From assembly GCF_028583425.1 (NCBI RefSeq), contig NC_072802.1, positions 11,355,926-11,419,925 of the forward strand: a DNA stretch of 64,000 nucleotides, read 5' to 3'. The DNA comes from Eublepharis macularius. Its lineage: Eukaryota; Chordata; Lepidosauria; Squamata; Eublepharidae. The translations under genes were made by a program, and so were the position numbers. Shown here piece by piece: positions 1 through 64,000 of the stretch (position 1 is its first letter; each line of letters opens with the position of its first letter). The notes beneath the pieces were generated by a model, which searched no databases, was not told the DNA's origin, and worked only from the letters and a program-made list of their open reading frames with translations.

Positions 1-1425
1 TTGTCTTAACTCTGTTAGGGGGAGGGCAATCTGGGCAAAGCCTTCAATGAACTGTCTGTAAAAATTAGCAAAGCCCAGGAATGATTGTAATTGTTTGCGT
101 GTGGTGGGTGCCTGCCACTCTTGCACTGCTTTAACTTTAGCCGGGTCCATTTTTAGTCCTTGCCCCCAAATACGGTAGCCTAAATAGTCCAACTCCTCTT
201 TGTGAAACTCACGTTTGGATAGTTTAATTGGAAGCTTATGGCGCATCAGGGTGGTCAGGACTTTCTGGACTAATTTTACATGTGCCTCTTTATTTTCTGA
301 ATAAATAAGCACGTCATCAAGGTAAACAACAACCCCTTTGTACAAAAATTCATGTAGGACCTCATTTATCATTGACATGTAAACCGAAGGGGCCCCAGAT
401 AAGCCAAATGGCATGACCAAGTATTCGAATTGGCCTAGGGGGGTATTGAACTCGGTTTCCCATTCATCCTCCTCCCTTATTCTGACATGAAAATATGCAT
501 CTTTGAGATCCAACTTCAAAAAGATCTTACCCTGCGCCACTACACTTAGCAAGTCTCAGATTAGCGGAATCGGATAGGCGTTAGTCATAGACACAGCACT
601 GATGCCTCGAAAGTCTGTACAAAGTCTGAGTCCCCCGTTCTTTCTCTTCACGAACAACACAGGGGCGGCATGTGGGGAGCTAGCCAGGCGAATTAATCCT
701 CTCTCTAGATTCTTGTCTATGAATTTCCTGAGTTCTTGCCTCTCCGCTGGACTCATGGAATATAATTTTCCTTTGGGGAGCTTTTCTCCTGGGATTAATT
801 CAATGGCACATTCCGTGTTCCAGTGCAGTGGCAGGCTATCCGTCTCCTCTTCACTAAAGGCTTGAGCCATGTCTTGATAATCTGGAGGGATTAGATTTAG
901 CTCCTCAGCGGTTAACAGGGCGACTTCTGCATTCATGGGGGCTACTGCACCCCATTCTGCCTTCCAACGATGTTGTTGGCAATTTCTGGATCAAAGACTA
1001 TCATCCCTTTGGCCCAATTGATTTATGGGTTATGATCCCATAACCATCAATTGCCTAAGATGAGCGGGTATTTGGCGGCTTGGCTTACAATAAACGGATG
1101 CATTTCCCAATGCTTGCCCATGCCTGTGGGCACTTGTTCTGTTTCTAGAACTGCTGGGTTCATATTAGAGCCGTCCATTTGTTCAAAGATCATTGGGACT
1201 TTTAGTTCATGCGTTTCTAGTCCCAGTCCATTTACTAGTGCTGGTGCTATAATATCTTGGGAGCACCCTGAATCGATTAATACTTGGACTCGAATGTGGG
1301 TCCCCCTCTTAGGGTTTACTAGCATAACGGGAACGAATAATATGGCCCCTCTTTCTCTCACCTCCTCCGGGGTGGTCTTTTCTTCGATCTGCCATTGGGG
1401 CCTCCTCACGACAGATCCATTTCGT
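1..1425 (-). pseudogene. Ty3/gypsy chromovirus copy A: pol (protease + reverse transcriptase), decayed, cut by window edge
   Basis: Read on the minus strand, this is the 5' part of a gypsy pol. A pepsin-type retroviral protease with the DSG active site lies near 1274 and a reverse transcriptase with the YLDD box near 313-324; RNase H and integrase would lie left of base 1, outside the window. The reading is broken. TGA stops at 1047-1049 and 556-558 look like CGA to TGA changes, further stops (TAA, TAG) fall between protease and RT, and there is a frameshift just before the RT block at about 936. Order and wording match the intact copy at 9970-13434, so family assignment is firm. It is not a functional gene. 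Confidence 0.93.
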
Positions 1426-1430
1426 TTCCC
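1424..1430 (-). promoter_or_regulatory. -1 frameshift heptamer GGGAAAC of copy A
   Basis: On the minus strand the gag frame reads G GGA AAC just before the gag terminus, matching the site in intact copy B. This is a canonical tandem-slippage heptamer used by several retroviruses and by the Sushi-derived gene PEG10. Its function here is inferred from frame and position. Confidence 0.75.
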
Positions 1431-3231
1431 GATGGCGGGCTGAGCTCATCGGCCTCCGGGACCTGGGCTTTGAACTCCATGCACACTTCCTCTGCCTCCA
1501 GGCTTGTCTTGGAGTGCCCTTTTTTAGTTATCCCCTGGCCCCTGCTGGACCGTGGGGCCAGAGTGGGACGCGCCGGGGGCGGCGGTGCTTGCACCCGGAG
1601 AGGGCATTGGGCTGCAAAATGCCCGCTGTTTCCGCATTGGAGGCATAGTCCTTGTCTCCATCTCGTCTCTCAGGCTTCTCTCGCAGCAGGAGCACCCTGT
1701 CTTGCCCGCTGACTTAGTGGGGCTTGTCGGGTCCCCATGGCCTGTTGTTGCTCCACCATTCGGACAACTTGAGTGCGATTCTCCACTTCGCAAGCCAGTT
1801 GTATCCACCCCAGAAGCATTGGTGGATCATCTTGCATTAGCACCCTGTCCAGTAACTTGGGGTTCATCCCATTCCGAAACAGTACAATCTTGGTTCCTTC
1901 CTCTTGTTGTGGGCACTTGGCTGCCAGCTGATGGAACTTTGAACCAAAACAAGGCCAACCCCTGGAATACACAGCAAGAGAACAAGGAGGAACCACTCCC
2001 CAGGAGCACAATATTCACTTAAACCTTTTTTTCTTTTTTTTGTATACTGAACCTTATGTATTCATTAAACTCTACAAGGATGTGCAGGGGCTGCTCCTCC
2101 AATGATAGGTGCCCCCCCCCCGCTGGAGGGACTCCTGGTGCTGGTCCTTGGGGCGCTACCCCCCCCCCGCACACCATTTCCGGTGGGGGTGACTCCTCCC
2201 GGTGGCAGTGGCAATGTGAGTGGTGAGCCTTGTGCGGGTGGGGCGGCCGGTCTTGCGCTGCCCCTGGCCGCCGCAAATTCCAGCAACTGCTGTAGTCCCA
2301 CTGGGGCCTGGGCCCCGGCACGCCCCGCACATTCCTCTCCCTGGACCAGCAACGCAATCAAATAGGTGGCTTGCACCGAATCTGCTCGCATCGTCTCCAT
2401 TTGCGCTTCCGGGGCTTGGCAGCGGTTCTCCTCCTCCACATTGAGGTTGGGCTCCGTCTTGTCCCCTCCGGGCTGCTGGAGCAAGCTCTCCTCCCAAGCT
2501 CTCTGTTGGCAGTCGGCTCTCTCCACCGCCTCCTCTGTGGCTTGGGCTCCTTGCACTTGGGCTTGGGGACCAGGTGCAGCAGCTGCCACCAAAGGGACTT
2601 GGTCCGACATCTCAGTCGTGCTAGCTACCCAACCCTTGGCAATTCCAGTCACAGCTAGAACTCCGTACTGTAGCACTTGGGCCTGCCCCTGCAGGGCGGC
2701 CAAACGTCCCTGTCCTTCAGGAACTCCCGTCTCAGTCTCCCAAGTTCCGACCAAGCCGACATCCGCATAGTCCCAGCTCATGGGCTCAGTGCACGGCGTA
2801 GTCCAATCCGGGAGACTGCCTGTCTCTTCTGGTGGATTCACTTCCACCAGACACCTCGCCGCCTCATCCCAACGATACCATGGCTGAGTGCTGTCCTGGG
2901 TGTCTCTGGCGGAGAGAGTGGACATCTGGCCAGTTTCCCAAACCTGGCCTCCTGTTGCTCCCAGGTCCTCCGACACTGGAGCCAAGTCGATCATAGAGCG
3001 GGAAAACATCGTGCTGGCGCATCTTTCCCTGGTATCCCGGGGCCGCGGGCCCCACTGTTGTGGCGTAGGCCTGGACATCTGAGGGGTAAATCCTCGTCCC
3101 ACGCTGGTCCGGGGCCTGGCGCCTTCCCTGCTCGCTCGTGCCTGGTCGGTGCCACCGTCAGGCTGTGAAAACAGCCCCTCACCCTCTGTGCCTGGATCAG
3201 ACGGGTCTGTCGGAGGTAATCCGGTATCCAT
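1424..3231 (-). pseudogene. Ty3/gypsy chromovirus copy A: gag, internally deleted
   Basis: The N-terminal gag extension starts at ATG 3231 and stays open to about 2065. It shares the W-G-x-R-P-R-x-T-R-E-R motif with the gag of copies B and C. The proline-rich part and the first half of the capsid are missing. About 100 bp of unrelated A-rich filler (around 1960-2060) joins directly to the capsid C-terminus (QLAAKCP and LLGWIQLACEVENR motifs, about 1740-1935). A CCHC zinc knuckle with intact spacing C-X2-C-X4-H-X4-C is at about 1595-1640, in another frame from the capsid remnant, so at least one frameshift is present. The end of gag keeps the NEMDLS terminus and the GGGAAAC heptamer. Confidence 0.9.
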
Positions 3232-3266
3232 CTGTCCCAGTTGAGGGGTTGGGGAAGTTAAAAGGG

Positions 3267-3277
3267 ATTCTCAACAA
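3267..3277 (-). promoter_or_regulatory. self-priming primer-binding site of copy A
   Basis: The minus strand reads TTGTTGAGAAT, 2 nt inside the LTR end. It is perfectly complementary to LTR bases 3438-3448 read on the same strand. Spacing and length equal those of copies B and C, but three bases differ. No tRNA-type TGG start is seen. Confidence 0.8.
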
Positions 3278-3279
3278 AA

Positions 3280-3656
3280 TGTCAGACTATGGAATCCCAG
3301 TTATCTAGAGTTCATCTCCCCCCCCTTCTTCAAGAAGCACTAAGTTTCTTGATTCCAAAAGGTTTAATGAAAGACAATGCTCAGGATACAAGTAGCCATA
3401 TTCCAAGGACTAGGAAAGTCTTGGCTGAACAAAAGCTTTGTTGAGAATGACATACAAAATGAAAGTAACAACACTTCAAACACCCATTCCCAGCCTCCCC
3501 CCTTAGTCCTGTCTAGAAGGCCTGGGAAGGCGAGGACGTCAAGGTCGGCTGGAACGGGTTGATAAGAATTCTTCGCACCCATGGATATATGCGGCTTGGA
3601 CAGCACCTGGGCCTGGAGGGAGAGAACTAAACAGCTACAGATTATAACATGAGAAC
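3280..3656 (-). repeat. 5' LTR of chromovirus copy A, U3 end truncated
   Basis: The inner boundary is the TG/CA terminus at 3280, shared with the other chromovirus LTRs. The predicted transcript start (primer segment) is 3438-3448 and an ATTAAA polyadenylation-type signal lies about 80 nt further on (3362-3367). The outer U3 end is missing: the sequence runs straight into a CR1 3' part at about 3657, roughly 50 bp short of the length expected from copies B and C. Confidence 0.75.
3438..3448 (-). promoter_or_regulatory. LTR primer segment of copy A (predicted RNA 5' end)
   Basis: The minus strand reads ATTCTCAACAA, the exact complement of the binding site at 3267-3277. By analogy with Tf1/Sushi self-priming this would be the first 11 nt of the transcript. 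Confidence 0.7.
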
Positions 3657-4723
3657 ATGGCAGTTTGGTGGATAGGTAACTGGTTAGAGGACTGCACTCA
3701 AAGAGTGGTGGTCAACAGCATTTCATCAGATTGGAGGGAGGTGTCCAGTGGGGTGCCACAGGGCTCGGTTTTGGGCCCGGTACTTTTCAATATTTTTATC
3801 AATGATTTGGATGAAGGAGTGGAAGGGCTGCTCATTAAATTTGCTGATGATACCAAATTGGGAGGAGTAGCAAACACCCAAGAAGATAGAATTAAAATTC
3901 AACAAGACCTGAATACTCTGGAGAAGTGGGCAGCTGTGAATAGGATGCAATTGAACAAAGACAAGTATTACATCTGGGCCACAAAAATGGGAAGCACAAA
4001 TACTGGATGGGGGATACACTTCTGGGCAGTAGTATATGTGAAAGGGATCTTGGGGTAAGAGTGGACTGTAAACTAAACATGAGCAGTCAGTGTGATGTGG
4101 TGGCAAAAAAGGCTAATTCAATCTTGGGTTGTATCAAAGGGGCCATAGCGTCAAAATCGCAGGAGGTCATAGCCCCTCTCTATACTACCTTGGTCAGTCC
4201 ACATCTGGAGCATTGTGTGCAGTTCTGGAGGCCTCACTTCAAAAAGGTTGTGGCCAAAATCGAGAGGGTGCAGAGGAGAGCGACGAGGATGATCAGGGGT
4301 CTGGAGACTGAGCCCTACAAGGAAAGGCTAAGGGCCTTGGGAATGTTTAGTTTGGAGAAGAGGAGTTTGAGGGGGGACATGATTACTCTCTTTAAATATT
4401 TGAAAGGCTGTCATTTGGAGGAGGGCAAGGAGCTGTTCCAGTTGGCAGCAGAGGGTAGGATGCGAAGCAATGGGCTTAAATTACATGCTCAAAGGTACCA
4501 GCTGGATATTAGGAAAAACTTTTTCACGGTCAGAGTAGTTGAAAAGTGGAATCAGCTGCCTAGGGAGGTGGTGAGCTCCCCCTCACTGGCAGTTTTCAAG
4601 AAGAGGCTGGATGAAGACTTGTCAGAGATGCTTTAGGCTGATCCTGCACTGGGCAGGGGGTTGGACTAGATGGTCTGAATGCCCCCTTCCAACTCTATGA
4701 TTCTATGATTCTATGATTCTATG
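3657..4723 (+). mobile_element. CR1 LINE, 5'-truncated, 3' end complete
   Basis: This is the C-terminal third of the CR1 reverse transcriptase, including an FADDTKLGG box (about 3841-3865) and the arginine-rich [10 protein letters not shown] segment. It ends in the short tandem ATTCTATG repeat that marks CR1 3' ends (4700-4723). The frame changes at about 4007-4058, so the copy is dead. The same segment recurs on both strands at 26.5, 36.5, 39.5, 42.5 and 61 kb. Confidence 0.95.
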
Positions 4724-5440
4724 GCGTAGCTATGGCTTGAGAACTGAGTAGCAAACTGTCACTCTGACAGATATTGATCAAATGCATGACTCTTTTTCCC
4801 ACATGAGGGTGCTCACTGTAGCCAAGGAAGAATGAGAAGAGAGCAGCATTCTGCACAATAGTAAACCCTTATGGCAGTTTGTTAGATGCTAGCATGTAAC
4901 TTGTTGCCTAGCTAAAAGCCGGCATAATGAGATCAAAAGGTGTATGTGCCATCGTCACCCAGTCTGGCCCAGAGTAGCTGGATCTGATCAGATACATGCG
5001 AGCCGACTTGCAGCTTGCCCACTCTCCTTGCTGTGCACACTTGCTGGAAATAGAGTCACTTGGACATTGCACGCCTCTGTGCCTTTCTGCCAGCAACAGC
5101 CTCAGTAAGAAAGCTGCTGTAGGCTATTGGGAAGAGATGAATAATTCACAGCAAAGACTTCATTGGAAAATGGTGCTCATTCTGAGTCAGTGAAACTTCT
5201 TTAGGTTAAAGCAAGAATGTGAGCACTGATGGTTTTCTATATTTAAAAAAAAATAAGAGGAACCTTGCAGGATCAGTAGTCCCTCATCCTCTTTCCAAAG
5301 GAGGCCTGCCAGGCACTTCTGGGAAGCTTATATGCAGGGCATAAATGCACAAGTTCTCTCCTGTTTCCAGTCCCTAGCATCTCCTGGCATTCAGAGGTAT
5401 ACTGCCCCTGAACATGGATGTTCCATTTAGTCATCCTTAT
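4724..5440. other. unclassified single-copy-looking stretch
   Basis: I see no ORF, tandem array or repeat family shared with the rest of the window here. Confidence 0.5.
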
Positions 5441-5650
5441 TAGTCTGTTCCTCCATGATCTTGTCCAGTACTCTTTTAAAGCTACTTAACTCTTTGGCCA
5501 TCATCACATCCTGTGGGAAAGAATCCCACAGGTTTTTCTTTTGTAAAAAGGGGCTTCCTCATCTGTCCTGATTCTACTCTCTGTCAGTTTCATTGAGTGA
5601 TCCCTTTTCAACTGTATGAGAAGGGGAGATCATGCTTCCATGTCTTCTGG
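5440..5650 (-). mobile_element. old CR1-like LINE 3' UTR remnant
   Basis: The minus-strand wording (help with a 'catcaccacatcctgtgg' block followed by a 'gaattccacag'-like block) resembles an ancient amniote CR1-type 3' region. Divergence is high and edges are uncertain. Identification is by resemblance only. Confidence 0.4.
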
Positions 5651-6397
5651 AGAAGAAGTCTTCCTTTGCTTGTTTCCTTGGAATTTTATTTTTGCAGGGC
5701 CCTGGAACTTAGTGGAAGATTTTCAGTCTATGATCTGGCCAAACACTAGTAAGTGAGGAAGGAATTCCTTTTTAGGTCATGCTGCATAGAGACCATGTAT
5801 GTGTGTGTTTTGATTTTAGCCTCCTGCTATTCCATGTGGTTTGGTGCTGTTGCTGCAATCTGTATGGTAAGATTATATGATCAATTGGTTCAAGGAGCTA
5901 TTGCTTTCAGCAACAATCGCTTTCTTATCTTTGCTTCCCCATTTAACAAGGCGCAGCCTTGGGAAGCAAAATCACTGAAATCTAAAGTTGCACTTCCTGC
6001 CAATGGTAGTTCAAACTGCAGTGAACTGCATCATACATGAGTAAAGTGATGGAGAACTTCCCATATTTTGGTCAATCTGACCTTCTACTGTGTTTGTGCT
6101 CCCTTTGAGGAAAGCTGTACAGATGATCCACAGCCTGACCTCTCCATATGGACAGATAACTCACTCCAGGGAAGCCATTGCGGATGCCTGAGGGAGGGAG
6201 AGAGCATTTGGAGGAAATACATCTGTGGCCCAACTTCGTTTTCTTTGGGGTAACCTTCCACCCCTCATGCTTGATGAAGAGTTGGACAGCATGAGGAGGG
6301 CTGTGCATCATTTGACAGGATATGTGTGGCCTTCCTTCATAGCCAAAGGACAATGCGAGAGTACCTCTGCGAACGGGAGAAGGGTTGGTGTGGGAAA

Positions 6398-6607
6398 TAG
6401 GGTTGCTACGCTCCAGGAGTTCTCCTTGAATATAAACTGATTTCCAGACTGCAAGGCTCAGTTCCCCAGGAGAAAATGGCTTCTATGTAGAGTGGAATCT
6501 ATGGCATCACATCTCTGCTTAATTCTCTCTCCTCCCCAAACTTGGCCATCCCCAGGTTTTGTCCCCACAAACTCCAGAAATTTCCCAATCTGAAGTTGGC
6601 AACCCGA
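6398..6607. mobile_element. hAT-like MITE (TAGGGTTGCC family), old copy
   Basis: It starts TAGGGTTGC and ends GGCAACCCGA, an inverted terminal pair, with the same internal order (CCAG..GGAGAAAATGGC..CTCCCCAAAC) as copies at 28775, 49054 and 51221. No clear target duplication is left. Confidence 0.7.
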
Positions 6608-6912
6608 CCACACATCCATGAATTTTAGCATTGTCCAGTGATTGGTCTGTGGCTAGGAATGCCAGATCTGACCTCCCAGGCTTCACCTCTGTTGCTCACC
6701 TCAAAGAAAAATGGGAGAAAAAGAAGGGGGAAATAGTGGGGTGCCAGCATCAAGACTGCGGGAAGTGATATGCTGTTGGAATGATTCTCTCAGGTTTGCC
6801 AAAAACTCTGTGGTTTAACCATTGAGTTTTGGAGAATCATAGAGTGTCATGCCAATGCCATGATGTCACATCTGGGTTTTCACCAGAGTTGATGTCACTT
6901 GCTGGCGTGATA

Positions 6913-6918
6913 CCAGTG
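6913..6918. repeat. target-site duplication CCAGTG of chromovirus B, left copy
   Basis: It is identical to bases 13862-13867 directly after the right LTR. Joining the two flanks restores an uninterrupted stretch of the surrounding repeat-rich sequence. Confidence 0.85.
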
Positions 6919-7334
6919 TGTCAGGTCCAGTGTATACCTAAACTGTACTGACTCCATTTTCTAATGCTTCTAGTGTTTGAGTGTTTTCTTCCTAGGTGCA
7001 CCAGTTCCCAGGCACCATTCCCACCGGAGGAGACTGTTTTGTCTAACGCCGTTCCACCAAGCATTGGCCTTGAGGGAGAGCAGCTTCCCAGGACTGAGAG
7101 ATATTGTTTTGAGAACTGTGGGGGGAGGCTGATCCAGATGGGTATTGTTACTCTGTACCTTATGCTTACCCTTCATTGGTAACAATGATCATGTACCATC
7201 CTGAGTCTCCTATTCAGGACAGTGGACTATAATGGACCTTTTCTGCAATAAAGTTTCCTTTTCCAGACACTGGACTTGTGTTTGCCTCTAAAGGGAACCC
7301 GGTAGAGAGTGCCTTATTTAGCCACAGTCTGACA
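6919..7334 (+). repeat. 5' LTR of chromovirus B
   Basis: It begins TGTCAG and ends CTGACA. If transcription starts at the primer segment 7175, U3 is 256 bp and R+U5 160 bp, and the AATAAA at 7247-7252 falls in R, where an LTR needs it. I see no convincing TATA box 25-35 bp upstream of 7175. A 72-codon open frame inside the LTR is present in both copies only because the LTRs are identical. Confidence 0.95.
7175..7185 (+). promoter_or_regulatory. LTR primer segment of copy B (predicted RNA 5' end)
   Basis: ATTGGTAACAA is exactly complementary to 7337-7347. In Tf1/Sushi-type elements the first ~11 nt of the RNA fold back onto the PBS and are cleaved to prime reverse transcription. The role is inferred; the complementarity is seen. 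Confidence 0.78.
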
Positions 7335-7336
7335 TT

Positions 7337-7347
7337 TTGTTACCAAT
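7337..7347 (+). promoter_or_regulatory. self-priming primer-binding site of copy B
   Basis: TTGTTACCAAT lies 2 nt after the LTR end and pairs over exactly 11 nt with 7175-7185; pairing stops on both sides. No match to a usual tRNA 3' end (TGG start) is visible. The gag start codon follows 1 nt later, so there is almost no leader after the PBS. Confidence 0.82.
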
Positions 7348-7348
7348 C

Positions 7349-9988
7349 ATGTCTGAGTCGGGCCCAGCGGAATCCAAGGTTGTCCCGGACAGGGATCCTT
7401 TGTTTGAGCCGTATGTGTCTCCCGACAATCAACCCGTGCAAGCCCAAGACTCCCAGGAGCTGGGAGCAGCCGGGAATGGAACCGGAGTCTCCACTTCCAC
7501 CCCGCCTCTCATCGACCTCAGTACTCGGGGCGAGACCGAAGCCGATCTCGGGGCAAGGCCGAAAGCGACCGCTCTCCCCTTGATTTCGGTACCCACCCCG
7601 TCGGAGTGGGGTGCCCGACCCCGAGAAACCAGAGAGCGTCGGGTAGGTGGGCTCCATCCTCGAGTTTCTATGGAAAGGCGCCGAAGCCTAGGAACCGTCC
7701 TGGAGCTAGATAGCAGCCAATCATGGAGCTATTGGAACAGGACGTTAGAGCAGACGGAGGGGGACACGTCTCGCCGCGGCGCCCTGAGTTGGGATTACTC
7801 CGAACTTGCTCCGTGGAAAGAGCCAACGGAGGTCCCTGAACAAAGTTGGGAGCAGATACAAGGTCGTACCTATGCGGTGGATACCAGCATCTCGGCCGTG
7901 ACGGGTATGGCCAAGGGAATTCTAGCCGCGAGATCGAGAGTCGTCCAAGGGGACCCTCCGCCTTGGGGCCCCTTGTCCCCGGTGAGTGCAACGAATGAAG
8001 CTTCCCTAAGCGAACAACCGGGGGCGAGTCGAATGCAACAGTTAGAAGCTAAACTGATGGATATGGAAGAAAGTTTGGCTCATGCCATCCATTTAATTTC
8101 GGCAATGGGAGCAGGGGAAAGATTATCCCCTGAAGAGATGGCGATACAGATAGCTACCCTTCAAAGTGTCATCTCCTATCCGGTGGAGGATGCCCAGCAG
8201 TGGCCGTCATCTACCGGCGAAGGGGGCACCTATCCGGGCGAATCGGGAGAGCAACCCGAGGAACTTCCCGCACAGCAGGAAATTCCACCGAGAAGGGATG
8301 ACCCGGTTGAGCCACCCGGAGAAACCCCCACCGAACAACCTAATCAGGAAGGGGATGCGCCGCCAGATGAGACTCCCGTTGAGAAGCCTACGGAAGGCGA
8401 AGAAAGGCCAAGTGATGCACCGGTGATACCCCCTCTTACTTCTCCTATAGAGGTCCGGCCGGACCAAGAGGGAGCCCCTCGTCAACCGCCAGACACTGTC
8501 CCCGTCGGGCGACCTACGGGAGAAGGTCCAATAGCGCCCAGAGGACAGCCGCTGCTTCCCAGATTAACAACGCCCGGAGGGGCAAGCCCGCGCGGCCTTC
8601 CACCTGTTCAACCCTCGCCGCTGCGGCCCCTCTTACCTCGACCGCAGCTCATACCGGTGCAGCAGCCCCAGGACCAGCCCATCTTACCACCTCCGAACCA
8701 ACCGGGACGGCCAGCGCCACTACGACCCCTCCGACCACCTCCGCAGCGGCCGATCCCCAATCAACCACACCAACCTCCTCCACCTCGACAACCACCGCCA
8801 ACGCCTCCCGTGTTACCCGCCAGACCGAGAATACCGCCGCCTGCTCGCCCGCCATTGCAGCCGCCGGCCCAACCAAGACCAACCCCGACAGCTCAACCAC
8901 GGCAACCTCCGCCCGCACCACCAGCTCAACCCCAGCCGGCACCGCCGGCTCAACCGCCGCCGGTACAGCCGGCCCCGTTGCCCCGTCCGAGACCCCAGTT
9001 ACCTCCTCCTGTGCCTCAGGGGCAACTAGAAATGCCGATGGACTTTTACCCAGCGCCTGCTCCGAGACAAGAACTCCCGATGGGCTGGGTGAAGCTGGAA
9101 GCCACCTTCGATGGGGATCCCTCCAAACTGGGATTTTTCTTAGTACAGGTGGTACAGTTTTTCAACCGTTGGGGACACCTGTTCGGCAGTGAGGCCAGTC
9201 AAATCGAACATCTTGGATCTCGTCTACAGGGTAAGGCAGCAGACTGGTATGTAGGACTATACAATGTCGGGGCCCCAGAACTTGATACTCTCCAGGGGTT
9301 AGTGGATGCTATCCGTGCCCAATATGAAGACCCCTTAGAGGAAACCAGGGCCCGAACAGAATTGCAAGCCCTCAAACAAGGCAGCATGTCAGCAAGAGAC
9401 TATGTTACAAAATTCCGACAATTAGCCGCCAAGTGTCCTAGGTGTGAGGAGTCCACCAAAATTATTCTGTTCAAACAAGGCCTTAACCCGAGACTTTTGG
9501 ACAGAGCCCTCATGCAAGACAATCCCCCCACGCTGTTAGGGTGGATCCAACTTGTTTGCGAAGTGGAGAACCGCATTTTGGAAGTCCGTTTGGTTGAACA
9601 ACAACAACAAACGGGACAAAGAAGACCGTTGACCTTACAGAGGACAACACGGGGAGCTAGCTACGCCACCCGTGGAGCGAGAGATGCTAGATGGCAACAA
9701 GGACTGTGCTTGCATTGCGGACAGGCAGGTCACTTTGCAGCACAATGCCCTTACCGGCCTGTGCCAAGACCTCCGCTCCAACTACGGCGTCCAACCCCGG
9801 CTTCGTTCCCTACGCTCCAACGCCCGACTCCAGCACCCCGGACGAATAGAGGCCGCGGCACTTCCCAAAGGCCAGCCTCAGAGAGAGGGCTGGAAGCGGA
9901 AGAAGTCATGGAATACGATCCCGCTTCCCCAACCGCAGAGGTCAATCCAGAAAGTCCCCAGTCGGGAAACGAAATGGATCTGTCGTAA
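7349..9988 (+). CDS. gag polyprotein of chromovirus B
   Basis: The product has 879 residues and would form the retrotransposon particle in the cytoplasm. I chose ATG 7349 because the frame upstream is the PBS and LTR and offers only a TTG. The order is: a low-complexity N-terminal region (1-300) with the W-G-A-R-P-R-E-T-R-E-R-R motif and a short helical stretch; a very proline-rich region (about 300-575, dense P-x-x-P and Q-P repeats, nt 8250-9070); a gypsy-type capsid (about 577-770, starting near the GWVKLEATF motif); and a CCHC zinc knuckle at 787-800 with full C-X2-C-X4-H-X4-C. It ends NEMDLS. The capsid-plus-knuckle part is of usual Sushi/PEG10 size, so roughly 575 residues are extra. 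Frame and stop are intact. Confidence 0.95.
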   Translation: MSESGPAESKVVPDRDPLFEPYVSPDNQPVQAQDSQELGAAGNGTGVSTSTPPLIDLSTRGETEADLGARPKATALPLISVPTPSEWGARPRETRERRVGGLHPRVSMERRRSLGTVLELDSSQSWSYWNRTLEQTEGDTSRRGALSWDYSELAPWKEPTEVPEQSWEQIQGRTYAVDTSISAVTGMAKGILAARSRVVQGDPPPWGPLSPVSATNEASLSEQPGASRMQQLEAKLMDMEESLAHAIHLISAMGAGERLSPEEMAIQIATLQSVISYPVEDAQQWPSSTGEGGTYPGESGEQPEELPAQQEIPPRRDDPVEPPGETPTEQPNQEGDAPPDETPVEKPTEGEERPSDAPVIPPLTSPIEVRPDQEGAPRQPPDTVPVGRPTGEGPIAPRGQPLLPRLTTPGGASPRGLPPVQPSPLRPLLPRPQLIPVQQPQDQPILPPPNQPGRPAPLRPLRPPPQRPIPNQPHQPPPPRQPPPTPPVLPARPRIPPPARPPLQPPAQPRPTPTAQPRQPPPAPPAQPQPAPPAQPPPVQPAPLPRPRPQLPPPVPQGQLEMPMDFYPAPAPRQELPMGWVKLEATFDGDPSKLGFFLVQVVQFFNRWGHLFGSEASQIEHLGSRLQGKAADWYVGLYNVGAPELDTLQGLVDAIRAQYEDPLEETRARTELQALKQGSMSARDYVTKFRQLAAKCPRCEESTKIILFKQGLNPRLLDRALMQDNPPTLLGWIQLVCEVENRILEVRLVEQQQQTGQRRPLTLQRTTRGASYATRGARDARWQQGLCLHCGQAGHFAAQCPYRPVPRPPLQLRRPTPASFPTLQRPTPAPRTNRGRGTSQRPASERGLEAEEVMEYDPASPTAEVNPESPQSGNEMDLS
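9964..9970 (+). promoter_or_regulatory. -1 ribosomal frameshift site GGGAAAC (gag to pol)
   Basis: In the gag frame it reads G GGA AAC, 18 nt before the gag stop. The pol frame is -1 relative to gag and is open from 9850, so slippage here yields a gag-pol fusion. The same heptamer drives -1 frameshifting in PEG10 and in some retroviruses. It is kept at the same place in copies A and D. I did not model a downstream pseudoknot. Confidence 0.8.
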
Positions 9989-12900
9989 GAGGACCCAAAC
10001 GACAGATCCCCACTAAGCCCGTCCCTACACGGAACCGGTCGCCTGGGTCCATCTTATTCATGCCAGTGACTCTAATCAACCCAGAGAGAAAGATGCACAT
10101 TCGGGTACAAGCTCTTATTGACTCGGGCTGCTCAAGAGACATTATTGCCCCTGCGTTAGTCAATGGACTAGTCCTACCAACTCGGGATTTACAAAATCCA
10201 GTGATCTTTGAACAAATGGATGGTACCAACATGAATCCTGTAACAACGGAAACCATCCCAGTGATTACAGGCATGGGACAACATTGGGAGAAGAGGTCCT
10301 TTGTCATCAGCTCTACTGCCAAGTACCCGTTAATTCTAGGCAGTAAATGGCTATGTGATCACAATCCCTATATAGACTGGGCACAAGGATGTATTACCTT
10401 CAGTCATACCAACTGTAAAAATCACCGTTGGAATCAGAACTGGGGCGAAGATCCAACTCATAAAGAAAAGGCCCTTCTCACCCAAGAAGAAGTCAGCCAA
10501 ATACCCGAACCGTACTGGCCTTTTCTAAATGCTTTCTCTGAGGAGGAAGCGGATACTCTACCCCCGCACCGACGAACGGACTGTGCGGTAGAAATTCTAC
10601 CCGGAGCCTCACTGCCCAAAGGACGGCTCTATCCCATGAGTCTCCACGAACGTGAAGAGCTTCGGAAATTCATTGACACCAACCTCCGACGAGGGTTCAT
10701 ACGCCCAGCCACTAGCCCCCACGCCGCTCCGGTCCTCTTCGTGAAAAAGAAGGATGGGGGACTCCGACTGTGCACGGATTTCCGAGGATTGAATGCAGTG
10801 TCCACAAACAACGCCTATCCTATCCCGCTCATCCGAGACCTTCTCAACGTCGTGGCCCAAGGTAAGATCTTTACGAAATTAGATCTAAAAGATGCTTACT
10901 TTCACGTTCGTATCAAGGCAGGGGATGAGTGGAAAACCGCTTTCAATACGCCCCTCGGACAATATGAATACTTGGTTATGCCTTTTGGTTTGACGAGAGC
11001 CCCCTCTGTATTCATGTCCATGATAAACGAAGTTCTACACGAATTTCTGTACAAAGGGGTGGTGGTGTACCTTGATGATGTGTTGATTTATTCGGACAAC
11101 GAGGAGGAACATATTCAAACAGTACAAAAAGTCTTAGCCACCCTGATGAAGAATAATCTGCCCATCAAGTTGTCCAAATGTGAATTCCATAAAACCGAAC
11201 TCACTTACCTCGGGTATTGCATCTCCCAAGAAGGTCTGAAAATGGATCCAGCCAAAATACAGGCGATCCAAGACTGGCAGACACCCACCACCCGTAAAGA
11301 ACTACAATCCTTCCTGGGGTTTGCCAACTTCTATAGAGACTTCATAGCAAATTTCGCCCAAATCACGCTCCCCTTAACAGACTTGCTCAAAACCAAAGAT
11401 AAAGGGGACCAAGCTAAAAAACCTTCTTCCAAACTGCTATGGACCCCCGATTGCCAAACAGCCTTCGAATGTCTAAAAAAGCAATTTGTAACGGAACCCG
11501 TCCTCTCCCACCCCAACGACCAAGCCCCTTTCATAGTACAGGTTGACGCCAGAGATACAGCGATAGGGGGAGTTCTGCTACAGAAGGGGGAGGATGGGAG
11601 ACTGCGGCCTTGTGCTTTCTTGTCTAGAAAATTTTCGGAGGCGGAAAGGAATTGGAATGTGTGGGAGAAGGAGGCCTTTGCAGTAAAAGCAGCCCTCACT
11701 AACTGGAGACATTGGCTAGAGGGGGCGCGATACCCTTTCGAGGTCTGGACGGACCATAAAAATCTGGAGGCCCTCCGAAGCCCACGCAGACTGAATGCTA
11801 AGCAATTGCGATGGGCGGAATTCTTTTCCAAATTCAACTTCACTCTAAATTATCTCCCGGGCAAAACTAACTTTTTAGCGGACGCCCTATCGCGCATGCC
11901 CCAACACAAGAGCAAAAGGGAGGAGACTGTCGACACTGTCTTCTCGCCTACGCAACTTGGGGGCGTGGTGACCACTCGCAGTCGAGCCAAGCAGCCCCTC
12001 CCGGCCAACCAAGGGTGGAAATCGAAACTCAAAACTGAAGTGGAAAAGGAGGGGGATGCAGCTCCACGAAACAAACTGACCCAATCCCCACACGGGGATT
12101 GGCTAGCTGGGAGCAAATTTTATGTCCCAAACAGCCTCAGGCTGGAGGTCTTGCAGCGCTGTCATGATGCTCCCACTGCTGGACATTATGGGTATTTAAA
12201 AACTTTGCACCTGATCCAAAGACAATTCTGGTGGCCGGGCATGCGCAAAGACATTTCCCAGTACGTTAGTTCCTGCCCTATTTGCCTCAGCGCCAAAACC
12301 AGGAAAGGGAAGCCTCCGGGTCTCCTGCAACCATTGGAAACACCAAACAGGCCCTGGGAAATAATATCCATGGACTTTATCACTGATCTACCTATCTCTA
12401 AAGGACATAATTGTATTTTAGTTGTGGTAGATCTGTTCTCCAAGCAAGCTCATTTTGTCCCTTGTACTGCTATACCCTCTGCTCGAAAACTAGCGGATTT
12501 GTTTCTGAAACACATCGTAAAATTACATTCTTTTCCGTCCAAGGTGATTTCGGATCGCGGCGGACAGTTCGTTGCCAACTTCTGGCGGGAGCTTTTGAAA
12601 ATGTTGAATATTGAGCAAGGCATCAGTTCAAGCCACCACCCACAAACCGACGGGCAATCCGAAAAAACAAACCAAATATTAGAACAATTCCTTCGTTGCT
12701 ACATCAATTTTCAACAAGATAATTGGGTGGACCTCCTCCCCTTGGCCGAGTTCTCATATAACAACAGTGTACACGCTTCTACGGGGGAGGCCCCCTTCAA
12801 AATTGTCTACGGAGCCCACTTCAATCCCTTCCCGTTGGACGCGCCCCCTCTCCATTCCTCCAAATTGCCAGATGTATCTTCATGGTGGGGGGAGGCGACA

Positions 12901-13434
12901 CAGCAATGGACTCTTATTAAAAAGCACCTCGAAAAAGCCAAACTGGATTACAAAAAATACGCAGACCGCCATCGTGTGGCCGAGTGGGAATTACAACCCG
13001 GAGATCACGTGTATATTTCCACAAAGAATCTGAAACTAGCTCAGACAAGCCGCAAACTCGCTCTGAAATTCCTAGGACCTTTTCCTGTGCGCAAGATAAT
13101 AAATAAAGTGACTGTTGCTGTAACTTTACCCAAGAACCTGCGCCATGTGCATGATACGTTCCATGTCAGTCTTCTAAAGAGAGCTCCAACCGACAACAAA
13201 TGGCACGTCAAAGCTCCACCCATTCCAACTTTGATTGACGACCAAATACACTATGAGGTACAACAGATCTTGGACTCTAAACTCAAACGAAATCAGCTTT
13301 TTTACCTCATTAGATGGAAGGACTTTGATTCTGGTTACGATGAATGGGTGAATTCTGCACATGTTCATGCTCCTAGATTAACCAAAGCTTTTCATGCTCG
13401 CTACCCATATAAACCAGGGGGGGATTTGTTTTAA
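9970..13434 (+). CDS. pol of chromovirus B (protease, RT, RNase H, integrase, chromodomain)
   Basis: It is open for 1,154 codons counting from the frameshift; the first ATG in frame is 10060 (numbering below from it). Protease: DSG at 21-23. Reverse transcriptase: LDLKDAYF with Asp275, YLDD at 337-340. RNase H: VDA with Asp496 up to the DALSR motif. Integrase: HHCC zinc-binding N-terminus about 700-745, catalytic Asp772, Asp832, Glu868, which gives exact DD35E spacing. A GPY-type C-terminal part is followed by a chromodomain (about 1065-1115) with Tyr1065, the Trp of IRWK and the Phe of KDF at the places of the HP1 aromatic cage. No stop or frameshift is seen. The likely product is a gag-pol fusion; separate initiation at 10060 is not excluded. 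Confidence 0.95.
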   Translation, partial: RNGSVVRGPKRQIPTKPVPTRNRSPGSILFMPVTLINPERKMHIRVQALIDSGCSRDIIAPALVNGLVLPTRDLQNPVIFEQMDGTNMNPVTTETIPVITGMGQHWEKRSFVISSTAKYPLILGSKWLCDHNPYIDWAQGCITFSHTNCKNHRWNQNWGEDPTHKEKALLTQEEVSQIPEPYWPFLNAFSEEEADTLPPHRRTDCAVEILPGASLPKGRLYPMSLHEREELRKFIDTNLRRGFIRPATSPHAAPVLFVKKKDGGLRLCTDFRGLNAVSTNNAYPIPLIRDLLNVVAQGKIFTKLDLKDAYFHVRIKAGDEWKTAFNTPLGQYEYLVMPFGLTRAPSVFMSMINEVLHEFLYKGVVVYLDDVLIYSDNEEEHIQTVQKVLATLMKNNLPIKLSKCEFHKTELTYLGYCISQEGLKMDPAKIQAIQDWQTPTTRKELQSFLGFANFYRDFIANFAQITLPLTDLLKTKDKGDQAKKPSSKLLWTPDCQTAFECLKKQFVTEPVLSHPNDQAPFIVQVDARDTAIGGVLLQKGEDGRLRPCAFLSRKFSEAERNWNVWEKEAFAVKAALTNWRHWLEGARYPFEVWTDHKNLEALRSPRRLNAKQLRWAEFFSKFNFTLNYLPGKTNFLADALSRMPQHKSKREETVDTVFSPTQLGGVVTTRSRAKQPLPANQGWKSKLKTEVEKEGDAAPRNKLTQSPHGDWLAGSKFYVPNSLRLEVLQRCHDAPTAGHYGYLKTLHLIQRQFWWPGMRKDISQYVSSCPICLSAKTRKGKPPGLLQPLETPNRPWEIISMDFITDLPISKGHNCILVVVDLFSKQAHFVPCTAIPSARKLADLFLKHIVKLHSFPSKVISDRGGQFVANFWRELLKMLNIEQGISSSHHPQTDGQSEKTNQILEQFLRCYINFQQDNWVDLLPLAEFSYNNSVHASTGEAPFKIVYGAHFNPFPLDAPPLHSSKLPDVSSWWGEATQQWTLIKKHLEKAKLDYKKYADRHRVAEWELQPGDHVYISTKNLKLAQTSRKLALKFLGPFPVRKIINKVTVAVTLPKNLRHVHDTFHVSLLKRAPTDNKWHVKAPPIPTLIDDQIHYEVQQILDSKLKRNQLFYLIRWKDFDSGYDEWVNSAHVHAPRLTKAFHARYPYKPGGDLF

Positions 13435-13445
13435 GGGGGGCAGAA
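13435..13445 (+). promoter_or_regulatory. polypurine tract of chromovirus B
   Basis: The purine run GGGGGGCAGAA lies between the pol stop and the TG of the 3' LTR. Copy C has the near-identical AGGGGGCAGAA in the same place. It would prime plus-strand synthesis. Confidence 0.85.
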
Positions 13446-13861
13446 TGTCAGGTCCAGTGTATACCTAAACTGTACTGACTCCATTTTCTAATGCTTCTAG
13501 TGTTTGAGTGTTTTCTTCCTAGGTGCACCAGTTCCCAGGCACCATTCCCACCGGAGGAGACTGTTTTGTCTAACGCCGTTCCACCAAGCATTGGCCTTGA
13601 GGGAGAGCAGCTTCCCAGGACTGAGAGATATTGTTTTGAGAACTGTGGGGGGAGGCTGATCCAGATGGGTATTGTTACTCTGTACCTTATGCTTACCCTT
13701 CATTGGTAACAATGATCATGTACCATCCTGAGTCTCCTATTCAGGACAGTGGACTATAATGGACCTTTTCTGCAATAAAGTTTCCTTTTCCAGACACTGG
13801 ACTTGTGTTTGCCTCTAAAGGGAACCCGGTAGAGAGTGCCTTATTTAGCCACAGTCTGACA
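13446..13861 (+). repeat. 3' LTR of chromovirus B
   Basis: It has the same 416-bp length as the 5' LTR and I see no mismatch. AATAAA lies at the equivalent position (about 13774). Confidence 0.95.
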
Positions 13862-13867
13862 CCAGTG
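13862..13867. repeat. target-site duplication CCAGTG of chromovirus B, right copy
   Basis: It directly follows the CTGACA end and is identical to 6913-6918. Confidence 0.85.
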
Positions 13868-14079
13868 CTGCTGTCCCTACCCCCCAAATCCTCCTGGGGT
13901 TGCTAAGCCTGGAATCTGTGTCTAATCATCAGTCATCTTCATGTAATTAATTGGCAGGAAATGTCTTCTGTATTTTAAAGTCCCCATAACTGTGCCACAG
14001 AACAAGGATTGGGGCCAGACACAGCCAGGTGACTTGGATGGGTATTCTTGTCTCCATTCTTCCTGCACTCCCCAAATAG

Positions 14080-14164
14080 GTCATTTTCATATGTCTTTAC
14101 CCTCACGCAAAATTGCACAAAATTTATGAAATTTCTTCATAAATGCGTCTTCATGGAGAAATTT
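14080..14164. mobile_element. foldback (palindromic) MITE, left part
   Basis: The segment with GTCTTTACCCTCACGC and the following ~65 bp is the inverted counterpart of 16157-16285. The two halves are separated by a 1,974-bp insert with 18-bp duplications. The superfamily is not identified, and no TSD of the MITE itself could be fixed. Confidence 0.6.
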
Positions 14165-16138
14165 TTCTTTAATTTTTTTTTATTGGGTCTTTATAATATA
14201 TAGGGAGGGGTTACATAAGCATTTATGAGATTCACATACAAGACACATAATCATCCATCTAGATATAAAAAACCATTATATATATAATTAGTGCCCAATA
14301 TACCTTCAAGATTCCCTTTTATTAATTTCTATATTTTTAATCCACTTACTCTATAGCTTATATTTCTAGTAATTTTTTCTTTTGTGCATATTGCCGATAG
14401 ATCACATATCACCTCTTTTACCTTTTACTCAGGGATCTTAGATCCATAATCGTTCTAGGAGTGGGAGGTGGATGTAGCAAAACATACAATATCAGTAGCA
14501 CAGTAATATACATCAACATAAAGATAAAAGCAATTTTTATATTAATTTCCTCTCTTTCTTATATCTGTTCTGGCCATGCCTTCCAAACTTGTCTGCTTGT
14601 ATTTTCATATATATATGAATCTCTCTCTCTCTCTCTCTCTCTCTTTCATCTACTTTGTTCTAGCCAAAACTATTTGCTTGGGTTTTCATATTGATAAGAC
14701 TAGTGTGATCACATAACTATATAGTTAAAACACAATTTTACCTTTTAAAGATAGTAACTCCTTCTATTTTATTTTGACCATCTGGACTTCTTTACTTGGA
14801 TTTTCATACTCTTAAGGTTAAGAAGAGCAGGTGGTCATTTAGCTTAGCCAGTATTTTATATTTTAAGAAGGAGTACAAAGTACGTTTAATAAACTCGAGA
14901 CCCATTAACATAAACTATATGGTGTATTATAAAAAAGAGAAAATAAGGAAGGAAGGGAAAAGCTATTTAGGTAAGAGGTTGAGTCTGCAGTTAATAAGTC
15001 CTGATATGCCCCAAGATTCTGATTGTTGTTTTTTCTTCTCTCTTCATGAAAAGTGGTACATCCAGTCCTTAATCCCTCTTTCCCTTTCAGTATTGGCATG
15101 CTTAATTCTTTCTATGCAGATCTGCTTTTTTCTTCCTCTTTCTTGGTGAGACGTAGTACATCCAATCCCTAATCGATCTGGGCCACCAAAGGTAGATTCC
15201 CTTGTCTTCCAGCCATTTCTGAAGGAGATCAGTATGGATGTAGTTTCTCCTCTGCTTGTTTTTCTGTTTTAAGATCCGCTGCGTTCTTTTCTCCCCTTTC
15301 TGTGTTGGGATGCCTGTTTCTCTCTGTGCAGGTCTGATTCGTGGCCCCGCCTTTTTTTTTACTAAAGTTTTGTGTCTTGAAGGGGACGTCCTGGTAAGAT
15401 CATCCATTTTCCAAAGTGTGTCGCAGAGTGATTTTCCCCTCATTTGGCTCGATTTTCCTTTCAGTTAAGTCAGCCCCTCCAGAATTTTTTCTGGATTGTG
15501 ATTTCTTGTAATCTCTTTATCCGTTTCCACTCCAAATGTCGCATCGGCTTTAATTAGTAACTCTGTCATTATTTTAGACATTTCTTGCAAACCAACAAGT
15601 ACCTCTTCTTGCTAAGAAGCCATTTCAGAAAGTGGTAAAAAGCTTTATTTTGGTTAATTATTCAAAGATCTATAGTATTCCAGCAGTTGCTGAGTCATCC
15701 CCCCCCCCGTCTCTGGCCCTCCCAGCTCGCTCGGGGAGCCACGCGTAGTTGGGCTAAATTGCCCCGTAAAACCATAAATCTGTCCACTTACTTGATGAAA
15801 GGCTGTGGGGTCAGTTAAGCTCTGTTAGAATTGTTTCTTTTTATCTGTCTTGTTAAGAATCTGCTTGATTTGCTGTAGTTTTTTGTGGCCTGTTGGACTC
15901 CCGGGTTCACAGTTAAGTAGCCATGATGGCTCCTTCTTTGGTCCTCACTTCAGAACCGGTATCTGGGCTTCAGGAGGTTCGCCTGTCCCCCTAAGCTCTT
16001 CCACCTTGCTCCAGCCTGCCTCCCCTCTCCGGGGGGAGGGCTTGGGGGTCCGATCTCTCTGCTCCCAAGGAACCAGGAAGGTCACGGCAGGGAGTTCATA
16101 AAACTCCCCTCTCATGCTTTTACTGTCTCATTCTGGAA
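14165..16138 (-). mobile_element. L1-mobilised, HAL1-like non-autonomous retroposon
   Basis: It is flanked by an 18-bp duplication (14147-14164 and 16139-16156, two mismatches) and ends on the minus strand in CCAATAAAAAAAAA, as expected for target-primed L1-type insertion. Minus-strand order: a GC-rich 5' UTR-like head (about 15700-16130), an AT-rich lysine-rich broken ORF region (113-codon frame 15102-15443 and neighbours), then an AT-rich 3' UTR. There is no reverse transcriptase. This layout suggests a half-L1 (ORF1-type only) element. The ORF does not match anything I can name with confidence. A (TC)n run lies at about 14620-14645. Confidence 0.5.
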
Positions 16139-16285
16139 GTCTTCATGGCGCAATTTCTGACGTCATCTCGCCATGGAACAGAATCATGATGGGGTGACAT
16201 CAGAAATCACACCATGAAGATGCCCTCGTTCCATGAGTTTTGTAAAATTTTGCGCAAGGGTAAAGACGTGAAAACAACCAATGAT
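16139..16285. mobile_element. foldback MITE, right part
   Basis: It resumes after the retroposon with the duplicated 18-mer. It contains the centre and the complete right arm (GCGCAAGGGTAAAGACGTG and onward), inverted relative to 14085-14160. Confidence 0.6.
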
Positions 16286-16652
16286 GTGGGCTGAGAGTAG
16301 GAATATCAGCTGACCTCTGAAACGTGCCTCTTGAGTGCATGGCGTTAGCCATACATTGAGGTTTTATTGCTGTTTTGCTGCCAGTCCAGCTGATCTGGGG
16401 ATGAAAGAGCAATGCAGCCTGCTCAGACTTGATACAGACCTGAGTCTGTGCCATAGCCTGGCCTACAGGCCCTCTGGAGTGTCTCTGAGAATGGTACAGG
16501 CAGATCTTGAGAGGAACTCAAGGAGAATCAAGAGAGTCAACTATAGTGGTTGGGGGCAACCACTGGAGGGAGATTTTGTGGTCATGCTGGGTACTGGACC
16601 AGGCAAGTGTTTGGTCTGATCCAGTAGGGGAGAGTCACAGCCAGGCTTGACA

Positions 16653-16930
16653 TTAGGGTTACCAGGTCCCCTTAGCCTCCTGGGGAGGGGTGGGGAACCC
16701 AGCACTCACCATATTGACATGCCCATGATGCTCCAGGAAGTGATGTAATCACACAGGCGCATGGGTGCTTTGCAACAGGTCAATTTGGGCCTCAAATGGG
16801 CCAAAACAGGTGGCACCCCTGGAGAGTGCCTTCCTCCCCCACCAGCCAGGTAAGTGGAGGTGGAGGGCAGAGGGCAAAGATGGGGGATCCCCCACCCCCA
16901 CTAGGAGAATGGGATCCCTACTTAACATGT
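16653..16930. repeat. TAGGGTTACCAGGTCCC interspersed repeat
   Basis: It starts TAGGGTTACCAGG and contains a GAAGTGATGTAATCAC block and an 'atttgggcctcaaatgggcc' type block. The same order recurs at 30240, 35148, 41858 and 51408. It is probably a non-autonomous DNA element; the class is not proven. Confidence 0.5.
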
Positions 16931-17150
16931 AGCCATAGGGTTACCCTGGTTGGTCTTTTGGGTGCGCCATTTGGACCCTCTTGGGCGATCAGGATGCACA
17001 GCTTTCATTCAAAAGGCAAGACCAGAAATATAAGGCAAAATGTGCAGACGGCTTCTGCTCCATTGCTGAGTGTGAAACAGGCCCTGCCCATCCTTCCATT
17101 TTCTCTAACCAATGAGGGAAGTCACAGCAATGACTTCAAAGTGAACAGAT

Positions 17151-17345
17151 TTCATTTATTTATTTATTTACTTCATTTAGCCCCTGCCTTACTCCCCAAT
17201 GAGACCTCTCTGCTCCTCCATTTTATCCTCACAACAACCCTGTGAGGTAGGTGTGTGAGAGTGCCTGGCCCAAGATCACCTGGCAAGCTTTCATGGCAGA
17301 GTAGTGTTTGGACTTGGGTGTCCCAGATCTTATTTCAACCAGCTA
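17151..17345 (-). mobile_element. MIR-like SINE, minus strand
   Basis: It has a (TTTA)n tail at its left end, a 'caagatcacctggcaagc' type core and an L2-like 3' part read on the minus strand. The tRNA-like head is diverged. Confidence 0.55.
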
Positions 17346-17352
17346 ACAGAAC

Positions 17353-17369
17353 ACACAGACACAGACACA

Positions 17370-17407
<38 letters not shown>
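17353..17407. repeat. (CA)n microsatellite
   Basis: A run of CA with an ACACAG variant at the left end. Confidence 0.95.
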
Positions 17408-17408
<1 letters not shown>

Positions 17409-17665
17409 GGAGTTTATAACATTAGATTTATATAGCGCCCTTCAGGACAATTTAATGCCCACTCAGAGCAGTTTACAAAGTATGTTATTATTATCCCCAC
17501 AACAAAACACCGTGTGAGGTGGGTGGGGCTGAGAGAGCTCCAGAGAACTGTGACTAGCCCAAGGTCACCCAGCTGGCTTCAACTGGAGGAATGGGGAATC
17601 AAACCCGGCTCTCCAGATTAGAGTCCTGCCGCTCTTAAACACTACACCAAACTAGCTCTCTGGCT
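17408..17665 (-). mobile_element. tRNA-derived SINE with L2-like tail, full length
   Basis: On the minus strand: an A box (TGGTGTAGTG...) and B box (GGTTTGATTCC) give a tRNA-like pol III head. These are followed by the core 'ccagctgggtgacct' and a 3' end 'gtcctgaagggcgctata' shared with L2-type LINE tails. The same family occurs at 31040, 51955, 53262 and 57636. Confidence 0.85.
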
Positions 17666-18957
17666 TTATCCAACATGAACTGCTATTTGAAAGCAAACAT
17701 AACCAGGAGAGGACAACCAATATAAATAATCATTTAAGTAACCTACAAAACTAGAATAATAAAATTGTAAAATGCATAAGGATCTAATGCACAGAATTTT
17801 TTTTAATGAAAAAAGAATCACAGAATGTCCATATGAAAATCCATTAATCTACTCCCAAATAATAGATCTTTCCAGATCATTCCCGGTCTATAACATTTAC
17901 TGAGGCCCAACACAATAAAAACTGATTGGCCCTGATTCTACAAACACTTCAATAGCAGCCAAATTCCGAATTAAAGTGAACCTCAGCAGTAAATTGTTCA
18001 CCTTCTGGCAAAGAATTCAACAAATGAAATGACAATCCTGCAGTTTTTCCAGTGCCAGCAATGGGCAAAGATAGGAAGGTGATATTAAGCGTCTGTTGTT
18101 CTAAGACTTCTTCTAAGCTCTTCTATCTAATGCTTCCATCAGAATCAATCCTCAATATTCACAGGCATCTTCCGTAGTAAAGCTTGTCACAAACTTGGGA
18201 GCGCTGGTTCCTTAAGGTACTGAGAAAAAGCTGGGATAGGACAGGGGAACTTGTATTGCTTTCCTATTTAAATTCACCCTAAGCCTTAATTTTCTCCTGA
18301 ATTGGGTACTTGATTACTTCTAAACACAGCACACCGGAGGTGGTCCACCTTCGTGTGCTCATCACCTAACTAGTCTGGGTAGCTTGCAATGAGCAGCAAA
18401 GCCAAGTGATTGTTGATCTGGATGGTTTCTTACTGCTGCATTGCATCATTTTGCTTCCGTGCTTTCTGCTCATTCTTAGCTGTATTGGGAGATAGAAAAG
18501 GTACAGCAGTTCTCTGCATTTCACTGGTGCTTCTCAGGACGGCTTTGCTCTTTTAGATTTAGGACCACACATCTGCCGGTAACCATGTCTGTCTGAACAG
18601 TGAATAGGTACCTGTCCATTGGCATCAGCTACATTGGTCAAGTTCAGTAGGGATGGGGTGGGCATCACAATACACATCTGCATTGGAGTTCAGATTGAGA
18701 AGTGCACAGACCTTCCTGCATATGCATGAGTGCATGCCAAAATGTACCTCATACCATGTGAAGCAGAGCTATGTGTGCATGCTTTGTGTGTGCTAAAGGG
18801 AATTGTGCTGAAAAGTGGCTCCTTGCAACCAGAGATGCTCAAACAATCACCAGTTTGGCTCATCGACTGTTCGCTGGTGGCAAACAGGGAGCTGATGTTC
18901 ACTGAGCAATTTGATGGTTTGTGAGCAGTTTTCATTTGACAGGCTACTTTTCACACA
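17666..18957. other. unclassified stretch
   Basis: It is AT-rich intronic-looking sequence. I see no supported gene and no repeat shared with the rest of the window. Confidence 0.5.
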
Positions 18958-19019
18958 TTCAAATGTGTACGCAAGGTAAAAGAGGTAAAAGAGGTACCTT
19001 GTGTACGCAAGGTAAAAGA
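18958..19019. repeat. short tandem duplication at a CR1 5' junction
   Basis: GTGTACGCAAGGTAAAAGAGG occurs twice about 37 bp apart, immediately before recognisable CR1 sequence. It may be a copying artefact of the CR1 insertion. Confidence 0.6.
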
Positions 19020-19052
19020 GGCAATTGGACCGCTGTTGGGAATAGATGGAGA
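19020..19052 (+). mobile_element. CR1 LINE, left fragment split by chromovirus C
   Basis: It reads in frame as the CR1 segment G-P-L-L-G-I-D-G-E, continuing exactly at 25871 after removal of the LTR element and one copy of its 5-bp duplication. Confidence 0.8.
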
Positions 19053-19474
19053 TGTCAGAACTGTGGCTAGATAATGTCATTACTCCAGATTACCTTCTGC
19101 AATCAGACAAAAGCCCGTTGTTTGTAAAAGTTTACTGAAGAAAGAATGCATTATAGTCCACGAGCCTAAATACAATATTCAGGATGGTACATGTGAATTG
19201 TTACCAATGACAGGCAAAGCATGAGGTACAAAGTAACAGATCCCAGCAGGCCCAACCTCCCCCCATAGTTCTCAAAACAATCCCTTTGAAGCTAGGAAAG
19301 CGAAAGTCCTTCAAGGCTGGTTCTTGATGGAACAGCAGTAGCCAAAACAATCCTTCTCTGTGAGATAGCTGCTTGGGAACCTTGGCACCTGTGAAGAAAG
19401 CACTTAAACACTGAAAAGATTTAAAATGGAGTAGGTTAGGCAAGAACATACATGAGAGCATTCTGAACCTGACA
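19053..19474 (-). repeat. 3' LTR of chromovirus C
   Basis: It has TG/CA ends like copy B. The 11-nt primer segment is at 19198-19208. An AGTAAA motif takes the place of AATAAA. Confidence 0.93.
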
Positions 19475-19486
19475 TTCTGCCCCCTC
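19475..19486 (-). promoter_or_regulatory. polypurine tract of chromovirus C
   Basis: The minus strand reads AGGGGGCAGAA directly before the 3' LTR, overlapping the pol stop. Confidence 0.8.
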
Positions 19487-22400
19487 TAAGATGCTCCCCC
19501 CCCAGGTTTATGTGGGTAACGAGAATGGAACGCTTTGACTAATCTAGGAGCATGAACATGTACAGAATTCACCCACTCATCAAACCCAGAGTCAAAGTCC
19601 TTCCATCTGATAAGGTAAAACAGCTGATTTCTTTTCCATTTAGAGTCCAAAATTTGCTGAACTTCGTAGTGAGTCTGATCATCTATCAAAGTTGGTATAG
19701 GAGGGGCACGGATGTGCCACTGGTCTGTAGGAGGAGCCTTTTTTAACAGACTGATATGAAAAGTATCGTGTACGTGGCACAATTTTTTTGGTAAATCTAA
19801 GGCAACAGTCACTTTGTTGATCACTTTACGAACAGGAAAGGGTCCAAGAAATTTCAACGCGAGCTTACGGCTGGTTTGAGTCACTTTCAGATTCTTTGTG
19901 GAAAGATAGATAAGATCGCCGGGTTGTAAATCCCAATCAGCCGCACGGTGGTGGTCGGCGTATCATTTGTAATCCTCTTTGGCTTTGTCGAGATGTTTTT
20001 TAATTTGAATCCATTGTTGAGCAGCTTCCCCCCACCATTCCGTTACGTCTCTGGAAGCCGCAGTAGGAGGGGGGAGCGCTTCAAACGGGAAGGGTTTGAA
20101 ATGGAAGCCATAAACGACTTTGAAGGGAGTTTCTCCTGTGGAGGCGTGCACGCTGTTATTGTAAGAGAATTCTGCCAGGGGGAGCAAATCGACCCAATTA
20201 TCTTGTTGGAAGTTAATATAACAGCGGAGAAATTGTTCTAGGATTTGATTAGTTTTTTCTGATTGTCCGTCGGTTTGAGGATGATGACTTGAACTTAAAC
20301 CTTGTTCAATATCTAGCATTTGTAAAAGCTCCCGCCAGAAGTTGGCAACGAACTGTCCGCCGCGATCCAAAATCACCTTAGACGGAAAAGAATGTAATTT
20401 TACAATGTGTTTCAGAAAAATATCCGCCAGTTTTCTAGCTGAAGGTATAGTGGTGCAAGGTATAAAGTGTGCTTGCTTGGAGAATAAATCCACTACGACC
20501 AGAATACAGTTGTGACCTTTGGAGGGGGGTAAATCAGTGATAAAGTCCATGGATATTACTTCCCACGGTCTGCTTGGTGTTTCTAAAGGTTGTAATAATC
20601 CGGGAGGCTTGCCTTTGCGGGATTTGGCACTGAGGCAAATGGGGCAGGATGCTACATATTGAGAAATGTCCTTGCGCATGCCTGGCCACCAAAATTGACG
20701 CTGTACCAAATGAAGCGTCTTTAGGTACCCATAGTGTCCTGCTGTAGGGGCATCGTGACAGCGCTGCAAGACTTCTTTTCTTAAACTGTCTGGTACATAA
20801 AAGCGGTCCCCCCACAGCCATTCCCCTTGTTTCGATTGTTGCAGTTTGTCTTTGGGCACTTTCCCCCCCTCCTTTTCCACTTCAGCTTTCAGCTTCAACC
20901 TCCACCCCTGATCGGGCTGAGGGGGCTGGACAGTGCGACTGCGCGTTGTTACCACACCCCCTAATTGCGTAGGTGAAAAGACGGTGTCTATAGTCTCCTC
21001 CCTTTTGCTTTTGTGTTGGGGCATGCGCGAGAGGGCATCTGCAAGAAAGTTAGTTTTGCCCGGCAAAAAGTTTAAAGTGAAATTGAATTTGGAAAAGTAT
21101 TCTGCCCAGCGCAGCTGTTTAGCATTTAGTCTTCGAGGGCTGCGTAGGGCTTCTAAATTTTTATGGTCCGTCCAGACCTCGAATGGATGACGGGGCCCCT
21201 CTAACCAATGCCTCCAGGTAGTGAGAGCTGCCTTTACAGCAAATGCCTCCTTTTCCCACACGTTCCAATTTCTTTCTGCTTCAGAAAATTTTCGGGACAG
21301 GAATGCACAGGGCTTGAGTTTCCCATCCTCCCCCTTTTGCAAAAGTACGCCCCCAATTGCGGTGTCACTGGCGTCGACCTGGACTACAAAGGGGCGATTC
21401 TCATCGGGGTGTTGGAGGGCGGGTTCGGGAACAAATTGCATTTTGAGAAGGTCGAATGCCTCTTGGCATTCCCGTGTCCAAGGCAATTTGGCACTCGGCT
21501 TTTTGGCATTGTCCCCCTTGTCTTTAGTTTTTAACAGTTCGGTTAGGGGGAGTGTAAGTTGAGCAAAGTTTGCAATGAACTCCCTATAAAAGTTGGCGAA
21601 GCCTAAAAAAGATTGTAGTTCCTTGCGGGTAGCGGGAGTTTGCCAATTTTGGATTGCTTGTACTTTGCTCGGATCCATTTTTAAGCCATCTTTGGAGATG
21701 CAGTAGCCCAAATAAGTGAGTTCTGTTTTGTGAAATTCACATTTAGAAAGTTTGATGGGCAGTTTGTTACACATTAGTGTGGTCAGAACTCTTTTTACAA
21801 GATCCACGTGTTCCTCCTCAGATTGTGAATAGATTAAGATATCATCTAGGTAAACCACAACCCCTTTGTACAAAAATTCATGTAATACCTCATTGATCAT
21901 GGACATGAAAACCGACGGGGCCCCAGCTAGACCAAACGGCATAACCAAATATTCATACTGGCCGAGGGGTGTGTTAAAAGCGGTTTTCCATTCGTCCCCT
22001 GCTTTGATACGAACGTGGAAGTAAGCATCTTTCAAGTCCAATTTCGTAAAGATCTTACCTTGGGCCACGACGTTGAGTAGATCTCTAATGAGCGGGATGG
22101 GATAGGCATTGCTGGAAGAAACAGCGTTAAGTCCTCGAAAGTCCGTGCACAGTCTTAAGCCTCCGTCCTTCTTCTTGACGAAGAGCACTGGCGCAGCATG
22201 CAGACTGTTGGCAGGTCGAATAAACCCTCTTTGAAGATTGGTGTCGACGAACTTGCGGAGTTCTTCCCTTTCGTTAGGGCTCATGGGATATAGGCGACCC
22301 TTGGGCAGGGAGGCACCCGGTAAAATTTCCACAGCACAGTCCGTCCTCCTATGAGGAGGTAAAGTATTCGCTTCTTCTTCTGTAAAAGCTTGGGTGTAAG

Positions 22401-22950
22401 CTCTGTATTGCTTGGGTATTTGGTTGATTTCTTCTTGGGTGAGGAGAGCAGGCTCAGTGATGGTAGGGTTGGTGCCCCAATTTTGATTCCAGCGGTGACT
22501 TTTGCAAGCCTCATGGGTGAATGTGATGCTTCCCTCTGCCCAGTTGATGTAGGGGTTGTGATCGCATAACCATCGGCTTCCCAGGATCAAGGGGTATTTG
22601 GCGGTGGCACTAATAACGAATGATCTTACTTCCCAATGTTGCCCCATGCCTGTTATGACCGGAGTGGTTTCGGTAGTGACTGGATTCATATTAGTGCCAT
22701 CCATTTGCTCAAAGATGACAGGCGTTTCCAATTCTTTGATAGGAAGTATTAATCCATTTACTAGGGCTGGTGCAATAATGTCTCTAGAGCAGCCCGAGTC
22801 TATCAGTGCTTGCACACGGATGTGCATTTTCCTGTCTGAGTTCACTAAAGTTACTGGTATGAAGAGTATGGACCCTTGGGGTCTGTTCGAAATAGGAACT
22901 GACTGAGGTTTGATCTGCCGTTTGGGTCCTTTTACGACAGATCCATCTCG
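19486..22950 (-). pseudogene. pol of chromovirus C, one internal stop
   Basis: The pol is nearly complete and co-linear with copy B: DSG protease, YLDD reverse transcriptase (AGAPSVF instead of RAPSVF before it), RNase H, HHCC and DDE integrase, chromodomain. The residue before the second catalytic Asp is Leu (LDRGGQF) where copy B has Ser. A TGA at 19963-19965 replaces the lysine codon of copy B. It cuts the protein before the GPY/chromodomain part, which continues in the same frame to 19486. A truncated integrase lacking its targeting domain could still be translated, but only if gag and frameshifting worked. Confidence 0.93.
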
Positions 22951-25425
22951 TTTCCTGAGATGGGACTCTCTGGATTCCCCTCTCCAGTTAGAGCGGTTGG
23001 ATCATATTCCATAACTTCTTCCAGCTCTAACCCTCTTTCGGAGGGGTTCCCCCGAGGGGCTCCTCTGCCTCTCGCTGTTCGAGGAGCTGGTGTTGGGCGC
23101 GGTGGCGCGTGGTAGGTGGTGGGGGCTGGACGTCGTAGCTGGAGTGGAGGTCTTTGCACAGGCCGGTACGGGCATTGCGCTGCAAAATGACCACCTTGGC
23201 CACACTGCAGGCACAACCCTTGTTGCCATCTAGCATCTCTCGCTCCGCGAGTAGCATATCCAGCGCCTCTGCCTCCTCTGACAAGAACTGAGGAGTGCCT
23301 TTGTCCTGTATGTTGCTGTTGTTCCACTAATTTGACTTCTAGTAAGCGGTTTTCAACTTCACAGGTTAATTGAATCCATCCCAGTAGAGTGGGAGGGTTA
23401 TCTTGCATTAGGGCTCTATCCAACTGCCTAGGATTTAAGCCCTGTTTGAACAAAATTATTTTGGTCGATTCTTCACACCTTGGGCATTTAGCGGCCAGTT
23501 GTCGGAATTTCGTAACATAGTCTCTAGCCGACATACTGCCTTGCCGTATAGACTGTAATTCAGTCCGAGCTCTCGTTTCTTCTAGAGGGTCTTCATATTG
23601 GGCTCGAAGTGCATCTACTAGCCCTTGAAGAGTATTTAATTCGGGGGCACCAATATCATAAAGTCCTACATACCAGTCTGCAGCTTTGCCTTGGAGTCTC
23701 GAGCCCAGGTGTTCGATTTGACTGGCCTCACTCCCGAAAAGGTGTCCCCATCGATTAAAGAATTGCACCGTTTGTTGTACAAGGAAAAATCCCAACTTGG
23801 ATGGGTCTCCATCAAAAGTAGCTTCCAATTTCACCCAGCCCATGGGGAGTTCTTGCCTGGGGGCTGGCGCTGGCATTGGGTAAACGTCGAGCGGGGCGAG
23901 TGATAAAGGAGACTGTCGTGGTGTTGGAGGTAGTGGCAGCGGAGGTTGCTGAGGATAACGTTGAGGCTGTTGTGGAGGAGGCCCTCTAGGTACAGGTTGT
24001 AGCGGCGCTGGCCGTAAAGGTGCTGGCTGAATTGGCGGTGTGCTTCTAGGCGCCGGCAATCTGGGTGCTGGTAACAGAGGAATGGGAGCCGGTCCTTGGG
24101 GTGCCGGTTGTAACGGGGTTGGGTGAAGAGGAATAGGCTGCAGAGGTAACGGAGTCCCTCCTGGAATAGGCTGATTTGGTGTTAGGGTCCCTCTCGGTCC
24201 CGGCGTTTGGTGTGGTCGGGGAGTGGTACCTCTACCAATCGCGCTTGTCCCCGGTATGATACGCGGCGTACCCCCTCTCGGTAGTACTGGTTGCTCACTC
24301 TCTTGGGTCGTGGGTGGAGGTGCTACTGGGGAAGCGGGCCTCACGGGGCGTTCTGGTTCCCCACCTCCTCCGCCGCTTCCGTTGTCAGTTGGTACGATTG
24401 GACCTTCTGGGCAAGGATTTTCTGGACGGGGTCCTTCTCCATTATCAGGCTCAGGATCTCCTGGTTGTCGCGGCCACAGCTGGATTGGGTCCTCAGGACA
24501 TGGATCTTCTGGACAGGGTCTGTCCCCAGTTTCGGACCCAGAATCTCCAGTTTCGGGTGGCTGTTGCGGCCACGGCTGGAGAGGGCCCTCAGGGCGGGGC
24601 ACAAGGCTTTGTAAAGTAGACAAACTTTGACTGATGTCTGGTAGACCAGTTGGCGGTTCTCGTCCACTGTCCCCCCACCACAAGTACAGATAGTAGGTGG
24701 ACGGCATGGGCTAAACTCTCTTCCATGCTTGCTAGTCTGGTCTCCAAAACTTGCACTCTGTCTGGATTCACCTCCTCCTGTTCGGTATAACCAGTAGCTT
24801 GCGAGGTAGGCACATATTCAGTACGTGGCCTCGGTAGACCAGGTATGATTTCTTCCACTCCTTGTTCTTCTTGAGATCTTGCAGCTAAGATCCCTTTCAC
24901 CAAACCAGTGATTGCTGATATCCCAGAGTCAATTGCAATCGTTCTGCTTTGAAGCTGGACCCACTGGTGCTCACTTACGTCCTGTTGCCCCGACCACGGG
25001 GTGACTTCCTAATAATCCCAGCTTAGGGCGCCACGGCGGGACGTCTCCCACTCCGTTTGTTCGGTCGTCCTGTTCCAGTAAAGCCACGGTTGGCTGCTGG
25101 CATGCTCAGGTATTGACTCCAAACTGCGCCGACTATCCATCTGTGTTTGCGTGAACATCGTACTGGCCCTTCGTTCCCTTGTCTCCCTTGGTCTTGCGCC
25201 CCACTGCGTCAGAGTGGGTATGGAAAACAGTGGTTCGGCTGTAGCTCTGGGCCGGGTATCTGCACTGCTGGGAATGAGAGTGTAGAGCGTAGTAACCGAG
25301 GAGCCGTTTCCTCTTGGTACAGGTTCTTGAGGTTCCAATCCTTGAGAGCCGGGGGAGGCATACGGGTCAAACAAAGGATCCCTGAGCGGGACAGCTTTGG
25401 AGTCCGTTTGATCCGGCTTAGGCAT
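22932..25425 (-). pseudogene. gag of chromovirus C, stop plus frameshift
   Basis: The start ATG at 25425 is the first in frame after the PBS. The N-terminus has the same P-x-R-D-P-L-F-x-P-Y motif as copy B. A TAG at 25009-25011 ends the first block, and a length change in the C run at about 24671-24676 shifts the frame. The remaining 591-codon frame (from 24707) contains a proline-rich region, the capsid and an intact CCHC knuckle, and ends NEMDLS. Expression of full gag is not possible without correction. Confidence 0.92.
22950..22956 (-). promoter_or_regulatory. decayed -1 frameshift heptamer (AGGAAAC) of copy C
   Basis: It sits at the position of GGGAAAC in the other copies. The first G is now A, which fits deamination of the CpG in TCGGGAAAC. 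Tandem slippage should be weakened. Confidence 0.7.
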
Positions 25426-25435
25426 TGGAAAAGTG

Positions 25436-25446
25436 ATTGGTAACAA
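25436..25446 (-). promoter_or_regulatory. self-priming primer-binding site of copy C
   Basis: The minus strand reads TTGTTACCAAT, 2 nt inside the 5' LTR, complementary to the LTR segment 25594-25604. Confidence 0.82.
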
Positions 25447-25448
25447 AA

Positions 25449-25870
25449 TGTCAGAACTGTGGCTAGATAATGTCCTTACTCCAGACTACCTTCTGCAATC
25501 AGACAAAAGCCCGTTGTTTGTAAAAGTTTACTGAAGAAAGAATGCATTATAGTCCACGAGCCTGAATACAATATTCAGGATGGTACATGTGAATTGTTAC
25601 CAATGACAGGCAAAGCACGAGGTACAAAGTAACAGATCCCAGCAGGCCCAACCTCCCCCCATAGTTCTCAAAACAATCCCTTTGAAGCTAGGAAAGCGAA
25701 AGTCCTTCAAGGCTGGTTCTTGGTGGAACAGCAGTAGCCAAAACAATCCTTCTCTGTGAGATAGCTGCTTGGGAACCTTGGCACCTGTGAAGAAAGCACT
25801 TAAACACTGAAAAGATTAAAAATGGAGTCGGTTAGGCAAGAACATACATGAGAGCATTCTGAACCTGACA
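25449..25870 (-). repeat. 5' LTR of chromovirus C
   Basis: It is 422 bp with about seven differences from 19053-19474. The primer segment lies at 25594-25604 (minus ATTGGTAACAA); U3 from there to the outer end is 266 bp, close to the 256 bp in copy B. Confidence 0.93.
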
Positions 25871-27571
25871 GGAGAAACTCTGATGCAGGACAGAGTAAAA
25901 GCAGACAGGCTTAATGACTTTTTTGCCTCTGTTTTCTCCTTGAAGAACTCAGGCACATCTAGAGATAGTAGAAAATGTGGCAGGACACCTGAGTGGCTAA
26001 TTGACATTGACAGAGCGGTTGTGGAGAGGCATCTGGCTGCACTGGATGAATACAAATCCCCTGGGCCAGATGGGGTGCACCCAAGAGTGCTGAAAGAACT
26101 TTCCAGAGAACTTGCAGAACCCCTGTCCATCATCTTCAAGGCCTCCTGAAGGACAGGGGATGTGCCACAAGACTGGAGAAGAGCGAATGTTATCCCAATC
26201 TTTAAGAAAGGGAAGAAGGATGACCTGGGAAACTACAGGCCAGTCAGTCTGACTTCTGTTGCTGGGAAGATATTAGAACAGGTTTTAAAGGGATCAATCT
26301 GTAAGCATCTGAAGGACCGCTCAGTGTTCCAGGGAAGTCAGCATGGTTTTGTCCCTAACAGATTTTGCCAGACCAACCTGGTTTCCTTCTTTGATCGAGA
26401 GATCAGCTTACTGGATCGGGGGAACTCTGTTGACGTGATTTATCTGGATTTCAGTAAAGCTTTTGATAAGGTCCCCCATGACATTCTGATGGGCAAACTG
26501 GAAGACTGTGGACTGGACTATAGGAGAGTTCAGTGGATAGGGAACTGGTTAGAGGACCGCACTCAAACAGTGGTGGTCAACGGCGTTTCATCAGATTGGA
26601 GGGTGGTGTACAGTGGGGTGCTGCAGGGCTTGGTTTTGGATCCGGTACTTTCAATATTTTTATCAATGATTTGGATGAAGGAGAGGAAGGGCTGCTCATT
26701 AAATTTGCTGACGATACCAAATTGGGAGGAGTAGCAAACACCCAAGAAGATAGAATTAAAATTCAACAAGACCTGAATACTCTGGAGAAGTGGGCAGCTG
26801 TGAATAGGATGCAATTCAACAAAGACAAGTGAACAGTATTACATCTGGGCCACAAAAATGGGAAGCACAAATACTTGATGGGGGATACACTTCTGGGCAG
26901 TAGTATATGTGAAAGGGATCTTGGGGTAAGAGTGGACTGTAAACTGAATATGAGCAGTCAGTGTGATGCAGTGGCAAAAAAGGCTAATTCAATCTTGGGT
27001 TGTATCAAAGGGGCCATAGCGTCGAAATCGCAGGAGGTCATAGCCCCTCTCTATACTGGCTTGGTCAGGCCACACCTGGAGTATTGTGTGCAGTTCTGGA
27101 GGCCTCACTTCAAAAAGGGTGTGGACAAGTTTGAGAGGGTGCAGAGGAGACAGACAAGGATGATCAGGGGTCTGGAGACAGAGCCCTACGAGGAAAGGCT
27201 TTGGGAATATTTAGTTTGGAGAAGAGGAGAATGAGGGGGGACATGATTGCTCTCTTTAAATATTTGAAAGGCTGTCATTTGGAGGAGGGCAAGGAGCTGT
27301 TCCAGTTGGCAGCAGAGGGTAGGACCCGAAGCAATGGGCTTAAATTACATGCACAAAGGTACCGACTGGATATTAGGAAGAACTTTTTCACAGTCAGAGT
27401 AGTTCAAAAGTGGAATCAGCTGCCTAGGGAGGTGGTGAGCTCCCCCTCACTGGCAGTTTTCAAGAAGAGGCTGGATGAAGACTTGTCAGAGATGCTTTAG
27501 GCTGATCCTGCACTGGGCAGGGGGTTGGACTAGATGGTCTGTATGGCCCCTTCCAACTCTATGATTCTATG
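25871..27571 (+). mobile_element. CR1 LINE, main part, split by chromovirus C
   Basis: It continues the CR1 from 19052: the end of the linker after the endonuclease (FFASVFS), then the reverse transcriptase from the PLSIIF and DWRRANVIPIFKKG motifs, through FSKAFDKVPH and FADDTKLGG, to the [14 protein letters not shown] segment and the ATTCTATG 3' end. Frames change at about 26150, 26650 and 27200 and a stop is present, so it is dead. With its left end it is the longest CR1 in the window. Confidence 0.95.
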
Positions 27572-27760
27572 AAATAATGCAGTACAGTACAGTGTCACCC
27601 ACAGTGTTTCACACATTTATTTATTTATTACATTTGTGTTCCTCTCTCCCTGAGAACCAGGCTCAGAGCGGATGACAGAAAAATATAGAAAACAGGCAGC
27701 ATAACAATCAAAACACTTCAGTAAAACATTGTGGCATTCTTATTGCAGAATCCCCACGGC

Positions 27761-27761
<1 letters not shown>

Positions 27762-27792
<31 letters not shown>
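27762..27792. repeat. (TG)n microsatellite
   Basis: About 15 TG units. Confidence 0.95.
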
Positions 27793-27793
<1 letters not shown>

Positions 27794-27864
27794 CAAGTTG
27801 TTTGATGTTCAGCAGACCAGGGGGATCATACCTCCCCTAGTGGGAGGTCAATTGAAGGGAAGAG

Positions 27865-28000
27865 GATGCTCACCTCAACCACCATATGCCTGGAGGAACA
27901 ACTCTGTCTTGCAGGCCCAGCAGAAAGATAATAAAACCTGCTGGGTCCGAGTCTCTACGGATAGAGAGTTCCGCCAGGTTGGTGCCAGCGCCAAAGAGGA
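27865..28000 (-). mobile_element. L2 LINE 3' fragment
   Basis: The minus strand carries the same 'gggcctgcaagacagagttgtt' type block as the L2 3' end at 57380-57420. Confidence 0.7.
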
Positions 28001-28774
28001 ACATATGACAAGAGGTGGTCCCACAAGTATGTTGGTTCCCATGCAAATTTTCAGCCCAAAGGGAGGTCTACTCCCCTCTCCCACAACTGGGCATCCAAAT
28101 ATATAAACAAACAGTGAGCAAATCAGCCAGCAATTATATAGAAACTCTATTTTTTTTTTAAGTTTTACAATTTGTAGCTTGTTGAAGCTCGTGTTATCAA
28201 CATTGTTTTGCCCATGCACGATTTCTTGGGTGCTTCCTTGTTAGAGTTTTAAAAATCTTCTTCAGTGACTGTGTAAGAATCTGACACATAGGGAAAACTG
28301 TTTGGAGCTGGCCTTTCCAATATTGTTATTTGGAGAAAAAGTGTTTCCTTTTGACCCAGTCCTTGTGCATTAGCCAGAGGGGGACTCCGTGTGACAACTA
28401 GTGCTGGTCTGGTTTGGTTCACTGATACTGAACACATAACACAAACTTATGATTGTGCCACTATAATGAACTGAGTCCTCCTAAGTGATGCACAGTTTGT
28501 ATTTTGAAAGCAATCAATGCTCATTGCTTTAGCCACACTTTGAACTTCTTGATTGTTGATGTCTGTACAAATACAGCTACTGCTGCAAACTTTTGTCTTC
28601 TTCAGCAGCTCAATGTATTTTAGTGCCTGCTCTTACATTCCTTTACATTTCACTGAACTGCAAAAAGAAACATGAAGTGGAATTATTGAATTGAAAAAAA
28701 AGGTACAAAATGGTGTTAGGTCATATTGGGTGTATCTTGGCTGCTGTGCAGTCCCACATCGGGACTGTGCACGT

Positions 28775-28993
28775 TAGGGTTCCCAGTCTCCAGGTAGTGG
28801 CTGGAGATCCCCTGGAATTACAACTGGTCTCCAGGCCACAGAGGTCAGTTCACCTGGAGAAAATGGCTACTTTGGGGAGTGGACTCTATGGAATTATGCC
28901 ATGCCAAGGTCCTTTCCCTCCCCAAACCCCACTTTCTCCTGGTTTCACCCCCCAGATCTCCAGGAATTTCCCTACTTGGAGCTGGCAACCCTA
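28775..28993. mobile_element. hAT-like MITE (TAGGGTT family)
   Basis: TAGGGTTCCCAG at the left, GCTGGCAACCCTA at the right, with the internal order of the family. The flanking 8-mers are only partly alike, so the TSD is decayed or absent. Confidence 0.75.
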
Positions 28994-29087
28994 CCGCACG
29001 CACATGTAGAACTTTAGGAATGTAGGCTGTTGGGTGGAGCAAAGCAATTATCTAATTTGCATGCTGGAGGGAATGTATGTATGTATG

Positions 29088-29347
29088 TATGCATGCAGGG
29101 CTTTTTTTCAGCGGGAACGCAGTAGAACGGAGTTCCGGAACCTCTTGAAAATGGTCACATGGCTGGTTGCCCCGCCCCCTGATCTCCAGACAGAAGGAAG
29201 TTTAGATTGCCGGCACGGAGGGCAATCTAAACTCCCCTCTGTCTGGAGATCAGGGGGCGGGGCCACCAGCCGTGTGACCATTTTCTCCAAAAGCAACCCA
29301 CTTAGTTCCACCACCTCTTTTCCCAGGAAAAAAGCCCTGTATGCATG
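29088..29347. mobile_element. palindromic hAT-type MITE with 8-bp TSD
   Basis: The 244-bp element (29096-29339) starts CAGGGCTTTTTT and ends with the inverse AAAAAAGCCCTG. It is inverted almost end to end. A perfect 8-bp duplication TATGCATG lies at 29088-29095 and 29340-29347, the signature of hAT transposition. It encodes nothing. Confidence 0.92.
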
Positions 29348-30239
29348 CATATAGCTGCTTTGTTCGCTGTAACCTTGCTGGGTGGTGAAGCAGGAAGGTT
29401 GTTTGTTTTAAACTGGGGAAAGCGAGCAGGGGAATGCTTTTGGAAACCCTTATGTTTGTTCCAAGCAACTGTTATATTGCTGAAAAGGCCTCATTTGAAG
29501 AAGCTGCAGACAGGAGCTATGATGAGAGCAAGTTCTATTGGACTCTCATTCAGGACTTTGCTGCTGAGCTCATTTCTTCTGGTGCAGGTCTTCACACCAG
29601 GCCTCTCTTTGCTGACCCCACTTCCTGGAAGGGTTGCCAGGTCCCCCCCCCCCGGCCGGGCGGGAGGTTGGAGGCCCTGCACTTATCTTTTTGGTCCCTG
29701 CTCCCGGCTTACACGATGATGTCACTTTCATGAAGTGCGTGGGTTATGTGCCACCCTGGGAGTGTTGGAAATACAATGTCTTGTGTGCAGAGAAGGCAGC
29801 AGAAATACCTGCAAGGGGCAGCGGGTCTGACAGTTAGATAGATGGCAGAGTGGGATGCTTCTTTCCTCCTCTCTTCTGTCCTTGCATGTCTCCAGACTGG
29901 TATTCTTAGGCTACTTCCTGCTTCTTCCCGGAAGTCCCTCCTCCCTGTTTATTGTGGTAGTTAGTATCTATTCTGTTTCTCTCCTTTCTGTCATAGTTGT
30001 AGTTCCTGAATAAACTTTCCTCATTCACTCCTTAATCAGACTTAAGTTCATTCCTAAGATATACCAGAGCCTACAGGCAGCGCTCCTGTGCTCCACAGGG
30101 GGTTGAATTGGGCCTGATTTGGCCCTGATTCAGCCTGAATCTGGCGGCTGCTGCACTCCACAGCAGCCCAATTCGTGCCTGATTTGGCCCGAACCCACCT
30201 GGGAGTATGCTGTACTGCCCAGGAGTGCACCTGGGAGGT

Positions 30240-30565
30240 ACGTTACCCCCCGCCAGCCAGGTCAGTGGGGGCGGGGGGAGGGTGGAAGCAGGGGATCCCC
30301 TGTCCCCAGTGGGGGACTGGCATCCCTAGGTTGCAGGTCCCCTGGTGGGGGGGGGTGGAACCCCGGCTACCAGCCTCCACCCCCCCCTCATCTGGCTGTT
30401 GGGGGTAAAGGCAGGGGAACGCCCTCCTGAGGCATGCTTCTGCCGTGGCATGATGCCATCAGTCCCAAGAGTGAGGCCATCGTGCAGGCCCTGGGAGCAC
30501 TCCTGCACTTCACACTGGGCTAATTTGGGCCCCAAATGGGCCGATTCTTTAACTATCAGCTCAGT
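30240..30565. repeat. GC-rich interspersed repeat of the TAGGGTTACCAGG family
   Basis: It contains the 'cctggctg..ggcagggga' block, a TGATGCCATCA block and ATTTGGGCCCCAAATGGGCC, in the order seen at 41858 and 35148. A shorter piece of the same start lies at about 29632-29720. Confidence 0.55.
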
Positions 30566-31039
30566 GCAAAGTGCAGGAGGACTCTCGGGTCCTGTGTGAT
30601 GATGTCTTTCCTGTATAGATATAGGGACTGCCTATAGACCTGTGTTTTGGAGTGTCTGGAGATGGTGACGATGTAGGGACTTACCGTTAATATGTGGAAA
30701 AGATGAGAAAGCAGTTACAGACAGCCTATTGGATTGCCATGGCTGCAGCCTGGCAAAATGCGGATCATGATAAACATTGAAATAATGCTAGAGTATTTGA
30801 ACATGAACTCATGAGCCTGGAGCTCATGGAATTTAGGTGTCCCAGGAAAGCATAAGCTGGTCGATGGATGAAGTACAACCCTATATTGTGGAAGAGAAAC
30901 TGGGAATACTGCCTGTCTATAGAGCAATGCCTGAGGATGGAATTGAGCATATACAAACACTGTTCAGGAATCATCTACTCCCAACTGGACAGTCAGTTGG
31001 TATGCCTGAGATAGTGATTTGCCAGTTTCCAAGAACTGG

Positions 31040-31235
31040 TTGATTCTTCACTCCTCCACTTCAAGCCAGCTGGGTGACCTTGGGTCAGTCACAGTTCTCT
31101 AGAGCTCTCTCAGCCCCATCCACCTCACAGGTGTTTTGTTGTGGGGATCATAATAACATACTTTGTAAACCGCTCTGAGTGGGCATTAAGTTGTCCTGAA
31201 GGGTAGTGTATAAATCAAATGTTGTTTTTTTCTGA
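31040..31235 (+). mobile_element. tRNA-derived SINE, 5'-truncated
   Basis: It begins after the B box and has the core 'ccagctgggtgacct' and the L2-like end 'gttgtcctgaagggtagt' of the family at 17408. Confidence 0.8.
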
Positions 31236-32870
31236 GTGGCAACTGCTGCTCCTTGACTACCATATCTTGCACCTCTAATTGGGTAAGAGTCTGTACTGAG
31301 GCTATCACAGGACTTGGACCCTTCTTCTTGTGTTAGTGACTGTGTTTGAGACTCAAACATTCAAAACGTTCCTCTTCCTTAAAGTAGGGGTGTAACCCCT
31401 TGTTAACTTTTTGCACCTCCCTGGTGCTTCATTTTTAATGTACAGCATTGTGGAAGGATGACATTGTGGGTTCTAACCCGTGTCCTTCCATTCATAGAGT
31501 TCCACAATGTTAAAGTGCCCAATGCCCTGGCCAGGATTCCCTACCGGGGGGTGGCTTTCAGCCCTCACGTCTCACACCACTATCAGTGGTATTAGTCATG
31601 ACTCCAAGAGAGACCTGGCAGTATCCTCATGCAACTCTTCTTTGTGGGTTGGTAGAGGCTATCACACTCTACATTGACTCTTTAATGTCCTTTACCTTGC
31701 ATGGCTCTTCCCTCTTGAGCACTGTATTTTCCTTGCTGTGTACCTGTTTTGGCAAGGAGACTTTTGGAGAGCTCCCAGCTTCTTTAGAAGCATCTCTGGG
31801 TGAATGTCAGTGAGACGCTAAGCGTCTGTTGGGAAGGTGGCCCTCCATAGCCTCTTACTTTGAGAGCTTCACACCTACCTCCTTCAGGAAGTAAGCTTGC
31901 TACTTTCCCAATGTGGGACTGCACAGAAGCCACAAAGATGAAAACAGGGTTGCACTTAACCTGTAACTGTTGTTCATCAAGGGGTCTTCTTTGCGGGCAG
32001 AGATCCCTCTTTCCTGCCTCACTGCGAATTCTCTGGAACCTTCATTTCTGGGGGATCTTCAGTGGTGGCATGGTGAGAACTGAATAGCTCCCCTCCTCCT
32101 GGTCATGTGGTGATTTTGTTGGGAAAGTGCCAAAAGGAGGAGGGGCACTCCTAGCCTTCTATAAAGCTCTGGAATTCTTCACTGTGGCCTGTACATGCAC
32201 AGTCCCAATGTGTGCCTGCACAGACGACCACCTGATGACCTTCATGGACGACAGTTACAGGTGAGTGCAATCCTGGTTTTTAAATTTACCCTGGGATGAT
32301 TCTGAATATCATATTTGGAAGGACGTATGGAAGCCTGTGACATGAAGTTAGATGGATTTTGGCATTGTGTTTTGTTGACATCTTTTGAGCGATTTAGTTG
32401 GTGAACTTAAAGTGGTGTCAGCTTCCATGTAGAGATCAAGATTGTGAAGTGGTTTGAAGTGTACTTGCTTGTTAGTGCTTTAAGAAATTGTAAAAACCTG
32501 AGGATTGGGGCAAAATTATGGCTTCTAGAAGGATAATTGCAAAAGAAAATATGAGTGAAATGCCATCAAAAGAAAAGAGAATGTGTTGTAATCTCAAACA
32601 GCTACAAAGCTTTGTTAATTGAAGAAAGCCTCGAACTGAATTAAACAAAGTAAAGAGGAATGGATACGAAAAAGGACCATGATTTGAAAGTAAAAGCATT
32701 CCTTCTTGTAGTTCATCATATGGTTAGCAAATTTAAGAGAAAATGTACAGACAACAGCCTATTTTGATGGGGTTTAGTGGTTTCAGTCCCAAGCGCCACT
32801 GTTTTCTTGACCCCCCCAAAACCATCCAACCATTTGCAAGCTTTTAAAACTGTGACTTTGAAGATAAATT
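31236..32870. other. unclassified stretch
   Basis: No supported ORF. Parts (about 31900-32280) have the feel of an old dispersed repeat, but I cannot name it. Confidence 0.4.
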
Positions 32871-32874
32871 CAAA

Positions 32875-32965
32875 CTATTTTATAAAATTTTTAGAAAGGT
32901 ATGAATGAGAGGCCCAAGCAGGCTTGATCTCATCAGATCTTGGAAGCTAAGTAGGGATGCCATTT
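32875..32965 (+). repeat. 5S-rRNA-like fragment; paralogous empty site of the solo LTR at 34617
   Basis: 'gatctcatcagatcttgg' plus 'aagctaag' is the internal control region wording of 5S rRNA. The left flank 'ataaaatttttagaaaggtat' and the right flank 'aatgagaggcccaagcagg' match the two sides of the solo LTR (34590-34616 and 35081-35147) with nothing in between. Confidence 0.65.
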
Positions 32966-33009
32966 ATTCTTAATTTTCAACTATATAATCAAAAATACTT
33001 TCCATTTCG

Positions 33010-34021
33010 TGGTGAAGTGGGCAGTAAATTTCAATAAAGAAATAACAATGGAGGCGTGGGAGCACCTGTGGAAAAATACATTGAAGATTTCAACCTGTAT
33101 GGATATTAAAGAGAATGTATACAAAATGATCTATAGATGGTATTTAACACCAAAGAAGATTGCGCTAGGAAACATTAACATGTCAGACAAATGTTGGAAA
33201 TGTAAAAAGCACGAAGGGTCACTATATCATATGTGGTGGACTTGTGAGGTAGCTAAGCAATACTGGGGAGATATAATTGAAGCAATTAATGAGATTTTAC
33301 AAATCCAAATAAATAAGAACCCAGAATTGTTGCTACTGAACTTGGGAATGGAAGGTGTTCCAGTGCAGTACAGAACATTGTTATTTTATATGACCACAGC
33401 GGCAAGACTTTTGTACGTGCAGAAATGGAAATTACAAGAAATACCAACTATAGAAGATTGGATTTATAAATTGCTGTACATGGCGGAGATGGACAAAATG
33501 ACAAGAAAACTTAAAGATCTTGATCCAGGACAATTTATTGCTAATTGGGGGAAATTGAAACAATATTTAGAAAAAAAAAATGGGATGTGAAGGGAGAACT
33601 GTGGCAGTTTGAGAACTATTAAAATGTGATGTTGTAAACAGAAGAGATAAGCGACTTTACCACTAAGGGGGAATTTAATTATTACAATCTAAGCTAGTAT
33701 TATGTTTAAGTAAATTTTACTTAGAATATAGAGTTTAATCAAGGAAGAGTAAAATGGACACATTGGTGGATTAGTGATTTTAATATAGTATATAGATATA
33801 AAACAATTTGAATATGCTTAGAGTAAGAAATATTATGATATATGTGTTATAGAAGAATATAAGTGAAGTCAAGTTAAGTAATAAGAAGGGTTAGGGGTTG
33901 GAAAGCTGTTGAAGTCGATAAGGAGTGGGGAGGAAAGGGTGGGGGTTAGAGTAAATTAGATATGATGGGAATGTATGTATTAAATATGGAATATAAACTC
34001 ACCAATAATTTTTTTTTAAAA
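33010..34021 (+). mobile_element. 5'-truncated L1 LINE with 19-bp TSD
   Basis: It encodes the C-terminal 193 residues of an L1 ORF2 (stop at 33590), including the CCHC-type C-W-K-C...H...C cluster near 33205-33245, then a 3' UTR with a short A-rich end. The 19-bp target duplication (32991-33009 and 34022-34040) is perfect and the ORF tail is undamaged, so the insertion is young. The missing 5' part includes endonuclease and reverse transcriptase, so it cannot move by itself. Confidence 0.93.
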
Positions 34022-34049
34022 AAAAATACTTTCCATTTCGCTCATCTGA

Positions 34050-34495
34050 ACAGGGTTTCTGCAGGTGCCACCCTGCGCATGGGTGAAATCAACAGCCACC
34101 CATACATGGGCTTTCTTTGTGGTGGCCCCTTCCCTGTGGAACAGCCTGCCTGAGGAGGTCAGGAGAGCCCCCACTCTCCTAGCTTTCTGCAAATGATGCA
34201 AAAAAAGCGTTTGTATTGTAAGGTTGGGGACCATAGACGTCGCCCATAGATTTCACCAATATGTTGCCTTACGTACTACCTGTTGCTTTAAATATGTGCT
34301 CCTATGTCAGCCCTAGAATTGTTTATGTTGTTTCAGCATTTCTTCAATGCTGTATTGGATTCTTGCAAATGTTATGTCTTTGTTAACTTGTGTTTATTTA
34401 CTCTATGGCATTGTTTACGAAATTATCATTGATACTGACTGTACTAATTTCACACTGTGTAATCCGCCTTGAGTCTCAGTGGGAAAGGCAGGCTA

Positions 34496-34574
<79 letters not shown>

Positions 34575-34576
34575 AT
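34050..34576 (+). mobile_element. L2-type LINE 3' end with (AAAT)n tail
   Basis: A 'gaacagcctgcctgagg' block and the terminal 'ccgccttgagtctcagtgg' block lead into a long AAAT array (34491-34576). This is the usual form of squamate L2-type 3' ends. Confidence 0.65.
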
Positions 34577-34611
34577 TTTCAAAAAATAAAATATTTAGAG
34601 AGGTATTGTCA

Positions 34612-35085
34612 TATATGCCTGTCTGCATATCTGCCATGAATGTATTCTGTGTTATGTACTGGTCCTCTGAGGGCATGAGAAGTTTCTTATTGATGTTAAG
34701 GCAGTAGGTTATCTCTCAAGTATTTACTTTCTCTTTCCCCGTTGCCTCCAGCAAGTGTCCTTGAAGGCTGGCTTCAGACAGCTCGAAATGTATCCTTCTT
34801 GGGAACTGAGATGATTTTATTCTTTGTTCTATCTAGCCTGAAACCTAGCTTCTCCTCTTCACCCCTCCCTGGCTCCTTCACGCCCAAACTTTAATGGTCC
34901 CTGTCCTGATGGCGGGAACCTTCCCTATAACTAACACTACCGACCCCATCCATGTCACTTCTGCCAATTCACTTGTCTGAGCACCTTGAACCTGATGGAT
35001 CTCTAATAAAGTTACTTGAACCAATACACTTGCATGTTTGCTGTGGAGAACTTGGGGAATCTACCTGCCAAGGACTGACTGGTAT
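34612..35085 (+). mobile_element. solo LTR (TGTCATATATG family) with 5-bp TSD
   Basis: The LTR of 464 bp (34617-35080) starts TGTCATATAT, ends GACTGACT (last base changed from A), and has AATAAA near its right end (about 35007). A perfect duplication GGTAT lies on both sides (34612-34616, 35081-35085). It is the same family as 61940-62390 and is not alignable with the chromovirus LTRs beyond the ends. No internal region of this family is present in the window. Confidence 0.88.
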
Positions 35086-35147
35086 CAATGAGAGGCCCAG
35101 GCAAGCCCGATCTCATCAGATCTTGGAAGCTAAGGAGGGATGCCATT
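35086..35147 (+). repeat. 5S-rRNA-like fragment
   Basis: It carries the 'gcccgatctcatcagatc' block followed by 'ttggaagctaag', the downstream half of the site interrupted by the solo LTR. Confidence 0.65.
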
Positions 35148-35360
35148 TCCCCACTGGGGGTGGGGGATCCCCTGCTCTCATCGTCCATCCCCCACCTCTA
35201 CTCACTTGGCTGGTGGGGAAGGAAAGATGAGAGGGACGGGCCTCCCCGACATGCTCCCAGGACAGCACGATAATATCATCTCCATGAGTGATGTCATCGT
35301 GCCACCTCTGAGAACACTCTTGCGCTTCTCAGCAGGCCAATTTTGGCCCCAAACAATGGC
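35148..35360. repeat. GC-rich interspersed repeat (TAGGGTTACCAGG family)
   Basis: It shares ordered blocks with 30240 and 41858, including GAGTGATGTCATCGTG and 'ttttggccccaaac'. Confidence 0.5.
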
Positions 35361-35468
35361 CAAGGGCCAGAGCAGAAGTCCCCCAGCATCACCTTCTGAG
35401 TCTGATCTCACAGATAGGACTCAAACCACCATAACATGGTTCCCTTAGTCCCAGAGCTGAGAGGCAAC

Positions 35469-35665
35469 TCAGAAGGATATGATGGTTCGTGGCATTGAGG
35501 CAGCTGAGAGATCCAGCAGGACTAGCAGGGTTACACTCCCACTGTCTAGTTCTTGGTAAAGGTCATCAACTAAGGTGACCAGTACTGTCTCTGCTCCAAA
35601 CTCTTGCCAGAAATTCAGTCTTTTCCAAGAACCCCTGGAGCTAAGAAGCAACCACCTGCTCTAAC
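35469..35665 (-). mobile_element. L2 LINE reverse-transcriptase remnant
   Basis: The minus strand reads ETVLVTLVDDL and LLVLLDLSAA, matching the L2 RT at about 56250-56350. Confidence 0.7.
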
Positions 35666-35699
35666 ACCTTGCTCCAGAATGTGTTCTCCAATACAGTAA

Positions 35700-36530
35700 G
35701 GCTCAGGTTTTTTTTTTTTTTAAAAAAACACAGGTCTAATTACTGCCTCCTTGAGCACAGGGGTACAATTCCCACTCTCAAAGACATGTTTACCATTGCT
35801 CTTACACACTTGGCTGGTCCTCTGCTGGCAGCTGCAGCTGACTGTGGGTCTCAGCAAAGCTATTTCTTCCACTGTTGCTCTGTCTCAGTGCCGTGGATTG
35901 GCATTGCGACACCCCTTTGTACCAAGCGCCATCAGAGATGTTGTATGGCAAAAGCTGTCTCCCTAGTGATCTGAATTTAAGCATGCATCCACAAGTCCAG
36001 CATCTCTAAGCAGTGCATTAATGGTCAGCATCAGCCTTTCGCTTTTATTTGCTCTCCGTAAAAATACATTTGTCCATGTGGTAGAAGATTAAGTGGGGGT
36101 GGGAGAACCATTGCAAATGCACCACAGAGAGCAATTCTGCTTTGCCTCCAAATACTGTTCAGATACTGATACAATTGCATTTTGACTGATCTCACTGGCC
36201 ACAATTTGAAGAAAACAATCCTCAAATTTATGGACAATCTCAGAATTCCCTGTTGCTAGTGTGTGTGTCTCTTCCCTCCCATCACCCCTGTGTCTCTGCT
36301 CTTCTGTTTGTTGGTTGGGGACCTTTTATTCTCTACGCGATCAAATGGATACTAAGAATTGAGGTTTCATTTGCAGCTCAAGCTCAAGGGATGGCTTTAT
36401 TTCAGTCCAAGGCAGCATCATTCGGGAGGGGGAGGGGGACCTCAGGGAATTGGTCTGTTGTTTTGTACACCAGAGCTATCTTGGGGGTTTATTTATAAAT
36501 TGAGAGAAGAGAGAGGGCTACGATAAAAAT
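35700..36530. other. unclassified stretch
   Basis: A T/A homopolymer junction at about 35708-35730; otherwise no gene or shared repeat that I can support. Confidence 0.4.
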
Positions 36531-36533
36531 AAT

Positions 36534-37046
36534 TCACAGAATCACAGAGTTGGAAGAGACCATACAGACCTTCTAGTTCAACTCCCTGCCCAATGCAGGA
36601 TCAGCCTAAAGCATCTCTGACAAGTATTCATCCAGCCTCTTCTTGAAAACTGCCAGTGAGGGGGGCTCACCACCTCCCTAGGCAGCTGATTCCACTTTTG
36701 AACTACTCTTACCGTGAAACACTTTTTCCTAATATCCAGTCGGTACCTTTGTGCATGTAGTTTTAGCCCATTGCTTCGCATCCTACCCTCTGCTGCCAAC
36801 TGGAACAGCTCCTTGCCCTCCTCCAAATGACAGCCTTTCAAATATTTAAAGAGAGCAATCATGTCCCCTCTCAATCTCCTCTTCTCCAAACTAAACATTC
36901 TCATAGTCCTCAGCCTTTCCTCATAGGGCTCCGTCTCCAGACCCCTGATCATTCTCGTCGCTCTCCTCTGCACCCTCTCGATTTTGTCCACATCTTTTTT
37001 GTATTGAGGCCTCCAGAACTGCACATAGTACTCCAGGTGCGGCAAT
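36534..37046 (-). mobile_element. CR1 LINE 3' fragment
   Basis: The C-terminal RT region and 3' UTR of the family at 3657, minus strand; about 155 codons are still open. The terminal ATTCTATG repeats are lost and the 5' break is at about 37046. Confidence 0.93.
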
Positions 37047-37850
37047 GTGTCAAATTAAATGTGTAAATGCAACCATCACAGGGTCACATGAAGAACAGGG
37101 AAAAAGTGAAATCCTCTGCTGGGGAAAAGGTAACCGAAGCAATGTTGGTTCATTGCACGTCAGAGCTTCATTACCTGCTCTAGGACAGTTGTACCTGATT
37201 AACAGTGAAATCCTAAGCAGAGTTACTCCAGCTTAGAATGGCTTAGAATGCTTAGAATGGACTAACTCTACTTAGGATTTCACTGTTAGACAGGGTAAGC
37301 CTCTGCTTCAGCCATAACAAAACAAGAAGCATTGCAAAGATTCAGCAAGGCAGGTACAACGAACATATGAGGGGTGGGGGTGGGGATTGTGTCTGCCTTA
37401 TTTGGGGCTGCATCCACACATCTGCACAGCTGCTGCCCTAACGCAGTTATCTGCAACCAGTCTGTCTTGTCTATGCAGAGTGAATGCGGTTCCCCTGGAG
37501 AGGTGGCACAAAAAAAAGAAATAATTAAATAAATCCTCTGGTTTAACCCCAGGTATCTCCAGCTAAAGGATCCCAAGGACTGAATGGACCTCAGAGTTGC
37601 CATGACATAACTTAAATGTACGAAATGGAGAGTGATGCCATGGTGTCATGCAATGCCAGTCGCCCCATTTTTGCTTCGTTGCCCATACAGTGGCAGCAGA
37701 AGCCCAGAATTTGGGAGTGGGAGATTGCCTGCCATGATGAGCAGCCAGGGAACTAAGGCTAGGTGGAGAAATGATGCCACCATGTGCATGTAGAATTCTC
37801 CATATGTTGAGCTACATCTTAAAAGCTGCTCTTCTTTCTTTTCCAAACAG

Positions 37851-38258
<408 letters not shown>

Positions 38259-38269
38259 TGAGCATGAAA

Positions 38270-39090
38270 ACAAAATGTCCAGGGTCTGACCTTGTTTATA
38301 TGAATTACAGATTCTGGGTTCCTTGCAAATAACATACTCAAAAATTGAATTCAGCTGGTTTGCAGTGCCTATTTCCTCTTGAGTCAAGTGCCCCATATGC
38401 TCAGTAATTTGTTTGCAATTTAAAAGAGGCAGCATTTCAAGTATACTGCATCAGTGTTGTTGGCAGCAAGCTTAATTTTGTAGCTGGCTGAAAGATAGCC
38501 AGTGTTGGTGCATGCTCAGAACATGCTGGGTTACTGGAGGAGATGTAACTTTTTTCTGCCTTCTGATTCAGTTTGGGATATGCAAAAACCACAGTTCCCA
38601 TTGACCCTGGCAAGAATGCATCCTTGAAGGGGAAGAGCAATTTACAAGTAAAATAAGCCTACTTGGGCTTATTCTCTGTTTATAGGACCAGCCCTCATGC
38701 AAGGTTACTTTCCCCCCTTTAGAGAGAGAAAAGTTATGATTCAGGGACAGTGGTGGAACAGGCAAGGTTGGGCTTGAGGTACCTGCTTTTGTGCCTACAT
38801 ACATACATTTTGCAAGTGTCTTATTGAATGGTCACTAATGCCTCCTAAATAGGGTTGTGAACTCAAGGCTGGCAGCTGGTTGGGGAGGGGGGAGACCATG
38901 CTGGCAATACAATGAGGTCACTTTCTGCATGACAAGAAATGATGTCAGTTTGTTGCTGGTGACACTTTAGCAGTCAGCCAAACTATAGCGTTTTGACCCA
39001 ATATTAGAGTGTTGCCTGCAATGCGCTAATGGTACCTCCAGTGCACAGGAAGTGACATCACCACATCATGTTGATGGAAATCATCTCCCC
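38270..39090. other. intron sequence after the TRPC5 exon
   Basis: No further exon or clear repeat is seen. A weak copy of the TGACATCA-type GC-rich repeat may be present at about 38855-39060. Confidence 0.4.
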
Positions 39091-39449
39091 CTCATTACAT
39101 CACCACAGCTGAGCAGTGTTGGGAAGAGTCTTGTGGGGGCAGGATATCTCCCACACCCAGCAGGAAAGTGGAACCATGCTGTCAAGCCTTTTCAAGGGAT
39201 TACAATTAGAGGTGGGCACGAACAGGAAAAAAACCCGAACACGATGTTTGTTGTTTGTTGCCATCCACGAACAGCGAATCACGAACAACCACAAACATGT
39301 TCACGAACTTGATCGTGGTTGGCTGTTCGTGGGAGGGAGGGGGGAGACTTGGAAGGGAAGAAAGTTCCCTGAGCCATTTGCAAACGGCTGGGGAACCTCC
39401 TTCCCTTCAAAGTCTCCCTCCTTCCAGCCGGCTAGAGGGAGGGAGGGGA

Positions 39450-39962
39450 ATCATAGAATCATAGAGTTGGAAGGGGCCATACAGACCATCTAGTCCAACC
39501 CCCTGCCCAGTGCAGGATCAGCCTAAAGCATCTCTGACAAGTCTTCATCCAGCCTCTTCTTGAAAACTGCCAGTGAAGGGGAGCTCACCACCTCCCTGGG
39601 CAGCTGATTCCACTTTTGAACTACTCTGACTGTGAAAAAGTTTTTCCTAATATCCAGCCGGTACCTTTGTGCATGTAATTTAAGCCCATTGCTTCAGGTC
39701 CTACCCTCTGCTGCCAACTGGAACAGCTCCCTGCCCTCCTCCAAATGACAGCCTTTCAAATATTTAAAGAGAGCAATCATGTCCCCCCTCATCCTCCTCT
39801 TCTCCAAACTAAACATTCCCAAGGCCCTCAGCCTTTCCTCGTAGGGCTCAGTCTCCAGACCCCTGATCATCCTCGTCGCTCTCCTCTGCACTTTCTCAAT
39901 TTTGGCCACATCCTTTTTGAAGTGAGGCCTCCAGAACTGCACACAATACTCCAAGTGTGGAG
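39450..39962 (-). mobile_element. CR1 LINE 3' fragment inside the hAT-type element
   Basis: It starts at the ATCATAGAATCATAG terminus and runs to the same internal break as many CR1 copies (CACACAATACTCCA). It splits the minisatellite. Confidence 0.93.
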
Positions 39963-40032
39963 TATTGTGTGCACACAATTCTTCAGGTGTGGAGTATTGT
40001 GTGCACACAATACTTCAGGTGTGGAGTATTCA
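39940..40032. repeat. triplicated palindromic 32-bp unit at the CR1 break
   Basis: Three copies of CACACAATACT(T/C)CAGGTG-type sequence alternate with its inverse. Where copies meet they form palindromes (AGTATTGTGTG and its mirror). Confidence 0.85.
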
Positions 40033-41446
40033 GAGTCTCAGAGAGGAGACTCTGAAGGGAAGAAGGTTCCCCATGCCGTTTGCAAACAGCATTGGGAACA
40101 ACCTTCCCTTCAAAGTTTCCCTCCTTCCTGCCGGCTTGAGGAAGGGGGGGGGGAGACTCTGAAGGGAAGAAGTTTCCCCATGCCGTTTGCAAACAGCATT
40201 GGGAACAACCTTCCCTTCAAAGTTTCCCTCCTTCCAGCCGGCTAGAGGGAGAGGGGGGGGGGAAGACACTGAAGGGAAGAAGCTTCCCCACGCCATTTGC
40301 AAACAGTGTAGGGAACCTCCTTCTCTTCAAAGTCTCCCTCCTTCCTGCCGGCTTGAGGAAGGGGGGGGGGAGACTCTGAAGGGAAGAAGTTTCCCCATGC
40401 CGTTTGCAAACAGCATTGGGAACAACCTTCCCTTCAAAGTTTCCCTCCTTCCAGCCGGCTAGAGGGAGAGGGGGGGGGGAAGACACTGAAGGGAAGAAGC
40501 TTCCCCACGCCATTTGCAAACAGTGTAGGGAACCTCCTTCTCTTCAAAGTCTCCCTCCTTCCTGCCGGCTTGAGGAAGGGGGGGGGGAGACTCTGAAGGG
40601 AAGAAGTTTCCCCATGCCGTTTGCAAACAGCGTGGGGAACCTCCTTCCCTTCAAAGTCTCCCTCCTTCCTGCCGGCTTGAGGAAGGGGGGGGGAGACTCT
40701 GAAGGGAAGAAGTTTCCCCATGCCGTTTGCAAACAGCATTGGGAACAACCTTCCCTTCAAAGTTTCCCTCCTTCCAGCCGGCTAGAGGGAGAGGGGGGGG
40801 GGGAAGACACTGAAGGGAAGAAGCTTCCCCACGCCATTTGCAAACAGTGTAGGGAACCTCCTTCTCTTCAAAGTCTCCCTCCTTCCAGCCAGCTGGAGGG
40901 ATGGGGGGGGGAGACTTTGTCAGGAAACCCCTGACAAGCGGCTGAGTTGGAGGTGAAGTGCCCCTCTCCCTGCTGCTGTGCAGCAGCAGAGAGAAGGGCA
41001 TTTCACCCGGCAGGCTGCACTCAGCCGCTTGTCAGGGGTTTCCCTGACAAGCGGTGGAGTGGGGGATTTAAAAGTCCCTCTTCCTGCACTGTGCAGCAGC
41101 AGGGAGAGGGAAATTTAAACCCAGCAGGCTGCAATCAGCCTTAGCAGGGTTTTTCCTGATAAGCAGCTGAGTTGGGGGGTGAAGTGCCCCTGGGCTTAGA
41201 TTGGGGTTTCCAGGGCAACAGGAGTTCAGACAGAGGTCAGGAAGTCCATGCCTACTGTTGCCAAGGGAATTGATTGAAAGGCGCCAGACTGTCTGGCTTG
41301 ACTAACGGCTGGTGAACACCACAAACAGGCTTGGAACGAACACATGTTCATTAGGAATGGGGCCTCACAAACAGCTTGCTTGCGAACAGCTGATCGGGCT
41401 GTTCATGGCTTTTTTTTGTTCATATTGCTGTTTGTGCCCACCTCTA

Positions 41447-41660
41447 ATTACAATCCTTAGAATTTTGTTTGTGTATGTATGTATGATTTTTGTTATGATA
41501 TGTATGTATGTTGAATGGAGGGTGGGCACCAAAGACATACTTTACCTAAAGTACCAAAAACCCTTAGCCCATGATTTAAACAGAATATTTCGGAGCAATT
41601 GGTTCTCAGGGCAAGATAAAGCAATTGATTTCAGATATTTTTTCTAGCCTCAGGGCAGGG
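41447..41660 (+). repeat. host repeat carrying the hAT-type element (right half)
   Basis: It is similar to the inverse of 42060-42215 (TGAATGG..GGGTAGGCACCAAAGACATACTTTACC order). The left half lies at about 39100-39206. Confidence 0.7.
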
Positions 41661-41857
41661 GCAGGGGCATTGAAAGTACTGTGATTTTTGGAGGCAATAT
41701 ATGAAGTCACTAAAATGCACATTTTTTTCAGGTTTACTTAAACACTTTGAAATAGACACAATGGCAAACTTTTTTTTCTTCCAGCAGCACTTTAGAAGGG
41801 CACACCCTGTAGCATTACACAGTTGAAAATTACAATACACTCAGATGCATTGTTGTT

Positions 41858-42290
41858 AGGGTTACTGATCCTCAAATGGGGGCAGGGATTCCCTGCTCCC
41901 AGCCCCCACCCAACACCACCACTCACCTGGCCGGTGGGGGGAAATGGTGGGGGAACAGGCCTCTTGGGGCAGGCTTCCCACACAATGTGACGACATGACT
42001 CCCAGGAATGACGTTATTCTGCAGGCCCCAGGAACGTTCCTGCACTTCACATTGAGCTGATTTGGACCCCAAACTGGCCAATTCTTTAAGATTCTGTTTA
42101 AATGTTGGGCTGAGGGTTTTTGGCACCTTTGGTAAAGTATGTCTTTGGTGCCTACCCACCATTCAACATACAAGCACAAACATAACAAAAAACAACCTGC
42201 GCATTCTAAGGACTGTAATCCCTTGAAAATACTTATCAGTACGGTTCCACTTTCCTGCTGGGGGTGGGGCCCTGAGGGTACATGGACCTG
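41858..42290 (-). repeat. GC-rich TAGGGTTA repeat continuing into the 'GGGATTACAGTCC' repeat
   Basis: 41858-42085 carries the ordered blocks of the TAGGGTTACCAGG family. 42060-42290 (minus) is the paralogue without the hAT insertion and therefore defines that element's ends. Confidence 0.65.
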
Positions 42291-42330
42291 ACAATCCTAA
42301 TTGTTATACCAAGGATCATTGAACACCCTG

Positions 42331-42497
42331 AAAGGGATAGCCCAGGAGAGCCGCATTTCTTCAGATCTCAGAAGCTGAGCAGGGTCGGCCTTGGTTAGTA
42401 ACTGGATGGGAGACCTCCAACAAAGACCAGAGCTGCAGAGCCAGGCAATGGCAAACTAACAGTCTCTTGCCATGAAAACCCCACCAGGGGTCACCAT
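42331..42497 (+). mobile_element. 5S-rRNA-derived SINE, left part
   Basis: 'cagatctcagaagctgagc' plus 'agggtcggccttggttagt' and 'tggatgggagacc' are the 5S rRNA internal promoter blocks. A SINE body follows (AGGCAATGGCAAAC, 'ccatgaaaaccccacc', 'ggggtcaccat'). 5S-derived SINEs are known in squamates. It is interrupted here by a CR1. Confidence 0.85.
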
Positions 42498-43526
42498 AGA
42501 ATCATAGAATCATAGAGTTGGAAGGGGCCATACAGACCATCTAGTCCAACCCCCTGCCCAGTGCAGGATCAGCCTAAAGCATCTCTGACAAGTCTTCATC
42601 CAGCCTCTTCTTGAAAACTGCCAGTGAGGGGGAGCTCACCACCTCCCTAGGCAGCTGATTCCACTTTTGAACTACTCTGACTGTGAAAAAGTTTTTCCTA
42701 ATATCCAGCCGGTACCTTTGTGCATGTAGTTTTAGCCCACTGCTTCGCGTCCTACCCTCTGCTGCCAACTGGAACAGCTCCTTGCCCTCCTCCAAATGAC
42801 AGCCTTTCAAATATTTAAAGAGAGCAATCATGTCCCCCCTCAACCTCCTCTTCTCCAAACTAAACATTCTCAAGGCCCTCAGCCTTTCCTTGTAGGGCTC
42901 AGTCTCCAGACCCCTGATCATTCTTGTCGCTCTCCTCTGCACCCTCTTGATTTTGGCCACATCCTTTTTGAAGTGAGGCCTCCAGAACTGCACACAATAC
43001 TCCAGGTGTGGCCTGACCAAGACAGTATAGAGAGGGGCTATGACCTCCTGCAATTTCGACTCTATGGCCCCTTTGATACAACCCAGGATTGAATTAGCCT
43101 TTTTTGCCACTGCATCACACTGACTGCTCATATTTAGTTTACAGTCCACTCTTACCCCAAGATCCCTTTCACATATACTACTGCCCAGAAGTGTATCCCC
43201 CATCCACTATTTGTGCTTCTCATTTTTGTGGCCCAGATGTAATACTGTGCACTTGTCTTTGTTGAATTGCATCCTATTCACAGCTGCCCACTTCTCCAGA
43301 GTTTTCAGGTCTTGTTGAATTTTAATTCTATCTTCTTGGGTGTTTGCTACCCCTTCCAATTTGGTATCATTAGCAAATTTAATGAGCAGCCCTTCCACTC
43401 CTTCATCCAGTTCATTGATAAAAATATTGAAAAGTACCGGGCCCAAAACCGAGCCCTGCGGCACCCCACTGGACACCTCCCTCCAATCTGATGAAACGCC
43501 ACTGACCACCACTCTTTGAGTGCCCT
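42498..43526 (-). mobile_element. CR1 LINE, 5'-truncated, inserted in a 5S-derived SINE
   Basis: The 3' terminus with three ATTCTATG-type repeats is at the left. The C-terminal RT is open for 209 codons (42574-43203), then another frame (43207-43512) with FANDTKLEG in place of FADDTKLGG. The right break is at about 43522-43526. Confidence 0.93.
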
Positions 43527-43568
43527 CAAGTCAGCTATGACTTGAGGGCACCACACACACACTGCCTA
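43527..43568 (+). mobile_element. 5S-rRNA-derived SINE, right part
   Basis: 'agtcagctatgacttgagg' followed by GCACC and a short CA run is the usual end of this SINE. Joined to 42497 it restores the order seen, inverted, at 46132-46348. Confidence 0.8.
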
Positions 43569-43569
43569 A

Positions 43570-45030
43570 ATGCCTCTGTTGTGCTTTGCTGATGCTTTTA
43601 TTCTTTGCTGTTTTCATTTACTCTGCATGCAATCGTTTGTCCTCCAGTTTTAAAATCAAGACAGTGTTTGGTCTCTGTGTTAAAGATACATTAGACAACA
43701 TGCTGTGTGATACTTCAATATATATCTCAGTACCTATGGCAGGAGTTTTCATGTGCCTGCATGTGCACCAGAGTCAAAATACATTCACTTGTCTAAATCA
43801 AGATGTTTCCAGATACCCCAGGAAACAAGAATGAAAACAGCACCTTGCGCTAAGGAGGTATCCTCAAAAAGCTGAGAGAGGTTACGAAATAAGGGAGTAT
43901 ACTTGATATGCAGGGATCATTAGAGAGTGTGTAACAAGTCATAGAACATGCCTTGACAAATTTTCTTTGGCTCTAGAAGGTAGACCAAATGTTTAGGATC
44001 CAGACTCATATTTCAGCCTTCAGGATTGTGTATGGCCATATTTTTAAATTATTGCTGCCACAAAAAAAATTACTAGGTGCCTCAATGAACTTTCTAGGTA
44101 CCATGGTGACTGGGCATTTGGGATTTGTCAAGTCTTGTCATAGAATATATAATGAAGGAGTAAAAGGGAGAAAATGTTTATATACTGTGTGTTATATATT
44201 TTTTATAAATTAATTTTTAATTAGGAAACTCTGTACTTATAACTGTATATTATGTTGTGTTGTAGATTCCCCCGAAGAAGCCTTCTTGGCAAAACACATA
44301 GGGAATTTTAATCTTGAATAAACAAATATTTTTCGTTTTTGCACCATAGGCTTTCCCCTGGATTTTTAATTTTCTTGCTGTAGGTATGTTTCTGGTGTTC
44401 TTCTGGATTAATCAGTAACTTTTCCAGATCACTGTTTGAGATGGAACGGGCATAGGTGTAGCACCAGTGGCAATGCTCTTGCGCCACCCTTGTGCCTGGC
44501 TTCACCAACCATCTTGTATTGCTTTTGCTTTTTTTTTTTGCTGATGAGAGCAGGGCTGACCCTGCCCAGCAGGCTTGGCTAGTCAGAAATTGATGGATTT
44601 CCCAAGTAAAACTGGAAACTCTGGGTACTACTCTTGCATTTTCCTGTCTTTGTGCTCATTCCCAAAGTTCTCTTTTATTGAGCTTAGCCAGGTCAGTAGG
44701 CATGGACACTGGCATCTCCTCCATGAAACTTTGTATTTGAACTAGAAAACTTTCTAGTGCGCCACCAAATGTAAGTCACTTCCCTGCGCCCATGGGAAGG
44801 AGACCGACTGGAAAAGCCTCATATGCCAGAGGGTCATCGTGGCCAATCGGCATATGTTTGGTTGCACGTAGGTAGAAGTTGTCTTGCAATCTTGGAGGAT
44901 GCTATGCCGTGTATGTTTGCTGGCCATCTGCTTCTCCTACGTGGTTTAACTGCAGAAATCCTCGCCTTGCTTGTAGGAGTGCTTCACCCACTCTAAACAG
45001 AACACTGTCACTTCTGAACACTCTCGCCCT
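43570..45030. other. unclassified intronic stretch
   Basis: I found no gene or shared repeat that I can support. Confidence 0.4.
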
Positions 45031-45039
45031 CTGTCTGAA

Positions 45040-45140
45040 GGTGGGAGCTTTGGATTCTCAAAATTGTGTTGGCCTCTCAGGTGCCACCGGACTCAGATCC
45101 TGCTGTTGTACTGTAGACCAGCATGGCTACTTACCTGAAA
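45040..45140 (+). repeat. tail of a Penelope-like/inverted-repeat element
   Basis: GGTGCCACCGGACTC and 'actgtagaccagcatggct' have the same order as the right end of 50178-50404. A minus-strand relative lies at about 46370-46440. Confidence 0.4.
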
Positions 45141-46131
45141 CTGTCATACACTTTCCTAGTGCATGTATGCTTCTGCATTTCCCCCTGTTGTTTCTTTATT
45201 ATTAATTACTTTCTTTTTGTTCTAAACTCTGATTGGTTGCCTATAGAGGGGGCACCAACCAATAAAAGTAAAACATACTTGAGTTCAAATGAGACTAATC
45301 CGGGTTTTTTTTGGCTCCTAGTAGTTTGGCTTTGGGAATTATGACAAACTTTTTTTGTGCAATAATGGTTTACTTGTTCCAGAGTCAGGTGTCTTCCTCC
45401 AAGGAATTTCTCCTATATAAGGGACATGGCATCTTAAGGTACTTAAAATGCTAGGAAGTGGCATTTTTCCTTAGGGCTGACTCCAGGTATTTTGTCACTG
45501 AGGTGAAAAAACACGCACCACCCCATTATTATGCAGTGTTTTGGGAAGTATGTGGAGAAGAACAAAGCTCATGAATCTCTCACTATAGACATCTCCCCTC
45601 CTGGTTTTGTAAATATTCATATTAAATATTAACACCCCCTCCAAATGCTATATTTCAACAGGAAATTGGATGTTCTGCAACTATAAGCCAAACAAAAAAT
45701 ACATTTTTAAAAAATGTGAAGCATTTGTAAGTTACTTTCATTTTCTCTGCTTTTGTGCCAGTGGCCAGATAGAACCATCAAAGATGAAGTTTCTCTTCCC
45801 CATAACTAAGTTTAGATCTGTAGGAAACAGAAACAGATCTCAACAGAAAACTGAAGGCTTCTGTGTAACTTGCAAGCTTGTGTTGTTGGCATCTCACCTC
45901 AAGGCTACAAAAGTGTAGATCAGTGTGGTTGGGTCAGCTGAGTCAAGATGAAGGGAAGCTTTTAGACTGGAGAGAGAGAATTCAATTTTGTCTGCTTCTC
46001 CATTAAGTACTCTCTACACATTCTAAAACAGTAACAACTACAAAAAGCTATCAAGAAAGATTCCTTCTCAGCCTGTTCGCTGATATGCTAAGTGTCTCTT
46101 TGTAAGTGAACTGTTTCTTGGTGGTGGTGGA

Positions 46132-46348
46132 GAGTGCCCTCAAGTCATAGTTGATTTATGGTGACCCCTGCTGGTGATTTCAGACTTATGGCAGACCCCT
46201 GCGGGCAAGACACTAACAGAGGCGGTTTGCCATTGCCTGCCTCTGCAACCCTGGTCTTGGTTGGAGGTCTCCCATCCAATGATTAACCAAGGCCAACCCT
46301 GTTTAGCTTCTGAATCTGATGAGATTGGGCTTGCCCTGAGATATTCAT
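46132..46348 (-). mobile_element. 5S-rRNA-derived SINE, uninterrupted
   Basis: The minus strand shows 5S-like blocks (AAGCTAAACAGGG, 'ggatgggagacc'), GGCAATGGCAAACC and a terminal 'gacttgagggcact'. It serves as reference for the split copy at 42331. Confidence 0.85.
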
Positions 46349-46861
46349 ACAGGAAAAATAATCCCAGAGTGGTATCCCTGTTAATCTGTTGCAGCAGAAT
46401 AAAAGCGAAGGCCGGCGGCACCTTAAAGATGAACTAAATAACCTTTTGTGACTGAGAGTTCATGTCATTAGATGTACAAAGTGAATTTACAGTCTGAAAG
46501 GATGAGTTGGCTCCAACCAGCTTTTTTGCTGGTGAAAATGGGATAAAAGATTCTAGGATTGCCAGGCCTAGCCCAGGAACCAGCAGGAGACTAGCAGGGT
46601 AGCCATTGGTGTGATATCACTTCTTGAAAACCTGGCAATTCCTAGTGAGGCATGATGTCACTTTCAGGTTTTTTCCAAAAGTGACATCACGCTATCACTG
46701 ATGGTGTTTTAATTTTTCTCTGCCAGTTGCTGGAGTGCAGTTTTGGTTCCGATGCATGCAAAAATATTTGCCCCAGAGCCTTGTTTCCCCAGATCTGAGC
46801 CATCATTGCTCCAGCCGGAACAAATAGTAATGGAACAGAATTATTCCAGACCCCTCCTCCT

Positions 46862-47372
46862 CACAGACTGGGACCAGCATACCTGCAGGACCGCCTCTCT
46901 CATTATGTCTTCTGCAGGGCATTACGTTCTGCAGACAAGCAGCTCCTGGTGGTCCCTGGCCCGAAGGACAACCATCTGGCCTTGACCAGGGCCAGGGTTT
47001 TTTCTGCCCTGGCCCCGACCTGGTGGAATGCTCTCCCACTGGAAGTCCAGGCCCTGTGGGACCTGTTACAGTTCCACAGGGCCTGTAAAAAGGAGGTTCC
47101 ACTGGGTCTTTGGCTGAGGACCAGTAGGTGTCCTTTCCCCTTCCATCTAAGACCACCACCTTTTCTCTGACTGCCCTCGGTCACGTGTTATGCCCGACTG
47201 TCTATCTAAGTAGCCATATATAGAAGGTGCCTGGATTGTTTTAATGATTGTTTTAAATTATTACTGATTTTATAGTTTTTATGATTAACCTTTGTATTGT
47301 ATGGATACTATGAGCTGCCCTGTGCCCACTTGTGGGGAGGGCAGGGTATAACTCAAATAAATAAATAAACCA
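46862..47372 (+). mobile_element. L2 LINE 3' end
   Basis: It is co-linear with 57170-57630 (GACAAGCAGCTCCTGGTGGTCC..., 'tttctgccctggccccgacc') and ends in 'agggcagggtataactc' plus (AAATA)n. Confidence 0.85.
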
Positions 47373-47855
47373 AAACGGAAATGGGAATTTTTTCAGTATG
47401 CACCCCGAATGATGATACTACAATGTAGTCCAGACTTGTTATCCCCATATTTTGCAGTTCAGGGGGTGAGCTATAACTACCGTGTAACTATCCATTTAAT
47501 CCCCTAAGCAGAAGACACTTTTCAGTCAGGGGCTCATATTGATAAATGGTCTTTTATAACAACTTTTCATGAAAGGCTTTCATAACTGTCATGATTTGGT
47601 CTTTATTGATGAAACACACTTTACCCAACCTTTGCAGCCTTCAGCACAAGCAATCAAGGCTGTTATATCATGCTTAGAAATACTATAGCAGAGGATTAGT
47701 TCCTCCATGCCCCCACTTACTTTTGTCAGACATCCATTTGGATATCCTGCAAAAGTGTCTCCAAGAAAAATATACAACTTTTTTTTGTTTAAGGAATAGA
47801 TCAGTGGAATGAAAGTGTCAGGGGCATCCCCCTATCACCCTCTCCCATCTCAAAC

Positions 47856-48589
47856 ATAATACTCAGGGCCGGCACCAGAGGTTCTGGCGCCTGTGGCGGT
47901 GTGCGCGTGCTCTGTGTGTGCGCACGCCACGGACTGTGTGATGACATCATCGCAGACGTCATCATGCGCCGCAGGGGGGCTGGGCGGCACGCAGAGGAGC
48001 ACTGAGCGCAGAAGCTGTGAGCTGCTGCTAGGGCGGCGCGCGGAGGCTGCTCCATGCGCTGCCCCAGCAGCGGCTCACGGCTTCTGCACTCGGCTGGGAC
48101 AGAGGAGTGTGCAGCGGAGCTGGTGTGGCTGGCTGCAGCAGCAGCTGCAGCCAGCCAGCCAGCCCCGTGCCGTCGCCGCCACATGCCCCAGCCGAGCGCA
48201 GAAGCTGCGAGCCGCTGCTGGGGCGGGGCGCGGAGGCTGCTCTGTGTGCCGCCCCAGCAGCAGCTCACGGCTTCTGCGCCCAGCTGAGTCGGAGGAGCGC
48301 GCAGCAGAGCTGGAAGCCCCGTGCCCCGTGCTTCCGCTGCCGCCGCCATTGCCACGGGCCCCAGCCAGGCGCAGAAGCTGTGAGCTGTTGCTGGGGCGGT
48401 GCACGGAGGCTGCGCCCGGCTGGGGCCCGTAGCGGCGGCGGCGGAAGCACGGGGCTGGCTGGCTGCAGTAGCAGCTGCAGCCAGCCATGGCAGCTCTGCT
48501 GCGCGCTCCTCCGCCCCTGACACCACTTCCTGTGCCCCCCCCAGTGCCCTCGCGCCCGAGGCCAGTGCCTACCCGGCCCTGATAATACT
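47856..48589. mobile_element. GC-rich non-autonomous hAT-type element with 8-bp TSD
   Basis: Element 47864-48581 (718 bp): termini CAGGGCCGG / CCGGCCCTG and perfect duplication ATAATACT on both sides. The inside is 70% or more GC, with direct and inverted repeats of AGAAGCTGTGAGC and GCAGCTGCAGCC. Long open frames on both strands come from the lack of AT-rich stops. It is related to 54951-55740. Confidence 0.88.
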
Positions 48590-49045
48590 CATATAGATGG
48601 AAAGAGAGAGAGATGAAGACAGACAGATATTTCTTTGCTTTGGTATTTTTCAGTAGCTAGGAACCTTCCTCAGATGACTGCACATTCAGTGAAGTTAGTA
48701 TCCTTCCACCTGCAAGTCAAATGTTGCCATGTGTGGATGTACCCAAGAAATAGATCATTTTATAATATGTTTCTTCACTTCTAATCTGATGGAATTTCCT
48801 TTCTTGTGGAGTGGCTGGCAATGCTTGGCAGGGCTTAAATTTGGAATCCTGGCCACCAACCAACTTGTCATTTTTGAGTAATGTTGGCCTGCTAGTGAGC
48901 TTGCCAGCACCTTAATAAACAATAGATGTCCCACCACCACTACCCAGCCAATCAGGGATCCTGTTGTGAATGGGAAGACACCACAATGCTTTTTAGCCAA
49001 TTAGATGTGTCTTTGTAATCATGTAGCAGTCCAAAAACTGTAGAC

Positions 49046-49277
49046 AATGCAGGTAGTGTTCCTAACCTCCAAATGAGGTCTGGAGAGCTCCTGCAATTAC
49101 AGCTGATCTCCAGATGGCAGAGATCAGTTCCCCTGAAGAAAATGGCTGCTTTGGAGGGTCTACTGTATGGCATTATGCCCCAAAGAGGCAGGTACCTCCT
49201 CTCCTCGAACCCTGCCCTTCCAGGCTCCTAAATCTCCAGGAATATCCCAACCCAGATTTGGCAACCCTAAATGCAGG
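49046..49277. mobile_element. hAT-like MITE (TAGGGTT family) with perfect 8-bp TSD
   Basis: Element 49054-49269 with AATGCAGG at 49046-49053 and 49270-49277. Inner blocks match 28775 and 51221. This duplication fixes the ends of the whole family. Confidence 0.87.
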
Positions 49278-49279
49278 TA

Positions 49280-50160
49280 ATGCATTCTGGAAGGGAAAAG
49301 GGCAACATGGGTGATCTCCACAAGATTTGGCTCCGTGACATCACTGATAGGGAACAAAGCCAATAAAACAAGAGAAGGCAAGATGAATGAACATACACTT
49401 TTGGGGGGCAAGCCTCGCTAAAAAACAAACAAACCTAAAACAGGGATGCTTTGCTGGATATGCTTCTGAACAACAGTGAACAGGTCTGACTCAACCTTAA
49501 GGTCTCCATTGATGTACTGCAAGCTTAGTTAATTGAATGCTCTCCAAATGCAAACAAGTGCTTACAGATATCTGCCCTTCCACATCTCAGCCTGTTCATC
49601 CTTTTGCCAATGCTCCTTTTCTGTTTTGGAATGTATTGGAAATGGGTCCCCCTGTGGTGTCAAAGAATTGAAGGATTAATGTTACTTAACTACAGACGGG
49701 ATTTTCTTTCCCATTAATGAGATCTGTGATGTGCAGGTTATTGATGACAATTGTAAATAAGCCAAAAGCAAACAATGAAGCCATGCACCAGTTCATCATA
49801 GCAACTGCAAAAAGGGTCCAGGTTATGTGTGAGAAGCAATGCTACCATCTCCCTGAGCAGCCTATGTTAAGCCTCCTGAACTCTAACAAGGACTTGGCAG
49901 ACAATCAGATAGCCATGGGCATACTGGATGCTCATTTTAATTTTGGCTGCCTGGAACCACATGCAGGACTGTGGCAAAATGCTGGCAGCTTCCATGGTTT
50001 ATTTCAACAATAGTTGCTCATGGGTGACTTCCAATTATAAAGATAAGAATGACTGATATATGGTGTGAATCCTTCTATAAATGCTTACATCTAGGCCTTG
50101 CACAGATGTAATGCTGCCAAAATTTTCTATGATGTTAGGAGTGGCTGGGGAGAAAATAGA
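49280..50160. other. unclassified intronic stretch
   Basis: A 98-codon frame at 49717-50013 has no recognisable motif or splice context; I do not call it a gene. Confidence 0.4.
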
Positions 50161-50165
50161 GAATC

Positions 50166-50416
50166 TGTCTTTTTACTAAATAGTAAAGAGTCCAGTAGCA
50201 CCTTTAAGACAAACTAACCTTATTGTAGCATAAGCTTTCGAGAACCACAGCTCTCTTCGTCAAATGCATCATCAGATGCATCTGACATAGAGAGCTGTGG
50301 TTCTCAGAAGCTTATGCTACAATAAGGTTGGTTAGTCTTAAAGGCGCTACTGGACTCTACTGTTTTGCAACTACAGACTAACATGGCTAACTCCTCTGGA
50401 TCTATGTCTTTTTACT
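50166..50416. mobile_element. inverted-repeat element with 12-bp TSD (Penelope-like candidate)
   Basis: Element 50178-50404 has two arms of about 80 bp (50188-50265 and 50280-50357), inverted around GATGCATC, followed by a unique tail 'ttgcaactacagactaaca'. A perfect 12-bp duplication TGTCTTTTTACT lies at 50166-50177 and 50405-50416. The TSD length and inverted arms resemble the Penelope-like copy at 63546. Confidence 0.65.
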
Positions 50417-50599
50417 GTGCCCTTCCTGTGAACTCAAGGTGGCCCTTTCGCTGTTTTATGTGCACAACAACCCTTTGAGGTATTAGGCTCATTAACTGGC
50501 CCAAGGTCACCCAAGGAACTTCATGTCTAAATGGGAACTTCAGTCTCGGTCTCTGCAGTCCTAGTCTGCACACTACTGGCTTTCAACATGATCGTGCAG

Positions 50600-50800
50600 G
50601 TTAGAGTGTCAGACTAGGCCCTGGTTCAGATCCCTACTCTGCTGTTAGAGCTTGCCAGGTGCCTTTGGGCCAGCTACTCACTCTCAGCCTCAGCCACCTC
50701 ACAGGGTGAAGATAAAATGGAAGAAAAAATAACAATGTAAGCTGCTTTGGGTCCCAGTGAGGGAGAAAAGCAGGGTATAAAGTAAATAAAGATAATGAAT
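50600..50800 (+). mobile_element. tRNA-derived MIR-like SINE
   Basis: A-box-like GTTAGAGTGTCAGACTAGG and B box GGTTCAGATCCC, a 'ccacctcacagggtg' core, a tail 'ggtataaagtaaataaa'. Confidence 0.75.
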
Positions 50801-50934
50801 GAATCAGAGGGCTCTCTGGGATGCCAAGTCTTCTTAAAATTCTGCATCAGTATCTAACCATCCGAAGAACTCATTTGTTCCCCTGTTTAGGAAGGGCTGT
50901 AAAAATTCATAGCGGATTTATAGCTGAGTAGTTT

Positions 50935-51072
50935 GCACACAGAAGATCTCAGGGTCAAGATGAAAGGATCAGGTAATGGATGTTGGGAAAGATCTCTACC
51001 TGAGCCCCTGGAGAGCTGCTGCCAGTCAGATTGAGACTGACTCAGTATAAGGCAGCTTCACATGCGTTCATT
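50935..51072 (+). mobile_element. SINE fragment of a second tRNA-related family
   Basis: GAGAGCTGCTGCCAGTCAG and 'gactcagtataaggcagctt' are typical of a dispersed squamate SINE. The head is diverged. Confidence 0.55.
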
Positions 51073-51212
51073 ACCAAGCTGGGAGTTTCTGGGCAACATC
51101 GCTTTCAGCTGTGTTTTCCTGGCTTCACACCCTGTACTTCCTAAGGCCTGGAGCTGGCCCACTATTAGAGGCTCAAGTATACTCCAAGGCAGGGCAGTTG
51201 CTGGGCCCAGGG

Positions 51213-51407
51213 CTTCCAGCTAGGGTTGCCAACCTCCAGGTGGGAGCTAGAGATTGCCTGGAATTTCAACTGATCTCCTGGTGACAGAGATCTATGGCAT
51301 TATATCCTGCTGAGGTCCCTCCCCTCCCCAAACCCCACCCTCTCCAGGGTCTATCTCCCAAATCTCCAGGAATTTCCCAACCTGGAGCTGGCAACCTTAC
51401 TCCCAGC
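51213..51407. mobile_element. hAT-like MITE (TAGGGTT family) with 8-bp TSD
   Basis: Element 51221-51399: TAGGGTTGCCAACCTCC to GAGCTGGCAACCTTA; CTTCCAGC and CTCCCAGC flank it (one mismatch). Confidence 0.82.
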
Positions 51408-51640
51408 TAGGGTTACCAGGTCCCTTAAGTCGCCCAGTGGGAGACTGGGACACTGGCACTTACCCTGCACTGGCCTCAGAGTTCTCCTTCGCATGCGCGT
51501 GCACCATGTCCTCGCTCCTGGCATGTCCTTGCTCCTGGCACTTCTGGGAAGTGATGTCATCACTCCCCAAAGGGCTGAATTGCCCCCCCCCCCCAGCCTG
51601 ATTCTGCCCCAAATGGGCCTGTTGTGGGGCGTGGGGGTGT
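51408..51640. repeat. TAGGGTTACCAGG interspersed repeat
   Basis: It follows the MITE directly. Start TAGGGTTACCAGGTCCC, inner GAAGTGATGTCATCACT, 'ctgccccaaatgggcctg' near the end. Confidence 0.55.
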
Positions 51641-51954
51641 GCCGTGCCATGCCACTATTAGAGCGTCCTTCATCCAGAAGGGGGAGAGAGAGTTTGAGTC
51701 AGTCACCAGGAGACAATGAGGAACTGTCTAGATAGACGCATTAGGTGTTTTATTTTGTTTGTTCACCAACCATTACTGTTCTCTTTAATCTACAAAGTTT
51801 TGAACTCCAGTTAAACCTTTTACATAAAATTGTTTATTATTCTGCCTGAGTTCTCACGCTTCATTTGGTCACGCATAACATAAAACCTACTGTGAAAAAG
51901 TGGACAGAAGGGCTTGCTTGGTGTTCTGGGCCCTTCCAAGAAAATCACCATCAC

Positions 51955-52182
51955 CATAATCATAACAACATTTGATTTATATACCGCCCTTCAGAACAAC
52001 TTAACGCCCCCTCAGAGTGTTTACAAAGTATGTTATTATTATCCCCACAACAAACACCCTGTGAGGTGGGTGGGGCTGAGAGAGCTCCAGGAAGCTGTGA
52101 CTGACCCAAGGTCACCAAGCTGGCTTCAAGTGGAGGAGCGGGGAATCAATCCCAAGCGCTCTTAACCACTACACCAAACCTG
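51955..52182 (-). mobile_element. tRNA-derived SINE with L2-like tail
   Basis: It is nearly full length: GGTGTAGTGGTTAAGAGCG head on the minus strand at the right end, L2-like tail at the left. Confidence 0.85.
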
Positions 52183-53261
52183 TACCAGAATGGTGGCAGC
52201 CTACAGAGAGCTTCCCTGGTCCCCGTCTGCTGTGACAAGCACTCAGACCAAACGTTCCCCACAGCTTCAGGTACTCCTTCCCTCTTCTCTCTTGTGCATT
52301 TTCAAGGCTCGCCAGTGTATAGGCATAGGGCTGTCTGGCCTCCCGCTCTGGAGGGCGGCTTCCTGCTGGCGCCTTGTTTGCCCACCGTTGCGCCAAGTGG
52401 TGGTGAAAGAAAAAAAGAACTGAAAGGGATGCTATGTCATGACATCACTTCCAATTTTTACCTGGAAGTGACATAGGGTAATTCTAGGAATTTCTGGTTG
52501 TACCCAGAAATGATGTTGCGCCATAGCCAATGCTGCTCGCCCTTCCCAGTTCCTCATTCCCAATTCTCGTGCTTTGTAGATGCAATGTTAACCATGGTAA
52601 ACTCCAAAAATGAATGCGAGTGGAGATGATTTCAGGTTTTAGAGAGGAAGAGGGAGGGGGAGAGTGGCTTTCTGACTCCTTAACCCTGGTTAGGATACCA
52701 GGCGGTATTCGGACTGCTTTGCTGCTTGTGCTCCGAGCAACAGGATCTTTATGTAAGTTTGTGTGACCTATTGGAGCTCAGCATTTGGTGGAGTTCTCTG
52801 AAACTGTTATTGCAATTGCCGAGATGATTCATATAATTGTAACTATAACAACCCAGCTCACCACTTTGTTTGAATTAGAGGTGCCCAGAGAGGAAAAGGA
52901 AGAAGTGATTTTGTTTACATCTGAAGAGCTCTGCAAGCAAATGAAAAGCTGTGTGAGGGGAACCATGGAGCAACGCATGACTAGCAAAAACAGTTTGCGG
53001 CATTCGGGTTAAAGGAAAGGAATTTATTTTTGCTTCAGCCCTGATATCTGTGTTGCTCTCAGGAGGTCTGTAGCATCTCATCTTGACAATTTGTAGGGGA
53101 TGGCCCTGATCCAGCACAGAGTGAACAGCGCTTAAGCCCATTGATTTCAGTAGGTACTTATGAAGGCATCTACTTAACTTCCTGACAAATAAAGATAAAT
53201 ATGAGAAGATAAATATGAATCTTTTCTAAATCTGCTCAGCTGCATAATTCAAACCTATAAC

Positions 53262-53352
53262 AACAACAACATCCGATTATTATACCATGCTTCAGAACAA
53301 CTTAATGCCCACTTAGAGGGGTTTACAAAGTATGTTATTACTTTGTAAACCA
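53262..53352 (-). mobile_element. tRNA-derived SINE, 3' part only
   Basis: L2-like tail and TTTGTAAACC block. It stops where the L2 begins. Confidence 0.75.
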
Positions 53353-54950
53353 GAGAGGGAGGGAGGGAGAAGAGCAACCACCTGTCTTGCCTGTGAGAGT
53401 GAAGCCATCCTCTCAGCCCCGCCCTTCTCTGTGCCTGAGGTACTTTAACAATGTTGCCTCCAGGAGCCTGAGCTGCCAGAGAGGTAGGGAGGGAGAAGAG
53501 TAAACACCTGTCTTGCCTGCGAGAGAGAAGCCAGCTTCTCAGCCCCGCCTTTCTCTGTGCCTGAGGTACTTTAAGAACATCTTGAAGTGCCTCTGTTGCT
53601 TGAATTAATGTTGTGCTCGCCTGTTGTTGTTGTGGGGAATGGAGAGTAAGTTGGATGATGGTGGACATAGGGAGGAGGGCCAGCATGGGGTCAGGGGTCC
53701 CAGTCCTCTGGGGACGTGGGAGGTATGACAGTGGGAGCTGGTCTCAATGGAGAAGGTCATGGAGATATGGAATGTCTTGGTGCCCTTCTAACCTGTGTCC
53801 CATCCTGAGAAATGCTGGTGATGGAGCTAGGAAAAAGAACCTTCCTTCGACACTGATGTTGTGCGATGCCAGGTCCATAATCAATAAGACCACAATGCTG
53901 CAAGATCTCTTGGCGGTGAGTGATGTGGACCTGGTATGCATGACCGAAACTTGGATGAGGGAGGGTGAAACAGTTGGCCTGGGAGAACTGACTCCCCAGG
54001 ATATTTGGTCCTCCACCAGTCCCGAATAGGAGGTCAGGGGGGGGGAGGGGTGGCAATCCTTGCCCGAGAGTCTTTCTCTTTCAGGCCACTCCCCGCCCCG
54101 AGATCTCTGGCATTGAATATGTAGGCCTGGTGTGGGGTGCCGAGGAGAGTTTGGCTATCTGTCTGGTGTACCGACCACCTAGCGCACCAGCAGATACCCT
54201 GTTGCGCCTGCTAGAGGTGATAGTGGGGTGGACCTTGAAGTACTCCAGACTGATGGTGCTGGGGGACTTCAACATCCATGTCGATGATGCCTCCTCTGTG
54301 CAGGCTGCGGACCTGGTGTCTTCCTTGGCAGCACTGGGACTCTCCCAATTTGTGCCGACCCCTACACATCAAGCAGGCCACACGCTAGATTTGATCTTTG
54401 GGATGGGGTTAAACGTAGATCTGGAAGTGGTAGAACCAGTGCCATGGCCAGACCACTCAGTCCTGAAGGCTTGGCTGGGGATACCACCACCCCTCGCAAG
54501 GGCAGTGAGCTGATTTATGCGCGCCTGCAGAGACTTATGGACCCAATTGGGTTCCAGAGTGCTTTGTGGGATTCAATGCTCCACGGCGGTTCATTAGATG
54601 AGCTGGTGGAGGACTGGCAGTGCCAGCTTTCCGAAGCCATCGACAAAATAGCTCCCCATTGCCCTCTTTGCCCCCGTGCAAGATGGACTCCCTGGTATAC
54701 AGAGGAGCTCTGACAGAAGAAGTGGGATCTAAGACAGCTTAAGTGAATGTGGCGACGATCCTGGGACGAAGAGGCAAGATCATCTTATAGGACGTTTATG
54801 AAAGCCTATGAGGTGGCAGTGAAGGCTGTGAAGAAAGAGTTTTATGCAGCCTCCGTCACGTCAGCTAGCTCATGCCCAGCATAATTGTTTAATGTGGTTC
54901 GGTCATTGGTCTCCTTGCTAAAGGGAGACCATCAAATTTTGAATTCAGAT
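53353..54950 (+). mobile_element. L2 LINE, 5' part (two 5' UTR monomers + endonuclease), split by a hAT element
   Basis: Two similar blocks about 126 bp apart (from 53353 and from 53480; 'gggagggagaagag', CCTGTCTTGCCTG, 'ctgtgcctgaggtacttt') look like tandem 5' UTR monomers. An apurinic endonuclease follows: LCDARSI, MTETWM (about 53939), VYRPPSAP, GDFNIH (about 54268), then a PDHS-like motif. Frames break at about 54027 and 54511. With the right part it is a nearly full-length but dead L2. Confidence 0.88.
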
Positions 54951-55748
54951 CAGCGCCGGATATAGGGTTGCCCGTGCTCGGGGCAACCCTCGGCCGGCCA
55001 CCTTGCGCATGTGCGCACAGCGTGCGCGCGCTCCCCGCGTTGCGTGATGACATCACTTCGGTGACATCATCATGCAGGGCGGAACGGAGGTAGCGTGCGG
55101 GGCTCAGAAGCCGCTTGCGCCATTCGCCTCCCCGCAGGCGAATGGCGCGGGCCGCCTCACAACCCCCCGAGCTGCTTTTGCCTGCCCCGCAGAACAGGGG
55201 GCAGCCGGCTTGCCGGGCACCCCATGCCCTGCAGGGCAGGCAAAAGGCAGCGCAGTCCATCGTCAGATACAATTGGGTGTCATCTGCATATTGATGACAC
55301 TCAAGTCTGAAACTTCACACCAACTGGGCAAGGGGGCGCATATAGATGTTAAACAATAATGGGGAGAGTATTGCTCCCTTGACAGCAAGCCAACCACCCC
55401 CTGTCCTGCAGGGCAGGCAAAAGACAGCATGGGGGGCTGTGGGGCCGCCCGTGCCATTCGCCTGCCCCGCAGGACAGGGGGCGGCCGGCCGCCCCCTGTC
55501 CTGTAGGGCAGGCAAATGGCGCGGGTGGCTGTGCTGCGCCTTTTGCCTGCCCTGCAGGGCAGGGGGTGCGTGGCAAGCTGTCCGCCCCCTGTCCTGCGGG
55601 GCAGGCAAATGGCATGGGGGGCTGCAAGGCTGCCCGCGCTGCTGCCTGTGCCCTCTGGCAGCTGGCAGCTGCTCCTGGCGCCCCCTCCCTGGTGGGGACG
55701 GGGGCAGACTGCCCCCCTTCCCCCCCTCGATCCGGCCCTGATTCAGAT
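54943..55748. mobile_element. GC-rich non-autonomous hAT-type element inside L2, 8-bp TSD
   Basis: Element 54951-55740 (790 bp): CAGCGCCGGAT / ATCCGGCCCTG termini, perfect duplication ATTCAGAT at 54943-54950 and 55741-55748. Inside are repeated CCTGCCCTGCAGGGCAGG-like palindromes. It contains a 125-bp inverted L2 fragment (55258-55385). Confidence 0.9.
55258..55385 (-). mobile_element. L2 fragment, inverted, nested in the hAT-type element
   Basis: It is the reverse complement of the L2 RT region at 56510-56636 (around the YADD box) with several differences, so it comes from another L2 copy. Confidence 0.85.
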
Positions 55749-57634
55749 ATTAGCTGTGAGGCTTTGTGGAGCTTTTTTGCTGATAAAATCTTCTCTCTCC
55801 ACCGTGACTTGCCAGCCACAGTTGATTCAGTGAATGAGCTAGAGACCCCTTGGCCATCTTCAGGGTCAATATTTGATCATTTCGGCCCACTCTCTGGGGA
55901 GGAAATTGACTGGACCCTGCAATCAGTTAGGCCCAGCACATGTCCCTTGGACCCATGCCCATCGTGGCTGGTAAAAGCCAGTGCTGAGGGGCTGCGGTCC
56001 TCATTGGAGGCCATTGTTAACCTAACCTTAGGCTCCAGGGTTTTTCCTGGGCCATTAAAGGAAGCTGTGGTGAGGCCTCTTTTAAAGAAACTGTCACTTG
56101 ACCCCACTGGCCTTGTCAATTACCACCTGGTTTCGAACCTCCCGTTTCTGGGAAAGGTGATTGAGCAGGCGGTGGTGGAACAGCTGCAGGGCTTCCTGAA
56201 GGATGTCTCAGCCCTAGACCCCTTCCAGTCTAGGTTCCATCTGGGATATGTGACGGAGACGTTGCTGGTCACCCTCACAGACGATCTTCGTAGACATCTG
56301 GATCGAGGCGGCTCAGTGCTGCTGATATTATTGGATCTGTCGGCAGCGTTCGATACAGTCGATTATGATCTTCTGACTCACCGCCTCGCTGATGTGGGGA
56401 TTTGAGTGACTGCCTTACAGTGGCTTCTCTCTTTTCTCCATAGTCAGGGACAGAGGGTGGTGCTTGGGGAGAAATTGTCATCCGCCACCCTTTGGTGTGC
56501 GGGGTCCCACAGGGAGCAATATTCTCCCCATTATTGTTTAACATCCATATGACCCCCTTGCCCAGTTGGTGTGAAGTTTCAGACTTGGGTGTCATCAATA
56601 TGCAGATGACACCCAGTTGTATCTGATGATGGACGGCCGGCCTGGCTCAGCCCCAGATGTCCTGGAACATGCTTTTACAGCTGTGACTGGTTGGTTGAAG
56701 CAGAGTCAGCTGAAACTGAACCCGATGAAGACGGAGGTCCTGTACTTAAGCCACAGGGGATTAGGTTCAGGACTCCAGCTCCTGGCCCTCAATGGGCCAG
56801 TTCCGGGGGTTAAGAGCCTGGGGGTGATCTTGGATGCCTCCCTGAAAATGGAGGCACAGGTCACAGCGGTTGTCAGGTCCTCTTTTTTCCATCTGTGGCA
56901 GACCAGGCAACTTGTCCCTTACCTGTCAACCCGTGACTTAACTACAGTGATCCAAGCAACTGTCATCTCTAGGCTAGATTACTGTAACTTGCTCTATGTG
57001 GGGCTGCCCTTGAGCCTGACCCGGAGATTACAGCTGGTACAAAATGCAGCAGCGCATGTTATTATTACAAGAGTGCCAACACCGTTCTTATGTGAGCTGC
57101 ATTGGTTGCCAGTGGAGTACTGGATCTGATTCGAGGTTCTGGTATTGACCTATAAGGCCCTGTGTGGACTGGGACCAGTGTATCTACAGGACCATCCCTC
57201 CCCATATATTCCCCAGAGGACACTCCGATCAGGGGACAAACAGCTGTTGGTGGTCCCTGGCCCCAAGGAGGCCCGCTTAGCCTCGACTAGAGCCAGGGCC
57301 TTTTCTGTCCTGGCTCCCACCTGGTGGAAAACTCTTGTCTGCTGAAATCAGGGCCTGGTAGGACCTACTATCTTTTTGCCGGGCCTGCAAGACAGAGTTG
57401 TTCCGCCAAGCATATGGCTGAGGCTGGGCCTCCACCGGCCTGGAAAAAAGGGGTGTATAAATCTTAACCCTCCCTATGAAGGCTGTCCACCATCCTGTTT
57501 TAAATGTGTTGTTTTTAATGAACATGATTTTTTAATTGTATTTTTAATATGTTGTTATCTGCCCTGAGCCCGCTTGTGGGAAGGGCGGAATACAAATTTG
57601 AAATAATAAATAAATAAATAAATAAATAAATAAA
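55741..57634 (+). mobile_element. L2 LINE, 3' part (reverse transcriptase to tail)
   Basis: It continues the L2 after the hAT insertion: ETLLVTLTDDL, LLDLSAAFDTVD (about 56330), YADD at 56599-56610, then QLKLNPMKTEVL-type motifs and the 3' UTR with 'ctgagcccgcttgtggg' and an (AAAT)n tail (57600-57634). A stop at about 56403 and frame changes near 56520 and 57125 make it inactive. Confidence 0.92.
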
Positions 57635-57635
57635 A

Positions 57636-57808
57636 TATTATTATCCTCACAAAAAAATATCCTGTGAGGTGAGTGGGGCTGAGAGAGCTCTGAGAGAGCT
57701 CTGACTGATCCAAGGTCACCCTTGGCTTCAAGTGGAGGAGGGGGGAATCAGTCCTGGCTCTCCAGAGTAGAGTCCTGCACTCCTAACCACTACACCAAAC
57801 CTAAAACA
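57636..57808 (-). mobile_element. tRNA-derived SINE, joined to the L2 tail
   Basis: The head TTTGGTGTAGTGGTTAGGAG is at the right on the minus strand. The L2-like tail has fused with the AAAT array of the L2. Confidence 0.8.
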
Positions 57809-58587
57809 CGTCATATGTATGTTTGCAAGACCCTAGGTCTGAATGATCTAAGGGCCAATCCAAACTAGGCCTACTCAGAAGTCCCATTTTTTTAATGGGC
57901 TTACTCACAGGAAGGTGTTTTTGAGTCTTCCCATCTGAGTAGTACCTCGACTTTGGTTGGATCTATTCCCAAGCCCCTCCCCGATACTCGGCACCCCAGA
58001 AAATCCAGCTCCTCTTTATGAAATTTGTGTTGGTACAGAGTTTTTAGCACTTCTTGCACCAATTTCACATGGGACTCATAGTCCTCTGAATACACCATCA
58101 CATCATCAAGATAAACAATCAACCCCTTATAGAGGTACTTGTGTAGTACTTCATTAATTAAATTCACGAACACCCCAGGAGCCCCCTGCAACCCGAAAGA
58201 CATGACTCAATATTCAAATTGCCCCAGGGGGTATTTAAAAATGTCTTCCACTCATCCCCCTCCTTTATTTGTACTTGGAAATATGCATCTCAGAGGTCCC
58301 GCTTTGTGAATATTTTTCCCTGAGCCGCTACCCCCAACAAGTCTCTGATCAATGGGATGGGGTAGGTGTTCAACATCGAGACCACATTGATTCCCCTATA
58401 GTCTGTGCACAATCGCAGGCCCCTGTCCTTTTTCTTCCTGAATAACACTGGGGCAGCATGAGGAGAGCTAGATGGCCATATGAAACCTCGCCCCAGGTTT
58501 TTATCAATGAACTTATGTAACTCTGCTCTTTCTCCTGGGCTCATCAAGTAAATGTTCCCCTTCAGCAACTTAGTCCCCGGGATCAAC

Positions 58588-58827
58588 TCAGAGCGGGACC
58601 ACAAGTGACGCCTGACACAGGTTGGACACTAGTCAGCTTCCCTCAAGTTTTGATGGGAAATGTAGGCATCCTAGTCTTGCAGCTTGACTCTCTGACTGCT
58701 GTCCAATGGACTTTTCAACTGTCACTTGTCCAACATTCCGCCAAGCTGCCCACATTTCCCATCAAAACTTGAGGGAAGCTGGCAAGTGTCCAACCTGTGT
58801 CAGGCGTCACTTGTGGTCCCACTCTCA
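58588..58827. mobile_element. foldback MITE with 3-bp TSD inside copy D pol
   Basis: Element 58591-58824. The ends GAGCGGGACCACAAGTGACG and the inverse extend to about 85-bp arms (CCTCAAGTTTTGATGGGAAATG in both). Comparison with pol of the other copies shows the uninterrupted target had a single TCA; here TCA is on both sides. A 3-bp TSD points to PIF/Harbinger-like transposition, but I cannot prove it. Confidence 0.8.
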
Positions 58828-59435
58828 ATCACACAATCCGTAGCTCTGTGAGGGGGTAGTTCATTCATCTCCTCCTCTTCAAACACTTGACTGAGGTCCT
58901 GGTACTGTGGGGGGATGCTTTCCCTCTCTTCCATAGTTAAGCACACAGTCTCTGGGAGCGGGGAGGATCTTGGCCCCACTTGGCGTCCCATACATGTTTT
59001 TGGCAAGCTTCAGAAGGGAAACACAGCTCATCGGCCTTCCACCTCACGTAGGGGTCGTGGTCCCACAACCATCTTACTTCCAACACCTAAGGGAACTTGG
59101 TGGCCGGGCTGACTACAAAAGTCCTTTCTTCCCAATGTCTGCCCATTCCCATCGGGGCAGCCTCGGTTTTATAACTAGGGGGGTTCCCCTTCATGACCGT
59201 CCTGTCCATCTGTTCAAACACCAGAGGCTCAGGTAGTTTCGTCACCTCCAGACCCAACCCCGTCACTAGCACTGGGGCGATCAAGTCTCTGCTGCACCCC
59301 AAGTCAATCAAGCTCCTTACCCTGATATTCGTCCCTCTCCAGGGGTTTAACAAAGTGACCACTATAGAAAACAATGCTCCCTTTGGACTCACCCTCTGCG
59401 GCACCGGAACTTCTGCAACCCGTCGGCTGGTGTCT

Positions 59436-60330
59436 TCACAGCAGGTCTCCACGGTTTCCCATCGGTGATCTCGGCTTCCCTTCATTGTCCGATGAGAGCT
59501 CTTCACTTGCAGTGTCCCTCTCCTCCTCTGGCACCATGGCTACCACTGCTGCTTCCTTCCTGGAAGTGCATTGGGGCTTCTCCTTCGAGTGCCTCTCTGG
59601 TAGCCTCCTCAGTTTTGGTGCCAGCCCTGGCTGGCTCTTTTCCTCACCTGGACACTGCAGCAAAGTGGCCTGCTTCCCTGCATCTCAAACACAGCCCTTG
59701 TCTCATTCTCCGATCTTTCTCACTCAAGGAAACATTGGCTTCTGACCTCCCTCGGTCCCGGGGCCGAGCGTCCATCAAACTTTTCTGCTTACTGGTTTGA
59801 TGCTGCAACTTCAGTAACTTTACTATCTGCTCCCGATTTTCGACCTCACAAGCCAGTTGAATCCAGCCCAGAAGGGTTCGAGGGTCATCTTGCACCATCG
59901 CTTTAGCTACCAGATCTGGGTTCAGGCCAGCTCTGAAAAACTCTATCTTCACCCCTTCCATCCAGTCCCTCAGTTTAGCCACATACTCTCGGAACTCTGC
60001 TGCATACTCCCAGACTGGACAGTTGCCCTGCCTTATCTGCCTCAGGTGGGTTCTTTCCTTCTCCTTCTCAAGAGGGTCCTTGTATTGCTCCTTTAGAGCC
60101 TGGAAGAATGCTTCCACACTACCCAGTTCTAGGACTTGCGTTGAGCACAGAGTAACATACCATTTAGCTGCCAAGCCTCCCAGCCAAGATCCTATGTAGC
60201 TTACTTGGCTCAGTTCATCTGGGAAGGTGTGGCCCCATTCTCTTAGAAAAAAACCACCCCAAGTTGCAATTTTTCAGTATCATAAACATGTGTACTTGAA
60301 TTTTGCTTCAAAGGTCAGAAGACTCATCAT
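59436..60330 (-). pseudogene. chromovirus copy D: gag C-terminal part
   Basis: Capsid C-terminal half (FLREWGHTF, AAKWYV, LLGWIQLACEVENREQ motifs) and a zinc knuckle CLRC...GHFAA in which a 2-bp loss shifts the frame just before the last cysteine (about 59660). The frame then continues to the GGGAAAC heptamer at 59454-59460. The N-terminal part is missing; homology fades at about 60330. Confidence 0.88.
59454..59460 (-). promoter_or_regulatory. -1 frameshift heptamer GGGAAAC of copy D
   Basis: It reads G GGA AAC in the downstream gag frame on the minus strand, close to the gag end, as in copies A and B despite the overall divergence. Confidence 0.65.
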
Positions 60331-60334
60331 GGAG

Positions 60335-60850
60335 GACCCATCATGGAGTGCTCAACAGATGCCTGGCGCCTTCATTCATGGAGGATGCACAGTGCAGGCA
60401 TAGGTTTCCTTCTGCCAAGATTCTTACAGGGAATGAAGATGGTGAACTGTAAAAACCTCGCTGATAAGCCATAGCAGTGATTAAAAGAAAAGCTTTCTTA
60501 GCCAGCCATGCTGGCTAACTTAAATCCGACCTTTGTTGCTTATTTGCAACAAGAGTTAATTTTGCAGCTCAGCTAACATTCCACATAGCAAGTCTGTCTT
60601 TTTACAAACTGCTTAGTGGAATAGATGGGAGAGTTACAGGAAGTTGAGAGGAAAGAGAAGATAATGAGCAGTGTTGGGGGAACCTGTCCCCTGAGAAATA
60701 TGCCAAAAAAGCCTCTTTTATGTATTTATTTATTTGAAATATTTATGTCCTGCCTTATCTCCATGGGCTTAAGACAGAACGGGAAGGCCATTTATGCAAA
60801 GGATCCTGCCATGCTTTAATGACATTGTCAGCCACAATACCATCAGGTGC
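60335..60850. other. unclassified stretch
   Basis: A short 'tatttatttatttgaaatatt' piece (60722-60745) looks like the left end of an old SINE or LINE tail. Nothing else is supported. Confidence 0.4.
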
Positions 60851-60854
60851 TGTG

Positions 60855-60962
60855 GTTACCATCCTCCAGGTGATGCCGGAAGTTCTCCTAGAACTTATCT
60901 CCAGGAAATGGTCACTTCAGCCATCACATCCCAGTTGAGTTCCCTGCCTTCCCCAAACTCTG
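60855..60962. mobile_element. fragment of a TAGGGTT-family MITE
   Basis: GGTTACCATCCTCCAGGTG and the later 'ccctgccttccccaaactc' follow the family order. It is cut by the CR1. Confidence 0.45.
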
Positions 60963-61577
60963 CAGCAGCAAAAAAGGTGAACACAATCTTGGGGTGTTTC
61001 AAGAAAGGCATAACATTGAAATCACAGGTTGTCATTGTCCCACTATATACTGTGTTGGTCAGGCCCTACCTGGAGTATTGTGCGCAGTCCAGGAGGCCTC
61101 ACTGCAAAAAGGACACAAACAAATTGGAACAGGTGCAGAGGAGAGCAACCAGGATAATCGGGGCCTGGAAATCAAGCCCTACAAGGAAAGACTGAGGGAC
61201 CTGGGAATGTTCAGTTTGGAGATGAGGAGGTTGAGGGTAGACATGATTGCTCTCATGAGGTATTTAAAATGCTGTCACTTAGAGGAGGGAAGGGAGCTGT
61301 TCCTGTTGGCAAGAGAGGATACGACTTGAAACAATGGGTTTAAACTACAGGAAAGAAGTTACCTGCTGGTCATTAGGGAAAACTTCTTCACATTAAGAGT
61401 AATTCAGCATTGGAATCGGCTGCCTAGGGATGTGATGGTTTGTTCTCATTGACATTCTTCAAGGAGCGGCTGGACAAATACTTGTCAGGGATGCTTTAGG
61501 CTGTTCCTGCATTGGGCGGGGGGGTTGAACTAGATGGTTTGTAAGGCCCCTACCAACTCTATGATTCTATGATTCTT
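60963..61577 (+). mobile_element. CR1 LINE 3' fragment, older copy
   Basis: Same segment as 4110-4723 but with many differences and stops; ends ATTCTATGATTCT. Confidence 0.9.
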
Positions 61578-61939
61578 GTCATAATCAACATCAGTAGGGT
61601 TTATTCAACATCAATATATTTAATGGTCAACATGGCCCCATCTGTTGACACTTAAATCTGGAGATTGGAGCCACAGACAGATAAAACAGATCTTTCTACA
61701 AACTTGAGAAAAACCCAGATTTGCAGGAAAATCTGAAATCTTTAAAAGAAAAACCCAAATACTTTTTAAACCATCTAAAATGATAAAAGCTGCTCCTGCA
61801 GCTTTAAGAATCAAATACCCTTAGTGGTCATTGATAGGCAACCACAACAGAATTGCCAGCCTTCAAGCCTCAGTTGCTTAAAGGGAGGGGATGGGGTAGG
61901 GCTGTTTCCATTGCTGATTTGGCCTTTGAGGGAGGACAT

Positions 61940-62390
61940 TGTCATATATGCCTCCTGCATATCTGCCATGGATGTATGTTGTCTCTGACTCTGGTCTCTG
62001 AGGGTAGGGGAAGTTCTTTATTGCTGTAATGCCAGTAGGTTATCTTGCAAATGTTTACTTCCCCTTTCGCGCTCCACTGAGCCAGTGTCCTTGGATGCCA
62101 GCTGAAACTGGCTCGAGATGTATCTGTCTTGAGAAGCAAAGATAAGTTCATCTTTCTCACTGTCTAGTCTAAAATAATGTCTCACCCCAACCCCCCCTCT
62201 TATTAATGGTTCTTTCCCCAAAGGCGGGAATATTCCCTATAACTAACATTGCTGGGCCCATATACATCATTTCTACCAATTGCACTGTCTGAGCACCTTG
62301 TACTGAATGGACCTCTAATAAAGTTACTTCAACTGGAACACCTGTGTGTTAACTGTGGAGAACTTGGGGTCTAACTGCCAGGGACTGACA
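61940..62390 (+). mobile_element. solo LTR (TGTCATATATG family)
   Basis: It is 451 bp with TGTCATATATGCC and GGGACTGACA ends and AATAAA near the right end. It is similar over its length to 34617-35080. The flanking 5-mers (GACAT, CTTAT) do not match, so the TSD is lost or the LTR results from unequal recombination. Confidence 0.85.
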
Positions 62391-62507
62391 CTTATTATGG
62401 CCAGGCCTGGCAGCAACCAGCAAACAACTTGCTACTATATAACTTGCTTTACTCTCATAGGCCTGGCTTCTTGCTTCTATTCAACAGCAGCCATCCCATG
62501 AAAGTGC

Positions 62508-62600
62508 AGTGAAGTGGTTAGATTTCCAACTAGGATCTGGAAGACCCAGGTTCAAATCTCCACTCTACTGTGGAAGTTCACTGGGTTACTTTGGACCATC
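62508..62600 (+). mobile_element. tRNA-derived SINE head
   Basis: A-box-like AGTGGTTAGATTTCCAACTAGG and B box GGTTCAAATCTCC at tRNA spacing; the body is diverged. Confidence 0.65.
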
Positions 62601-62603
62601 TTA

Positions 62604-62840
62604 GGATTGCCAGGTGCCTACCAGTAGCGGGCAAATTCCTGACAGTTTGCCCCTCTGCTCACCAATCACTGGCAATTGGATGCATGCAACCTGGCAATCA
62701 TCCGCCTCCAGCAGGCAGCCCAGGCAAATGGTTGTGCGCACTTCCATACTGCATCATGATGGTATCACTTCTGGAAGTGATGTCATCATGTGCAAGTTGG
62801 GAGGTCATGCTCAATTTGTGCCAGGGCTGATTCTGGTGCA
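62604..62840. repeat. TAGGGTTACCAGG-family repeat, old copy
   Basis: 'aggattgccaggtgcc' start and a GGAAGTGATGTCATCATG block in the expected order. Confidence 0.45.
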
Positions 62841-62844
62841 AAGC

Positions 62845-63530
62845 TTGATTGCAATTCTGCCCCCCCCCATGCAATGGCACCACTTCTGGAACACCACTGG
62901 TGTCCTTGTACAACTGGGCTGGCCTCGCCAACACCATTCAACTGGTCCTGGGCTGGCCCAGTCTGTCCCAGCAACTAGCACTTCACAACTTGACTAGAGG
63001 ATGCTAAGGGATGAGAAGGAGGAAAAGCTGAAGACGGGCAGATGAAAGTAGGTTGGCTGGTGAGTGGGAAGGAGAGAAAGAAGCAAGAAAAGAAGAGAGG
63101 TTCTTGGGACTTTCAAGAAAAGGGAATGGGAAATAGCGCAGGAGGGGGAAATGAGATGGCCCACAAGTGCTTGCAGGTCACCCACTTGTATTATATAGTT
63201 AAGTATGTAGCATTTGATTAGGATAAATTCATTAATATCCATAAATGTTGATTCACTCAACAGGCAAACAGATTTCCTGTTGGGAAGCCAATACCCTGAA
63301 GGTCCAAAGCGAAAGGTCAGACATGCTCAACCTTGTTTCTCTACTAGCCTTAGAGAATATGATCTAATATGTTGGGGCCCCTCAGTAGAATTACCAGGTT
63401 GCCCGCCATGGCACCTGCCATTGGCTCTCCCTAACTCTCTCAGCAGGAGAAAATAGGGAGGGGGGTGCTGTTGCAGCTGCTGCAGGCACAACACTCTAAG
63501 AATTTCCCTAATCTTTGTGGTTTTATCACA
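62845..63530. other. unclassified stretch
   Basis: No gene, array or shared repeat that I can support. Confidence 0.4.
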
Positions 63531-63533
63531 AAG

Positions 63534-63771
63534 ATTGGGAGAATTGTATTGTCGAAGGCTTTCACGGCCGGAGAACGATGGTTGTCGTGGGTTTTCCGGG
63601 CTGTATTGCCGTGGTCTTGGCATTGTAGTTCCTGACGTTTCGCCAGCAGCTGTGGCTGGCATCTTCAGAGGTGAAGATGCCAGCCACAGCTGCTGGCGAA
63701 ACATCAGGAACTACAATGCCAAGACCACGGCAATACAGCCCGGAAAACCCACGACAACCATTGGGAGAATT
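63534..63771. mobile_element. Penelope-like element terminal inverted pair with 12-bp TSD
   Basis: Element 63546-63759. The left arm, from GTATTGTCGAAGGCTTTCACG through 'tggcattgtagttcctgac', is mirrored by the right arm. The right arm lacks the outermost ~35 bp. The plus-strand frame reads EDASHSCWRNIRNYNAK and TTAIQPGKPTTTI, which I recognise as the C-terminal end of reptile Penelope-like ORFs. A perfect 12-bp duplication ATTGGGAGAATT lies at 63534-63545 and 63760-63771. Confidence 0.75.
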
Positions 63772-64000
63772 TCTAGACCATCATAGGGGTGGTGGTAGTG
63801 AAGTCATTTCCTGGTGATCAATTGGAATGCTGTCCTTCTCCACATTCTGCCCCTCAAAGGCTCCTTGTGGTCTCCAGTGTAGGGCTGCCAAACCTAGCCC
63901 CCAATGTTGTGGTGTCACAGAGTAATTTGCCCCGTTGTTCCCCTGTGCATCCCCTTACATTCATTGCACACATCAACATTCTCAGGTTCAATTCCAAGTT

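Follow-up and report, generated by a model that had tools for sequence, protein, structure and literature searches.

Thousands of related LTR retrotransposons in a reptile genome appear to start copying with the first 11 nucleotides of their own RNA

Priming of reverse transcription by the element's own RNA is already known from LTR retrotransposons of the Tf1/sushi type in fungi and vertebrates, as described in the available sections of PMC10085805, PMC6317226 and PMC4600332. In Tf1 and Tf2 of Schizosaccharomyces pombe, the first 11 bases of the RNA are complementary to the primer binding site (PBS), and RNase H cuts between bases 11 and 12 (available text of PMC7175516). Self-primer/PBS pairs and potential pretzel leaders were inferred from sequence in Tj1, Tosmo and Tcry1 of other fission yeasts (excerpts of PMC4600332 and PMC10085805). 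Among vertebrates, chromoviruses of the V-clade (sushi-ichi, Amn-ichi and others) are self-priming according to Butler et al. 2001, whose report is cited by PMC10085805 and PMC6317226. No description of self-priming in reptiles was found in the open literature searched; this literature omits the main papers, and the result therefore carries little weight.

The DNA analysed here, referred to as the window, is a stretch of 64,000 nucleotides from Eublepharis macularius. It contains three LTR retrotransposon copies, A (minus strand), B (plus strand) and C (minus strand), of which A is truncated at the window start (Table 1). Pfam matches along the pieces of copy B follow the Ty3/gypsy order protease, reverse transcriptase (RT), RNase H and integrase, the domain set of copy C is the same as that of copy B, and the integrase piece has its best match among solved structures in Ty3 (7q5b). 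All three copies belong to the Ty3/gypsy LTR retrotransposons. A chromodomain (PF00385) was detected beside SH3_Tf2-1 (PF24626) in copy B (E 7.5e-08) and in copy C (E 2.7e-08), where it is located behind an in-frame stop between the integrase core and the SH3/chromodomain frame. Their Pfam domains, including the chromodomain, identify B and C as chromoviruses. Both have a polypurine tract 5' of the 3' LTR, and the identity of its two LTRs suggests that copy B is young. No Pfam match was obtained with the piece 2068-3270 of copy A, and one piece of the copy B pol frame had no match in IMG/VR. Two relatives were retrieved with the gag piece in the protein search: a Eublepharis macularius protein (66%, with 48% of the query covered) and a Crotalus adamanteus protein (31%, with 53% covered). 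The search with the C-terminal piece of copy C retrieved three unnamed proteins.

Table 1. Features of the three retrotransposon copies, in positions of the window
Feature	Position	Strand	Remarks
Copy A 5' LTR	3280..3662	-	upstream end inferred from the onset of homology to another repeat; LTR end TGACA, then TT and PBS
Copy A self-primer ATTCTCAACAA	3438..3448	-	presumed RNA nt 1-11
Copy A PBS TTGTTGAGAAT	3267..3277	-	preceded by TT spacer 3278-3279
Copy A internal region	1..3266	-	truncated at window start; RT match in frame 1-555
Copy B 5' LTR	6919..7334	+	416 bp; 416/416 bases identical to 3' LTR
Copy B self-primer ATTGGTAACAA	7175..7185	+	presumed RNA nt 1-11
Copy B poly(A) signal AATAAA	7247..7252	+	3' of the 11-mer
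Copy B PBS TTGTTACCAAT	7337..7347	+	preceded by TT spacer 7335-7336
Copy B gag open frame	7322..9988	+	Retrotrans_gag, Ty3_capsid (Pfam)
Copy B pol open frame	9850..13434	+	protease, RT, RNase H, integrase, SH3_Tf2-1, chromodomain
Copy B polypurine tract AAGGGGGGCAGAA	13433..13445	+	
Copy B 3' LTR	13446..13861	+	identical primer 11-mer at 13702
Copy B flanking duplication CCAGTG	6913-6918 and 13862-13867		
Copy C 5' LTR	25449..25870	-	98.3% identity to 3' LTR
Copy C self-primer ATTGGTAACAA	25594..25604	-	presumed RNA nt 1-11
Copy C PBS TTGTTACCAAT	25436..25446	-	preceded by TT spacer 25447-25448
Copy C gag and pol frames	19486..24710	-	gag/pol 22932-24710 and 19963-23001; SH3/chromodomain frame 19486-19962
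Copy C 3' LTR	19053..19474	-	identical primer 11-mer at 19198
Copy C flanking duplication TCTCC	19048-19052 and 25871-25875		

Other repeats are also present in the window. A dispersed repeat was observed at 36660-36959, 39578-39877 and 42629-42928, with inverted relatives at 4198-4715, 27197-27572 and 61160-61437 (similarity among copies of up to 98%). Copy A seems to be inserted at or in this repeat, as its LTR abuts one of the repeat copies near 3662. A tandem array at 39940-40910 harbours eight copies at a spacing of about 106-110 nt, the others being 63-95% alike to the reference copy. Long and largely complementary inverted repeats at 58595-58820 and 63578-63761, whose loops measure about 90 nt and about 5 nt, are perhaps foldback elements.

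An earlier note on this window had described an 11-nt site in each of the three copies, complementary to a segment within the LTR. The six coordinates proved right and each pair is complementary at 11/11 positions (in copy A the complementarity extends to 12 nt). As also described there, B and C have ATTGGTAACAA in common and A has ATTCTCAACAA, and the three differing bases differ in both partners. By contrast, the site had been placed 2 nt inside the 5' LTR, and it actually lies 2 nt downstream of the LTR end, after a TT spacer. This position, 2 nt beyond the LTR end, matches the usual place of the PBS in LTR elements. The first base of the partner is at LTR position 257 in B and 267 in C; in A it is at position 248 of the stretch used, which corresponds to 215 from the likely LTR start. 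An exact 11-mer partner was present in 2, 0 and 2 of 20,000 dinucleotide shuffles of the LTR of A, B and C respectively, the stretch shuffled for A (3280-3695) including about 33 nt past the likely LTR start. In copy B, the 11-mer is upstream of the poly(A) signal, as expected for the start of R. The sequence following the LTR is TTTTGTTACC or TTTTGTTGAG, with no tRNA-type TGG at the LTR edge. A PBS of the tRNA type was rejected, judging by this absence of TGG.

The pattern used to search the genome (2.24 Gb), CTGACATTTTGTTnnnAATC, constrains the LTR end together with eight of the 11 PBS bases and leaves the R side free. The pattern was found at 3,371 sites and the reversed control at none. 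As the other eight PBS bases are fixed by the search pattern, PBS variation is visible in the middle triplet only. The R side of the first 100 listed sites was located by a motif blind to this triplet: 87 of these sites had a perfect 11/11 pair, 12 had one mismatch and one had no R partner. Triplets were complementary in 93 sites, non-complementary in six and partnerless in one (an ACC site). Six paired PBS/R haplotypes were present among them (ACC/GGT in 69 sites, ACG/CGT in 8, GAG/CTC in 8, AGG/CCT in 5, GCG/CGC in 2 and GGG/CCC in 1), while the unmatched triplets were ACG/CAT (3), ACA/CGT (2) and ACT/GGT (1). Perfect pairs also predominated in an additional 30 G-class copies, rare triplets having been favoured in part of the selection (perfect in 21, one mismatch in 8 and two in 1), and in 20 further AnG copies, picked to include four ATG and eight AGG (14 perfect and 6 with one mismatch). 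Counting both sides genome-wide, with CATT...AACAA required in R and 138-168 nt between the sites, gave 2,221 matched R GGT / PBS ACC, a single crossed R CnT / PBS ACC, and no crossed R GGT / PBS AnG despite 684 AnG sites. R was CnT in all 36 AnG copies sampled (16 from the first 100 sites plus the 20 further copies). Independent variation of the two segments across the genome copies, which the earlier note had considered as an outcome adverse to its reading, was thus not what the triplets and the crossed types revealed. The two-sided scan of prokaryote genomes retrieved three bacterial or archaeal stretches, the rough expectation under equal base use being about 0.4.

Kinship among the copies was considered using representatives drawn from 132 copies, 129 from the genome and three from the window. 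The partnerless copy of the first 100 (L139) was excluded from the later alignment and tree. In one set of 99 rows, 18 were removed because they repeated identical 190 nt, partly one place taken twice. Complementary triplets were present in 42 of the 50 representatives below 93% identity (shuffled mean 11.8, maximum 25), in all 23 below 88% identity (shuffled mean 6.4, maximum 14 in 20,000) and in seven of the eight below 80% identity (shuffled mean 1.9, maximum 7). In the 50 representatives, standard pairs occupied 540 of the 550 cells of the 11 pairs, compared to 115-313 in versions in which the two sites were slid, and there were 7 further pair types (2-5 in the slid versions). Pairs changed on both sides numbered 3, compared to 0-2 in the slid versions; however, one of the six slid controls of the 132-copy set also reached 3, and this count alone is therefore not decisive.

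The tree was built from the surrounding sequence with both sites excluded, 57 of its 119 inner branches being weak. For the 111 perfect copies it requires at least seven haplotype changes, a number that is equal for R and PBS labels. Tallied by haplotype, the changes on the tree were five for ACG, three for GCG/CGC, two for GAG and one each for ACC, AGG and GGG. Ten locus pairs had identical 190 nt. The whole upstream flank read is shared by L012/L015 and by L017/L019, about 600 nt are shared by L049/L050, and the flank is common in part in L018/L020 and L022/L025. L012/L015, L017/L019 and L049/L050 are apparent segmental duplications in the first 25 Mb of contig C1. As some places are duplicated, site counts overstate the number of independent insertions.

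The mismatches look like decay. Tips of the tree were longer in the 21 mismatched copies (median 0.029) than in the 111 perfect copies (median 0.012; one-sided p=0.010), as decay after insertion predicts. One-sided CpG changes were present in five of the 12 mismatched copies of the first 100 (R CAT against PBS ACG in three, two of which are the duplicated pair L012/L015, and PBS ACA against R CGT in two) and in four of the six mismatched copies among the 20 further AnG copies. R CGT is still opposite three of the four ATG sites, which is a one-sided CpG change. By haplotype, the six triplet mismatches of the first 100 are divided equally between R and PBS, with three each. One copy (L153) combines PBS ATG and R CAT in a perfect pair, and could correspond to a further haplotype or to two CpG decays.

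The primer:PBS duplex was within the predicted minimum-energy structure of the leader in A, B and C. In these models the whole-leader folds were not clearly more stable than shuffles: those of C (z of -2.6) and B (-1.9) surpassed most shuffles, and that of A (-0.6) did not, 54 of 200 shuffles being equally good. The mean pair probability of the primer:PBS duplex was at least 0.5 in 49 of the 50 representatives. In the folds, the U5 end pairs with a segment 3' of the primer (GUGG/CCAC in B and C, AUGG/CCAU in A), a further feature in keeping with the Tf1/sushi mechanism. For a hairpin beside the pair in 49 of the 50 representatives, and for the U5-end/R stem in 44, the best pair probability was 0.5 or higher, a measure that takes the best pair per stretch, so that the helix may differ among representatives. 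The second PBS-flanking duplex of the "pretzel", formed with sequence 3' of the PBS, was not recognised by eye in the leader folds.

We consider it highly probable, judging from the sequence, that A, B and C prime minus-strand synthesis with their own RNA in the manner of Tf1 and sushi, and the 11-nt start of their own RNA appears to replace the host tRNA as primer in thousands of related elements of the genome. The observations are the paired anatomy, the absence of TGG, the coding capacity and the covariation of the middle triplet throughout the genome; from these we infer the RNA start, its cleavage and the priming. Transcription would start at the ATT of the LTR 11-mer, and the first 11 nt of the RNA would fold back on the PBS located 2 nt beyond U5. 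A cut by RNase H after nt 11 would then allow the 11-mer to prime minus-strand DNA. The earlier note had interpreted the covarying pairs as the trace of selection for self-priming. Self-priming of the Tf1/sushi kind is upheld by the pair anatomy, the genome-wide covariation and the absence of TGG, but selection is not established as the cause of the covariation, which could also arise by copying of the primer, as in HIV and SIV (PMC4549124).

On balance, we lean towards this copying as the origin of the covariation: the plus strand would copy the attached 11-nt RNA primer, and selection would remove unpaired lineages. In HIV and SIV, the primer is copied into the PBS by the plus strand (available text of PMC4549124). 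If the plus strand did the same here, a change in nt 1-11 of R would be written into the PBS and could reappear there within one cycle. The Tf1 self-primer is reportedly not removed, according to the title of Atwood-Moore et al. 2006, and such retention would fit this route. Copying of the primer predicts the near absence of crossed types (1 and 0), including the swap of C:G for G:C that wobble is unable to bridge. For the stronger proposal, that the PBS of self-primed retrotransposons is rewritten from the first 11 nt of the RNA in each cycle, with the R start and the PBS evolving as one locus and many haplotypes turning over within a genome without unpaired intermediates, we see the chances as evenly balanced.

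The covariation might instead be due to selection only, with separate mutations in R and in the PBS and the second favoured because it restored pairing. The haplotype changes on the tree, at least seven and all with pairing kept, are compatible with this explanation, and ACG to GCG and GAG to GGG could have passed through a G-U pair. The change between ACG/CGT and ACC/GGT has no such wobble intermediate, as it swaps C:G for G:C, and the unpaired intermediates are nearly absent (one R CnT / PBS ACC, no R GGT / PBS AnG), although they could be old and lost. Moreover, the primer-templated route requires just one mutation and has a retroviral precedent (PMC4549124, in the text available). We regard selection only as a possible but less likely explanation.

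The pairing itself might be a leader structure serving packaging or translation, with a tRNA or another RNA as the primer. The hairpin (49/50) and the U5-end/R stem (44/50 representatives) that adjoin the pair are in line with such a role. Nevertheless, the site is exactly 2 nt beyond the LTR end, the usual place of the PBS, and lacks TGG, and the same layout self-primes in Tf1 and was inferred to do so in its relatives (available parts of PMC7175516 and PMC10085805); we consider this role instead of self-priming very improbable. It is very unlikely that recombination or template switching between co-packaged RNAs generated the covariation by moving R and PBS as a block: the short distance of about 160 nt would allow them to move jointly, but a block transfer moves existing pairs and is unable to make a new matched pair, and ACC forms one group among the perfect copies on the surrounding-sequence tree. 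Fortuitous complementarity inherited by the copies is hardly credible even though the three window copies are kin and represent no more than two haplotypes, and chance and simple ancestry were rejected on the shuffles (11 nt reached in at most 2 of 20,000), on the six paired haplotypes among the first 100 copies and on the complementary triplets of the 23/23 representatives below 88% identity, the genome-wide counts (2,221 matched compared to 1 and 0 crossed) also speaking against them.

Primer copying with removal of unpaired lineages is the explanation that we tentatively prefer for the covariation, and self-priming is the highly probable one for the pair. Yeast and vertebrate relatives have already revealed the mechanism; its evolution can be traced here within one genome. 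The addition made here is a reptile genome in which the sites number thousands and the first 100 of them hold six paired haplotypes. The 3,371 sites and these haplotypes constitute a natural experiment on whether matching is kept by selection or by the chemistry of copying, a question beyond the reach of a few copies. If it is kept by copying, covariation, which is usually regarded as proof of selection on RNA pairing, would be no such proof here. The pair may also serve as a signature of self-primed LTR elements where annotation seeks tRNA sites only.

The elements resemble Tf1 and Tf2 in the 11-nt segment of the 5' LTR complementary to the PBS and in the chromodomain (here in B and C). They differ from them in the vertebrate host, in a cleavage that is deduced, and in the recognition of only a single side duplex out of two. 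Tj1, Tosmo and Tcry1 have self-primer/PBS pairs as here, but in fungal hosts. The inheritance of the PBS in HIV and SIV differs in the primer, which is a host tRNA there and the 5' end of the element itself here. In host, they are like the vertebrate sushi-type elements of the Tf1/sushi group, chromoviruses that reportedly self-prime. Beyond the reports on those elements, this window adds the covariation of haplotypes inside one genome.
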